A stretch of 64,000 nucleotides of DNA, from NCBI GenBank assembly GCA_012845835.1, contig JABAKD010000002.1, positions 5,640,106 through 5,704,105 on the forward strand, given 5' to 3'. The position numbers and the translations under genes are program-made. The notes beneath the pieces are model-generated. The model saw only the letters and a program-made list of their open reading frames with translations. It was not told where the DNA came from and ran no database searches. The DNA comes from Undaria pinnatifida (lineage: Eukaryota > Sar > Phaeophyceae > Laminariales > Alariaceae). Below, one piece after another: positions 1-64,000 of the stretch (the stretch's first letter is position 1; each line of letters starts with the position of its first letter).

Positions 1-1983
1 CATCCTACCCCGACCGAAACCCGTGGTTGGCAGCGGCAAACCGAGGGTTCACGAAACAACATGCAACAAGCAAGGTATATGGCGCCAAAACCATGAATTA
101 TCGGTTCGGGTTATTAACCTCAACAGGGTTTATAACGCTAAATTTCAAGCAATTGTGATACTGCCGGGAGTCGTTGTCCTAGCAGTAATGGGCCCCACAA
201 GGCGGAGAGAGATGGACCGTAGGCTTGACGCCGGCTTCAAGTGTGGTTTGCTTTGGGCGTAATATCCTTTCAACGTAGTTTGAGCTGCAACGTCGCGTAC
301 GATTCTGATTTTTATTTGAGCTCGGTATTGTCGCGATTGAAATGAGCGGAGTGCTAACCTGAAGGTACTTGTGGATGCACTAGAACACACCCTCTCGGTC
401 AAGAACACAGAAAGGTCCTACGTAGATGGAGCACAGAACGGGACACCAAACAAGAAACAGGCTTATTAACGCAGGAGGGGCTTCTTTTTTGGCAGAGAGC
501 GTGTTCAACACCAATTTCAGTGCAGTACAAACTCTCCGAGATTCCTCGCGGCCCAGTAAATATTGGCCTTTTTCTGCTTTTTCGCCGTTTCTTAGTAAAT
601 ATACTGCAAAGTACACAGCAGTTTTATATGTACTCACAACAAGAATCACTGATACTGTGGAGGCGTGTTTCTGGGATAGTGCGGTCTACACCATCATCAG
701 CATTAAGACTCCAGAAATTTCAACATTCTGTAATATTAGCCTGCTCTTGTTGGTACGATGATATATTTTAGGTCTCCTGTACTGAAAGTCGCATTACAAT
801 GATGAAATGCCGTGGCTTCTTGTTGGGATTGGGGGCGTTCTACGCTCTCGTTCTACACTCTCTACGGCAAAACAGTCTCCGGGATTTCCGATGTGCCTGT
901 TTCTTGATACGTGTTTTGTAGTGTAGAACCGCGCGTAGTGCCATGTTTTATTTGTCCGAACGATTGACATGGCAGTGTGCGTTTAGTCAGGGCTGTGGTA
1001 GCGGGGAAAAATATCTAGTACTTCTGTCTGCCTGATGAGCAGCACGTTCATGTAATCTGCGGAGATATGATTCACGTACGAAATTGTAGCCGAGTTTTCT
1101 ATTGGGATATGGAAACATCTTATGTTTTATTGGACGATGGTATGTTGTCAGAAGGTTAGCAATCCTGCTGGAAACATGCCTGCTGTGGTATTTGGTTCTG
1201 AGTTGATTCTGATCGGATACGCCGATTCTTTCAGTCTGGTTTGTGGCCACCTTCTGGTCCATCTTGACTCATAGGTCTGGTTGTTATAATAATGTACTCG
1301 GGTGTGCGCGACGATAACATAATGGATAATAGTACACCACAATCAACACCGGGGACTTCTCATCCATCTGCTGCCACCGCGCATCCAAGGCCCCGCATGA
1401 GGTGGACCGCGCGAGCAAACCAACCCCGAGTATAGATTATCCCATTACACTAGTGCGATGATCACCGAGAACCGTGTTCGGGGAGAGGAATGCGGTAGAT
1501 CGGGCTGATGTACGACGCATTATCCCGGGCTGCTTCCGGAACAATTTTCCGTCGTCACTGACATCCACCCTACACTGCAGTGACTGGACCCGCACGTATA
1601 CCAGTGGCAACAGAGAACAAGTCCATCGAGACGCAGCCTACGACAGCAAGATACAGGACGAGACAATAACAGCCAGGGAACGATAGCGTAAGCGGAAGAG
1701 CCTTCGTCTTTCACCGTGCCAGTCCTCCTTGTACGTGCATGCATAAGCGAGTGATTTGGGGGTTGATCTTTGAGCTGCGGTAACGAGAAATTTCCTGCGC
1801 GACAATGAGTGGGAAAAGGGAGGACGATAGTGGCAGGACACCCGGCCAAGCAGAATGGGAATACGCGTGAAGGAGAATCATGTACACAGCAAGGCATCTG
1901 GGAACGCTCTTAAGGGGAGGAATCGAGGAGGACAGAGCAAGAAAGGAGAGGGTCATCCATCAATATTGATGCTGACGCTCAGT
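1..1983. other. No gene recognised
   Basis: Short open frames only, none with a recognisable motif. No repeat family identified. Confidence 0.5.
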
Positions 1984-2212
1984 CGACGCGTGCTACGATA
2001 GAGGTGCACCACATTGTATTTTAGGCTTCTCAATTTAGGTCTTCCAAAGACTTGAGTGGGCGAAATGTTTGACTGCTACCGAATGGGTAATCCCATGCCC
2101 TATGCATAGATAGGTAATCATGCAATAAACTCACCTGTTTCCGACGTTTTTGGGTTGAAGAGACTCGCCGTTCAGAAACCATTTCAAAGACACGATAGGA
2201 TATGGGTGCACC
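1984..2212 (+). mobile_element. M1 MITE, degraded copy
   Basis: It starts GACGCGTGCTACGATAGAGG. Internal landmarks of the family follow in order: GAGCTTAAGACCT-like segment, CTGCTACCGRATG, CATGGCC-like segment, TTTGGGTTRAGGAG and TTCAGAAACCATTTCAGACG. The right inverted repeat is eroded. Confidence 0.75.
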
Positions 2213-3800
2213 GTTTTCGTTCCGAGGGTGCCGTTTGGACCGCTTATGGATGTAACCGTTTCCCTTTTGACGGTAGTGGCGTGAGGAACGGTAATCAAAC
2301 CCGCGTGACCTAGGGTATACCTAAATACGGCTATATTGCATAATATAGCGACATTCCAACGGTTCTGGTTCAGGGACTCCCGTCACTCAACGGACAAAAA
2401 AAATCTCACGCATGCACCTCATGGTCACCGTCGCTGAATCCCACGGACTATAGCTGTTTGTGAGGAAAGCTATAGTCTAATTATGTAGCTGTCCCCAAGT
2501 GAAGTGCTGTGAGTAATGGGGGATTTGTTTGTTTTGCCACATACATGTCATGTTGTGCCTTCTAAATTCTGACGATCTTGAACCACTGCAGAACCCCGGA
2601 GTCAAGCTGCTGACCTCCGCTAAAAAAGCTGCAGACAGTCCAATCAATCTGGATAGAATCGCGAGCCAGTGTGGATGCAACCCTATGCAAAAACACCGTC
2701 TGTCTCTGAGACACCCAGTAGTAGTTCGTTGCAGGAATCGCCCAAGCCACGCTAGAGGGGCCATTTCTGCGTCCGCCGATGTTTTGCGGTAACTCGGGGT
2801 CACCAGCGCGAGTATCCCTTAGTTCCTTTGCGATATTGCGCGTTCTTCGTGCAGGATTTGCTTTCGACAAAGAATTGCGCAAAGGAATCGCCCCACGAAA
2901 CACGAGGGGGATCCGGTTCGGGGGCAACCGGACTCAAGTTTTCCTAGCAGAAACAACCTACACGCCCATGTTTTTGGGTCACGTCTATCATATCAATTTT
3001 ACTCCAAGCACAATATATGCCGCGTCCCTTCTCTCCTACGGAAGGCCTGGTATACCCCCCAAGGCTTACTTGCATTCCGTGGTCGGTCTTCTTGTATCCC
3101 CCACTACCAAGGTGCGCCTGTTTCCGGTTTTCACGGCAAGATGTAACTCCTGTGCCACATTCGATTGCCCGCGGCAGCCGCAAATAGGCGAACGGGTCTA
3201 CTGAATCACCCCCCTCCCCCAACCCTCCGCCACATGTATCCAACAATTTTGGACTTTCTTGATAATGTACCACGCATATAGTGCTCGGCCTCCCCTGCTA
3301 GGGGTAGTTCACGTAGAGCAGAGTACAGGACTTACTCGTACCAATCACCCACTCTCGTGTCTGCTGCCCGTTGCATGACTGCAGACGATTGTGCGGCGCA
3401 TGCATCTTCAAGCCGATGGCCGCTGCTAGTGAACAGTCGCAAGCATGTATCACAGCAGCGTAGGTGCTCCTGACCCGCTACTATTATAACCCCCGTAAGC
3501 CTTTAGACGAACACAAATGCGCTAGCTGGCACAGCACTCTCAATCGTTCGCAATTTAATTGTAGTTCTACCCATGCATATGAGTCCATAGAGCACACTTC
3601 CAACGTGTTACCTCTTCGGAAAGCAACGAAGAAACGAGCATATAACACCCTAGGTGCCGCACTTTTATAACCTATCACCGCCGCCCTGAAGAGCAACGAA
3701 AGCGAAAACACTAATATTGAACGAGATGCAGCAGTACGACAATCACCACGCTACACGCGTGTCGCACGGAGCATCCCTTAATCCCAGTAACCCTGCCTGC
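2213..3800. other. No gene; degenerate P-like sequence
   Basis: At 2790-2850, GGGGTCACCAGCGCGAGTAT and TTCCTTTGCGATATTGCGCG recall P elements, so the overlapping open frames of up to 141 codons here are probably repeat-derived. Confidence 0.5.
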
Positions 3801-4053
3801 CGCGTGCTACGATAGCGGTGCTCCAGTTTTTTTCTTTTGGTTCTTCCTCGAGATATGATAGCTTAAGATCTCAAAAAAACTGATTTTTGGAGATGAATAC
3901 TTCAGTAACTGCTACCGGATGAAAAATCTCATGGCCTAGGGGTACACAATGAAAATCTGGCCAAAAGAATTGCTCAATATACGACGACTTTGGGTCAAGG
4001 AGGCCCCGTCATCCAGAAAATATATATATATATATATTTCTATCGTAGCACGC
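3801..4053 (+). mobile_element. M1 MITE
   Basis: Left end CGCGTGCTACGATAGCGGTG and right end CTATCGTAGCACGC are inverted. Family landmarks lie between them, and a TA microsatellite sits just inside the right end. Confidence 0.85.
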
Positions 4054-4439
4054 ATCGGCTAATTCTTATCGCTGGTTCTTACCATGCCTACGGTGGGGGA
4101 GGTACACCCTACGCCGTTCACCCCTGGCTTTTGATATAACTCGCCCAAGTGACACTAAGGGGGAAAACATCTCGCTGGGCGACGGTTTCAGCGGCCGATA
4201 GTTTCGGCGCGGCATAGCGGGCTGGTTCACGACGTGGTTTCATGTGCCAAACCAAAACCCTCGCGAAAGGAAAAAGGGGGCCATTCGCGCGAGCGCCCTC
4301 GAGATACACCACCAAACGCGGCCCCAGGAAATGACCCTCCTACGGAGTAGCCAGCCACGGGCTGCTGCCATCATGTTTGGTTCGGACCCATCAGAGTCCC
4401 GAAAGGATCAACCCCGTTGTATCTGTTGATGGGACAGAA

Positions 4440-4590
4440 TTTCCGTCGAGCCATCCCACGGATAAGGGTGCAGCAGATTCTAAGAAATTTCCGAGCTCCT
4501 AACATGGGGAGCTAGCTCAACATCTCACCCGAAAAACGCCTTCGAAGGCCCTGCTTAGTCCCGAAAAATATAGATAATACTCGTGAAAAA
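4440..4590 (+). repeat. C-family repeat
   Basis: CCATCCCACGGATAAGGGTG, GAGCTCCTAACATGGGGAGC, CACCCGAAAAACGCCTTCGA and TAATACTCGTGAAAA occur in the order shared by all C copies. A related stretch follows at about 5180-5290. Confidence 0.65.
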
Positions 4591-6361
4591 TCTTGACTGA
4601 TGACTAAACGCTAGTTCCTCACTCGAGAAGCTCAATCGGAGAGGTATATATTATTTGTTAATCCAACAACTGAAACCCCTACCGCTTTGCGTATAGAGGG
4701 ATGACTCCGTCCGCAACCGTAAAAATATTTTGCTTGCAGCACGTGGGGCCGGGCGAGAACGCCTTTTTTTCGGCCGGCCCCACGTGCTGCACGAAAACAA
4801 TATTAATGGTGATAAAAGGCGTTCTTGTCTCAGTGGAAACGCCATCCGCTCGCTCTCTCCCGATGGCAACTGTTTATCGCAACCGCAACATCAAAACATA
4901 TCAGTCCAGAAATTAGCGGCAGTAGACTATCGGTTCAGCAACAAATAAGTTCTTGTCACAGTAGAAATACCGTCCGCTCATAGTCTCTGTCTCTCTCGAT
5001 TGCCACCGTTCACCACAACTTCAACTTTGAACTACCTACCGGTCTCGACAAAATATCAGCATTAGACAAACTGTCCGCTGCAAATTTCGACGAAACCAGC
5101 ACAGACTAGCAGCAGACTGTTTGTTCATCCTATTCCAGCAGGTTGTAGGCATTGGGAGGTACCCCACGGCGTAGGAGTACAAAGCGGAATCTGTATAGCT
5201 CCTAACACCAAGAGCTCAGTATCTCGCCCCCCGAACACGATTTCGAAGGCATTCGTTCGGGCAACCCGACCAACACTTCAAATCCTAGAGCAATGGTACG
5301 AGTAAAAGCATCAAGAGACTAGCCGGCAGTGCCTCACTTGAAGGGCACGACCGGCCAGGAACGCCTACACCGAAAAGTGCAAACCCCTACAGTGGGAACT
5401 TCCTACAGCAAGACTTCCAACAGCAAAAACCTTGGCATGTGGCACAACCTCCGCCCGTCCCGCACGCTACTGTGTTGTCCTGGATTCCTTGTCATACGCC
5501 ATCCGGAAATTGACATCCTCCAAGTTCGAAACCTACAAAAACAACGACCGGGGGCGAGCGGCGTGCACGTTGGAGCAACGGCGATCTTCAGAAACAGGAC
5601 TTCAAAAGGCCGCTCCGCTTGAAGGGAGGGTCGTGTTTGGTTCGAAAAGAGAGAAAACAGCTTGTAGCTCTACGGAACGTATGCTTCAGAGAGATACAAA
5701 GTTCAGCACCAGCGACATTTGAACCTCATACCGGGCATCAATATATTATTTCGCACTACATTTGTTATCTCTATCGGATGTGCCTGGACCAGCACCGAGC
5801 AGTCACCAGCAATCAGGCGCAAGCCAGGCCACCTACTATAGAGGGGGGGCCGCACTTTGTGGGACGTTTTTGGAACTTATCGGAACCTCGCCAGTAAGAA
5901 GATATGCTACACAGCGGAGCGCTGTCTGCAACATCTACGATAGAATGGCGGCTCCTGCCTCGCAGGTCTGCCACAGTATATTAGTTTGCACTTCAGACAT
6001 ATTTATCACGAACTACTAATTGCGTGCGGTACCGTGTCGTGGATTTTCGCGTTCTTGAGGCCTACCGTTATCGCATAACTATTTTGTTTGGCCAGTCTGG
6101 TCAACAAAATAAAAGTTTGGATCGTGCTTTGGGCGAACGAGCAGCCTGACCTCGGCGTCAGAAAAACGAATGTAACCTCAGGCACCCATTGCCGTACCAT
6201 AACCTTTTTGCAGCGGCGGTTCACATGTTCTGAGGTTCCGCGCTCTACAGCAGGGAGTGCATCCCAGTTTGGGCCACCGGGTATAAGCCATTGGTGCAAA
6301 CGACGCTGCAAGTTAATCAAGATGCGAGCGTAACAAATCATTCCATGGCGGAGCATTTCGG
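4591..6361. other. No gene; C-like fragments and a hairpin
   Basis: Overlapping open frames of 92-97 codons at 5329-5897 show no motif. C-like sequence lies at about 5180-5290. Confidence 0.45.
4735..4791. other. Perfect 18-bp hairpin
   Basis: TGCAGCACGTGGGGCCGG at 4735-4752 and its exact reverse complement at 4774-4791 enclose a 21-base loop with a T run. CACGTG sits in each arm. No neighbouring repeat family explains it. Confidence 0.8.
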
Positions 6362-6616
6362 GCGCGTGCTACGATAGAGGTGCACGCCACATTATTTTCT
6401 GAGCTTCCTTGATTTTGGAAGATCAAGACCTCTCCTAAAAACTGACTAGGAGGAGCTTAAACCTGCTACCCAGAGGAAATATTCCATGGCCCAGGTACAC
6501 AACGAGAATCACGCAAAAACTAATGGGGCGTATTTTCCGACGATTTTGGGTTAAGGAGCCCCGTCGTTCAGAAAACATTTTCGCCAATAAAAGGTATACC
6601 TCTTTATCGTAGCATG
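6362..6616 (+). mobile_element. M1 MITE with candidate 8-bp target duplication
   Basis: TIRs GCGTGCTACGATAGAGGTGC and TATCGTAGCATGTGCG bound the copy. The left flank ends atttcggg and the right flank begins ttttcggg (7 of 8 match), which may be a target-site duplication. Confidence 0.85.
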
Positions 6617-6997
6617 TGCGTTTTCGGGAAATTGCAACAAACGCACAAAATCTCTCTGCTTGCGAAGGACATTCGGTGGCCACAACCCTCTCCAGTTCCT
6701 CTCCAGTCGCTCTGGGGCCCAAAAAGAAAAGGCCGGAAAAGTGCTTCCCCTTACGGTAGCGTTGGTCTGTGCGCCGTTGCCCTGCCATTGGAGTCGTTGC
6801 TCTCGAAGGCTGCACACAAATCAACGCTAAAACTGCTTGAATGCACACGTGTAGGAATACGTGCAAGTTCATCCGTCACCCCCATACATGGTTTTTGGTA
6901 TCTTAGCGCTCTTGGAACCGGTGAAAACACAAGATGCGTCTCTCACCAGGGGTTGGACACAGCAATTCGGTCCCTCACCATCAGTACGGGCCAACGA

Positions 6998-7290
6998 TAC
7001 GGCAGGGGGGGGGGGGGGGTTGTTGGTTTGACCGCTTTCTTTTTTCAGTGGCTCGGTGTCACTCGCGCGAGTGATCCACCCCTCTTTTCCATGCGGTCAC
7101 AGTCTTTCTTTCTCGCTGTGTAAAATTCTCGATATTTGCGACGAAAAGGGATGGTCAGCTGCTGCGCTGCACCAAAACAAAATCGCCGCACGTGGTTTTG
7201 TCGGCGAGGTACAGATTCACCCGCGCGACTGCCTCACACCCGTCAGTGAAAATTGAGGGTACTCCCCTGATGTGCCGTAGCCTTGATCTA
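6998..7290 (+). mobile_element. P-family MITE
   Basis: GATACGGCAGGGGG at the left and TGTGCCGTAGCCTTGATC at the right are the ends. Inside are TCACTCGCGCGAGTGA, GCGGTC and ACCCGCGCGACT, in the order seen in the best copy at 62796-63070. Confidence 0.75.
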
Positions 7291-8141
7291 TCATACGAAG
7301 TGTACGAAGTGACTGATAAGTTCACCCCCATATGATGGTACCCTAGGGTTTGGGTTAGGGTCCTGTATACATCAAGCAGGCCGGACCTAGTAACGACACT
7401 ATTTCCTACGAGAAGTACAAAGAACAGTTTAACTAACACGGGTAATCAATATCATTGGAGCGTCCAATTTGTGTGGGGAAGAATCGTGAACACTAGCTTT
7501 GTGAAGCGCCCGGGCAGTTGAGCTCTTGCGTGCGGCATATATATCTCCTCGTAGTAAGAAGGCGGCAAAAAATGGGAGGTGCTCCCCCTGCATAGTAGGA
7601 TATATCGCTTGCACAAGCTACACCTATCTATCTGTGTACGCTTGCAAATCTAGCGACGATCGAAGAAGAATTTAGGACGATTGCGGCATAGACCTCTCAT
7701 CAAACAGCTGCCGTTGCTGAGGAAGTGTTTTCGATGACCTAAACCGGTACACGGCACGCACGGATCATCATGTCACGCATGCTGCTGCACAGGTCTATTC
7801 CTAAACATACTGTGCACAACACCGCACCAGTCAATTTACTTCAATGTTTTCTCGATCCGCAGTATCCTTTCTTGAATCCAAAGGGTCCATGTTGGTCTGG
7901 AGCCGTTGCACTCCCATTAACTGCCACCGGACTAAGGCCACGATAGGCAAAAGAGCACTAGTAATATAATGTGTAATGCGATTATGTTTTTTGAGGATAA
8001 ATACACCTAACCCATTAAGTGGCTTCGATAAAAAAAGGCGAATTCTCCCGATGCAACCCCATCGGTCTAGATATAGAGCGGAACGCACAAGAAAGACATT
8101 CCAACCATGTTGGAGTGTACTATTAATATAGTCCATGCGCA
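7291..8141. other. No gene recognised; downstream of the Ycf45-like gene
   Basis: This would hold the 3' untranslated region or a missed last exon. A short GGGTTTGGGTTAGGG lies at about 7346. Confidence 0.45.
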
Positions 8142-8381
8142 TCAGTTGAACGCCAAGCAAATGCTACACCAAACTTCGCACGTCTCGCCCAAGTGCACCT
8201 TGTGTTCGGGCATCGAGTCCTGAGTCAGGCGTGTCCTGCGCTCAACCTCGTAGGAGCCGCCGCTGAGGAGAGCGTCGACGGCGGCCCCGACGTCCCTTAT
8301 GATGCGCCACTCGTTCACGTCCCCGCGCTTGAGCTCGATTATCGTGTCGAAGATGGGCGCGCCGGCTCGTTGGGTTTGGAC
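8142..8381 (-). CDS. ycf45: Ycf45-like NTPase last recognised exon
   Basis: After acceptor gttatcag the frame encodes APIFDTIIELKRGDVNEWRI, then DVGAAVDALLSGG. This matches PTFDxxIELxxxxxWxxxxxVxxAVDxLL, the end of the ATPase core. The frame stays open to a TGA at 8142-8144. Many relatives carry a further C-terminal R3H domain; none is seen here. The gene may end at this stop, or a donor such as GAACACAAG|GTGCAC could lead to an exon I did not find. Confidence 0.85.
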   Translation of the reverse strand, partial: VQTQRAGAPIFDTIIELKRGDVNEWRIIRDVGAAVDALLSGGSYEVERRTRLTQDSMPEHKVHLGETCEVWCSICLAFN

Positions 8382-8592
8382 CTGATAACATATCGTTGGG
8401 TGTAGTGGTGGTGGTGATGACACATGACTAGAGTATGCCATAACGACAGGGAGAGGACTTTCTCGACAAGTCGTTTCCTACATATGGGCCTCTCCTTACC
8501 CCGATCTTGTCGTAGTCGTTCTTATTTAGGAAAACTATTTGATTTCTGTTGACTTACGTAGTAGTCCATTGAGTTTTCTTTTTCAAGGCCTT

Positions 8593-8840
8593 GATGCGTG
8601 CTACGATAGACGTGCACCACTTTTTCTTCTCAGGCTCCCAGCGTTGCGACCTTAAGACCTCCCCTATGAAAGTGATATGGAGAAAAAAACGATACCGAAT
8701 GAACAATCTCATGGCCTAGGTATATAACAAAAAAACGCGAAAAAATGGCTAATTTCCGACCATTCTGGGTTAAGGAGTGTCTTAAGTCATTCAGAAACCA
8801 TCTACGCCAAAAAAAGGTATACCTCTATCGTAGCACGCGT
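8593..8840 (+). mobile_element. M1 MITE, well preserved
   Basis: TIRs GTGCTACGATAGACGTGCAC and TACCTCTATCGTAGCACGCG bound the copy, with all internal landmarks. It lies 3' to exon VII (opposite strand gene) and thus in the adjoining upstream intron. Confidence 0.88.
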
Positions 8841-9331
8841 CCGGTAGTTCCTCATGTTTCTCAACTTCGGTCTCTGGGAAGGGTATCGAGCTACTCACGC
8901 GAGAAGCCAACAGAAAAACACGGGTGCTTTTTTTTGACGTTTTGCATGCGCCCGATGCCCACTTGTCGTCAGTCTCGAATGCGGCATCCATCCATCTATA
9001 TTCGGCAACCCCCCGTGCGAAATTTTTGCTGTTCTTCACGTGCCCAAGTATTTGACCAGCATTCTTTGGTTTTGCAGAGGTTTTGCTAGGAAAGTGACAC
9101 ATGAACGAAAAACGATTCCTGTCCCTGTTTCTGGGGGCAAACGTCTTCGAATATGTATGTGAGAAATACTTACTCCAAGCTCTAAAATCTGTCGCCTACT
9201 GAAAACGCATACCTGGTACATTATTGGCGCAAGTCTGGTAGGAAGAAGGTGGTCGACGTCAGCAACGAGCATATAACACCGATGAACACAACGAGGCGCA
9301 CTAAATTATGTGCGATGTTTGTGCTTCTCAC

Positions 9332-9467
9332 CTTGTTACCTCCATTTTTTTTAGCCAACCCGTCACCGACCGTGACGGTAGTCTTACCCCCCACCAAAGT
9401 ATTAAGCTTGGGGTTTTTGAGAATGGATCGAAAATCACCGTGCGCGCTAGCCACCACCCGCACCCCC
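9332..9467 (-). CDS. ycf45: Ycf45-like NTPase exon with SAHGD motif
   Basis: The 136-base exon runs from acceptor tgtctcgcag to donor AACAAG|GTGAGA. It encodes GVRVVASAHGDFRSILKNPK, then LNTLVGGKTTVTVGDGLAKK. This matches the GVQLVGTAHGNxLENLIKNPxLxDLxGGxxxVTLGDxEA block. It ends in phase 0. Confidence 0.93.
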
Positions 9468-10631
9468 CTGCGAGACAAACAAGAAAACGAAACGAGCAGC
9501 AAGAGAAAATCTACGAATGAGAGCAATTGTTGCGCTTTCGCTTTCGGATGTTGCATACAACAATCTTGATGTGCCTCCATGCAAAATTTGCCGCGGTGCC
9601 CTCCGAGTTGTATGGTTTCAACCCTCGCAAGGACGAAACGTTTCTCCTGAAGTATACCGCCAACTTTTGTGCACAGTGTAGCGCACGCAAAAAACCTTAC
9701 GCCATCTGCGCAGAGTTTCGGAGCCCCTTTTGTCCACCGAAGGGGAGCAGGCATACACAAGGAAACTAATGGTTTTGGAAATGTCACCTCAATATCTTTG
9801 AACAGAAGCATCGCTTGCCGTTAGACGTCTTCACGTTGTCGACCAAATCGTTTCCGAAAATGGTCCTTGGGGCTTTGTGATCTATCTGGTGGTTTATTCG
9901 GGACAGCCGCATTTTTTTCAACAGTGTTGTGGGGTAAGCGCTTGGTGCGCCAAAATTAACTTTCAGATGGTAGCCCCATTTTCTTACGCCGTACTTTCGA
10001 GTTTTGAAATGAAAAAAAATGACTAATCATGTCACAATCGGTGTCCCAGCATCGCAGATTTTGTGGGTCTCAGCATCTCAAATCTTCACTTTGTACAGGG
10101 GCAGTCTTGATGGAAGTAGATTTACGCGATCGTAAGGATACCGCCCGTTTGGCCATGGCACAAGGACCTCTCACGTTTAGAATAGGTAACACCTCTTGTC
10201 GGACGTGCTTGCACATCTTGACGAACAAGCTTTCTAAACACTCTTGGCGAAAACCACTTGGATTCCAAACATTCTGACGTCAGGAATGTTCTCTAGGCCC
10301 AGTAACGTTCGTGCCGATTTTGAAGTCCTACTATTTCCGAATGGCTGAGGAAACGTCCGACGAGTTCAAAAACGACGGTTGGCCGGCCCAGCTCGTAGTG
10401 GTATGATCGGTGTTTCCACGACCGAGGCCGGCCATGTATGTTCACAGGTTCTCAAGCGTTCGAGAGTAGTCGATTTTGGCGTACACAGGATAATGGAAAG
10501 CCCGGCATAAGCTTGTTAGAGTGTTTGTGTGCGGGGCACGTATCAGCCTATTTCGCATGCGATATTTATCGTGAAATTATATTAAATTTGTGGTACTATT
10601 GGGTACGTTACAAGGGGAAAACCACCCTTAC

Positions 10632-10733
10632 CTCTCTTTGATGTCCAAGCATGCACAAGCTTCCTTGTCGTCGGAGATCTCGTCGACCACAATAGTTCGC
10701 GGTGTGTGGTTCTGGAGGGCCTCGGTCATGACC
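10632..10733 (-). CDS. ycf45: Ycf45-like NTPase exon with Walker B
   Basis: The 102-base exon lies between acceptor gccgacag and donor GAGAG|GTAAGG. It encodes VMTEALQNHTPRTIVVDEIS, matching MIEAVxNHTPEVIIVDEIGT, with Walker B aspartate and glutamate in place. The usual GTELEA that follows is replaced by SDDKEA. Phases fit the neighbours. Confidence 0.93.
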
Positions 10734-11018
10734 CTGTCGGCGCCCCAAGTAGCCGGCATACAGTATATGCTCAGCGTAGTGTAATCCTCATGCATAGGGA
10801 GCGGGACGCCTCGACATGAAGAGAAACAACGGAGGTAGATTACCCGCTACACGTTGCTTTGAATACTCGTGCAGAACCCAATTGATCAGCTATCGGTTGA
10901 GTAGTAGTCTAGAAGGTTTCGACGGCGCGGGCATGGCCGGTGCCACGGCAGCAAAAGCCACGTTGAGTACAACAACACGAACTCCGGAGTTGGCCAGAAA
11001 AATCTGACCTGTTCGGGG

Positions 11019-11252
11019 ACGTACGTTACGATAGGGGTAGCCTTTTTCGTCTGAAATGGTATCTGAATGACCGGGCTCCTTAACCCAAATTCGTCGGAAA
11101 TTCCCATTTTTTTTCAGGTCGTGGGGATTTTCATCCGGACGGCAGCAGTTTTAGTTTTCTCCAAATGAGTTTTTGCATAAGGTCTTAAGCTCCCAAAGTT
11201 GAGGGGTGTAGGATTAGAAAAAAATGTGGTGCACATCTATCGTAGCCGCGCG
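11019..11252 (-). mobile_element. M1 MITE, inverted
   Basis: Reverse-orientation landmarks CTCCTTAACCCAAATTCGTC and AGGTCTTAAGCTCC lie between ends TACGTTACGATAG and CTATCGTAGCCGCG. It sits in the intron between the Walker B and DTSNEI exons. Confidence 0.82.
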
Positions 11253-11574
11253 TGTTCTTCACTACACGCTAGAGCAACATCAATGTAACAAGCGAACACG
11301 ACGATATTTCGCGTCTATCGCAATGCATGTAATGCGTATGGGTGATTGTGTCCGGTGGGCAGAGAGTTCGTCGGGTGCGTTTAAACCGAAGCAATATGTA
11401 TGGCGCTCTGGAAGACGTCATTTTTCACCAGAAGCCTGTACCTATGGCGCTGCACGAACGTAAGAGTTGGATCAAAATGTATTTCAAGATATTGTCTTGC
11501 GGCGTAGGAACAAAATCGGTTGCATGGATAACCTGCATTGGCGTGCTAGTCCTCGCGCGCTAGGGGCGCTGCAT

Positions 11575-11715
11575 CATTTCCTGGGCTCCCAACATGACAG
11601 GGTTCAATGTATCTCGAATCGGAAACATGAACTTAGAGGACATTCGTTCGGGCAACCCCGAACCAACACTTCTATGCCCTTGTCCGAAAAAAAATACGCT
11701 CGAAAAAATGTCCAT
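11575..11715 (+). repeat. C-family repeat fragment
   Basis: ATTCGTTCGGGCAACCCCGA, CCAACACTTCTATGCC and TCCGAAAAAAAATACGCTCG match the right half of C. Confidence 0.55.
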
Positions 11716-11838
11716 GCTAGCCGATCGTTCCACAGTCGACAACCTCAACCGGTTAAAACCGGTAAAAAGCATTTGGCCCCCAAAAGGCGCCACCTCCTAC
11801 CGTACCGTGGGATGGCTCCGTATCTACCGTATACGTAC

Positions 11839-11954
11839 CTGTGCTGGTCCTTCTTGTTGGGGACCATGATCCTCCGGCTTTCCCCGATGGCCTCGCGGTG
11901 GGGGGTGTCTCCATCGCCCGCAATCTCGTTGCTCGTGTCAACGATCATCACGGT
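11839..11954 (-). CDS. ycf45: Ycf45-like NTPase exon with DTSNEIAGDGD motif
   Basis: The 116-base exon runs from acceptor cttcgcgcag to donor GCACAG|GTACGT. It encodes TVMIVDTSNEIAGDGDTPH and then AIGESRRIMVP. DTSNEIAGDGDxPHxxIGxxRRMxVP is the most diagnostic stretch of the Ycf45 family. It ends after two bases of an arginine codon. Confidence 0.95.
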
Positions 11955-12029
11955 CTGCGCGAAGCGAAGGGCGCGACGTGGTGGGGCGATCCCCAACCAA
12001 CCGCGGATGACGAGTGGGGTACCCAGGTG

Positions 12030-12259
12030 ACACGTGCTACTACGATAGAGGTAGCGCTCTTGGAGATGGTTTTGTTTTTTGTTTCGGGATGACGGGGATT
12101 CTTAACCCCCTCCTTAAACTAAACTCGTCGGAAATACCTGATAGGTGATTCTTGTTGCAATGCTAACGTTTTTTATCGCTAGTTCATCAGTATATTCATC
12201 GAGTCTGTCCAAGTAAGGAGCATCAGAAACCAATCAGTGCGGTCTACCTTAGCATGTGC
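12030..12259 (-). mobile_element. M1 MITE, inverted and internally eroded
   Basis: Ends ACACGTGCTACTACGATAG and TACCTTAGCATGTG enclose reverse landmarks. Some central parts are scrambled. Confidence 0.65.
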
Positions 12260-12534
12260 CGTTTAGTATTACCCGGGCAAAGATGCGATGGCTGATACCA
12301 CGCGCTCCGGCGATACCTCCACCTTGTTTGACTACCGTGCAATAAACTGTATCAAGGATTCTAAAACCATTGCACATTCCAAGATCGGTTGCAGTTAGTT
12401 GCTCCCCCGGCCAGACAAACCTCTCTCGCAAGCTTGACGCATTGTGCTCGCAAAAATGTCGTGTTGATGACTGGATGCACGATAACGCCCTCACAAATCA
12501 ATCGGGTATGTTTAACGAGCTATTCATGGTTGTT

Positions 12535-12736
12535 TTTGACGCGAGGGAAAACGCGAAAAAAATATATATATATATATATATCACAACATACATGTTCTTG
12601 TCAACAGAGGACTACCGAGCTATGACGTTGGGGTAGCAAGAGGCACCGTAATAAAGGAGATGCGGCCGTGAGCTGGTTTCAAAACATTCGATTGCGTGCT
12701 ATAGACAAATTTGTGGGGGCTACCGTAGAATGACTC
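12535..12736 (+). mobile_element. M2 MITE, 3' part
   Basis: It carries GACTACCGAGCTATGACGTT, GAGCTGGTTTCAAAAC and terminal GGGGCTACCGTAGAATGACT, as in other M2 copies. A TA microsatellite is near its left side. The left end is lost. Confidence 0.65.
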
Positions 12737-13214
12737 TCATCGAAAATAAGCCCTTGCGACGTGCATGTGTGCTTGGATTCAGGACGACAGACACTGCCAT
12801 AGGAGTAGCACGTTTAGACCAGAATACGTCTGGGCAGGGCTCTCGTCACTCGACGAGCTACCCGGCAAAGAAAACAACCATACTAATTTGTTGGATGCCT
12901 AGCCAACGAGATTTGCCATCGGATTGTTCCTTCGAAAGTCATCGTTTCGGGAGTTACTATAGCGGTAGTCTTGCACAAATATTAGGCTGGACCCTTTTTC
13001 TGGACGGCTGGACTTCTTTACTCTACCGTCGTCCGATTTGCCATTTTTGTTGGTTTGCAATAATACTCGCTGCTATGCCTACGCCATGAGACGTTCAATC
13101 AAGACGCACCCTTGAAACGTTTGCGCTCGGGATCGGTTTCTTGCTGACGTGATGAGTTCCTCCTGTGAGAACCACCTCCGAGAGACAATATTCTAAACAA
13201 CTTCGGCCTGATTA

Positions 13215-13325
13215 AAGCTAGGATAGGAGGGGGTCACTTTTGATGCCTTCGTTTTGCACTTGATGAGGGTTCCACCCGCGCGAGTGACCCTCCTTTTCCC
13301 CTTTGCGATGGTAAGCCTTAGTGCC
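13215..13325 (+). mobile_element. P-family fragment
   Basis: GGAGGGGGTCAC, CACCCGCGCGAGTGACCCTC and TTTGCGATGGTAAGCC match the left half of P elements. Confidence 0.5.
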
Positions 13326-13331
13326 GTTTTT

Positions 13332-13600
13332 GACGCGTGCTACGATAGAGGGCCACCACTATTTGTTTCCTCCGAATTCCTCAATTTCGGAGCTTAAGAC
13401 CTCCCTCCCAAAAACCTGATTTGAAAAAATATATACCTGATACCGGATGGAAAACCCTATGGCCTCTGAGCTACACGACGAGAAGCATCCTGCATAAAAA
13501 AAAAATGGCCAATTTCTGACGAATTTTGGGTTGAGGAGCCCCGGTCATTCAGGAAACATTTCAGACGAAAAGTGATACTACCTCTATCGTGGCACGCGTG
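13332..13600 (+). mobile_element. M1 MITE
   Basis: TIRs GACGCGTGCTACGATAGAGG and CCTCTATCGTGGCACGCG bound a full set of landmarks. It lies in an intron of the Ycf45-like gene, just 3' of the Walker A exon. Confidence 0.86.
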
Positions 13601-13870
13601 TTTTCATTATTTCGATAAGAATCCGCAATGGAAAAGTTGCCTCTACACTGCGACAAGCAAGTCGTGTCTGAGGTTTGCTCGCCTCCTGTAAGATACAGAG
13701 TCTCACTCGAGCGTGTGGCTCGAGTCCAGCAGCGAAAGAGGAAGTACCCCCCCGTAGCCCACCTGGCCTTGGAGCCCTTTCAAACCATGCCGCCCCCTCA
13801 GAACAACTAGGTGCACCGTTAGCCAAGAGTGCGTCGGCACTCACGAGGTCGCGCAGTAAAACGTACACAC

Positions 13871-13971
13871 CTGTGTCGCGGAGATCTTGCGGCAGATGTC
13901 ACGAATCGCGGTTGTTTTGCCGGAGCCGGGCACCCCCAAGACCAGGATAGACGGCGCACGCTGCGGTTTAC
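13871..13971 (-). CDS. ycf45: Ycf45-like NTPase exon with Walker A
   Basis: The 101-base exon lies between acceptor tacggcag and donor ACACAG|GTGTGT. It encodes APSILVLGVPGSGKTTAIRD; the P-loop GVPGSGKT is at about 13913-13936. In Ycf45 the corresponding segment is SLLLLGRPGVGKTT, so the nucleotide-binding lysine and threonine are kept. It begins with two bases that complete a glycine codon from the previous exon and ends in phase 0. Confidence 0.93.
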
Positions 13972-14000
13972 CTGCCGTAACCGTGTTTTGATTGGGAGCG

Positions 14001-16405
14001 AGGTTGGTGAACAATGAAGCTTCCCTCCGGAGGTTTTATATACCTGGTATGCATTTACTTGCTTTCGTACTTTCCCTGAGCGGCGTCGGCTGGTACATCC
14101 CTGGTCTGTCAGGAATTCCCCCTTGAAAACCGCCTCCTTCCATACTTGCGGAATGGCCTTTCTTTTATAATTTTTTCCGTTGCGCCCTTTTATTATTGTT
14201 GCACGAATTTTCGTCGTAACCAGATCACAGCGGAGTCGAGTTGAGCTCAGCTCGGCTCAACAGCGCGCCGCAGCGCTGGCTCAGCAGCGCAGCACCGTAC
14301 GGTGCCGTTGCGCTCCGTGCCCTGCAGTGTTGTGCCGTGGCGAGCTGGGTGTTTTACTGTACATTCTCGTTCGAACAACAAGCCAGGTATATATAAAAGA
14401 ACACCATACCGGGGACCGGTACCGCGGCATGTTTACATATAAACCTACAACTACGTCGATCGTTGGATCACACACAATACTGCACTCCCAGCTCTGTCCA
14501 GTCCAGCGCATTGCTCAGGAGCGCAGCGCGTTGCCGCGAGATGTCGTGGTGTGCTGCGCTATGCTTTCGAATATACCGTACAAAGTATCATGCGAAGTAC
14601 CGGGCACTGGGTACCGGTAAGTATGTATGTGTATACACGTATTTTGTAGTTCTTGGTATTTGATTGTCCTCTCTCGGTCCTCTTCAGCTATCATTTTTCG
14701 CAAATCACACCCGTACTGCCGACGAGAACGTAACACCGCCGACAAGAACAGAGGAATCAGCTCTGCATGAGTAGCTCTTGATATTATCAAAGCGCTAGTC
14801 GCACCTAATCGTGGGCATCCTATTTCTGCTCCCTTCGCATCTAGGTGTATTCGTCCGTGCGCGAGAGTAGCGGACGTCAGCCGCTCGCGGAGGAGAGCCC
14901 TTGTAGACTTTGATCGCGTGCTTTGTTATCTTATTGTTGCGAATGCACGAGCATGATCGACGTTAAATGTCGTGGCGTTGCACCTTCTCAGGGTCAGAGT
15001 GAGACATTTACTGAGAGTACACATGAAATAAAAAAATGAGAATGCAGGATACTAGAATGTTTGTGAATTTAGTTTGACAGGATGCATAATGAAGAGTGAC
15101 AACAGTGAGTTCGGAAAGAGAACAAGGGAAAAAATGAAATGGTCAGGGGTAGAGTTGCTCAGGGCTTTTCGAAGATTAGCCGCGAATAAATTACGTTGGT
15201 GGTAAAGGCAAGAGCGCCTTTGCCGGCTTTGTCCCACAAATCGTACCAGATAAAGTGCAAAATATACTTCACTTTGTAGAGGTTTTCAGGCTGTTTTTGT
15301 GTGGCTTTGTGTTTTTTTTTTCGTCAAATCGGGGAAGTGCGTCGACCCACCTTAACCGTAACCCCAACCCTAACACTGCCTAGGGGTCTGACCCGAGCGC
15401 GGCTTCGCCGCGCGTTTAGGAAAAACTGATTAAAAATGTTGCTGTGTTCCCAACGCAACGCAACGCAACGCAAATAGCTAAGCAAGCAACGCAACCTCGA
15501 GCTAGGTGACGGCAAGGAGGACGGCGACGGCACCTGGACATTGTGACATTGGGTTAGAGAGGCGGAGGAAGCAGGTCGCGGCGAAAGGTGGTGGAGCGCC
15601 GTGTGCCAGGAAGCTCGAAGCTTGTCGCATTTCAAGCGCAGAGGTCTTATATGTTTTGAGCTCTCTGTAGACTGTAGAGCACGGTGAAGAGCTCCCGGGC
15701 AAGTTTTTTTTTGCTCTTCGTATTTTCGAATTTAAAAATACTGGAATCAAGCCCCGACCATGTTTGACTTTGTTCTCCATTTTCTTTTTTCCGAAACTCT
15801 CAAACGTCGCACACAGCCCCTGTTCGCAGTCAGCTTAGGGACGGACTCGGGTCCAAATACCGACACCGACACGTGTTGGTATACCACGGTCGAACTGGCA
15901 GCACCTAGAGTAGGTGACCTGCGGGGTGCTGTTAGTATGATGCCGAGAGCGCGTTCTACACGTTTTCGTCGGTCGAAGTGTGAGCATAAGACCCAATAAC
16001 ACGGCGGGGGCAGGTAGGCTGCTGGGGTCTAACTCTTCAGCGACTGAGAGACGCTATACCATATACAGTGGCTCTGGCTACCTCATTTTTCAGTGTCGAT
16101 CTGTTTCACGATGTTAATCATTTGTCTGTTACTCTTCGCCAACAATCAATGCGTTTTCACGTCCATGAATGAGTTCGAGTTATATTTCCACTCGCGCTGG
16201 AATTATATAAGGGCGATACTCTCCGCGACCGAAGCCTTGGCAGCAAAACAAAACATAATCTCATATCTCGACATCAGAAGAGTTGTACGCTCGTGATGCT
16301 GTATTGATGATCGTTATTCCGCCGCTTCTCGACCTCCAAACCCCCTAAAGGGGTTAGAAAATGCCTCGGTACTTGAGTGAAAGAGATGTGTCCCTCATGC
16401 CTTAC
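14001..16405. other. Intron of the Ycf45-like gene without a recognised element
   Basis: It contains a GC-rich stretch with short palindromes at 14225-14345 (GTTGAGCTCAGCTCGGCTCA) and (AACGC)n-like sequence at 15458-15495. No known repeat family or exon was identified. Confidence 0.5.
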
Positions 16406-16505
16406 CAGATGGCTCCGACACGGGAAACAACAGGTCGTCGATAAGCCCGGCGCTCCCCTTGAAAAACCGTCCGATCCTGAGGGTCACCCCGATGATTTTC
16501 CTGTC
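16406..16505 (-). CDS. ycf45: Ycf45-like NTPase exon before the P-loop
   Basis: The 100-base exon runs from acceptor ttgaacag to donor CATCTG|GTAAGG. It encodes RKIIGVTLRIGRFFKGSAGL followed by IDDLLF, matching the GLTxRVGRxVxGxAxxIxDLL segment that precedes the Walker A motif in Ycf45. Phase 0 in and phase 1 out agree with the flanking exons. Confidence 0.9.
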
Positions 16506-16976
16506 CTGTTCAACATTTTCGATAAGAAAAACATTCAATCCGCGGTCAATGTGAGGTACACCGGAGGGGCCAACACAACAGACAATCCGTATCTCACAAG
16601 AACAGGCAATCAGGCACGGGATTTGGATATCTACTTCACACAAGTGAGCGCCTAACAGATACAGGAGCCAGAATCGTCACCATGCTTTCCTTGGGGGAAT
16701 ATCGAAGAGAAGGAGCATTCCGTCTCCCCAAATCCTGGGAATCAATCAATGACCAAGCGAAGTTTCTAGTATCCATTTTCCCATCTGCTTTTTTTTTCGT
16801 ATCCGCCGACCTAACTGATTTATCGCATCCGCCGAATGCGGAAATAAACTGCTGCTGGCTTTCAAATAATGCACGGTGTGCCAGGATGGGGACTACGACA
16901 CACATCATAGAGCGAGAGGCGTTTCGAGGCGAAAGTCCTTTCGAGCTGACGAGAAGTGGAAACGCTCCGCGCTTAC

Positions 16977-17140
16977 GTGCTTCCTGCGCAAGACGCTGAC
17001 GCGGTGGAGCTGGTCGGGAAACCCGGCCCGGTTGTCGTCCCCGAATTTGCCGTCTTGCTCGAGCTTCCCTACAACTCTGTCGATGTCCTCCGGGGTGACC
17101 ACAATGTTCGGATCGCTGCACAGGAAGACATTCCCGCGTC
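16977..17140 (-). CDS. ycf45: Ycf45-like NTPase exon with GDDNRAG motif
   Basis: The 164-base exon lies between acceptor cgtctcag and donor AAGCAC|GTAAGC. It encodes NIVVTPEDIDRVVGKLE, then FGDDNRAGFPDQLHRVSVLR. The family signature here is TxEDLxYVVxxxxxFGDDNRAGIxxTLHRIS, so the match is close. A short insertion (EQDGK) precedes the FGDDN motif. It ends in phase 0. Confidence 0.92.
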
Positions 17141-17867
17141 CTGAGACGTGTAAAAAGATGGCACGCGTGTAGAAGGTTTCAACGCAATCACATACATACG
17201 CCATGTGCCAAGTATTTGCCGAAGAAAGTAAACGCCATTACCTGAGAAACATGTAGCGCCTTTGAAGAAGAATGTTTCGAGGTTCACAGCTGACTATCGA
17301 CCGGGGGGGGTTCAGGCAGGTCGAGATAGGGAGAATGCGGAAACATTCCTCTTGGAGTGAAAACACCCGGTCGTTCGTTTTGTAGGTTCGCGCGTAAGGA
17401 CTCGTACGAAAGTGACGCAGATGCTTCCTGAACTTGGCCGTCGCGGACTCTTCACTTGTCGAAATGCTGTTCCACATATATATATATATATCTTCCATTA
17501 TTTGATTGGGAGGGTTCCAAGCCTACGATTGGGAGAGGTGGAATGAGGTGTGATCACGGACACCTCCCATTAGTAATCCAAGCAGCCCGACCCAAGGTCT
17601 TTCTGGTGCAGGCTGGTGATACGATAATATAGAACTTTTTGTTAAAGTGGTTTTAGAATTGACAGGGCTTAGTACTCAACACCAAATCGTCAACACTTGT
17701 GTATATATTTATTTTATATATGTATATCATATTTTTACGTGATTTTCGTGATAGATGCCTCTAGGTAGGCCATTGGATTGTTCATCCGGTGGCAGCAATT
17801 ATCGTTTTCCCCGAAGAGTCACCCCACGGCCGGGGATGCAGTTATTTTTGCCAAAAAAAAGTATACC

Positions 17868-18085
17868 CTCTAACCCATCCCACGGTAGGGTTGCAGCATG
17901 ATCAGATCAGTCCCTGAGCTCCTCACATGAGGAACTCAATATCGCACCCGAAAAATGACTTCGAAGGCGTTCGGTCGCACAACCCGACCACGCTTCTATG
18001 CCTCAGTCCAAAAGTATAATGTACTCGTGAAATTACTTCATTGACCGGCAGTTTCTCACATGAGGATGTTTTCACGCAATCTTAC
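17868..18085 (+). repeat. C-family repeat, long copy
   Basis: CATCCCACGGTAGGGTTGCA, GAGCTCCTCACATGAGGAAC, CACCCGAAAAATGACTTCGA, CAACCCGACCACGCTTCTAT and ATGTACTCGTGAAAT follow in order. Confidence 0.7.
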
Positions 18086-18252
18086 AACTGCAACCCCTAC
18101 CGTGAGATGACTCAGCTGTCCGATTGAGCTCCTCAAGTAAGTGAGGAACGAGCGGGGTTACTCAAAAGTCAAGTAATTTGTCGAGTACGTATATGTTCAG
18201 GACCGAGACACCGAAGCTTGGTATGGGCGTGGTGGGGAACGAATGCCTTCGA

Positions 18253-18350
18253 AGACGCGTGCTACGACAGAGGTTTACCTTTTTTTGGCGAAAATGTTTT
18301 CATAATGACGGAGCTCCCTAATCCAAAATCGCCGGATAAAAAACAAATAC
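18253..18350 (-). mobile_element. M1 MITE, truncated
   Basis: It starts GACGCGTGCTACGACAGAGG and continues in reverse orientation to the CTCCCTAATCCAAAATCG landmark, where an H element abuts. Confidence 0.7.
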
Positions 18351-18364
18351 CTGGTATATATATA

Positions 18365-21300
18365 TAAACTATATTATCAAAAATGAAAATACACTCCAGC
18401 TGTGAGATCGAAGAATTTGTCGAAACTCATATTTGCAAGCTGTGTGTAATACTCCGAACGCACGTATTACGAGTTGTGTGTCCTTATCAAGGATATAGCT
18501 CGTTGACTCCCCTTGCAACTACAGTGCAGTTATCAGGGTCAATAGGGTAATGTTAGGCAGTCTTTGCGCGGAAACTATAAAACCCGTTTCTGAGGGGGAC
18601 AAAATCTGACAGCTGTGGAGGAAAATGTATCATTTTATCAAGTGAATCCTGTAAGTCGATTAACCGGTGAGGGGCGGGGCGGAGTTTTGAAGGACGTGGG
18701 GGCCTGGTTTTGATCAAAAGCGAGCGGGGTTGGAGGGGGGGGGGGGTGAGGGTATTGGGACGGACGGGCGGGCAATTCGTGCGTGTAAGCTATAAATCCT
18801 TTCAAGGGGATAAATCTGACGGTTTTGGGAATAAAAAAATAACTTAAAAAAAAAAGCACCAGTGTATGATGGGTTGGGGCGGGGGTGGGGCGGGTGGGGA
18901 AGCTCAATCTGTGCGTGGAAACTATACACTATTTTGAGGGGATAAATGTGACGTTTTTGGAAAATATGCATCAGTTTATCATGTACATCCTGGGGTAAGT
19001 CGTACAATCAGTGAGTAGAGAGAGGGCGGAGTGTTCGAGGGGGTGGGGTTGGGATGGGTTGGGGGCGGTTGGGGAGGTGGGGGGTGGGGGGGGGGGGGGA
19101 CGGAGGGTTTAGGTGAGGGGTTTGTTAAACGTGTGGTGCTGGGTCTAGGCAATGGTGCGGGTGGTGGGGACGAAGGCGGCGTTCGGGGTGGGGGGGGGGG
19201 AGGGGAAGCAGTGGCATGGATGGCTCTAGCAAGATAAAGAGGTGATATCAAGTGCGTGAAGTGTTCATTAATCTGGCGGATTTCGATATTAGGTGGGGCG
19301 TTTGAGCAAGGAAAAGCGAGAAGGGGGGGGGAGGGGGGGGGGGGGGTTTGAGGAGGTTTAGGTCACAAATAATATTCAAATACACTCCGGCTGTGAGATC
19401 AAAGATATGTAGGGGCTTGTTATACGCGTGGTGCTAGGTCTAGGCGATCGTGCGGGTGGTTGGAAAAGAGGGGGCGTTGGAGGGGAGTTTTTTTGGGGGG
19501 GTGGGGGGAAAGAATGAAAACTACGTCATAGATGGTCAGAAAGATAATGACGTGATATCAACTGCGTATAGGTGTTTATTACTCTGGCCGATTTCGATTG
19601 TGAGTGGGGCGTTTGGACAAACTAGGCGGAAGGGGGGGGGGGGGGGGGGGGGGGTCGGGGGACGAGTAGGGGGGGGAAAGGGGTGGGTTTTTTTATAAAC
19701 AAGAGGGATCAGGGGAGGGGGAGGGGAGGGGGGGGGGGGCGGGGGGCGGGACATTTCAATATGTGCGCGGAAACTTTCAATCGTTAAAGGGGACAAACCT
19801 GACGGTTGTAGCAATAAGACATCCCTTATTGAAAAAAATGAAAAAACACTCCAGCTGTGAGATCGAATATTTTGTCTAAACTCATCTTTCCAAGCTGTGT
19901 GTGATACTCCGATCGCGCATATTACGGGTTGTGTGTCCTCATTAAGGATATAGGTCGGCGACTCCCCTTACAACTACAGTGTAGCTATCAGGGTCAGCAG
20001 GGTGATGTTAGTCAGTCTGTGCGCGGAAACTATAAAGCCCGTTTCTGAGAGGGACAAAATATGACAGCTGTGGAGGGAAATGTATCCGTTTATCAAGTGA
20101 ATCCTGTAAGTCGAATAACCGGTGAGGGGAGGGCGGAGTTTTGAAGGACGTGGGGGCCTGGTTTTGATCAAAAGCGAGCGGGGTTGGAGGTGGGGGGACT
20201 GGCGGGGGGTGGGCGGACGGGCGGGCAATTCGTGCGTGGAATCCATAAATCCTTGAAGGGGATAAATATGACGGTTTTTCGAAAAAAATGAAAAAATTAT
20301 AAATGCACCAGTTTATCATAGGGGTGGGGGGGTTGGAGCGGGGGTGGGGCGGGTGGGGAAGCTCAATCTGTACGTGGAAACTATACATTATTTTGACGGG
20401 ATAAATGTGACGGTTTTAAAAATAATGCATCAGTTTATCATGTATACCCTGGGGTAAGTCGTACAATCAGTGAGTAGAGAGAGGGCGGAGTGTTCAAGGG
20501 GGTGGGGTTGGGATGGGTTGGGGGCGGTTGGGGAGGTGGGGGGCGGGGGGGGGGGGGGGGGGGGGAGGGGCGGGCTTCAGGTCGGCATAGATGTAGGTGA
20601 TGGTGCGGGTTGTGGGGAAGAAGGGGGCGTTCGAGGCGGGGGGGGGGGGGGGAATCAGCGGCATGGATGGCTCTAGAACGATAAAGAGGTGATATCTAGT
20701 GCGTGAAGTGTTTATTAATCTGGCGGATTTCGATATCAGGTGGGGCGTTTGAGCAAGGGAGAGCGAGAACGAGGGGGCGGGGGGGGGAGGGGGGGGGGGG
20801 GATTTTTGAGGAGGTTTAGGTCACAACCAATATTCAAATACACTCCGGCTGTGAGATCAAAGATATGTAGGGGCTTGTTATACACGTGGTGCTGGGTCTA
20901 GGCGATCGTGCGGGTGGTGGGACAGGAGGGGGCGTTGGAGGGGGGGGTTGAGGGGGGTGGGGGGAAAAAATGAAAACTATGTCATGGATGGTCAGAAAGA
21001 TAATGACGTGATATCAACTGCGTAAAGGTATTTGTTACTCTGGTAGATTTCGATTGTGAGTGGGGCGTTTGGACAAACTTGGCGAAAAAAAAAAAGGGGG
21101 GGGGGGGGGGGGGGAGGGATCGGGGAAGGGGGGGGGGGGGGAAGGAGGGGGGGGGGGTTAAACAAGAGGGATTGGGGGAGGGGGAGGGGGGGGGGGGGCG
21201 AGACATTTCAATATGTGCGCGGAAACTATAATCCTTGAAGGGGACAAACCTGACGATTGTAGCAAGAAGACATCCCTTTATATCATCTGCCTGCTAATGT

Positions 21301-21745
21301 TTAATATTCTAGAAGGTTTGATGTTAGATATGCAGTATGCAACCTAGTGTTCAAGTGTAGTAAATAACGTGTTAAATCTTCATAATTTGTTGTTGTACAT
21401 GGATCGAAAGCTAGAGTATTTTATAGAGTATTTGTAGTTATTACCATTATTTTCTGACATCGCTAACTAAAAGAAAGAGATACGTATTGCCCAATACAAC
21501 AGGCGAGGTGATGTGGTCATGCACTGCTGTTTGTCACCATCATCATATAGGTACCATTATTTTCCGACATCGCTATTTATACGAGAGAGATACGTATTGC
21601 CAAATACAGCATGCGAGGTGATGTGGCCATGCACTGTCTCCGCCATCGAGAACTAGAGGGAGATGTGCGAATCGTCAATGTTTCTAAGGAACGCTTGATA
21701 TACACGCGCTCAATTACGTTACCTCGTTCTATTTCTGGTTGAATA
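18365..21745 (+). repeat. H element, two tandem units, G-run rich
   Basis: Each unit starts GAAAATACACTCCAGCTGTG-like sequence (near 18382 and 19843), followed by CAAGCTGTGTGTGATACTCC, GTGTGTCCTCATTAAGGATA and CGGAAACTATAAAACCC. Then come several poly-G tracts of 10-20 bases and a recurrent GATTTCGATATTAGGTGGGG motif. The copy ends in an AT-rich tail with TGTACATGGATCGAAAGCTA. No coding capacity was recognised; frames through the G runs are low-complexity. It fills most of a 6.7 kb intron of the Ycf45-like gene. Confidence 0.8.
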
Positions 21746-21850
21746 TTTTTTTATGAAAATATTTATCGGAAGCTTCTTAACCCCGAAATTTGTCGGAATC
21801 TCGCCGGGTTTTGTTTTGTTTTTGCAGTATTTCTTTTTTCCGTTGTATAA

Positions 21851-22215
21851 GACGCGTGCTACAATAGAGGTGTACGTTACTTTTTCTCTGCTGGAGGTTC
21901 CTCAATTTGGAAGCTTAACCCCTTTGGAGCCCCAAAACCCCTCCCTATACTAACTTCAAGTAAGTTTGTCCCCAAAAAACGTTTCCAGTAGTAAAGGCGT
22001 TGAGGCATACCTCTCCCCTGACGCTGATTTTGTGGAGAAACATTACACTGGCTGCTACCGGATAAAAAAAAAAAAACATGGCCTCCGGGTACACGACGAG
22101 AACTTTGCGAAAAAGTATAAGCATATTTTCGACCATTTTGGGTTCAGAAGCGCCTTCATCTCAGAAACCGTTTCAGACGAAACGTGCCACTACCTCCGCC
22201 ATCGCAGCACGCGTC
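21851..22215 (+). mobile_element. M1 MITE, long copy
   Basis: Ends GACGCGTGCTACAATAGAGG and ATCGCAGCACGCGTC enclose the family landmarks plus extra internal sequence around 21915-22030. Length 365 bases against the usual 250. Confidence 0.78.
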
Positions 22216-22359
22216 TATTTCCAGGCAAGCCATTGGATCGCTCACCACAGACAGGTGCAGCACTTTTTTGCTTGCCCTTCCAAAAACCAGCTGTTGTTGT
22301 TGTGGGGAGATGTATGGAGATGCTCAAGTGAGAAGGGCTTCCTTAGAAACAACGAGGTG

Positions 22360-22660
22360 CCCATCGTGCTACGAAAATAATAGAGGTTGCACATTTGCCT
22401 CTGTAATGGTTTCTAAGTGTCGGGGCTGCCTTAACCCAAAATCGTCTGAAATCGGTCATTTTTTTTTTTGCGTGGTTGTCGTCGTGTACTCAAGCCCATG
22501 AGGATTTTTTTCATCCCCGGGGTAGCAGTTTTGTTGTTTTTTTTCTACTACGTGAGAATCTGGATTTTTTTTGCGGGGCGGGGGGGGGGGGTCTTAAGCT
22601 CTCAAGTTGAGGAAAACCTTCGAACAGAAAAAAGGGGTGCCCCTCTATCGTAGCACGTGT
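22360..22660 (-). mobile_element. M1 MITE, inverted
   Basis: ATCGTGCTACGAAAATAATAG at the left carries a small insertion in the TIR; the right end is CTCTATCGTAGCACG. Reverse landmarks CTTAACCCAAAATCGTC and GGTCTTAAGCTCTC are present. Confidence 0.8.
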
Positions 22661-23863
22661 GTGCCGTACCTGCCGTACCATGTGTTTTTCAGACCACCTT
22701 TCTAAACGACAAGCTACGCATGCAGGTGCCGTACGAAAAAAAACAAAACCACCCATTATAGTGGAGAAAATATATATATATTCATATATATTGACGTAAG
22801 AATAGGACCCCTCCCATTAAGAAAACACTCACCCACATTGTATATCACCAGCATCAACAACGCAGTTTCAAAGATGAGTATTGACCCGAAATTCGTCGAA
22901 CTCACGCGGCTGACGTCCTTACTATATTTTTCAGAAAATGTCTTTTTTTTTTCCGACGACAGGAGGTCGACTTATCGGTCGGACTGTGACAAGCCAGGCT
23001 ACGGTTGGAGAGCGTTATGTTGTTTTTGTGGCCTTTAACTGCGGTGGCTCGGGGTCAACCCCTCCGTCCCTTTTGCGGTGTTCTCTTGATGATATTGATG
23101 ATACGTACTGATTTTGTTGATGCTCTTCTTGGTGTTTTGCATTGACGAAACCAATCCGCAATATATTTTCATAAAATATATGGAGAACGTAATCCACGCC
23201 GTGAGAAAAAATATCGCCTATTAATAGTGTAGTTTTGTCCCGTGAGGTACTGAGTCACTCGCGTGCGAGTGGCTCAAAGCCCAGGGTAGCAAAATAGGAG
23301 ATAGTCCCCACACCGTAGCCTTAGACCTGTACAATTCTGGGGGGCGTGTCGATGTCTAGACAAAAAGGTAAAGCGCGTTTTCGTTTTAAACCGTGAGCGT
23401 GCACCCGTGACCACAGAGCATGCCATTCATCCCGTGTACAACGCCTCTTCACATCGAAGCCCGGCGTTGAAAAGAGCGCTGCCCCGAGCTAGTCCTGGGC
23501 GAAAGTGCGCGGGGTACCCCCGTTTTCCCAGCCATGCTTATGCCTCTATCGCTGTTAGCTCGGTGAGCCTCACTCACAGCCGAACTTAAAACAATACGTT
23601 GTCGGCGCGGCGAACCATTGAATTCCGTGGCGGCGCGGGGAGAAACGACAACCCGCAATTCGCAGAAGATCAAAACGTGCACATGAGTAGGGTAGCCTGT
23701 TCGCGCGAGTTACGCCGAGTCAACGGAAACAGGGCCCGAAAGACTGCCCCACACCGTACCGCAACCTTGCCCACAAGAAAGTAGTCCGCTTTTCTTCGTG
23801 TACGGGCAAAGGCCGTACTCGTTGTTTTCCCCTTTTTAAAGGTCGGAAAGAGACAAAGCTGAC

Positions 23864-23937
23864 CTTGCAGGAGAGCTTTGGGACGCCTCCCTTCGTCCAG
23901 CACGACGTCTTGAAGGTCTTGCAGATTCTTCGTTTCC
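23864..23937 (-). CDS. ycf45: Ycf45-like NTPase exon with LDEGRRP motif
   Basis: The 74-base exon runs from acceptor gacacag to donor CAAG|GTCAGC. It encodes LQDLQDVVLDEGRRPKALLQ, the counterpart of the family's IVLDLGRRPEARF segment. Its phases (one base in, one base out) fit both neighbours, and this fit is independent support for the call. The next intron is about 6.7 kb long. Confidence 0.85.
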
Positions 23938-24149
23938 CTGTGTCCAAGTACGCCACGGTTTAGTGCATATTGTCGTTAACCCTACCGCATTTCAGGGCGA
24001 AAGAGTCATCCAACGGTACGCGTTGCAGGTTTTGGTCCAGAACGGTTGCGGACGTTTCCGGCCGTTTGAGGTCGTGAAGTAGGTTAGCCTGATAATTTTA
24101 GCAGTAAAAGAAAATGTGTTGGTATTTAGCGCGTATGAATGTGTTCGTC

Positions 24150-24250
24150 AGGTTGACCGATTGAGTGCCTTCGAAGTCATTCTTCGGGCGAGATACTGAG
24201 CTCCTCATGCTAGGGGCTCAGAAACGTTCCGCTGGACCCCCTACCATGGT
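24150..24250 (-). repeat. C-family repeat, inverted
   Basis: CAGGTTGACCGATTGAGTGC, CTTCGAAGTCATTC and GAGCTCCTCATGC are reverse C landmarks. A similar inverted fragment lies at 29255-29345. Confidence 0.55.
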
Positions 24251-24772
24251 ATGCCTCGATATCTATACCAAACCTATACCAGGGTACACCGTTTAAAAAA
24301 GCATCGGTCATTGGAACCAGCTCGGATTTCTGGGGTGGGGAGTGCGACCGAAGCCCAGCGTGTGGATGTGTGAGACACGCCGGCCGCACATGCCTGTTGT
24401 ACTATCTTGTGTACTGCATGTTTCACGCTCTTCCTAGTATAGACTAGATCCACAACTAGATCGCTTGAGTGACGTGTGTTTTAGTTGGGTAATTTGTGTA
24501 CGTGTGTCCCGATCGGGGTACTGACGCTTGAGATCGTTCCGTCCAGTTGGGTGGAATACTCTCAGCGACGTGTCGTTCTCACCTCTAGAGCGCCGTCATG
24601 TGCTCGGGTGTGGTGCATGCGTTTATATGATACATCCGTGCTTTGGAGTTGTGCCGCGCACTACAGGAACAGAGCACAGGGTGGCAAGGAATGTTTTGTT
24701 TGGCCGCGCGTACTGCATTTTGGCGTTGGCTGTTGGTTATGTGGATGTACATGGAGGTAACAAACAACGCAC

Positions 24773-24895
24773 CTTGTTGACAGATGTTCCTCCAGGAAAA
24801 CCTCCGGTATGAGCTGTAGTACCTCCCGAGGGGAGTTGGCGTCTTTCACTGCCGGCGTGGCGTCCTCAACCGGCTGCGTCCGCTCCAATACCGGC
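24773..24895 (-). CDS. ycf45: Ycf45-like NTPase, N-terminal exon (first one recognised)
   Basis: The 123-base exon has acceptor ttcacag at its 5' end and donor AAG|GTGCGT. It enters with one base completing a codon and leaves after two bases. It encodes an acidic stretch followed by EVLQLIPEVFLEEHLSTR, which matches the ELLEVLPxxIRxxL helix that opens the conserved part of Ycf45 proteins. An earlier exon must exist, because this one begins mid-codon. Confidence 0.75.
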
Positions 24896-25559
24896 CTGTG
24901 AACGAGGTGAGGCCAGATTATGTTGACGCTTGTCTACTGTAGCCATCACACAGGGCTACTGTGGGAGGGATACCCGAATATTCACTGGGCCGCTCAAAAA
25001 CAAACTTTCAGATCCGTTTAAGGCGGCGCATATCGCTCGAGCGGCTCTGAGTTGCTGAGAATACAACAGTCGCCAAAGGTTACTCCCTCACCGTAGCAAG
25101 TTACTGTTGAAGACACAATACATAAACCACGCGTTGGTAACAGTGTTGGACCCCGGGTTAAGGGGCAAACAATTCGACAAGTGCGGGCGTATCACGCGCC
25201 AAGACGGGTGAGCGGGTGGGACGCCCCCGTTTGGTCAGCTTTGTAGCAGAGGGTGTGAAGCACAGCAAAGGGCAAATTTCTCGGAGCAAAATTGATTTTT
25301 GAGAACGTCAAGGTTAACGAAGCACGCGGACTCGCTCACATTCTGTGGTGGCGCCTGCTACAACAGTACAACTACTGTAGCCAACCCTGCTACGTTGTTC
25401 CTTGCCCTGCAAGGTCGATGGCTCGACAAACTACTCTATACCTCACCTCACAATCTGACGTTTGAACAAACCGAAAATGCACCTCACTCAAAACACTGAT
25501 TTCAAAAAAAAGAAAACTGAAAGTGCACTTTTTTTCGAACAAACTGAAAGTGCACTTCA

Positions 25560-25843
25560 GACGCATGTTACGATAGAGGTGCGCAACACCATTTTTTTCC
25601 CGCGTTTCCTCAATTTAGGAGCTTAAGACACGCCCTTCTTAACCCAAAAACTGATTCTAGGGAAGCATGAAACTGCTATTACCGGATTAAAAATCCTATG
25701 ATACGTGGCCTGAGAATACAATGAGAATCGCGCAAGAAAATTATGATCTGTTCCCGACCATTTTGGGCTTAGATGCCCCGGCATTCATAACCCATTTCTT
25801 CAGACAAAAAATAGTTATACCTCAATATGTCTATCGCAGCACG
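25560..25843 (+). mobile_element. M1 MITE
   Basis: TIRs GACGCATGTTACGATAGAGG and TCTATCGCAGCACGG bound the copy. Its right end directly abuts a P-family element. Confidence 0.82.
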
Positions 25844-26096
25844 GTAGGGGGGTTGTGTTGTTGTTGGGGCCTTTTTGGCAGCGCGAGTGACTCCCCCATT
25901 CCTTGCGGTCGTAGGCTTTGTTGCTGGTTTTTGTGTCTAGATGTGAGCCCCCGGATAGGATGTTTAGCTGCACGCTGCGCCAAACAAGCCGCCTAACCTG
26001 TTTTTGGTCTGTGAGGGGTGTACAGAGTCACTCGAGCGACTGGTAAACACCCGATAGTGATCAAACAGGGTAACCCTTCCAAACGTAGCCTTGATC
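25841..26096 (+). mobile_element. P-family MITE
   Basis: Starts ACGGTAGGGGGGTTG and ends AAACGTAGCCTTGATCC. Contains GCGCGAGTGACTCCCCC, GATAGGATGTTTAGCTGC and GAGTCACTCGAGCGACTGG. It abuts an M1 copy, and a second partial P copy (26220-26420) follows. Confidence 0.78.
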
Positions 26097-28433
26097 CATT
26101 CCATAAACAAATCCATGGGCTAGGTGTACAGCACATTGACGTTGCGAAACAGGAACCACATTTTGCCCATTTCGACGGTAAAGAAACTCGTTTGTGCAGT
26201 ACCCACGCGCTATCGTGAAGGGTGTAGGGTCAAGTTTGGGGTCCGAGGTCGCTCGCGCGAGTGACGCCCCCCGCCCCTGTCCTGTTGTGTGTTTTTTTCT
26301 TCACTTTCGTGATACGAATCCCCCGATGGAACGGTAAGCTACGCGGCACCAAAGCAATCACCTATACGAAGAATTTTTTCCTGGCGGTGAAACTAGGAGT
26401 ACCCAGCTTACTGTAACCTTGGTCTGCAGAAACCGGTTTTGGAAGAAAACAAATGCTACAGTACCTCAGCATGCCTCTTATGGGCTTGGGACGAATTTGA
26501 ACGTTCGAAAAAAGTGCTTCCGAGCGCTGTCGTCGTGTGGAGTTTTGCCGACGACGTTCTTCGTGGATTTGTGTCTTAGCCAACTTCCCAAAACATGCTC
26601 AGAGGTTTTACTCTGTCGACGAAACAGGCGGGGTGTCGTCTACCCGTCAAGGACGAACAACCATGCAGCAGGATCGGTGTAATCGTTTTGCGCGCGTGTC
26701 TTTCAGACCCCCAGATTGTGCTTTCATCACAACCCTTCCCCCTCGAGCAGAGCTTCGTTCGGTTGTTTCGTATGGCCGATCCCGCAAACTTGATAATTTC
26801 TTGGCAGAATTTCCCTCCGAAACATCCCGCTCTTTAACGGTAGAAAGCGTTCAAATCTTGGTGAAAATCCCGACGTAAGGAGCTTTGAACACAAACCTTA
26901 CCTTCTAGAATCTTGGGCTGTTCCGAATGGCCGACGCCGCAACGATCATCATTTTTCGGCAGGTTTTCCTTGCGAATCCCCGACAATTGCGGCACGGTGT
27001 GGTAGGTGCACATCAGTGCTTGTCTGAGCTCCGCGTACCCCACCCCAAAACTGATTTTGTATATAATAAGAAAAAGACAACCCGGTTGTTGAACCATCTC
27101 ATACCCTACGACGTTGGCATCAAAATAAAAAAAATATCAACAACAAACTGGAATCCCAGCAATATTATAAAAATAAGCCTCAGGAGTAAACAGAGAAAAA
27201 ATACGAAAATTTGCGAAAAAGTGCTATCTGTGTCGTTCGAAAAAGGCGTTTCTTTAAAGCGGCGAATCGAGGGATTAGCCAAGTCGAAACTGACCAATCT
27301 GATAAAAATCAAGTCACAGCCCGGATGCAGAGCTGTGAAAACACGCACTGATTGTCCCGGCTTTCGCGCTGTTTGTGCCCTAGAACACACTCCCCGAGCG
27401 AGGACAACAACACACTCGCTCCTGTGGACACAACTACAAACGCACGTCATACGATATGACCGAGATGGACACACGGCGGGTTTAGTCGTAAAGCACCGCG
27501 ATATTATATGGACGAGGTTTCTGCGGAGATTGAGCGAAACCACCACAACCTCGACCGCTAAGCTGGGAAACGTATGCACCTTGAAGAGGTATGCTCACTG
27601 GCAGCGCTCGAAATGTTTCCCAGGTCAGGGGTCATATGACAGTAAACACGCGGGCGGTCAACACGATTAAGGTATTCTCGTGCGCGTTCTTCCTGTTCTC
27701 TGAATGTACGAAAATGATTCTCCCGCGCACAGAGCCAACCCGTTGTAAAAGCTGGTGAGATACATGCCGACACCTCAACAGCGTGCCATGAATACCGTTG
27801 ACTAGTGCTCCTCAAGATATCTTAAATCGCTATTTATTGCGTGAAACAATACACCAAGTGTTTGATTCTCCAATAGCTCTTTCACTCTCGCATCGTGCGT
27901 GCAGCAGTTTCTGTGATATTCAGAACGCGATAAAAAAAAAATGTTTCTTTACGGCCCCCTCTCTCCCCTCCCCCTCCCCTGACTTTCCCAACTTCACACC
28001 AAGGTAGCTACATTAATTAACAGCAGGCGCACCCCACAGCCAGCCGTCTGGTTACGCCCCGTCCTCATGTCGTTGATTCTTTTTCAGTTTCAGTGTGCAG
28101 AGTGATTGCATACTTACACCCTGAACGTACATGTATGTATCACCCCATCGACGCCATTATTAGCTAGCACCTAAAACAGTCGTCGACCTATATCCTCCAT
28201 AAGGACATGCATGCACGCCCCGCTCACGACGCGCTCTACGATGGAGGCAATAAGGTATACCGCGCTCTACGACAGAGGCAATAAGGTATACCGCGTTCTA
28301 CGATAGAGGCAATGTTGATAAGGAATACCTCTTTTTGGCGAATTGTTTTGTACGTGACGTTTTCAGCTATTCCACGGTAGGGGTGGCACATTTTTTTAGC
28401 TCCTCAAGCGTGGAAGTAGATTACAAGGTCGTG

Positions 28434-28862
28434 TTCTGTAGGGTACGCACATACCATACCCTTGGGTATTTACCCCGGGTATTACCCTACAAAAAACTTC
28501 TGTAAGTTCTGTAGGACATTCATACCCGTACCCGGAACTTCTGGAAGTTCTGTACGCCCGAGCTACAATACCCGGAACTTCTGGAAGTCATAAGACTTTC
28601 CAACTCGTACCCGAAATTCAGTTAGTTCTGTAGGACAATCATACCCGTACCCGGAACTTTTGGTAGTTCTGTACACCCCGTGCCACAAAACCCCGGGGCA
28701 CCTTTTGTACCCGCCCAGAACTTCTGTGAGTTATGTACGCCCGGGCCACAATACCCGGAACTTCTGGAAGTTCTGTAGCACTTTTATACCCGTACCTGAA
28801 ACTTCTGGGAGTTCTGTGAGACCCCCACACCCTTACCCGGAATCCACAAATCCTACAGAACA
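28434..28862. repeat. Minisatellite with palindromic GAACTTCTGGAAGTTC core
   Basis: About eight diverged units of roughly 46-50 bases carry TACCCGTACCCGGAACTTCT-like sequence. The core GAACTTCTGGAAGTTC has 7-base arms and contains TTCTGGAA, a two-module heat-shock-element pattern. It lies between the 3' part of gene A and the 5' side of the Ycf45-like gene. Three M1 end fragments (28230-28345) precede it. Confidence 0.75.
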
Positions 28863-28890
28863 TAACCTTGGAAAGTATCGGTTGACAGGG

Positions 28891-29184
28891 GCGCGTGCTG
28901 CGATTGAGGTGCACCATTTTTTTCTGAGATTCCTCAATTGAGGTTCTTCAATTTGGGCGCTCTAAACGACACGTCTCTTTTTATCCCAAAAAAACAGGTT
29001 TGGGCAAAAATAAAAACCTGCTTCATCGCGGATGAAAACTCCCCTGGCCTAGGTACCGAACGAGATTAATGCAAAAATTAATGGGGCGTATTTCCGACGA
29101 CTTTGGGTTAAGAGCCCCGTCATTCGAAACACGTTTCAGACAAAAAAAGGGCTTGCTGCACCTCTACCAACCGTGGCGTGCGTC
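28891..29184 (+). mobile_element. M1 MITE
   Basis: Ends GCGCGTGCTGCGATTGAGGT and ACCAACCGTGGCGTGCG bound the copy; landmarks TTTGGGTTAAGAGCCCCGTC and GCCTAGGTAC are present. Degenerate TIRs. Confidence 0.8.
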
Positions 29185-29839
29185 TTAATACGATATAGTT
29201 TGCAGTTGGTTGTGTAGTTATGCCTTGGTGGACGCTGACTGTTTTACAGTGAATGCAGACGTTGGTCGGGTTGCTCCGAACTGAACGCCTTCGAAGTCGT
29301 GTCTCGTGTGAGGCATTGAGCGTCTCGTTTTAAGTTTCTCGACGATACTTTTGCTTCACCCCTAAAGAGCGTGGAAGGACTCTTTCGTCGTTGTGTTTTC
29401 GGCAAAGATTCTCGTGATATTCCTGGGAGCCATAGGACTCTTCATCGGGTACGTAGATCTGTTGTCTTTCTTCTCTACATCAGGCTTTGGTGTGAGGTAT
29501 GGCGCTCCCTAACCCAACCTCCAGGCAAGCACCTTGCAGGGGCGGTTCACTTTACCGCAGCATGTGTCAAGCACGCGCGATCGGAGTGTGACACGCATCA
29601 ACAGTCTGCGAAGATGACCTAAGACGAAACCCTCGACCTTGCACAGTTGTATCGATGGTGTGTCCTATTTTTAAGTGGTTAATAACACCACAGCAAGGCA
29701 CCCACCCAGCGGGAGGTTGTTGCCGTTTAAGGACTCACCAGTGTATAACCTGAACGGGCGACCGTAGCCTTGAGTGCACGTGCGTTCAATTTATCGTAGA
29801 GTGCTATTTTTGTATACTGTAATTGCGTACCCGACGCGC

Positions 29840-29919
29840 CGACCAGTCGAACGAAGATCAAATAAGCCCATTGTTTCCACATCCTTGCCGCTGACACCAT
29901 CGACCGCCTCTTCTTGGAC
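29840..29919 (-). CDS. Gene A exon VI (candidate)
   Basis: After acceptor catgctgcag an open frame in the right phase encodes VQEEAVDGVSGKDVETMGLF, then DLRSTGRR. The donor is ambiguous: ACTG|GTCGGC at about 29844, or GTCGG|GTACGC at about 29836. The acidic composition is compatible with a C-terminal tail. No family match was found. Confidence 0.3.
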
Positions 29920-30549
29920 CTGCAGCATGGGCGTGTCGTGAGGTGGGGAACATGTGCAAGCAAAGAGCACGGTGTATGTTGCCCGACGAAGCTATGGCAC
30001 CCCCTTCCCCCCCTTGCGAGCTTGTCTCCCGGCGTTTTAAAGGGTGTCTTTGTCTATGGTACTACGGACTGAGGGCATGGATGGCGACACTATTACGCTT
30101 CACCCGCCCCTCCCGCGCGCTCTAGGTAGTAACACAAAACATTACCCCAAGCTGTCGCGGCTAGCAACCCGTGTAGATCAAGCCCTGCTGTAGGTGAGGA
30201 ATGTTTCAACTTCCAATGAGTTGATATTGTTGTAGATTTTTTCGAGTCCTCCTGGCGCCCACAAGAAGTCAATCGAGATGGAACGTGGCGGACGCAATTG
30301 AACTGCTAATACCTGCACTTCCTACTCGAGTCAGGGGCCATACCACGATCAGACGTTGAAGGCCGTACAGCCTTTACTCGCTTATAGTACGAACGACCAG
30401 GTTTCTATACCGGGATGTCGCAAAAAAAATGAAGTACCTCGAGCTCATTGGTGTTTCTCGCAAGGAAGATACGGGGCTGGAAAAAAGACGCATCACTCTC
30501 TCGTTGACGCCCTATGATGTTTGCTTACGAAAAATCGCTAGAGCCTTAC

Positions 30550-30669
30550 CTCTTTCAGCTCGTGACTGATCAACATCCGTCCGACTCCACCACCCGAGCA
30601 CGAGCCGTGATCGCGGAACGACATCCGGCGAGCGGCATCAAGCGTCGCCATGGCGTTGTCGTTTTTCAG
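30550..30669 (-). CDS. Gene A exon V (probable)
   Basis: A 120-base open stretch (40 codons, phase 0 at both ends) runs from acceptor gcgcacag to donor GAAAGAG|GTAAGG. It encodes NAMATLDAARRMSFRDHG, then GGGVGRMLISHELKE. Phase agrees with exon IV and the donor is strong. I recognise no domain, and no counterpart was found in gene B, so this rests on splice signals and position. Confidence 0.55.
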
Positions 30670-31552
30670 CTGTGCGCCATGGGTCAAATCGTTGGAAGCG
30701 AGAGATCGCGATCTTTGAGTATCACTCACAACATACATACCCATTATGTGTTATCCCCATGCTGGGTTGTATTGTAAACACCTGGCAGTCCAGGGGATAG
30801 CGCGGATCGGAATCCCGGACGCCACCTTCCTAGAAAGGCCACAATGAAAAACACACCGGAGCGTTGGGATTGCTATACGACTCAGGAAAACGACTTTTTT
30901 TTTCCCACTTTTCTTCTCTCGGGTAGACGTATGTAGTAGTCTAACCCGCTCACCCTGACTGGGCTCTCGAGAACAGGAGTGTTGTGGTGGTCCAAAAAAA
31001 TTATTGTGCCCCCCCGTGGATATCATATTTCCTTCCCCTTCAACCATCGCGGTGGGGGAAACACGCACCAACTCCAACTAACGTGTTTCAAAACAAAGGG
31101 GGACGATGTTCGAACATGCCGTACCATAGACCTTTGCCAAGCACAATCACATAGTTGCATTACACTAGTTATTCATTCACGGTACGTACCTTGGAGGCCT
31201 GCAGAACTTGGTTATTTTGCTCCTCGTCGAGCCCTTTCGCCATCATGGCTTCTGCGGCCTGGTGGGAACAACCAAACAGGCGAGCAGCTACAGGTCACGC
31301 GGGGTACGTGATATCTTCGCCCATCGAAGAGAACCGGGCGCTTGCGGTGTTTCAGCAATGCTGGCAGTACGACAATGTCATATATGTGTTCAACTTGCGA
31401 TCAAAATTAGTGATTTCGTCGTGATTTATGCCACGCCGCAGGGAAATAAAGTACACGTAGGACAACAATGCTGGCGTACGTGGAAATATCGATGTATCCC
31501 ACACCGTGCGCGTTTGTGATGTCAGGAGCACATAGCACGCGAGGGAACTCAC

Positions 31553-31649
31553 CTTGGCGAGGGATGTGACTGATTGAGCGGCCCTAGATAATGTACGAGG
31601 GTCGATAGGCCTGCTAGCGCCCACCGTGCTGTTGTCGCTGGCCCGCCGC
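31553..31649 (-). CDS. Gene A exon IV: degenerate exonuclease motif III
   Basis: The 97-base exon runs from acceptor gtgatgcag to consensus donor GCCAAG|GTGAGT. It encodes ASRPIDPRTLSRAAQSVTSL, aligned with RPLTxxMLxYAAxDVxxL of DEDDy exonucleases. The motif III tyrosine is replaced by arginine and the aspartate by serine. The first base completes the split arginine codon of exon III. Length and phases equal B exon IV. Confidence 0.8.
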
Positions 31650-31998
31650 CTGCATCACGGGAAGAGGTGTGGGCATAACGAAGGTATCGGTTCCGTCACA
31701 CGTCAAGCAACATTGAAGCATACAACGGTAGGGACTTGTGCATTAAATGCTTGGGACAGCAGGGTTAGCACCTACATTTCTTGAGCTCGTCATTTGAGAC
31801 GTGTTCTACGATAGATGGTATACCATTTTTTGGCGCGGATATATTTCTGAAGCAGTTGTCAGAATGTCATTCAAATGTAATGAACGTGTTGAATACCCAT
31901 TTGAATCATTTTGGACCGCACATCTTGCAGTTGGTTAGACTGTATATTTTTAATTGCGTGTCGACTCAGCTACGAAGCCGGCTCATTGCACATTATCA

Positions 31999-32260
31999 GC
32001 AACATGCGAGTGCAAACATTATGAAAATGAAAATACACTCAGGCTGTGAGATGGCAGAATTCGTCAAAACTCATATTTTGGTGTGTGCTGCTCAGATCGC
32101 GCGTATTACTGGGGAAATGTCCTCACTAAGAAAATACGTCGGCGACTCCACTTAGAAATAGCTTGTGCCAGGGTCAACAGGGTGATGTTAATCAATCCGT
32201 GCACGGAAACTATAAAACCCGTTCTTGAGGGGGGCAAAACTCGACGGCTGTGGAATGAGC
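31999..32260 (+). repeat. H element left end
   Basis: ATGAAAATACACTCAGGCTG, GTCAACAGGGTGATGTTAAT and CGGAAACTATAAAACCCG match H. It lies in gene A intron 3, with an M1 end (TGTTCTACGATAG) just upstream at about 31802. Confidence 0.7.
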
Positions 32261-32414
32261 CGGTTCACCATTCAAATACTGTGTGCGAACGATTGTTGAA
32301 TACGAGGTAGTCTATACCGTAAACATCTACCGGAATGTCTGAGGAAACAAAACGCTATATATTTCTATTGTGCAGCAGATTATTGTGGGCGTATTCTTGT
32401 GACAGCTCTGGCAC

Positions 32415-32602
32415 CTGTGAGGGCCGTCGCTGCCCGAGTCATTTTCCTCCGAGAAGGCTGTCAAGGTGCAGTCAAGATCCATGTGGACGTCACCCAACAA
32501 AACCTCCATGGCGAGCTGCGTGTCGAAAAGGCTGTAAATCTTGAGAGCGGGGCCGAAGTGACGCCGCAGGGCGATGCCGCCGTTGTTGAAATCGTGCACC
32601 AC
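32415..32602 (-). CDS. Gene A exon III: exonuclease motif II
   Basis: The 188-base exon runs from acceptor gatgtag to donor CACAG|GTGCCA. It encodes VVHDFNNGGIALRRHFGPAL, then FDTQLAMEVL and an acidic, serine-rich tail. VxHDxRxDxxAL...FxTxxxxxFDTQxA is the hallmark of EXD1/Egalitarian exonuclease domains. Length and phase (0 in, 2 out) are identical to B exon III. Confidence 0.85.
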
Positions 32603-33574
32603 CTACATCCCCAGCCAGATATAGATAAGTCGTTGGTGACAAGCAGGCGTCGCCAACCCCGAGATACGCTAGGAAACGGACGAGGGAGGGCCACTACCGT
32701 GTCACAATAAACGACTGCAAAAAGCGCGAGTGGCCTACCGGGTTAGAACATAGACGACTGCAAATAGCGCCAGTGGTTGTATATCTCCTTTGAAAACGGC
32801 TTCGAGCTGTTTGGTTGGCGGAGCTCATGGCTACGGTAAAGAGATACGCCGTTTTATTTTCTGGAACCCCTCACTTGACTAGCTCTATACGCTTCTTTAC
32901 CGAAAAAAACGATTGTTGAGTAGGCCGAATAAATGCGAACGGACGACCAAACCCATGTCGGCCTATCTAAAAAAACGATGTAATATACAAACAAAAACTA
33001 GCGCAAAAAAAAAAAACGAAAACCCGACCATTTTGGGTTTAGGAGCCCATCAGATCATTCCAACTTAACGAAAAAGGCAGAAACGTGCTACGTTTATCGC
33101 AGCTCGTCCTCCATGGCGGTGCGCGCAGGAAAATGAAAAAAAAAACACACACACATACACACACAAGTACACGCTTTAAGACCTCTTCTTTTAAAGACTA
33201 TATAATGGTGGCCGCTAAACGTGACCCAACGGGCAAAAACGTGACCCGCTGGGAAAAACACGCCACGGATGACGTCGAATCAAACCAAAGCACAATGTCC
33301 TGCCGGCATCGGAAGCGATGCAGCATATCTCAACGGGCCAGATCCTGATCCTATGGAAGAAGTCAGTTTAGCTGTTATGCGATGTGTTTTCTTAGGAGTA
33401 GATATGCGCTAGCAAACCCAAACGGTTGTGTGCAAAACAAAGGTTTATATGTGCATAACGTTTTTTCTTGCTGTCTTGAGCATGAAAGCATAGCAGTCCC
33501 GTGTTCGTTAGCCCGGAAGACAAGACAAGCGCGTTGAAAAGGACCCACCACAGGAAATGTCCTCTGAACGTCAC

Positions 33575-33703
33575 CTTCACGGAACTCTCGTCCTCAAGGA
33601 GAGGGCCCAACTGCGCACGCAATAGAGTCCTGCCAGTTGTGGCCGCCTCGAGCGCCCCTACGTCGAATATTACAGCTTCCGCTGGAGACCAGCTTGCAGC
33701 TAT
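33575..33703 (-). CDS. Gene A exon II: exonuclease domain, central strands
   Basis: The 129-base exon (43 codons, phase 0 at both ends) runs from acceptor gtgtcag to donor GTGAAG|GTGACG. It encodes IAASWSPAEAVIFDVGALEA, then a leucine-rich helix. It corresponds to the Q(I/A)A...xxxFDIxxLG...LxxLLE section between motifs I and II of EXD1-like proteins. The length equals gene B exon II exactly. It lies 9.6 kb from exon I. Confidence 0.8.
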
Positions 33704-34053
33704 CTGACACACGGGGAAAAGGAATGACCGTACTCGCAAAGTTAAGCGCCATTCATGGTACAGGTCAGAAGCCAATTTTTTTTTTTTTTGTATTTCGACC
33801 ATATGTTCCGGGGCCAGTTGCCCTGCTGCCAGTAACGAGTGTTTGATAAGATACGAGTGAGTGCCGTCCTTCCTTCGTTTACCACCCGCCGAAGGATGAA
33901 AAGAAAAAAGAAGAAAAAAAAAAGCAGCAGCAGCAGCAGCAAGCAATTGTCTCGATTTATCTAATCACCCTAACAAGTACTTCGTATGTGATAAGCCCAC
34001 GGGATCCCCCACAGTATATCTGTGATACGCAGGGCACGACGCCTACTACAACA

Positions 34054-34303
34054 GACTGATTCTACGATAGCCCCCCCCTCAAACCAGCGATGGTCTTTAA
34101 CGAACGATTCATGGCTGCTCGACACAAGGAAGGATACAACTGAAAACGGGGTGTCCACATATATTCTTGTGTGCAAAGGCCTATCGATCGATGACGTCGG
34201 CGTGTCGAGGGACACCGTATTTCAGGAGATACGACCGGGAGCTGGTTTTGAAACCAGCGATTTCGTTAAAGAAAAATTGGGGGGGCTACCGTAGAACGAC
34301 TCA
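34054..34303 (+). mobile_element. M2 MITE, full-length
   Basis: Left end ACTGATTCTACGATAGCCCC and right end GGGGCTACCGTAGAACGACT are inverted. Internal landmarks are ATTCATGGCTGCTCGACA, GATGACGTCGGCGTG and GGGAGCTGGTTTTGAAACC. It lies in gene A intron 1. Confidence 0.82.
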
Positions 34304-34664
34304 ACAATATAGGTAGCACATTTCTGCTGAGTTGTTTGCTGAATGGTGGCGCTCCTTAGCAACATTGTTTTAGTCGCATACCAACTACAGAAGGCTCTCA
34401 CTCGATTTTGCTCATCGTGTGGAACTTTTGTTTTCCCCCCGAATGAGCTTTTGGAAGAGCCATTTTGACTATATATTGGAGCTCAGCTCCCTACGTCAGC
34501 GCTCCTTGCGCCTCTTCCTTCTTTTGCATGGGGTGGCCGCATTCAGAACGCGGAGCACAACGTATACGTGTCGTGGTGCAATTTTTCACGCCGATATTAG
34601 AGTCATGCCAGGTTACAGGTTCTGTCACCGTACCGCGTGAAACGTACGAGGAAGTTGTTATAAT

Positions 34665-35810
34665 AAAAGAAATATACTCCAGCGGTGAGATCGAAGACTT
34701 TGTCGAGGCTCATATTTGCAAGCTGTGTGATACTCCGATATATTATAAAAATTAAAATACACTCCAGCTGTGAGATCGAATATTTTGTCTAAACTCATCT
34801 TTGCAAGCTGTGTGTGATACTCCGATCGCGCGTATTACGGGTTTTGTGTCCTCATAAAGGATATAGGTCGGCGACTCCCCTTGCAACTACAGTGTAGCTA
34901 TCAGGGTCAACAGGGTGATGTTAGGCAGTCTGTGTGCGGAAACCGTACAACCCGTTTCTGAGGGGGACAAAATCTGACAGCTGTGGAAGGAAATGCATCA
35001 GTTTATCAAGTGAATCCTGTAAGTCGAATATCCGGTGATGGGAGGGCGGAGTTTTTAAGGACGTGGGGGCCTGATTTTGATCAAAAGGGGGGCGGGAGAG
35101 GGGGGAGGGGACGGGTGGGGCAGGTCTATTTGTGCGTGGAAACTCTGAATATTTCTTGTGGGGGAGCGGGGGGGATGTGGCGGGGGGGGGGCGGGGGCGG
35201 GGGGGGGGGGGGCTTCAGGTCGCATAGATGTATGGATTTGCTATACGCGTGGTGCTAGGTCTAGGCGATGGTGCGGGTGGTGGGGAAGGAGGGGGCGTTG
35301 GGGACGGGGGTGGGTGGGAAGTGCAGCAGCGGCATGGACGGCTCTGAAACGATACGGAGGCGATATCCAGGGCGTGGAAGTGTTTACTACTCTGGCGGAC
35401 TTCGATAGTAGGTGGGGCGTTTAAGCAAGAGGAAGCGAGGGAAAAGAAAAAAAAACAGGCGGGGGGGGGGGCGGGTGGGGAAGGGTTTTCAAGAGGTTTA
35501 GGTCACATATAATATTAAAATCAAGGATTTGGTCGACACTGATGTTCGCAACATTGTGTATGATCCTCCGATCGCGCGTATTAGTCATATATGTAGGGGC
35601 CTACTATACGCGCGGTGCTGGGTCTAGGCGATCGTGCGGGGTGTGGGGAAGGAGGGGGCGTTGGAGGGGACGAGGGGGGATGAATGAAAGCTACGTCATG
35701 GATGGCTAGAAAGATAATGACGCGATATCAATGGCCTATTAGTGTTTATTACTCTGGCCGATTTCGATTGTAAGTGGGGCGTTTGAACAAACTGGGCGGG
35801 GAACAATATA
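34665..35810 (+). repeat. H element, G-run rich
   Basis: It begins with a partial duplicate of the left end (34665-34745), then AAATACACTCCAGCTGTGAG and the same order of motifs and G tracts as other copies. It lacks the AT-rich tail. It lies in gene A intron 1; the transcript of A would carry the C-rich strand. Confidence 0.78.
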
Positions 35811-37039
35811 TGTAGTGAAATCAGATTTCGACCGTGCTCCCGTTAAAATATTTCATATATATATATCCCACGTTATTCCAAACAAACAGGTGACTGGATG
35901 GTGCACTACAGCATCACTACTCGTGGGATCTTGCGTGAAGCAAGCAGTGAACAACGGCGCTGCCGAACAGCAAAATTAATAAGAGTACCGGGGAGGTAAA
36001 AATGAAAAGCACTACAGAATATTAGCATGGCCAAGGAATTTGCATGGACAAGGATTCCTTGGCAAGCACTCTTCCGAGCCGTCGCCTACAGACAGCCGTT
36101 GGTTAGAACAGCAACGAAGCGGTGTGCACTGCCCGTTTCACCCGGCGTCTGGCTATTATGTTGGATACACCACATACACGGCGTATACCACACCGTTAAC
36201 ATTAACCCTGGCGCCCTGACGGGACCCGCCAATAGCGACCAAGACCACAATGAATACATCCGTACCATCTCGCAAAACGACTATGAATAGGAAAAGCACA
36301 CAGTAGTACAGAATAGGTGTGCCTCATGCTGCGTGAATGCGGCACAGACCCTTTTAACCTTGCGGGTCTCAATCCCACCCCATCACGGCAAGCGTTCGCG
36401 TTGCGTCGCGCGGCCGATTACGTATATATAGTCGTCATACTTGATTGAGTTCGTTGTAACCTCTTTGGAGCGCTCGGGAGATAAACGAAAGAGGTGTTCT
36501 GTGGAGGAGGGGCTGATCTAGAAAAAAGAAGAAAACGACAGAACCAAATTCTACAATGAAGCCGGCATCGGTCGCACGTCGAGGCCAGGGCTCCTGGGAT
36601 AGGTGACGCACGATGCGGGGTGTGAAATATGTACAAAGAGCGAGAGGTTATAGGGCACTCACGGAAAGCAGGACACTATCCAATTTATGGGGCTCCGTGT
36701 GCTCACTCGACGGTATTCAATGTCTCACTTGCAATTTTTCTGGCCGCAATACGCAGATTAGGTGTCTAGACTATATATGTGTGTGTTTCATAACAACAGA
36801 AAAGGGTTACAGGGGTGCGCTGCCTTTTGGAATTGGAAGATACAGCAGAAACTCGAAAGGTATCGTTCGATAATTATTATTGTGGTTTCAAACAAACCCA
36901 GGTGTTCAGATACCGTAGGATGAGCGACTCAGAAACATTCCAAGCACACCGAGGTCACCCCGACGATGCGTGTTCCTTTAGTTGCCGCGTGCTCTGGACG
37001 CAGGCATCTATTACATACCTCGACAAATGTACTGGGCTA
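35811..37039. other. Gene A intron 1, no element recognised
   Basis: Short open frames without motifs. Confidence 0.5.
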
Positions 37040-38290
37040 GTGTCACACAAGAGGGCAGACGACAGAAAGCGGTATACCACCACCATTCCGCGCCGCTGTG
37101 CGGTACAGCAGAATACACCTACGCTTTTGACCCCGATCCGCGACGCTAATTAGTCAACTCAGCCTCGTACCGGTTTTTGACACCAACTCCTTGCGGTACA
37201 TCGTACCGCGGCTTCTCAGATCGGCCGTCACCGTTTCCCGACGTGATGCATAACGCTTTCTGTCGCAAAATACACCATGCGGACCGACTTTGCCCCAAGC
37301 TCTTCGCGGCCAGTAGCCGTTCAGTTTCCGACCGAATCTCAACCATGAGCACAACGTCATGTAACATCCATGGAACGAGACGCGTTTTTCATATTCCTTC
37401 ATAACTCGGATTACTTTACATGTTTAGAGCAATCATTGCAACACCCCCTCGCGCACACAGCAAGAACGCTGCTCAACCATATGTAGCTCGCACCATACCT
37501 AGCTAGCACACCCCACGTACACGTGTCATAGTTTGCTTTTGTGGTCCTCACATTCACTCGCAAAATCAAGTCCGTGGTCACAGGACAAGCTCCAGTAGAC
37601 TATTGGGTTAGGTACGGATGGATAACGGGGAAAGGGCAAAGGGACCAGGAGGGAGTGACGGTCCCGCTACAGGCGTACGACGGCCGACCCTGTTGGCTCA
37701 CGCACACGATGACGTCGGCCTTCCGCCTTGCGAGTTCATACAGCGAATTATTACGTTGCAATCCACGCAAGGAGAAGACGCCACCACGTAAACTTGGTAG
37801 TCAATAACTTGGGCACACTTGAGATTACCGGAAATCACTTATCATGCACTGCCCATACCCTAAAACCTATTAAACAATGAACGAGGGTCTTGAGTGGTGG
37901 CGTCATCAGTGTGGTCGTACACTGCTGGTATATCCATATATCTGAAAAAGCGTCGCTCCGTGGATGCTACATGACGTTGTGCACATGGTTCAGGTTGGGT
38001 CGGAGATTGAAAGACTATTGGCCGTGAAGTGCCTGGGGCAAAGTCAGTCGGCATGGTGTATTTTGCGACAGAAAGCGGTATGGGTCCTGTCAGGAAAAGG
38101 TGGCGGCCGAGATGAGAAGCCGCAGTACGACGTACTACCGCAAGGAGTTGGTGTAAAAAACCGGTACAAGGCTGAGTTGACCAATTAGCGTCGCGGATCG
38201 GGGTCAAAAACCTAGGTGTATTCTGCTGTACCGCACGGTGGCGCGGAATGATGGTGATATACCGCTTTGTGTCGTCTGCCCTTCACACAA
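37040..38290. repeat. Long inverted repeat, arms about 330 bases
   Basis: The left arm (about 37040-37375) and right arm (about 37960-38290) are reverse complements with roughly 80% identity. They are separated by about 585 bases of unrelated sequence. Each arm has an open frame of 73-74 codons in matching position (37146-37367 minus; 37964-38188 plus), both with AWCILRQKA and QGVGVKNRY and the same stop. It lies in gene A intron 1. It could be a fold-back transposon or inverted gene fragments. Confidence 0.75.
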
Positions 38291-39625
38291 TGTACGGCAA
38301 GCCACGCGGTCGACTCGCCCGCACTGCTTGCTGTCGATGTTGCTGCAAACATCTGTGTTTCATATTTGTCTGTGCATGTGTGGACATCATCTGGACTCGA
38401 ACAAGTATCTGCAGCCGGCTCCGCCACCCATCACCTCGGAGACAGCTTCTTTCTACCACAACCCATTGGATTAAGGAAAGCTGTAAACACCAACGAGGAT
38501 CTGACAAGAAAAAAATGCCTGGTAGACTGTGTAGAAAACGGTGCCTGTGAAGCGCAAAACAAAAACAGGGGGTCATCGATACCTGCGGCTAAGTTGCTGG
38601 GGATAGCATTTATTGAACCGGGTCGTTGATTAGTTGGGTGGTGGTGATCGGTTGTATATATCATTGTTAGTCTTTAGTCGCGGCGGGGCACCGACGAGCA
38701 GACTGGCAGGATATAGTCGACGGCCACATTTCTTGTTGACTATTTCAATACCACCTCCAATGTCAGGCCCAGATCACAGTTCCACGATTTCGTACTGTCC
38801 ATCCATATCCTCCGTCGATGAATACGCGCAACGCGGCTTCTATTTCCACAACCATTATCAGCCTTCCTTCTAGACTTGCGCCTACGTATATAAAACCGGT
38901 CGCCCCGGTGGCGTATCAGGTTATATAATATTCTCGCGCCTGGTATACGTCAGTTTCGTGAGTTCGAGCCCCGCCGAGTGCATGCTCGTATAAATTCGTT
39001 GGGACTTTTTCTTGTAGACAAATTGACTTTAGCGGAAAGCGCGAGAGCGTGAGTTAGCAACATTCGATGAACAATCGACGAGCAGTGGGATTGCTGAACC
39101 CTTAGCGCGATAAAAATTGAAGGCAAGAACCGGGGAGGAGAAGGGATGACACCTGTGACCACGGCTTGTCCAGAAGCTGGAAAGTATAAAGTGTGAAAAA
39201 AAAAAAAGATACATACTCCGGAGTATATACGGGGACAGACGACATATAATTAAAGTGGTGCCATTTCCCCCCGGACAGCAGTGGCCTCCCTATATTGTGC
39301 CGGAATGTGCACTATAGAGGGAAACACGAGCACTATAGCGGCAACCGGCACTACTCCGCGTACTGCCAATACTGGTTGTTCCCATGTGTGGTCCAAACGA
39401 TATCACAGGCACTACAGCGGGCAACCCCGGCACTATTTTAATCGGACCTATTGCGGGATCTCTCCATTGTACTGGTCAAAGGATTTGCGTTGTTTGTGAC
39501 CGGGGCGAAAGTCAAAAGGCTGCTTTGATATAATAGCGCGTACCTCAATCATCCCCACAGCCTGTGTAATGATACCGTAAGATGTCCTGTGAATACCAGA
39601 TACACACTACATGGTGAGCTATAAA
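38291..39625. other. Gene A intron 1, no family recognised
   Basis: At 39295-39450 GCACTATAGCGG-like pieces recur irregularly. The open frames at 38238-38664 overlap on both strands and look fortuitous. Confidence 0.45.
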
Positions 39626-39875
39626 CGAGTCGTTCTACGATAGACCCCCAACGTTTCTTGAACGAAATCGCCGGTTTCGAAAGCATCTCCCGGTCGTATC
39701 TTCTGAAATACGGTGTTCCTCTACAACGACACCCCGACGTCATCGATCGATGTGATAGACCTTTCCACCAAATAAATTGTATGGATCCTTTTTTTTTCAA
39801 TGGTGTCCTTCCTTGTGTCGAGCAGCCATGAAACGTTCCTTAAACAAAATCGCGGGGGCTATTGTAGAAGCAGTC
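39626..39875 (-). mobile_element. M2 MITE, inverted
   Basis: Starts GAGTCGTTCTACGATAGACC and ends GGGGGCTATTGTAGAAGCAG, with reverse landmarks CCGGTTTCGAAAGC, GACGTCATCGATCGATG and AGCCATGAAACG. Confidence 0.8.
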
Positions 39876-40040
39876 ACACTTGTATGGGCTGGTAAGGGTG
39901 TTACTAGCGCGGTCGCTAATTTTTTGCGCTTCGGTTCGTACAAAAAAGAGTGTTGTCGCCCTTTTCAACTGACAAATCGCCCCGGATTTGAAGCCAACCG
40001 CATATCCTGAGAGCCAGGCTTTACACACAGTTGTAACATA

Positions 40041-40443
40041 ATGTTAAGGTATTGGTGGGGTATTAGTCCGTTAGATCACTTGCAAAAGGTTAACCAACCC
40101 TGTCTACCGGAACTAAGCCTTATATCACTCTCCCCCACCTCAAACGGCGGGATAGCAGATCGGCCGGATATACGGGCGGACCTTTTAATATCCAAGCGGT
40201 TTCATTTCCTGGGTATACCGGGGAGAGTTTTCCCAAGTTCGACGTGGGGAAAGTCTGAACACGTTTGTTATTGGGGATGGTGGGGACTTGAACCCACGAC
40301 CCAAGAAACATGTCCTGCCGACGACGATTTTTTTTTAGGAATTAAAGGGGTATTAGTCCGTTTGTCCGCTTGCAAATGGTAAACCAATAACTTACCTTCC
40401 CCAAGCTAAGCCTTATAACTATAACAACCAAGCCGTGCTGCGA
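40041..40443 (+). repeat. S element: tRNA-related unit flanked by direct repeats
   Basis: The stretch GGTATTAGTCCG...CTAAGCCTTATA occurs at 40055-40125 and again at about 40349-40432. Between them are CGGCGGGATAGCAGATCGGC, TTTCATTTCCTGGGTATACC, and GGTGGGGACTTGAACCCACG, which is the complement of a tRNA T-arm. It could be a tRNA-derived SINE or a miniature terminal-repeat retroelement. Confidence 0.65.
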
Positions 40444-40532
40444 TTACGATTGCACTTTTGAGCTGAACCATTTGTCACCGATGGAGAATCTCGACTGAGG
40501 ATATGTCCACTCCTCTATCATCTTGATTTCTA

Positions 40533-40640
40533 CTGATTCTACGATAGACCCCGCGCCCCCCCCCAAAACCAACGATTTTTCCTTAAAAAAACGTTTGATG
40601 GCTGCTCGACTCTAGGATTCATTCGAAAAAACTATTTCCA
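40533..40640 (+). mobile_element. M2 MITE, 5' fragment
   Basis: ACTGATTCTACGATAGACCC and GGCTGCTCGACTC are present. The rest is replaced by an inverted H-element end. Confidence 0.65.
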
Positions 40641-40644
40641 TGTA

Positions 40645-42535
40645 TCTGTTGACCCTGATAGCTACGCTGTACTTGCAAGGGGAGTCGCCGGCCTATATCC
40701 TTAATGAGGACACACAACCCATAATGCGTGCGATCGGAGTATCACACACAGCTTGCAAAGATGAATTTCGACAATATATTCGATCTCACAGCTGGAGTGT
40801 ATTATTACTTTTATGTTATATGCAGTATATTATAAAAATTATAATGCACTCCAGCTGTGAGATCGATTTCTTTTCTGTCGAAACTCATATTTGCAAGCTG
40901 TGTGATACTCCGATCGCGCGTATCACGGGTTGTGTGTCCTCATTAAGGATATAGGTCGGCGAGTCCCCTTAAGGCTTGCAACTACTGTGTAGCTATCAGG
41001 GTCAACAGGGTGATGTTAGGCAGTCTGTGTGCGGAAACCGTACAACCCGTTTCTGAGGGGGACAAAATATGACAGCTGTGGAAGGAAATGCATCAGTTTA
41101 TCAAGTGAATCCTGTAAGTCGAATATCCGGTGAGGGGAGGGCGGAGTGTTTAAGGACGTGGGGGCCTGATTGTGATCAAAAGGGGGGCAAGAGGGGGGGA
41201 GGGGGGGGAGGGAACGGGTGGTGCAGATCTTTTCGTGCGTGGAAACTAGTATTATTTCTTGTGGGGAAGGGGGGGGGGTGTGGCGGGGGACGCCGGGGGC
41301 GGGGGGGGAGGGCTTTAGGTCGCATAGATGTAGGGGTTTGCTATACGCGTGGTGCTAGGTGTAGGCGATGGTGCGGGTGGTGGGGAAGGAGGGGGCGTTG
41401 GGGGCGGGGGTGGGTGGGAATTGCAGCAGCGGCATGGACGGCTCTGAAACGATAACGAAGCGATATCTAGGCCGTGGAAGTGTTTATTCTATAGTATAGG
41501 TGGGGCGTTTAGGCAACAGGAATCGAGGGGAAAAAAAGGCGGGGGGAGGGGGGGGGGGGGGGGGGAAGGGTTATCAAGAGGTTTGGGTCACATAAAATAT
41601 ATAAATCAAGAATTTGACCGACACTGATGTTCGCAACATTGTAAGAGATCTTCCGATCGCGCGTATTGATCATATATGTAGGGGCTTGCTATACGCGCGG
41701 TGCTAGGTCTAGGCGATCGTGCGGGGTGTGGGGAAAGAGGGGGCGTTGGAGGGGGGGAGGGGGGATGAATGAAAGCTACGTCATGGATGGCTAGAAAGAT
41801 AATGACGTGATATCAATTGCTTAGAAGTGCTTATTACTCTGGCCGATTTCGATTGTAAGTGGGGCGTTTGAACGAACTGGGCGGGGAACAAAGGGGGGGG
41901 GAGGGGGGGGGGGGGGCGGGGCGGAGATGAGTTGGAGCTACGGCAAGGACGGCTAGATGGATAATGAGATGATATCAGCTGGCTGGTAGTGTTTACTACT
42001 CTGGCAGATTTTGATTTCAGGTGGTGCGTTTAAACAAGAGGAATCGGGGGGGGCGGGGAGGCGGCGAGCATTTCAATGTGTGCGCGGAAACTATAGACCC
42101 TTGAAGGAGACGAATCTGACGGTTGCAGCAAGAAGACACCCCTGTATATCACCCGCCTGGTAATGTTTATTTTCACTTTTTTTTTCCAGAAGGTTTGATG
42201 TCACATGCAGTATGCAACCCAGTTCTTGGGTGTAGTAAACAACGTGTTAAAAGCTTCATAATTTGTTATTGTACATGGATCGAAAAATAGAATATTTTAA
42301 TCGATAGGTACAGTCATGTAGATACCAATTATTCTCTGACATCGCTAATTTATGAAAGAGATGCATATTATTGCCAAATACAACAGGCGAGGTGATGTGG
42401 TCATGCAATGTCACCGCCATTGAGAACGACAGGGAGTGAGAACGACAGGGAGAGATGCGAATCGTTATTGTTTTGAAAAGAACGCTTCGTGTACACGCGC
42501 TCAATTACGTTACTTCGTTAGTCATACTTCGCTTG
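40645..42535. repeat. H element with inverted left ends
   Basis: From 40645 to 40805 the left end runs in reverse (CACACACAGCTTGCAAAGAT, CTCACAGCTGGAGTGTATTA). From 40838 it starts again forward and continues through G tracts to the TGTACATGGATCGAAAAATA tail. The two ends form an inverted pair with a short spacer. Confidence 0.78.
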
Positions 42536-42867
42536 GCATAGGTTGGGAGGCGATCATGCAGACGGTATGTACGGAATACCTTACGTAATAAGTTGGTAGT
42601 GCGGTTTACCGCAATTGTAGCATATCTGTCTGTATCTTCTTTTCACAGTATTATTGTCTCACACATACGATTTTACGCCTATGATTTTTGCCGTGCCGAT
42701 GTGGGGCTCTGAAGTCGCCAAATCCAAGACAGAGATGCATCTTACAAATACACCAAGCGAGGTGACGTGGGCATGCGATGTCACCGCTATTAAACGCGAG
42801 GGTTACTTTACTTTGTTGGGCATTACATAGTGTATTTTAATTTTTATAATATATGTTTCTTGTTTGC

Positions 42868-43022
42868 AAAGAAGGACTATCGAACGATGACGCCGGGGTG
42901 GCACGGGTGGCCGTGGTTCTGGATATTCGGCCGGGAGCTGGTTTCAAAAACAAGTAACAACTGGCGATTTCGTGGAATATTAGTTGGGGGGACGACCATC
43001 GTAGAACGATTGTTTCCCAAGT
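42868..43022 (+). mobile_element. M2 MITE, 3' fragment
   Basis: It carries GGACTATCGAACGATGACGC, GGGAGCTGGTTTCAAAAAC and terminal CGACCATCGTAGAACGATT. It follows the tail of an H element. Confidence 0.7.
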
Positions 43023-43180
43023 TCTACAGCTTGCATTTCTGAAAATCTCTAGCTACCTTCGAGTGGCTCGCTCGAATGTGCTTCCGGCTTACCATACACT
43101 TGGCCGCAAAGTCGGTTGCTGGATTAGGTAGTATCTAGTTTCTAGAACCTAGGGCTCCCCACCTGGAGATCCTCGTCAAA

Positions 43181-43265
43181 TTTAGCTACCAGATATTACC
43201 CTTCCATTCGCGTGGCGAGCATTTTAGCTACCAGATCTCACCCTTCCATTCGCGTGGCAAGCATC
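43181..43265. repeat. Tandem duplication of 42 bases
   Basis: TTTAGCTACCAGAT and CCCTTCCATTCGCGTGGC recur at 43181 and 43223. It lies in gene A intron 1, just past the exon I donor. Confidence 0.85.
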
Positions 43266-43307
43266 TTGCTCACGCTGAATATACTGCTAATAAATTGTTA
43301 CCCCCAC

Positions 43308-43787
43308 CTTTACGAGAGAGATTTTTGCTTCCTCGGAGCCCATGCCGCTCCCTTCAAGCTCGACCGCAACAGAGCGTCCCTCGCAGATGCGCTTCAACGA
43401 TAAGCTCACCGTATCCCCATCGGAATCTTCGGGAGCAAAGTCGATAAGCGCCTGCGTGCAGCTCTGCACGCTGTCTATCAAATGGTACGACACCGACGGT
43501 TCGTCCAGACATGATGATGATGCCTTCGAAGAGTTCCCCCACCTCTCCCAAAGCACCAGCTCATGCGTTTCCGAGTTGATGCGCAGCGCCCCCTCAAGAA
43601 TGCCTTCGTCTTCCAAGTCTCGGAGCTTGCGCCCACCCAGGTTAAGATTTTTATGGTACGTCGCCTGATATCTCCTGGCAACGTCGGCGAGAGGCAAGGG
43701 CCCATGGTATCGTACGACGTCGACGAGCTCTCCCACGTATTCCCTGCCAGAGCGATACCTGCCCATCCTGCTCGAAAACTGCGGCAT
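43308..43787 (-). CDS. Gene A exon I: LOTUS-like domain and start of exonuclease domain
   Basis: The exon encodes 160 residues and ends at donor GTAAAG|GTGGGG. REYVGELVDVVRYHGPLPLA, followed by a tyrosine and a GGRKLRDLEDEG helix, fits the LOTUS pattern. SYHLIDSVQSC and SVAVELEGSGMG fit the first strands of an EXD1-type exonuclease (normal motif VDLEG; here E-L-E). I chose the ATG at 43787 because it lines up with the start of gene B. The frame stays open upstream to an ATG at 44063, which would add 92 residues with no counterpart in B. This exon and B exon I share YHxIDSVQSC and DGDxVSLSLxRICEGRxVAV. Confidence 0.82.
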
Positions 43788-46259
43788 AGTAGTGATTGTA
43801 GTATTTTGATGCGCCTTCAAGGAGCGAGTATACACGAGGAAAGGAGAAGGAACTGGGGGAGAAAGGGTTGTGGTGTTCGATGCATGTTTTTTTATCGCGT
43901 GCGCCACGTTCGCCTCCGTCCGGCCGAATAGGGACACGACTGATTCGAATAAACAACATTTGTTCCACGAGTTGGAAACCTGTTGTATTTGTTCATTCGA
44001 ACGAGTTATAATGCACTGCACATCTTTCCCTTGGGGTTTCTCGAAACTGCTCTCATTCATCATCGTGCACAGAACAGGACCGTCCGTACCATAGCCTAGC
44101 CATTGGTATCGACTTCATTCTGTACGGAATATGTCTTTGGAATACGCTTAAACGTAGACCTGGGTACATGAGTAAGATTTTGTGTTAATAAATAGTACTA
44201 AAATAATGTGTTGCCTATATTTCCGGACCCAGGGTGGTCTCAACTAACTGTGCGCATGTCCCCAAGGATCCGTACGTCCGAGCGGGCAAGACCAAATACG
44301 TACAATTCATATCATACCCGAAAAAATTACATTATTGTACAAAAAAAAGAAATAATACACTCCAGCTATGAGATCGAAGATTATCATTTCGTCGAAACTC
44401 GTGTAGACTATGTGCAAGCTGTGTGTGATACTCTGATCGCGCGTATTGCTGGGTTTGTGTCCTCATTGAGGATATAGGTCGGCGACTCCCCTTGATATAA
44501 CATTGCATTAATTGTATTGCATCACTTATCATGCAGAAACAAGTGTTATGTTCGAGCTTCTCGAAGGTTCTCACTTTCCCGCAGCGTGTAGAGCCCTACA
44601 CGTGTACATACGGCTTTTTCAACGGTTCTCAATGCCCACGGCGCACTGCAACTATATATTATAAAAAAATGAAATATAGTCTATTAGATCTATGTATAGT
44701 TTCCGCGCACAGACTGCCTAACATCACCCTGTTGACCCTGATAGCTACACTGCAATGTAGTTTCAAGGGGAGTCACCGACCTATATCTTTAGATAAGGAC
44801 ACACAACCCGTAATACGCGCGATCGGAGTATCGCACACAGCTTGCAAAGATGAGTTTCGACAAAATATTCGATCTCACAGCTGGAGTGTATTTCAATTTT
44901 TATAATATAGAACTAGACTATATGTCATAGGGTAAAATAAAAATATTTGATTAGCCCCGGAATTCAAGTTTTTCCCGCAATGTATCTGTGTATTGAAAAA
45001 GTACACAAGGGCTCTAAGTACATGGATGCCGGGATATTGATATTGTGATATATGCCGTCAATCATGCGTCGGGTAGGGGGCAGGGCGGCACTTCGACGTG
45101 TCCGAAAATCAATACATAATGGAGAGGGAGAAACCCGGAGCCTCGAAATTTTAGCCGACGAAGGTATATGGAGTGGGTTCCACGTGGGCGGATGGGTTGG
45201 GGTCAAAATGACTTGGAGTATGGGTAGCAACCCCGCGATCATTGTGCTTTCCCGACCAACCCAAGAAGCCAGAGAAAAACATTGTGTGGGAGAAGTACTA
45301 TGGCCATTCCACCCACCCGCCCGACTTGGCATAAAATAGCAGAACAGTTTCTCTGTTTACACCTTTTTCGGATAGGCGCCGCGCTGAGGGCGCACTCAGA
45401 GCGGAGTTTATCCCGGGTAACACCCCCCCACTGGTGCATGAGGCCTCGTCTCTTCCGGCATTTACTTCAAATGATCGGTGTAGGCGCACAAGGATACAAC
45501 AGGCACGATAGCCGTTTATAAGTGCGAGGCGTCGTGTTTGGCGTTCGACCCGCCGACGACGTGGAAGCCACAAGTGCAATAATACGGCAACTCGACAGCA
45601 GTGCGTAGTAGTCCATTTTGCATTTTTCCGGTCGACCTTTTTTTTTTCTTCGCGCTTTACCTATCTATGGGGAAAGGAGTTAAATAACACAACAACAACT
45701 TCAAACGACAACCGTTCGTAGATCGTATGGCGCGTGCGGAGTAATCAGGCTTTGAGTTCTTCGTGAGCTTGGGTACTACTACTGTGTTACTAGTATAAAA
45801 CCCGAAAATTTGCTGTGTAAGGAGTGTCGGAAATAAATGCGTGATGCCCCACGGCTTTATCTACGTAGTCGTACGGCGATATAGTACCGATTAATGTACC
45901 TGGCCATGAGAAATGCCGTTGAAAAGCATTACGAATCAAGGAGCGTATCACCTCTGGAACAACAATATTGGACTATCGGACGCAGTGGGCTGGCCCATCC
46001 CACCTCGCGCACCGTACCCCCCCCCGAACGACATTTACTTGCCCCCCCTCCCTGTTCTCCGTGCTGGAGCATTGCATACAAAGCCGCTGCTGCGATCAAG
46101 GTGATACCGTTACGCCCACAGCATCTCCGCTTTTCACCTGCACGTACGGGAGGTTGGGCCTTCTGAGCAGCTCAATACTACGACACTGCTGCTGCTGTAG
46201 TCTACTCTTAGATACAAAAGCAGTAGACCACACACTCTGAAAAACATAGATCAAGAAGG
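43788..46259. promoter_or_regulatory. Divergent intergenic region between genes A and B
   Basis: Both genes are transcribed outward from this 2.5 kb stretch. It holds two H-element ends in inverted orientation (about 44340-44490 and 44690-44905). From about 44906 to 46259 I see no repeat family and no gene. No TATA box could be assigned with confidence. Confidence 0.4.
44340..44905. repeat. Two H left ends in inverted orientation
   Basis: A forward end is at 44350-44490 (ATACACTCCAGCTATGAGAT) and a longer reverse end at 44690-44905 (ending CTCACAGCTGGAGTGTATTT). About 200 bases lie between. This sits in the A/B intergenic region. Confidence 0.75.
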
Positions 46260-46844
46260 ATGAGCGACACCTACGAGGAAATACCGGCGGATGAGGAGGA
46301 ACCTTGTTGGCGCACACTCTCCAGGAATATCGTCGCTGCCGTGAGAACTCACGACGGACCCTTGCCCTTTAACGAAATCGGCGCGGTATACCAGTCAATC
46401 TGTGGACAACCCTTTAACTTGCGCGGCTATAAGCTTGCGGACTGCCTGCGACAAGAGAGTCAGTTGACAGGCGCCCTGCTGGTAAACTGGAAAACGAAAA
46501 CGCTGAGTCTCAAGAAGAAGAGACGTGGAGGCGCGCCGAAGGCGTTGGCTGCACCGCCGAGGGCGCCTACCGCACCGGCCACGAACCCCAGACGTGGCGC
46601 AACAGCACCATCGTCTGCAACGGAGCCGCCGGTGCAGTCTCCTGAAGATGTCATTCTGACGTCGTCGTACCATGTGATTGATAGCGTTCAGAGCTGCATG
46701 CTAGCGCTGATCGCCATATCTCCGGATGATGACGGAGATGCGGTAAGTCTGTCCCTGGCGCGGATTTGCGAGGGGCGTGTGGTCGCCGTCCAGCTGGAAG
46801 GGAGGGAGCTGGGCACCGAAGAAGGGAGACTGTCCCTCGCCAAG
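46260..46844 (+). CDS. Gene B exon I: LOTUS-like domain, linker, start of exonuclease domain
   Basis: The ATG follows agaagg, and the exon runs 195 codons to donor GCCAAG|GTGGGT. NIVAAVRTHDGPLPFNEIGA, then YQSICGQPFNLRGYKLADCL, fits the LOTUS/OST-HTH fold and aligns with gene A. A basic KKKRRGG patch begins an Ala/Pro/Thr linker that A lacks. The exonuclease part has VVAVQLEGRELG, where the usual first catalytic aspartate is glutamine. The same donor position and phase as A exon I support common descent. Without splicing the frame would run on to a TAG at 46896. Confidence 0.85.
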
Positions 46845-48574
46845 GTGGGTCGGTATAACAGCGTTAAGAAACAATATGTGCATATAGACGTCATCTAGCG
46901 TGGGTGTGTCCTCTTATAGCTAAAATATCTATCCGTTGGGCTATTTCAGTCACGAGATGCAGCAGTTAATGAATGATAACTGTTGATACTGCTGTATACG
47001 ATACAGGATCGAGGCCCCGGTGTCCATCTACAATGGTAGCGGTGGCACTTTTTGCACTCTGCCGAGTTACGCCTCAAGGAGAGCTGTGCCATCCGTTAGC
47101 GGCATCATGGTGTTTGCGCCCCTGCTGCGCGATCGTCGTACGGTGTAGACGGACCATAGTTCGTAGGCGCGGCATGAACCCTTATATGCCGATATCCCTT
47201 AACATTCTCGGACCCTGTTTACGTTCCTAGCAGCCTCTATGGCGATTTGCAAGCCGAAGACGGTGTGGTGGCCCGTTGTACAAAGGTTTGGGCCCGTTGT
47301 TGAGTGAATCGTGCCCACAGGAAGGGAGGAGGTCCCTCTCAACTGGACGAAACGGTCCGAAGAAGTTTCTGTACTGAAGGCCGTTGATACGTAGGACCCG
47401 TCGTACTGTATTAGAGTATACGCGTGCTCGCCATCTTCTTGACCACATTTCCAGTGTGCTCGTAGTACCTCGTACCTGTGGGTATTACCGGGCACGTAAA
47501 CGTGTTTGAGAGCACCTCGCGTGACAAGCCGAAAAAACACCCTGAGCTACACGTTGTAAATACGTAGTGGGCAACATGCAGGTCTTAGTAGGGGCGGGAG
47601 ACCCCGGTTTACCCGCTTTCAACTTCCGAGCGGTCTTATCCTGTGGACACGACAAAAACGGAATACGAACTGTATTACGAGGGGTCCCCATTTTCCTGAT
47701 GGCGAGGCGGCGACCTTATTAGACGTATAGCGGTGTTCGCGATGGCATGACATGATGACGGTGCTGGCACCACTGTGTCGTCAGAAACAGTGCTCAAGAC
47801 CAGACGGTAACGCCCCTGGTCCTGACTCAGGGCCATTCGAAGCCCAACAGGAGTGCTGTCGCCGACGTTGGTTGTATGGCATCCTCGACGAGGAGTGCTG
47901 TCGCCGACGTTGGTTGTATGGCATCCTCGACGGTGTTGCTAGAGCTGTCACATGTGGCTGCACATGTTGTGTTTTATATTTTTTGTTTTTTCCTTTACTT
48001 TCATATATTCTATTTTTCTTTCTACACACGTACTGCCGTCGACGACAAATATCACAGTACTCCGAGGAGGGGATGCGTGTTTGGTCGGTGCTGGGCAGCG
48101 TGCCCGTCATGTGTTCCGGTGCCATTATTAGTGGCTCGCTGACTAGGCTCAAAGATAATTTTGCATTGTTTCCCTAAATGGAATGCTGAAAGGCAGACAT
48201 AACAGGGCTGGGCAGGGAGGGTACTGAGATGAGGGGCGTCCTGTTTGTCCCATGATCGTCACGTACATCATCGCCCATCTATGGTGGCCTTGACGTGAGT
48301 GTGACATCTAATGACATCTAGTATTCTCACGCGGTTTCACCTACACCATGACATGACATGGTTTCACGTCGAATCTATAAACTATCCTTCTGCGTAGAGC
48401 ACTCCATTACATTCTGTCAATAATAATAATAGTCGTTAGTGCTGAATTGCAGATTTTTTGTTTTTCGCCTGAGTGCTCGTTGCGGTTAGTTCGCATGACC
48501 AAATCACCTTCTTGTGTTTGTAGTGTGCGTCTCTGTCGCGTGGTTTATGACCATAAGGCTCGTCTTTACGTACA
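46845..48574. other. Gene B intron 1, left part
   Basis: Contains a 113-codon minus-strand open frame (47199-47540) of unknown nature and the 42-base tandem duplication. No repeat family recognised. Confidence 0.45.
47848..47931. repeat. Tandem duplication of 42 bases
   Basis: GAGTGCTGTCGCCGACGTTG and the following bases to CATCCTCGAC occur twice in direct succession. The copies are almost identical, so the event is recent. It lies in gene B intron 1. Confidence 0.88.
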
Positions 48575-50015
48575 TTATAAAAATAAAATTACGTGAGGTC
48601 GAAGATTTCGTCGAAACTCATATTTCCAAGCTGTGTGTGATACTCCGATCGCGCGTATTGCTGGGTGTGTGTCCTTATTAAGAATATAGGTCGGGGACTC
48701 CTCTTGCAACTATCTACGGTGTAGCTTGTACCAGAGTCAACAGAGTGATGATGATCCATCTGTGCGCGGAAATTATTAAACCCGTTGCTGGGGGGGGGGG
48801 ATATGACAGCTGCGGTAGGAAATGCATCAGTTTATCAAGTGTATCCTGTAAGTCGTATAACCGGTGAGGGGAGGGCGGAGATTTTAAGGGCGTGGGAGCC
48901 GGGGTTTGAACAAGAGGGAGCGGGGGTGGGGGGGGGGGGGGGGGCAACTCAATCTGTGCACGGACACTATGAATCCCTTAAGGGGACAAATCTGACGGTT
49001 GTGGGAGGAATGCATCAGTTCATCATGTATATCCTGTAAGTCGTACAGCCCGTGAGGGGAGGGCGGAGTGTCCGAAGGCGGGGGGTATGAATTGGAGCTA
49101 CGGCATCGATGGCTGGAAAGGTAATGAAGTGATATCAACTGTCTCGTACTTATTATTACTGGCAGACTTTGTTTTTTTCGGTGGGGCGGCGGAAGAGAAC
49201 AAACGAGGGGGGGGGGGGGGGGTCAACCCTATTACGTCGTATGAATATATACCTGTGGGAATACGTGCTAGGTGTAGGCGATGGTGCGGGTGGTGGGGAA
49301 GGAGAGGGCGGGTGGAGGGGCGGAAATAATTGAATTGAAGCTACGGCATGTTGGATAGGTAGTGGCGTGATGATATTATCTGCCTGGTAGTGTTAACTAT
49401 TCCAGCAGATTTGATTTTAGAGGGGGTGGCGGGGGAGGGGGGGGGGGGGGGGGGGGGCTGTTTTTTGCGTGTGTGTCAGGGGGGGGCGGGGACCACGGCT
49501 TTTCAGGAATCTCCCGTACATTCGAACAACCAGGCCTGGTTATTTATAAGGATGACCTTTGGTTTGTTTGTGTTTTTTCCCTGGGGTATTCCCCACCTCC
49601 AGAGTGACTGGAGCCTGTCCTGTGACCACGGACTCTTATGCGAGTTAATGTGAGAAAAACAACACTATGAGCACAGGACAGCCATTTGGAACAATCATGT
49701 AGAACGGTGGTATACAATGTGTTCTAGCTTCGTGGTTTGTTATTTTACACGGATCGCAAGGCAGAACATTCCAATCGACAGGTGCAATCACGCAGTATTA
49801 CCATGATTTTTCACCGTGCCGGTGTGGGGCTCTGAGGTTGCTAAATACATACCGCAAATACAGAAAATGAGGTGATGTGGTCATGCAACAATGTCACCAC
49901 CATTGAACACGAGGGGGAGAAGTGCAAATCGGGAACGCTTGATGTGCCCGCGCTTAGTTACGTTGCTTCGTTAGGCATATGCTACTTCAATGGGCAGAGG
50001 TTGGGAGGCGATCAT
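48575..50015 (+). repeat. H element, G-run rich, in gene B intron 1
   Basis: TATTTCCAAGCTGTGTGTGA, GTCAACAGAGTGATGATG, poly-G tracts, and the AT-rich tail with GATCGCAAGGCAGAACATTC and GGTGATGTGGTCATGC match H. Here the G-rich strand is the sense strand of gene B. Confidence 0.76.
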
Positions 50016-50348
50016 GCCGACGGTAGGCACGAAATACCCTACTACGCAGTAGGTTGGTAGTGTGGTCTACCGCCATTTTAACGCATCTGCCTGTAATTCC
50101 GTATATTCGAGACATACATGAGTGTAATGCGAAGAACGCACACACATACCGCCCATTTTTTTTTCCCACCTTGGGATGTTGCCGCTGCTCGTAATTGCTT
50201 CGCTACGCTTTCGTAATCAAACTTGATTGAAAAGGACAGATTGCATGTTTAATAAAGTAAATTATATAGAGATATAGACAGTCGGACCGACACCTCAAGG
50301 TTCTTGCCTACAGGAAAATCATGTGGAAAATCTAGGGAACTTGTGGTT

Positions 50349-50608
50349 GACTGATTCTGCGATAGCCCCCCCCCAAAGCCAGCGATTTTCTTTAGCGAAC
50401 GTTTCATGGCTGCTCGAGATGAGGAAGGTTGCGATTAAATCAAGGTATATCCATATACTTTCTTGTTTGCAATGGATGGACTATCGAACAAATGGCCTCG
50501 GGGTGGCAAGGGGCATCATCGTATTTCAGGTGGTATGGCCGGGAGCTGGCTTCAAAACCGGCGGTTTCGTTAAAGAAAAGTTGGCGGGGGCTATCGTAGA
50601 ACGACTCG
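50349..50608 (+). mobile_element. M2 MITE, full-length
   Basis: Ends ACTGATTCTGCGATAGCCCC and GGGGCTATCGTAGAACGACT bound a complete set of landmarks. It lies about 90 bases upstream of gene B exon II. Confidence 0.83.
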
Positions 50609-50700
50609 TGTATCATCCAGCGTCCAGCGTTCACCACCGACTTGACCACATGCAAAGCTAAACTCGATATTCACCACCACCCCTTGCTCTTGCGTCACAG

Positions 50701-50829
50701 ATTGGCGGAAGCTGGTCTAACTCCCAGGCAGTAATATTCGACATAACGGTGCTCGAGAAGACGACGATTGGAAAAGCTCTCCTGTGTGAGCAGCTGTGTA
50801 CGCTTCTCGGAGACAGGAGATCGACGAAG
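50701..50829 (+). CDS. Gene B exon II: exonuclease domain, central strands
   Basis: The 129-base exon runs from acceptor tgcgtcacag to donor ACGAAG|GTGATT. It encodes IGGSWSNSQAVIFDITVLEK, then a leucine-rich helix ending DRRSTK. It aligns residue for residue with A exon II (I-x-x-SW-S-x-x-x-AVIFD). Phase 0 at both ends. Confidence 0.82.
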
Positions 50830-51499
50830 GTGATTTGCAACGATCACTGTGCACCGCGACGAGGCCTGTTCAGCGCAAGCAAGCATCCATCTCTCGTTTT
50901 CCGAATCCATTTATTATTATTGCATGGATCCTTCTTTTTTTATAACTAGTTGTCGCTTGTTACTGCCCAACTTAACCCGTAAGAAGCATTTTACCCTCTC
51001 TCAGCTACCGTTTGGACTGGCTACCTTGGTCAGAATTGTCTTCGCCTCCCCCCCCCCCCCCCACCCACCCCACCACCCCGGTATGTGCCTTCGTTTTCAT
51101 CGCGCATAGATAGGACGCTACATTCCCACTTTTCACCTAGTTATGATCGTCGATTTTTACCGAATCTTAGCTGACTCGCGCTTTCCGCCTGACAACTTTT
51201 CACCCGAGGAAAAGTCCCTACGATCACGACTATGCACACGGACGGGAGGATTCGAACCTGCACCATGAACGTTTAGTATGGTAGGGGGCCAGATTCGCCT
51301 GTTATTATCGTAGTACTGCACAGGGGGCGTCTACCATTGTGTCCCATCAATACGGTCATCACCTACACATCGCAAGTCGCGCGATACTTAGCGTGTCTTA
51401 ACCGTAGAACGCGCGCGCCTTCTCTTTGGGACTTCTTATCGCAGCAGCTGCCAGACAGAGGCTTAACTTTCGGACAATCGAAAGCATGGGCTGCGGTTG

Positions 51500-51812
51500 A
51501 CGGGGGGAGCGGGGGGAGGGGGGGAAGCGGGTTCCCTCCATTTTCAGTACTACGAGAGTACCGGGTCTGAGTCGCTCACACGAGTCACCCCCATACATCA
51601 CGGACAAAAAGGCTATACTTTAGTATGAGTATTTTCCGGCACGCGCGACGCTGACAATTCCATAGCGGATTTAATATCGCAACTAAAAAAGCAGCAAAAA
51701 AAACTCAAGACCGCAATGGAATAGGGGGGGTTACTCGCGCGAGTGACCCAGAGCCTCTGGAAAAAAAGGTCCCAAAAATAGGGGAGACCCCACCCCCCTA
51801 CCGTAGCCTGGG
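51500..51812 (-). mobile_element. P-family MITE
   Basis: It contains GTTACTCGCGCGAGTGACCC and ends CCCCCTACCGTAGCCTGGG, with the degenerate partner GAGTCGCTCACACGAGTC on its left. The left TIR is eroded. Confidence 0.65.
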
Positions 51813-51955
51813 TCTCTTGGCGTCGTCGACTCGCACCTGAACGGACCCCCCTACCGCACGCGTAGCCCGGGTCTCTTCGCGTCGTCGACTCGCACCTGAC
51901 GGGGGCCCCCTACCGCAGCCTGGGTCTCTTGGCGTCGTCGACTCGGGCCGGTCTC
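51798..51955. repeat. Three tandem copies of a P-element end
   Basis: CTACCGTAGCCTGGGTCTCT then TGGCGTCGTCGACTCG recurs three times at a spacing of about 52-60 bases. One copy has an ACGC insertion (CTACCGCACGCGTAGCCCGG). Confidence 0.82.
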
Positions 51956-52250
51956 TGCAACACACGCACGGCGCTTTTTTGTGTGCCATCGTTTGCACAA
52001 GGTCCATTAATAAGTACTTGTCTCCCGGGGGAGCGAGAACTCGCAAAATCTACTTCATTCACTACCGTTTTCTGAGTTTCGAGAGTTTTTCCGTTATGTA
52101 TATACATCACTGCTCGGGGATTCCGGTACATGCTGACATGCTCCATACGCATCATACGAGGTGTGATGAAGCCAGTAGCAGCATACAACAGCCGGGAGCA
52201 GTACTTCCTGAATGCCCAACCGTCTGAGGTCGTTTGAGACGGCGCGTTTC

Positions 52251-52520
52251 AGACGCCTGCTACGATAGAGGTGCACCGCTTTTTTTCTGAGGTTCCTTTC
52301 AGTTGGGGAGCTTGAGACATGCCCCCCTCCCAGAAACTGTTTTGGGAGAAAAATGTATTTCTGTTAACACTATCGGATGAAAACACCCATGGCCTAGATA
52401 CACAAGACGAAAACCCCGCAAAAACAAAAATGGCGTCTTATTCCCGACGATTTTGGCTTAAGGAGCCCCGTCGTTCAGAAACCATTTTCGCCAAAAAAAG
52501 GTATACCTCTATCGTAGCAT
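52251..52520 (+). mobile_element. M1 MITE
   Basis: TIRs AGACGCCTGCTACGATAGAG and TACCTCTATCGTAGCATG bound a full set of landmarks. It lies in intron 2 of gene B. Confidence 0.87.
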
Positions 52521-53136
52521 GATGAGTCGATATATGGCGGGGGTTGCACTTCCCTTCTCCTGCGAAGGAGTGTGTTGTCCTAAGCGAGGGGTAGAGAGAG
52601 AGCCCCATGAAACTAAGTGGCTCACCTCGACCGGTGGAGGTATAATAGCACTTTTGGATAAAGGACAAAAGAAAAAACTAAAAACTAAAAACTCTGAAGG
52701 AATGACGGCGCTTCTTAATAGCCCAAAATCCTCGTAAAACCTCGTCGCTTTGTTTTTTTTCCTGGGCCGTCGTTTGTGGTCAGTGAGAGTTTTATCTCCA
52801 ATTCACCCAAAACAAGCTTTTCGGGGTGGCGTATAGAGCTCACTCAAAAATGAAGCGAAGAAAGAGCCCCAGAAGACAAATGGTGCACCTTTACACCTGG
52901 TTATCCTGTTGCGCGGGTGTGCCATAACAACTCCTTTTCTGTTGCGCTCCGGACACACACGCCCCTACCCCACCAGTCCGGGTCGCTTCGTTTGCCCGCC
53001 GACGCGGTAATGTAATGATAACAGAGTTTTCAGAAAAATGGGAACGGAGCCTAAAATGAGAACCAAGCGTTATCTCCAGAACCATGTGGTGTATCAGAGA
53101 ACCGAAATGATCCTGCGAAACCTCTTGGCCAGAATG

Positions 53137-53405
53137 ACTGATTCTACGATAGCTCCCCCCCCCCCCCCCTCCCCTATCCACATGCAACCAGCGGTTTTCT
53201 TTAACCAATGTTTCACATGGCTTCTTGACATGAGGAAGCATGCCACGAAAGAATAGCTTCACATAATTTCATGTTTTTGCAGAGGAGGTTGTTAGCGATT
53301 GATGACGTCGGGGTGGCAAGGGGCATCATGTTTCAGTAGATACAACCGGGAGCTGGTTTCAAAACCGGCGATTTCGTTGAATAAACTCGGGGGGACTAAC
53401 TACCA
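53137..53405 (+). mobile_element. M2 MITE
   Basis: Left end ACTGATTCTACGATAGCTCC is followed by GATGACGTCGGGGTGGCAAG and GGGAGCTGGTTTCAAAACC. The right end is degraded. It lies in gene B intron 2, 130 bases before exon III. Confidence 0.78.
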
Positions 53406-53534
53406 CATGGCGACTCTAGTTCACTGTAGTTGTTGACTTCGACAGATTCGTCCGTTTAAGAAGCGCCCCCGAAGGGGGTGAACGTATCGGCCGACGCAAT
53501 TCTTCACCCAAACGCTGATTTCCCGAATTCGCAG

Positions 53535-53722
53535 GTTGTACACGACTTTACCAACGGCGCCAAGGCCTTGCGACGACATTTCGGCACCGATCTCAGGATT
53601 GAGCGGATCCTGGACACTCAACTCGCCTTCGAGGCGGTACTCGGCGATAGTAGCGCCGACCTTGACTCGGTGCTGTTCGTCTTCGCGCTAGGCCGTAAGT
53701 CGGTCGACGCCAACGCTTACAG
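53535..53722 (+). CDS. Gene B exon III: exonuclease motif II
   Basis: The 188-base exon runs from acceptor aattcgcag to donor TTACAG|GTGCGT. It encodes VVHDFTNGAKALRRHFGTDL, then LDTQLAFEAVLGDSSADLDS. The EXD1-type HD...DTQ signature is complete. Phase 0 in and 2 out, as in A exon III. Confidence 0.87.
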
Positions 53723-53734
53723 GTGCGTATATGT

Positions 53735-53985
53735 GGTATGCTACGACAGAGATAGCGCTTTTTTTATGAAGTAGTCGCGGATTGACAGGGCCCCTTAACC
53801 CAAATTCGTTGGAAATTGGCGAAACCAAAAATCGTTATTTTCGTTGTGAGCCTAGGCCATGAGATTGTTCAACCTATAGCAACTTTTTTTTTCCTCCAAA
53901 ATCGGTTTTTTGGGAGACGTCTTAAGCGCCCAAAATGAGGCACCTCAAACAAAAAAAGATGTGCACCTCTATTGTAGCACGCGTC
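53735..53985 (-). mobile_element. M1 MITE, inverted, just past gene B exon III
   Basis: Ends GTATGCTACGACAGAG and ACCTCTATTGTAGCACGCG bound the copy. It starts only 12 bases after the exon III donor, so its left inverted repeat borders the splice site. Confidence 0.85.
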
Positions 53986-54426
53986 TTTTCTTTGGTAGGA
54001 ATAAGGATCTCTGCAAACCCTGGTGCGATCTAACGTGATGAACATGCCATCTACGTATGTATATCGTATACCATTGAAATACCAATGAACTCAAGACTGT
54101 CTCCACTGCCTCGACGTTAGCCGTCTAAACGGACCTATCACCTCTCGACAGCACGACAAAACCAAACGCCTCACAGAGGTTGTATAGATAGGGGGCGGAT
54201 ACCGAACACCGACATCGGCTCGACGGAGGTTTTGGGGCGACGCACGTCTCAGGCTCGCGCGAGTGGCTACGAGTCGTACGGTATCCTATTTCATTAATGG
54301 CAGACTTGGTGTAGACTATTCTTGCTACACCGTGTAGGAATGCGCCGGGTTCCCCACGTTTTTTTTCTGAGGCGCTCCTAACAATCAAGTTAAGGAGCTC
54401 TATTTCTCAACCACAACTGGACCAAG

Positions 54427-54715
54427 GCTGCGGTAGGGTATCAGTGCGGGGGATGTTACGACGGTGCTATGATACACCCCTATTTTCCCTTCTGGGTTTG
54501 AGGCATTTCGCCGCTCGCACGAGCGACTCTATATTTCACGTGGACAAAATATTTTTACAAAGTTAAGATATTTTGCTTGCACAGCGTCTAGCTTGCCTTA
54601 TTCGGTCGCAAAAGTGAAGAACCTCAAACGCTCGCGACGGCAAAGAGACGGTAGCGTCATTCGCGCGAGTGACCCCCACCCCGAGCCACCTGCCCCGCCT
54701 ATCGTAGCTTTGGCC
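54427..54715 (-). mobile_element. P-family MITE carrying a single GAGGCATTTC unit
   Basis: Ends TGCGGTAGGG and CCTATCGTAGCTTTGGCC are seen, with CGCTCGCACGAGCGACTC and ATTCGCGCGAGTGACCCC inside. The stretch CCTTCTGGGTTTGAGGCATT occurs once here; the copy at 60835-61450 has it as an array. Confidence 0.72.
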
Positions 54716-54805
54716 ACATGGGCTTTGAGGACAATGAAAAAGTAATCCGAAATACGACCCCACGATTTGGCCGTAGATCCTCCTCGGTTGAGGTTTGAAT
54801 GCGAC

Positions 54806-55090
54806 GCCGCGTGCTACGATAGATGTAGCAGGTTTTGGCTGAAACGGTTTCTGAACGAAGGGTCTCCTCAACCCAAAATCTTCAAAAAACTCTAGGTAGG
54901 GCCATTTGTTTTTTGCACGATTCTCGTCGTGTACCTAGGTCATGGGGTTCTTCATCCGGTAGCCATCCGGTAGCAGTTTTAGTTTTTTCCTTTGATCAGT
55001 TTTGGGTTAATACAGGTCTTAAGCTCCGGAATTGAGGAAACCTCAGAAATAAAAAAATGGCTAGTGCACCTCTATCGTAGCGCACGCGTC
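54806..55090 (-). mobile_element. M1 MITE, inverted
   Basis: Ends GCCGCGTGCTACGATAGATG and CACCTCTATCGTAGCGCAC enclose reverse landmarks. An internal CATCCGGTAGC is doubled. It lies in gene B intron 3. Confidence 0.86.
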
Positions 55091-55749
55091 TCTAAATCTC
55101 ATGCACGAAAAGAATCTTCGGCCGAAACAATTAGTGCTACGACACCCCTTTGTCGTTGCACTCTGTTCTCTTTAAAAGACAAAAAAATAGTGTTTTGGGG
55201 ATATGCACCGTCGTCGTTCTCGTTGTCTGCGGATCTTGTTTTGGTTTTGTTGTCGCAAGAGGCACACACTGCACTAGAGCAGTTCACTTGATTTTCCTCT
55301 ACTATTAATTATTGCGCGATTGTTTGCGTTTTTTTTTTTTCTGTCTGCCGCACGGTCTGTGACCACATAATTTTAAACTTCTTTTTTAGCGACGAATAAT
55401 CAGCACGGACACCGGGGGCATTGGTGGTATCGTCGGGTAGAAAGAACGGTTCGATTGTAAAGACGGCGCACACCGCCGTCATGTTTTCTTTTTTGTTGCA
55501 CTGCTGCGCCGACAAGTCATGTAAAAAGTCGTAAAGCATACTTTCATCGATATTGTGTTGGGGGGGGGGAGGGTACAGAGGCGCTCGCGCTCTGTCGACC
55601 TATGCTCGTGAGTGAAAACCGATATATACGTGTGTGTACATCAGGTAGATTATAGGCCTAATACCGAATGTGTTTAGTTCGTATACACGATGCCATCGGT
55701 GTGATATGTGCATTTCGACCTTCAATCTGCACAAACCCCCGTGATGCAG

Positions 55750-55846
55750 GCCACGGCTCTGCCACGACATTACGAAGGACGAGCGCAGCCCCATCAGCCC
55801 TCGTGACTTGCGTAGTGCCGGAAGCGCAGTCGCATCACTCGCCAAG
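55750..55846 (+). CDS. Gene B exon IV: degenerate exonuclease motif III
   Basis: The 97-base exon runs from acceptor cgtgatgcag to donor GCCAAG|GTGAAC. It encodes ERSPISPRDLRSAGSAVASL. Compared with RPLTxxxLxYAAxDV, the tyrosine and aspartate are serine and alanine. Alignment with A exon IV and identical length and phases make the call secure, despite the loss of motif residues. Confidence 0.8.
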
Positions 55847-56025
55847 GTGAACGCCCCCCTCTCTCCGTGCTCCTCATTTGTCTTTTCTTCTTCGCCCGAA
55901 GTTATATGCGCGCATGAGTTCATTATGAAGGTTAGATTTGAGAAGAAAATAAATAACGCGTCGTGCAGATCAGATGGCCATTGACGATCTCCGTGATACG
56001 CGCCACTTGCAAGGCAGACATGGCA

Positions 56026-56416
56026 CTATGCTACGATAGAGGAAGCACTTTCCGTCGGAAAATGTTTCTGAACGACGGGGCTCCTTAGCCCAAAATCGTC
56101 CGAAATTTGCCTTTTTTTTTGCATGATTCTCGCCATGTACCTAGTCCGTGGGTTTTTTCGTACGGTAGCGGTTTTGGTTTTCTCCAAATCAGCTTGACAA
56201 TGTGGGAGAGGTACTAAGCTCCTAAAATGAGGAACCTCGGAAAAATAAAAAATGGATTGGAAACCCATTGTGATTTCACGCGCAGGTTCGGGTCCTGCCG
56301 ACGACGCCATTTGTTAAGGAATTAGTGGGGTATTAGTCCGTTTGACCACTTGCAACTGGTTAACCAATAGGTTGCCCAAACTAAGCCTTATAACACACCT
56401 CTGTCGTAGCACGCGT
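56026..56416 (-). mobile_element. M1 MITE interrupted by an S element
   Basis: The left end CTATGCTACGATAGAGG and right end CTCTGTCGTAGCACGCG belong to one inverted M1 copy. From about 56262 to 56398 an S element interrupts it just inside the right TIR. Confidence 0.85.
56262..56398 (+). repeat. S element, partial, inside an M1 copy
   Basis: It begins near a T-arm-like GCAGGTTCGGGTCCTGC (5-bp stem, 7-base loop) followed by CGACGAC. It continues GGGGTATTAGTCCGTTTGAC to AAGCCTTATAACAC. Confidence 0.68.
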
Positions 56417-56526
56417 CACATGTCCATGGTCTCTCTCATGCTGCCGGGTGGGGGGCGGGTGATCTGTACGATTGTAGCACGCGTTTCCTGGATTGGGATG
56501 TGTACTACACATAAATCCTGCTTCAA

Positions 56527-56705
56527 AGAGAATATCTTACGGACAGATCAAGGATCTATTCAATAGGACAGATCAAGGATCTATTCAATAGATGACAGAT
56601 CAAGGATCTATTCAATAGATGACAGATCAAGGATCTATTCAATAGATGACAGATCAAGGATCTATTCAACAGGACAGATGAAGGATCTATTCAATAGATG
56701 ACATA
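56527..56705. repeat. Minisatellite, about 28-base unit
   Basis: GACAGATCAAGGATCTATTC followed by AATAG recurs six to seven times with small length changes. It follows an M1/S composite in gene B. Confidence 0.85.
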
Positions 56706-57063
56706 GACTATCTACAGTAGATAGAGCGTGATCTGCCCGATGTGAAAGGGTTTTACGGTCGACGCGCAACCCCAGCAACAATGCAAGCCAAATGACACTC
56801 GGCCACCAGACCCCTCCGTACCTCCCCAACCACCAACGCCGCGGTATTGGGGGGGGCTCGAGTTCTTTTCTTTTACCTTGGCCCAGGGTCACTCAAAACA
56901 CTAAACGGTAGCGACACTACAGTTACGTTTGTATATTTCTTTTTGCGCGCGCGATACATAGAATGTCTTGGTGAGCTGTTCCAGCAACAGATTATTTTCA
57001 AGTTCCGTTTTGAGTGGCGTACACAGATTAGTCTCAACTCGGTAAGGAACAAGGGGCCCCGGG

Positions 57064-57195
57064 GGTATATTATAAAAAATGAAAATACAGTCCAGCTGTG
57101 AGATCGAAGATTTCGTCGAAACTCATCTTTGCAAGCTGTGTGTGATACTCCGATCGTGCGCATTACGAGTTGTGTGTCCTCATTAAGGATATAGG
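57064..57195 (+). repeat. H element left-end fragment
   Basis: ATGAAAATACAGTCCAGCTG through CATTAAGGATATAGGTGGGG matches the first 130 bases of H. Confidence 0.72.
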
Positions 57196-57289
57196 TGGGG
57201 GTATATATCCCAGGTCCAGAGCAAGCTGCCTCCCCTTACACCCTTGACGCAGCATTCTACGTACGGTAATGAGCGTACCATTTTTTTTA

Positions 57290-57712
57290 TGAGGGCCCTC
57301 CCTTGACGAGCCTTAGATGTTGAAAGGCATATTTTGGGAAAGCAATTGGTTAACCATTTCCAAGTCATGAAACGGACTAATGCCCCCACTAAACCCTCAA
57401 CAAATGGCGTCGTCGACAGACCATGGGTATTTTTGGTCGTGGGTTCGAATCCCACCATCCACGTTAATGATTTCTTTACTACTTTTCCCCCATGTCAAAC
57501 TTGAAAACAATCTTTCTTCCCGGTATTCCCAGGAAATAAAACCGCTTGGATATTGACACGTGCGCTCGTATATCCGGCCGACCTGCTATCCCGCCGTTTC
57601 AGGGGTGGAGGGTGTTGTAAGGTTTGGTTTGGGTAAGCAATTGGTTGACCTTTTGCCAGTGGGCAAACGGGCTAATACCCCACTAATTCCTTAACAAAAC
57701 AAAACATAGACC
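57290..57712 (-). repeat. S element, inverted, full
   Basis: A repeat copy at 57300-57400, a tRNA T-arm GTGGGTTCGAATCCCAC at 57440-57456 with CATCCAC after it, the internal GGAAATAAAACCGCTTGGAT, and the second repeat copy at 57620-57712 (GGGTAAGCAATTGGTTGACC) reproduce the 40041 copy in reverse. A full tRNA cannot be folded: no matching 5' acceptor strand. Confidence 0.68.
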
Positions 57713-58138
57713 TCTCCCTAGACCTATTCATTTTCTCACGCTCTCCACTTGACGAGCCTTAGACCGCTCCCTAAAAATGATTTGGCGGGGGGCGGGGGGT
57801 TGCTACGTGTACCCTACGAACGATCCTATGACCTAGGAGTACAACGAAAAAAACAAAATTGGGGGAAAAAAAAATAAAGATTTCTCATTATTATTCTGCG
57901 TTAAGAAGATCCTTTTACGTATGCAACGAAAAATATCGAGGAAAAAACTATAACAATTTCCGCGACAATTCTGCGTTAACGGAAGCTCCGTTGTTCAGGA
58001 ACGGTTTCAGCTAGTTAAGTGCAAACTCCTTCTCAGCAGCGCGCGCCCCCGCCATCGAGATAACGATAGGCGCGTTCCACGATGTAGGGGGTAGCATGTC
58101 TCACTGATGGGTCTCTTACAGGCTACCAGGTAACATGT

Positions 58139-58396
58139 GACGCATGCTACGATATAAAGGTATACCTTTTTTTGGCGAAAAATGGCTCTTTAACCCAAAA
58201 TCGTCGGAAATACGCCCCATTTATTTTGCATTGATTTTCGTCGTGTTTCCAGGCCATGGGATTTTTCATCCGAACCGGTATCATAGCGATTTTTTTGTTG
58301 TTTCCAAATCAGCTTTTTTTGGCAAAGGTCTTAAGCGATCCCAAATTCAGCGAAACCTCTCAGAAAAAGTCGTGGTGCACGTCTATCGTACCATGT
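58139..58396 (-). mobile_element. M1 MITE, inverted
   Basis: Ends GACGCATGCTACGATATAAAG and GTCTATCGTACCATG enclose reverse landmarks CTTTAACCCAAAATCGTC and AGGTCTTAAGCGATC. Confidence 0.84.
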
Positions 58397-58498
58397 GTTT
58401 TGCCAGGTGTATTGTAGCATGTTGTAGCGTGTTATAGCATATTGTACTATGACGCATTCTACGGCAAAGAAAGGCGCACCGTTCGGTTTATGGGGCTG

Positions 58499-58772
58499 CC
58501 ACGTGCTACGATCTAGAAGTTTTCTCGCTGTTTTCCCGAGGATGTGTCCTTCTTAACCCAAAAACCGAATCGGAGAAAAACAAAACTGCCTTTAATATGA
58601 CACCTGGCACCGGATGAAAAATCCTATGGCCATTGTGTACACAGCGAGAATCATGCACAATAAAAAATACATGGGGCGTATCTCCGACGATTTGGGGTTA
58701 AGGAGCGCCGTCATCCGGAAACCATTTCAGACTAAAAGTGCTACTACTACTACCTCCATCGGAGCACGCCTC
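58499..58772 (+). mobile_element. M1 MITE
   Basis: Ends CCACGTGCTACGATCTAGAAG and CCTCCATCGGAGCACGCC enclose forward landmarks CCGACGATTTGGGGTTAAGG and CGGAAACCATTTCAGAC. Confidence 0.82.
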
Positions 58773-59261
58773 TTCATAGCTCGTCGCTTCGGGGGCTCTA
58801 CACCATTCGTTGGTACCTCACGCGGTAACGTGTTTGGGGTACATTGAGCATGAATCCCGCTGAGACCGAAACCACGGCCTGGAGGCACTAAAAAAAAGCA
58901 GATTATTCTTGCGAGACAATAGGTAAGATTCCGATAATTTTGGGTAGAGGCAGCGCGCCGTCCGTCAAATTTATTCAGGAAAAATTCTGACCAAAAAAAC
59001 GTGCAAGAATCTTGTCGCAGTGCACGCGTCCTAGATACACAATATAGTCGTAAAAACAATAAACTAGTGAGTTTTCTGCTCGTACGAATACATGTCTCCG
59101 GTTGGATAGACCTGTACGCCATAGGATTGAATAATATGGAACTTAGGCCTCTACTACCCGGTATACGTTCGGTGGTATACTGCATGCCACATGGGAATGA
59201 CGATCGAGTGCATTGCACTTTCATTGCTGCCCCGTTGTGGGCTTGTTGGCGGGGTATAGAC

Positions 59262-59530
59262 CCAGGCTACGGTACCATAAGGGTCCCCTTTTTGGGCCTT
59301 TAATTTCAGTGGTCACTCGCGCGAGTAACCCCTTTGTTCCTTTGCGATCTTACGTTTTCTTCGTGTTGTGTATTGACGAGATCAATCCGCAAGACAAAGT
59401 TAATCTAAGCTGCGCCAAAACAACTGCCCAAACCACTTTCATCCGCGAGGTGCAGAGTCACTCGTGCGACTGGCTCAAACACACAACCAGCAAACATGGG
59501 GGTATGATACTACAATAATACCGTAGTCTT
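59262..59530 (+). mobile_element. P-family MITE
   Basis: GGCTACGGTACCATAAGGGT at the left and ATAATACCGTAGTC at the right are the ends. TCACTCGCGCGAGTAACCCC and GAGTCACTCGTGCGACTGG lie inside. Confidence 0.78.
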
Positions 59531-59659
59531 CGTCTATATAACGGAGAGCTCCCTGGACTCATCAGGAGCCATAATCCACAAACGAAAAGACGGCCGGCGA
59601 TAACACACGACTACGGTAGAAGAGGGAATACCCTACGTTTGACCACCGGGTTTGAGCCA

Positions 59660-59929
59660 CTCGTCGTTCTACGGTAGCCCCGCCAACTTTCCTTTAACGA
59701 AATCGCCGGTTTCAAAACCAGCGCTCTACCGGTCGTATATCTTCTTAAATACGTTGTCCCTCGACAACGACACCCTCCCCGACGTCGTCGATCAGTAAAA
59801 AACCTTGAACACAAGAAACTATGTGGATTCTATTTTTTCCCATAGTATCCTTCCTTGTGTCGAGCAACCATGAAACGTTCGTTAAAGACAATAGCTGTTT
59901 TTTGGGGGTGGCTATCGTAGAAACAGTCA
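59660..59929 (-). mobile_element. M2 MITE, inverted
   Basis: CTCGTCGTTCTACGGTAGCC and GGTGGCTATCGTAGAAACAG are the ends. Reverse landmarks CGCCGGTTTCAAAACC and CCATGAAACGTTCGTTAAAG are present. Confidence 0.8.
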
Positions 59930-60239
59930 AGAGTGACTCTGTATCATCATCCCGGACGAAAATACTTTAGGCGGTGCTTTTTGGCGCAGCGCGTATCTTA
60001 CCATTCCGTTGCGGAGTCGCATCGCAAAGTTGAGAACAGCGTACCGAATACTAAGACCGCAAAGGGAACGGGAGGGTCACTCGCGCGAGTGACCCAGGAG
60101 GGCCACTCCAAAAAAAAAACTCAAAAGAGACCCCCCCATCGTATCATTGATCGTGAACAATCGCACGGCCTACACCGTAAAGGCGCACCAAGCATATTCT
60201 GAGGCGAGGGTCCTCTCTTTAAGGAGATCTTTTCTGCCT

Positions 60240-60605
60240 TCTTCTGAGGAAAAAACTGATATTGAGTGGGCTGAAAGGGCAACCCGATGAACACACACCA
60301 CCCGATGGTCTATAGGTATGTACATCGAAAATAAAATCACATTTTTTTGCGGAAAAAGAATGACATTAATTCCGACGGCTTTTGGGTGAAGAAGCCCCCA
60401 CGCGTGCTACGATAGAGGTATACCTTTTCTTGGCGAAAATGGTTTTTGAAGGACGGAGCCCATTAACCCAAAATCGTCGAAAATGGGCCAGTTTTTTCAT
60501 TTTGATTCTCGTCAACGAAATTCCGATGGTTTTGGGTTAAGGAGCCTTGTCTTTCAGAAAATATTTCAGCCGAAAAATACCACCTCCAATTGTAGCAAGA
60601 ATCAG
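60240..60605. mobile_element. M1 fold-back derivative plus truncated copy
   Basis: At 60399 a TIR CACGCGTGCTACGATAGAGG opens an inverted half (CATTAACCCAAAATCGTCG). Near 60510 this switches to a forward half (ATTCCGATGGTTTTGGGTTA), ending CCTCCAATTGTAGC. The two halves are both the right part of M1, head to head. A truncated forward M1 fragment precedes it (60240-60398). Confidence 0.7.
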
Positions 60606-60713
60606 TGGATTTTTTTTTAGTTCATCGTCAGCCGAAAAGCACTGCAATAGAATATCAGGATTTCCGCGGATCATGACCAAGCCCGCGGGTCGGGTTCTGA
60701 GGTTTTCTTAGGA

Positions 60714-60810
60714 CTAATTCTACGACCCCCCCCCCCCCCCCCAAAAAAAAAAACAGCGATTTTATATTACGACGAATATTTCATGTCGGCTCAACACGAA
60801 GCATAGATCT
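60714..60810 (+). mobile_element. M2 MITE, 5' fragment
   Basis: ACTAATTCTACGACCCCC, a long C run, an A run and ATATTTCATGTCGGCTCAAC match the first third of M2. Confidence 0.6.
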
Positions 60811-60834
60811 TCATATATATATTTGTCTTGACTC

Positions 60835-61450
60835 GGGTGGGGGGAATGTTGCGACGGTGGAATGATATATACCCCCATTTTCCCCACCCGGTTTGAGGCA
60901 TTTCATACTCTCATTTTCATCACCGAATTTGAGGCATTCCACACCCCCATTTTCACCACCGTGTTTGAGGCATTTCATACCCCCATTTTCACCACCGGTT
61001 TGAGGCATTTTCATACCCCCATTTTCACCACCGGTTTTGAGTCATTTCACACTCTATTTTCACCACCCGGTTTGAGGCATTTCATACCCCCATTTTCACC
61101 ACCGGGTTTTGAGGCGTTTCATACCTCCATTTTCACCACCGGGCTTTGAGGCATTTCATACCTCCATTTTCACCACCCGGTTTGAGGCATTTCATATCCC
61201 CATTTCCACCACCGGTTTTGAGGCATTTCACCCCTCGCACGTGTGACTCTGTAGCTTGCTGACAAAAAACACTGTGCAGACAATTGTTTGGCGAAGTGCA
61301 CAGCTTACCATTTTATTGTGGATGATGTCCCAAGATCAACACGGCACGAAAGGTTAAAAGACCGGAAACGAACAGGAGAGTAACTCGCGCGCTAGTGACC
61401 CCAAGCCACTGGGAAAGAACACACACACAACTGACCTCCATACCGTAGCC
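60835..61450 (-). mobile_element. P-family MITE with an internal minisatellite
   Basis: The left part has GGTGGGGGGAATGTTGCGAC, like the copy at 54427. The right part has CTCGCACGTGTGACTC, AACTCGCGCGCTAGTGACCC and CATACCGTAGCCAAGGCC. The minisatellite at 60887-61228 separates them, doubling the element's length. Confidence 0.75.
60887..61228. repeat. Minisatellite, about 38-base unit, nine copies
   Basis: Units follow TTTGAGGCATTTCATACCCC then CATTTTCACCACCGG with minor variation. The units are contiguous, so it is a tandem repeat inside a P element. Confidence 0.88.
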
Positions 61451-61476
61451 AAGGCCTTGGACTTTTGCAGCAAAGT

Positions 61477-61600
61477 ACGATGGAGCGATGACGCCGGGGT
61501 GACAAGGGGCACCACCGCATTTCAGGAGATACGGTAGGGAGCTGGTTTCAAAACCGGCGACATCGATACAGGAATGATGTGGGGACTACCATAAGACGAC
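61477..61600 (+). mobile_element. M2 MITE, 3' fragment
   Basis: GATGACGCCGGGGTGACAAG, GGGAGCTGGTTTCAAAACCG and a degraded GGGGACTACCATAAGACGAC end are seen. Confidence 0.65.
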
Positions 61601-62062
61601 ACTTCGGATCGATTCAGGTCTCGGGTCAGGAAGTTTTCGATATACCATCGGTCGAGTTGGGTCGGGAGTCAGAACGTTTTCAAGTATGACTCGTCAGGCC
61701 GGGTCAACCTGGCTCGATTCGACCCGCGATAAGTGGCCGGACCCGTGACCAAGCACTGAAAAAATGTCCTCAGAGTCACGAGCTTCAGCATCGGTGACTT
61801 TCATAAAGATCGTCATCAGATGCCGTAGCACGCACGATATATTGCCGGGGGTGTGGCGAGAGTAGTTTGCTGCCCGCAGCCCTGTCATTATACCAGCGTG
61901 GCACTCTCTTCGCACAGTGCTGCGATTCAATGAGGATAGTTATGAGGGATCGAACCGACCAAGGTCGAGGCAGAGGGGTCACTTTTTTGCGGCCTTTTTT
62001 CTTTTATCGACTCACAAAACCGCGCACGCGAGGGGGTTCTGCACCAATAACTTTATCAACTT

Positions 62063-62400
62063 TGACGCATGCTACGATGATAGAGGTAGCATTTTTTTTC
62101 GCTATTTTTTTTGTGTCTGAATGGCGGGCTCCTTAACACAAATTCGTCGGAAATGGACCACTTTGTTTTGCATGATTCTCGTTGTGTACCTCTAGGCCGT
62201 GTAACACAAATTCGTCGGAAATGGACCACTTTGTTTTGCATGATTCTCAATGTGTACCTCTAGGCCGTGTGATTTTTTCATCCGGGATCATAGCAGTTTC
62301 ATTTTCTCTCCAAATCAGTTTTTGGGAGAGGTATTAAGCTCCTAAATTCTGCAACCTCAGAAAAAAAAACGTGGTTCCCACCTCTATCGTAGGGTGCGTC
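62063..62400 (-). mobile_element. M1 MITE, inverted, with internal 69-bp tandem duplication
   Basis: Ends GACGCATGCTACGATGATAG and CCTCTATCGTAGGGTGCG bound the copy. TAACACAAATTCGTCGGAAA recurs at 62133 and 62202, so a 69-base segment is doubled. Confidence 0.85.
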
Positions 62401-62444
62401 TTTTGACCAACTTCACGGTCGTGGGGGGTACCCCCATCTTCGCC

Positions 62445-62690
62445 GCCTGGCCTTCACCAGTGGCGCGAGTTACTCTGCACCTCACTGACAATATCCCGTT
62501 AGGCAGCTCTTGTTCGGCGCGGCATATGCAGCTAACCGTTCCACTGGGGGTTTATATCGAAACATTAAGGCAGCAGGATAGCCTATGCTGTTGGCAAGAA
62601 GGAGGGGGGTCACTTGCGCGAGTGACCCGGAGCACCCGCTGCAAAGAAAAAAAGACCGCAAAAGGGACCCCTCTAACCGTAGCATTGGCC
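62445..62690 (-). mobile_element. P-family MITE
   Basis: GTGGCGCGAGTTACTCTGC, TCACTTGCGCGAGTGACCCG and terminal CCCTCTAACCGTAGC are in the order expected of an inverted copy. Confidence 0.65.
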
Positions 62691-62795
62691 TTTTATGCGC
62701 TCGTTGCGCGCGCCGACCTCATGAGGCTGTGATTTTCAGTTTCCCGGGAAGCCTCGCCATGGAATTCTTTGTTTTCTGCTGACCAAAGCTACACG

Positions 62796-63070
62796 GTAGG
62801 GGGGTGGGTTCAATTACAAGGGACCTTTTTTTGCAGCGGCTTGGGGTCACTCGCGCGAGTGACCCCCCCTACCTGTTCTTTGCGGTCATAGGCTTTCGTG
62901 CTGTTTTGGTGTTTTGTTACATGAATCCTTGATGGGATGGTTAGCTACGTTACGCCCAACTACCCACCTAATAACGCGCTTTGGTCAGTGAGACCTGTAC
63001 AGAGTCACTCGTGCGACTGCTGAACACCAACCAGGTAGTGAAGAAGGGGGGTACCCCCTACCGTAGCCTT
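62796..63070 (+). mobile_element. P-family MITE, best preserved copy
   Basis: Left end CTACACGGTAGGGGGGTGGG and right end CCCCCTACCGTAGCCTTGC are inverted. Inside are the perfect palindrome TCACTCGCGCGAGTGA and the partial GAGTCACTCGTGCGACT. About 275 bases, no coding capacity. Confidence 0.85.
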
Positions 63071-63119
63071 GCTCTGCTGGTCCCGTCAAAACATGATTCG
63101 TCGGTTTTCGAACGAAATG

Positions 63120-63345
63120 CCATATAGCCATCCGACGGTCGGAGTGCAGCACAGATTCTAAGAATTTTCTGAGCTCCTAACATGAAGAGTGTTATAGGGC
63201 TTAGTTTGGGTAAGCTATTGGTGAACTTTTTGCAAGTCGGCCAAACGGACTAATACCCCACTTACACCGGGCACCTTAACAAAGAGCTCAATATATCACC
63301 CGAAAAACCACTTCGAAGGCATTCGTCCGCGCAACCCGACCAATT
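63120..63345 (+). repeat. C-family repeat interrupted by an S element
   Basis: AGCCATCCGACGGTCGGAGT and GAGCTCCTAACATGAAGAG start the element. S sequence (about 63188-63283) interrupts it, and GAGCTCAATATATCACCCGA resumes with ATTCGTCCGCGCAACCCGAC. Confidence 0.7.
63188..63283 (-). repeat. S element, solo direct-repeat unit
   Basis: GGGCTTAGTTTGGGTAAGC through CGGACTAATACCCCAC matches the inverted S repeat. It sits inside a C element. Confidence 0.65.
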
Positions 63346-63573
63346 TACAGGTTTTGGTATTGATCACGGGTTCTCATTTAATTGTCTGTGTTGTAGACTG
63401 TGTTCCCCCGAAATGAACACAATCTCACACCCATGCGTGGTCTTTTCTACGGCCTGGAAACCCTTTGGGCACGACCGTCTTTCGATGTGGAAAGGGCGAA
63501 TAGTGCGTAGATTTACAATTTGACAACGCTACTTGCACGCGCGCGTATGTATATTATTATTCCACCCCAACAG

Positions 63574-63642
63574 GCCGGGGAAACCCTAATGAAGGAAGCG
63601 CTGGGCAAAGAGCAGCAGGAGGAGGTCTTGAAGGCCTCGAAG
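63574..63642 (+). CDS. Possible later exon of gene B
   Basis: A 69-base open stretch (23 codons, phase 0) lies between acceptor tccaccccaacag and donor TCGAAG|GTAGAG. It encodes GETLMKEALGKEQQEEVLKA. Phase agrees with exon IV, but 7.7 kb separates them and there is no counterpart in gene A. It could belong to another gene. Confidence 0.35.
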
Positions 63643-63799
63643 GTAGAGACAAATATCGCTCGGTCAAACGCCATTCTTTTCAAAAAATATCACCATTAGG
63701 TTTCGGTTTGTCGTGTAATGTGAATTAATTACAGGTATCGTATCTGGGTGGGTTCTCTTTTTCCTGATGGGTAGAGTTCGGGTATATAGGTTCCTTTCG

Positions 63800-64000
63800 A
63801 AAGGGTTTCCCTTGCACCCGTTCCGCGCGGTAGGGTTGCAGCAGGAACTTATGGGCTCCTAACGTGATGAGCTCAAAATAGCTCACCTGAAGATGAGCTC
63901 AAAATAGCTCACCTGAAGCGTGACTTTGAAGGTCTTTGTTGGTTCGCGCGGACCCCGATCAATGCTTCTATGCTCTATCCCCAAAAACATACACTCGTAA
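63800..64000 (+). repeat. C-family repeat at the window edge
   Basis: GCGCGGTAGGGTTGCAGCAG, GGCTCCTAACGTGATGAGCT, AGCGTGACTTTGAAGGTC and CATACACTCGTAA match C. A 26-base piece, GATGAGCTCAAAATAGCTCA and following bases, is doubled at 63866 and 63892. Confidence 0.65.

Follow-up and report, generated by a model that had tools for sequence, protein, structure and literature searches.

The RNA-bound architecture of Egalitarian was published in 2026, and relatives of the protein have been described from protostome animals. EXD1 has an Sm-like N-terminal domain and an exonuclease-homology domain that probably works without catalysis, and is not known to carry a LOTUS domain. Drosophila Egalitarian (Egl) takes part in mRNA transport. 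Passages of PMC13186709 describe it as a protein of 1,004 aa in which three LOTUS-like 'Egl domains' are followed by a 3'-5' exonuclease-homology domain, and which has a BicD-binding ED1 and a dynein-light-chain site; its function, as stated there, does not need catalysis. Passages of PMC12579938 report the Egl N-terminal region in arthropods, nematodes, annelids, molluscs and flatworms, and not clearly in deuterostomes; the exonuclease-like region of the planarian protein (egal-1) is given as 16.9% identical to fly Egl, with homology left open. EXD1 is described in PMC5481186 as a partner of TDRD12 in piRNA biogenesis. For stramenopiles, a 2010 survey lists OST-HTH fused to Tudor, WW, MORN and ubiquitin-system domains, and the passages of it covered here name no exonuclease partner (PMC2848206). 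No LOTUS–exonuclease protein in an alga was reported among the open-access papers listed, as judged by title and abstract start.

In a window of 64,000 nucleotides of the Undaria pinnatifida genome, the whole stretch of DNA that was analysed, two genes, A and B, lie head to head and face outward, with their start codons at 46260 (+) and 43787 (-) separated by 2.5 kb. A sequence-only reading had drawn attention to this pair because of its shared domain order and its exons II-IV of 129/188/97 nt in equal phase. Our gene models confirmed all of this, with 207 of 412 aligned residues identical between the spliced proteins and GT-AG at every internal splice border of both genes. The exons are the following, numbered from the first letter of the window.

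A exon I: 46260..46844, + strand, 585 nt; start codon, LOTUS-like domain (aa ~15-85), linker and start of the exonuclease-homology domain (VVAVQLEG)
A exon II: 50701..50829, + strand, 129 nt; exonuclease-homology domain, identity to B 0.65 vs 0.47/0.32 in the flanks
A exon III: 53535..53722, + strand, 188 nt; exonuclease motif II KVVHDF ... DTQLAFEA
A exon IV: 55750..55846, + strand, 97 nt
A exon V: 63574..63642, + strand, 69 nt
A exon VI: 64823-64969, + strand, past the window end
A exon VII: 65807-65968, + strand, past the window end; contains the stop
B exon I: 43308..43787, - strand, 480 nt; start codon, LOTUS-like domain (aa ~14-80) and start of the exonuclease-homology domain (VAVELEG)
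B exon II: 33575..33703, - strand, 129 nt
B exon III: 32415..32602, - strand, 188 nt
B exon IV: 31553..31649, - strand, 97 nt
B exon V: 31190..31258, - strand, 69 nt
B exon VI: 30550..30669, - strand, 120 nt; conserved block GSC.GGGVGR..ISHELKE
B exon VII: 8142..8381, - strand, 240 nt with stop; conserved block QRAG.P.FD..I..KRG...W.II.DV..AVDAL

Of the span 29840..63642 given by the sequence-only reading, the right border thus coincides with the end of A exon V, whereas gene A goes on beyond the window and 29840 is ruled out as the end of gene B by the conserved last exon (8381-8142). This exon lies 22 kb downstream of B exon VI and is 58% identical to the last exon of A (E 3.1e-7) and 62% identical to that of a third copy over 65 aa; its 3' end (stop) is placed with less certainty than its start. 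Three exons of our first model of B (30829-30782, 30476-30438 and 29919-29791) have a counterpart in neither of the other copies and were dropped. The third copy, gene C, is complete and lies at C26:5866493-5906714 in the same genome, so that the head-to-head duplication stands but the genes are not just twins. In the first model, gene C ended as a read-through past exon VI, which was replaced by the conserved last exon. A, B and C all retain seven exons in frame, which agree in phase and mostly in length and have GT-AG borders; their splicing we infer solely from conservation.

The three proteins comprise 440-539 residues and are pairwise 45-50% identical. In ten equal-length exon comparisons (exons II-V), identity reached 0.56-0.65 in the exons vs 0.20-0.47 in the 60-base flanks, an excess far above chance. 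Third-position GC was 0.66-0.67 (first gene models) vs 0.46-0.50 across the window. The dN/dS values among the copies are well below 1, and at the sequence level purifying selection is shown to act on all three. A, B and C are a small, old gene family under selective maintenance.

The sequence-only reading had placed a LOTUS-like domain and an exonuclease-homology domain of EXD1/Egalitarian type on one protein, which profile, PDB and model evidence together support. For the N-terminal part, OST-HTH (PF12872) scored 20.4 bits (E 4.7e-4) with A and 14.4 bits (E 0.035) with C when the domain alone was searched, and 17.3 bits (E 0.0044) and 11.7 bits (E 0.25), respectively, with the whole protein. 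None of the three proteins reached the curated cut-off of 23.8 bits, and the N-terminal domain of B gave neither an OST-HTH nor any other Pfam match. OST-HTH was the sole Pfam family on the N-terminal part of A and C at E <=10, in a search whose filters remove most matches above ~0.1. A genome-wide PF12872 profile search returned 0 matches with equally silent controls, and among PDB sequences the LOTUS profile matched three chains, none of them LOTUS (best E 0.8). The Pfam and first PDB searches ran on the first gene models, in which the matched stretches sit in exons that have since remained unchanged; with the final models the PDB search was repeated, as was Pfam on the C-terminal block alone.

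In the AF2 model, the N-terminal domain of B adopts a winged helix. Compared with known structures by VIA-align, in which rows less than 1 apart in Z count as tied, its ten best rows all were LOTUS domains, and the modelled domain resembles those of TDRD7, TDRD5, Tejas and Oskar; the five models for B ranged in confidence from 73.7 to 44.2. The A model was of low confidence (pLDDT 64.6) and found no Foldseek match at E <=0.001; its top-ranked structure was Rok, a bacterial DNA-binding domain, and 13 rows of other proteins stood above Egalitarian in VIA-align. Structure prediction, the check proposed earlier for a LOTUS-like fold, bears out this fold in the model of B. Judged by the models, the N-terminal winged-helix fold would be common to the algal proteins and Oskar, TDRD5/7, Tejas and MARF1, whose partner domains, however, are other ones.

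On the exonuclease side, PF01612 (DNA_pol_A_exo1) scored 25.4 bits with B (E 1.4e-5), 21.1 with A and 17.2 with C. Against a threshold of 23.6, only B passed; A and C fell short of it, yet they are homologous to B. NCBIfam contributed one weak exonuclease/polymerase match (E 0.001, 17.5 bits vs a cut-off of 640). PF01612 has twenty other matches in the genome, and none of the frames compared from these resembled A, B or C significantly (best E 0.024, 4.7 bits, chance level). The full catalytic acid set (D-x-E, D, D) was found in none of the three proteins: the first Asp of D-x-E is replaced by Gln in A and C and by Glu in B, while its Glu and the motif II Asp (KVVHDF) are kept in all three. 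The third catalytic motif was unrecognised, which does not prove its loss because the Pfam match stops at model position 111-122 of 173. Judging from these residues, the exonuclease-like domain probably is inactive.

In the PDB, Egl was the sole significant relative of the algal proteins, at E 2.5e-7 with the final models and E 7.7e-6 with the exonuclease part alone. Both have a LOTUS-like winged helix N-terminal to the exonuclease-homology domain and a conserved block behind it. The sequence-only reading had listed Egalitarian for its exonuclease fold alone and knew of no described fusion of this kind; given the three LOTUS-like domains of Egl reported in PMC13186709, the view that such a fusion is undescribed is not supported. 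The algal proteins, however, are about half as long and carry one LOTUS-like domain each, which takes up ~85 of the ~100 (B), 135 (A) or 225 (C) residues ahead of the exonuclease part. In the PDB alignment D-x-E is intact in Egl, in contrast to E/Q-x-E in the algal proteins. A conserved C-terminal block of ~100 residues in A, B and C had no Pfam match in any copy and was likewise blank in NCBIfam; the Egl alignment ends before it, and no match to the tetrahelical exonuclease-adjacent domain (XAD) of Egl was detected by these searches. The BicD profile PF09730 gave 0 matches on the genome in a search also silent on 14 of 14 controls. With EXD1, the algal proteins would share the exonuclease-homology domain. 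Pattern searches for relatives yielded 38 matches in viral contigs and 109 in prokaryote genome contigs, with no locus confirmed in either.

We lean towards reading A, B and C, with their LOTUS-like winged helix, variable linker, divergent EXD1/Egalitarian-type exonuclease-homology domain and C-terminal block, as RNA-binding, non-degrading adaptors like Egalitarian; the RNA-handling role proposed earlier is in any case probable. The exonuclease fold would no longer degrade RNA. Jointly with the C-terminal block and the LOTUS domain, it might act as a platform on which RNA is bound and structured transcripts are selected and, by analogy with Egalitarian, passed on to a putative partner. The proteins could instead degrade RNA as active 3'-5' exoribonucleases, steered to particular RNAs by their LOTUS domain, and the two invariant acidic residues as well as the conservative Glu in B would fit this. 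The Gln in A and C, the replaced Asp even in B, the third motif that the profile does not recognise and a best solved relative, Egalitarian, that acts without catalysis make it quite unlikely. Decaying or artefactual genes, i.e., pseudogenes or chance-joined exons, might be suspected from introns of up to ~22 kb and from the limited identity of the copies; three copies with the same seven-exon structure, their low dN/dS and their raised third-position GC render this hardly credible.

In a role in small-RNA or transposon silencing, the LOTUS domain would bring in a helicase of the Vasa/DDX4 type and the exonuclease-like domain would bind precursor RNA, which would be comparable to EXD1-TDRD12 and TDRD5/7 in animal piRNA work. 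The likeness of the B model to LOTUS domains of TDRD7, TDRD5, Tejas and Oskar agrees with such a role, as does the partnership of EXD1 and TDRD12. We nevertheless regard it as unlikely: Pfam found no Tudor match in A, B or C, and nothing in our analysis points to germline or piRNA work. Moreover, Vasa-binding extended LOTUS domains have a helix after the beta-hairpin, which neither the A nor the B model shows, although the modelled pieces stop there at low confidence. It also seems doubtful that the N-terminal winged helix is of an ordinary kind with no kinship to LOTUS, and that the resemblance to the Egalitarian layout arose by convergence, since OST-HTH is the only Pfam family reported for this part of A and of C and LOTUS domains occupy the ten best structural rows for B.

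The adaptor reading that we favour carries a hint that the LOTUS–pseudo-exonuclease design exists outside animals. We may tentatively speculate that such a module either arose before animals and stramenopiles parted or was built twice. In the alga it might pick out structured mRNAs to be placed or controlled, egg or spore polarity being one example. It might manage this without BicD, each chain contributing a single LOTUS domain and the paralogues possibly forming dimers. If true, the system would be a simpler one in which to see what an exonuclease-homology domain adds to RNA recognition after catalysis is lost. A compact relative in an independently multicellular lineage would then mean that the LOTUS–pseudo-exonuclease module has a longer history, or lends itself more readily to reuse, than has been assumed.

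Three genes on contig C26, the head-to-head pair A and B and a third copy C, each encode an N-terminal LOTUS-like domain, an exonuclease-homology domain of the EXD1/Egalitarian type and a conserved C-terminal block. The final models are as follows.

Gene A, window 46260 to 65968, + strand: seven exons of 585/129/188/97/69/147/162 nt
Gene B, window 43787 down to 8142, - strand: seven exons of 480/129/188/97/69/120/240 nt
Gene C, C26:5866493–5906714, + strand: seven exons of 810/129/188/94/69/120/210 nt, from own-genome searches

Modelling started by comparing all reading frames of the window with one another. The best 100 rows, mostly repeats, included two pairs of frames that contain exons of B and A: the first, 43290–44114 (-) and 46227–46895 (+), shows 40% over 175 aa; the second, 32330–32602 (-) and 53460–53771 (+), shows 52% over 64 aa. 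Exon by exon, the final models bear out the sequence-only reading of two outward-facing genes with exons II-IV of 129/188/97 nt in shared phase; A and B agree in phase at all exon junctions, and every internal border is GT-AG. The limit of 29840 then proposed for B falls in an exon that neither A nor C shares. Because the last exon of A matches window 8229–8384 (-) (58% identity, E 3.1e-7), the conserved last exon of B could be located, and it reaches 8142. The last two exons of A lie beyond the window, in the adjoining stretch L001. The window spans C26:5640106–5704105 of an assembly of 511,146,479 bases in 68 contigs, from which C was recovered complete with B and with A as queries. Among the best candidates scored in these searches there was no further complete copy; contig C57 gave one weak match to B (E 0.33) with two stops inside.

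Protein identity is 207/412 for A-B, 190/427 for A-C and 189/412 for B-C; dN/dS for these pairs is 0.40 (bootstrap interval up to 0.52), 0.38 (up to 0.50) and 0.29 (up to 0.38). Since dS amounts to 1.0–1.6, the copies are old. Identity is 0.56–0.65 in exons versus 0.20–0.47 in flanks, and third-position GC is 0.66–0.67 (first models) versus a GC of 0.46–0.50 in the window (4-kb steps).

Several repeats were seen, around the genes and elsewhere in the genome. One, scattered over eight contigs in nine copies that are 89-97% identical and at least 3.3 kb long, carries a WRN-like 3'-5' exonuclease, with an unbroken 276-319 aa frame round the PF01612 match in five copies and the DIEWE motif kept in at least four frames (L031, L033, L037, L043); it may be a mobile element that bears this exonuclease gene. 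Another dispersed family, of G-rich tracts with a recurring GTCGCCGACC-like module, occupies introns of A and B and the space between them.

WRN-like exonuclease repeat: loci L029, L030, L031, L033, L034, L036, L037, L040, L043, on contigs C20, C21, C24, C26, C28, C32, C33, C36
G-rich/GTCGCCGACC-like repeat: window 34738-35750, 40646-42050, 44358-44909, 48570-49320, 57075-57199

Intron IV of A contains a tandem array of ~36-base units (window 60856-61231). Between A and C, L001:5200-7700 (C26:5709200-5711700) resembles by eye a copia-type gag/protease remnant, with zinc-knuckle-like and DSGAS-like strings. Besides the last exon of B, no gene was recognised in window 1-28000, where none of 8 frames scanned, out of 40 of at least 110 aa, matched a Pfam family at E 0.1; two frames elsewhere were also scanned. 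One of these, 47731-48177, had a weak glycosyltransferase-like match (E 0.044), under the cut-off.

The exonuclease-homology domain scores 25.4 bits in B, 21.1 in A and 17.2 in C against PF01612 (cut-off 23.6). With a three-protein profile, the top match among all PDB sequences was Drosophila Egalitarian (E 2.5e-7, final models; 3e-7, earlier models) in alignments that take in a linker of biased composition; the exonuclease part alone matched two Egalitarian sequences (E 7.7e-6 and 4.8e-5). Three profile searches of PDB sequences gave no other nucleases up to E 10. Where Egalitarian has SLDCEG as first catalytic motif, A, B and C have VQLEG, VELEG and VQLEG; the first metal-binding Asp is therefore replaced in all three. 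All three copies keep the Glu of this motif and the Asp of KVVHDF. The profile match stops short of the third motif, whose best candidate, RPIDPRTLSRAAQSV in B, lacks by eye an Asp at the expected place. From these sequences, exonuclease activity is likely to have been lost.

The C-terminal block (~100 residues; GSC.GGGVGR..ISHELKE, QRAG.P.FD..I..KRG...W.II.DV..AVDAL) is well conserved and matched no Pfam family in any copy. In Egalitarian an exonuclease-adjacent domain occupies this position, but no sequence match backs the identity of the two.

The sequence-only reading knew of no described LOTUS–exonuclease fusion; such a fusion is already known from Egalitarian. Published sources place the Egalitarian N-terminal region in several protostome phyla, not clearly in deuterostomes, leave the homology of the planarian exonuclease-like region undecided (PMC12579938), and list stramenopile OST-HTH members with other partner domains (2010 survey, PMC2848206). 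Among the open-access papers listed, we met with none that describes a LOTUS–exonuclease protein from outside animals.

In Egalitarian, two of the LOTUS-like domains, the exonuclease-homology domain and an adjacent helical domain form four surfaces round bent RNA stem-loops, and its putative catalytic residues lie ~15 angstroms from the RNA and are dispensable (PMC13186709). The algal proteins line up comparable parts in this order, with the C-terminal block as a candidate counterpart of the helical domain; in contrast to Egalitarian, they do not show the three-LOTUS-domain feature and hence are not members of Egalitarian. A genome search for BicD gave 0 matches but is uninformative, since its own controls gave none either. 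Given the Egalitarian-type order of parts and the visibly altered active site, we slightly favor, as the best reading, a compact RNA-binding adaptor. The LOTUS-like domain, the exonuclease-homology domain and the C-terminal part would bind RNA and then hand it to a partner, and by this analogy A, B and C likely work like Egalitarian.
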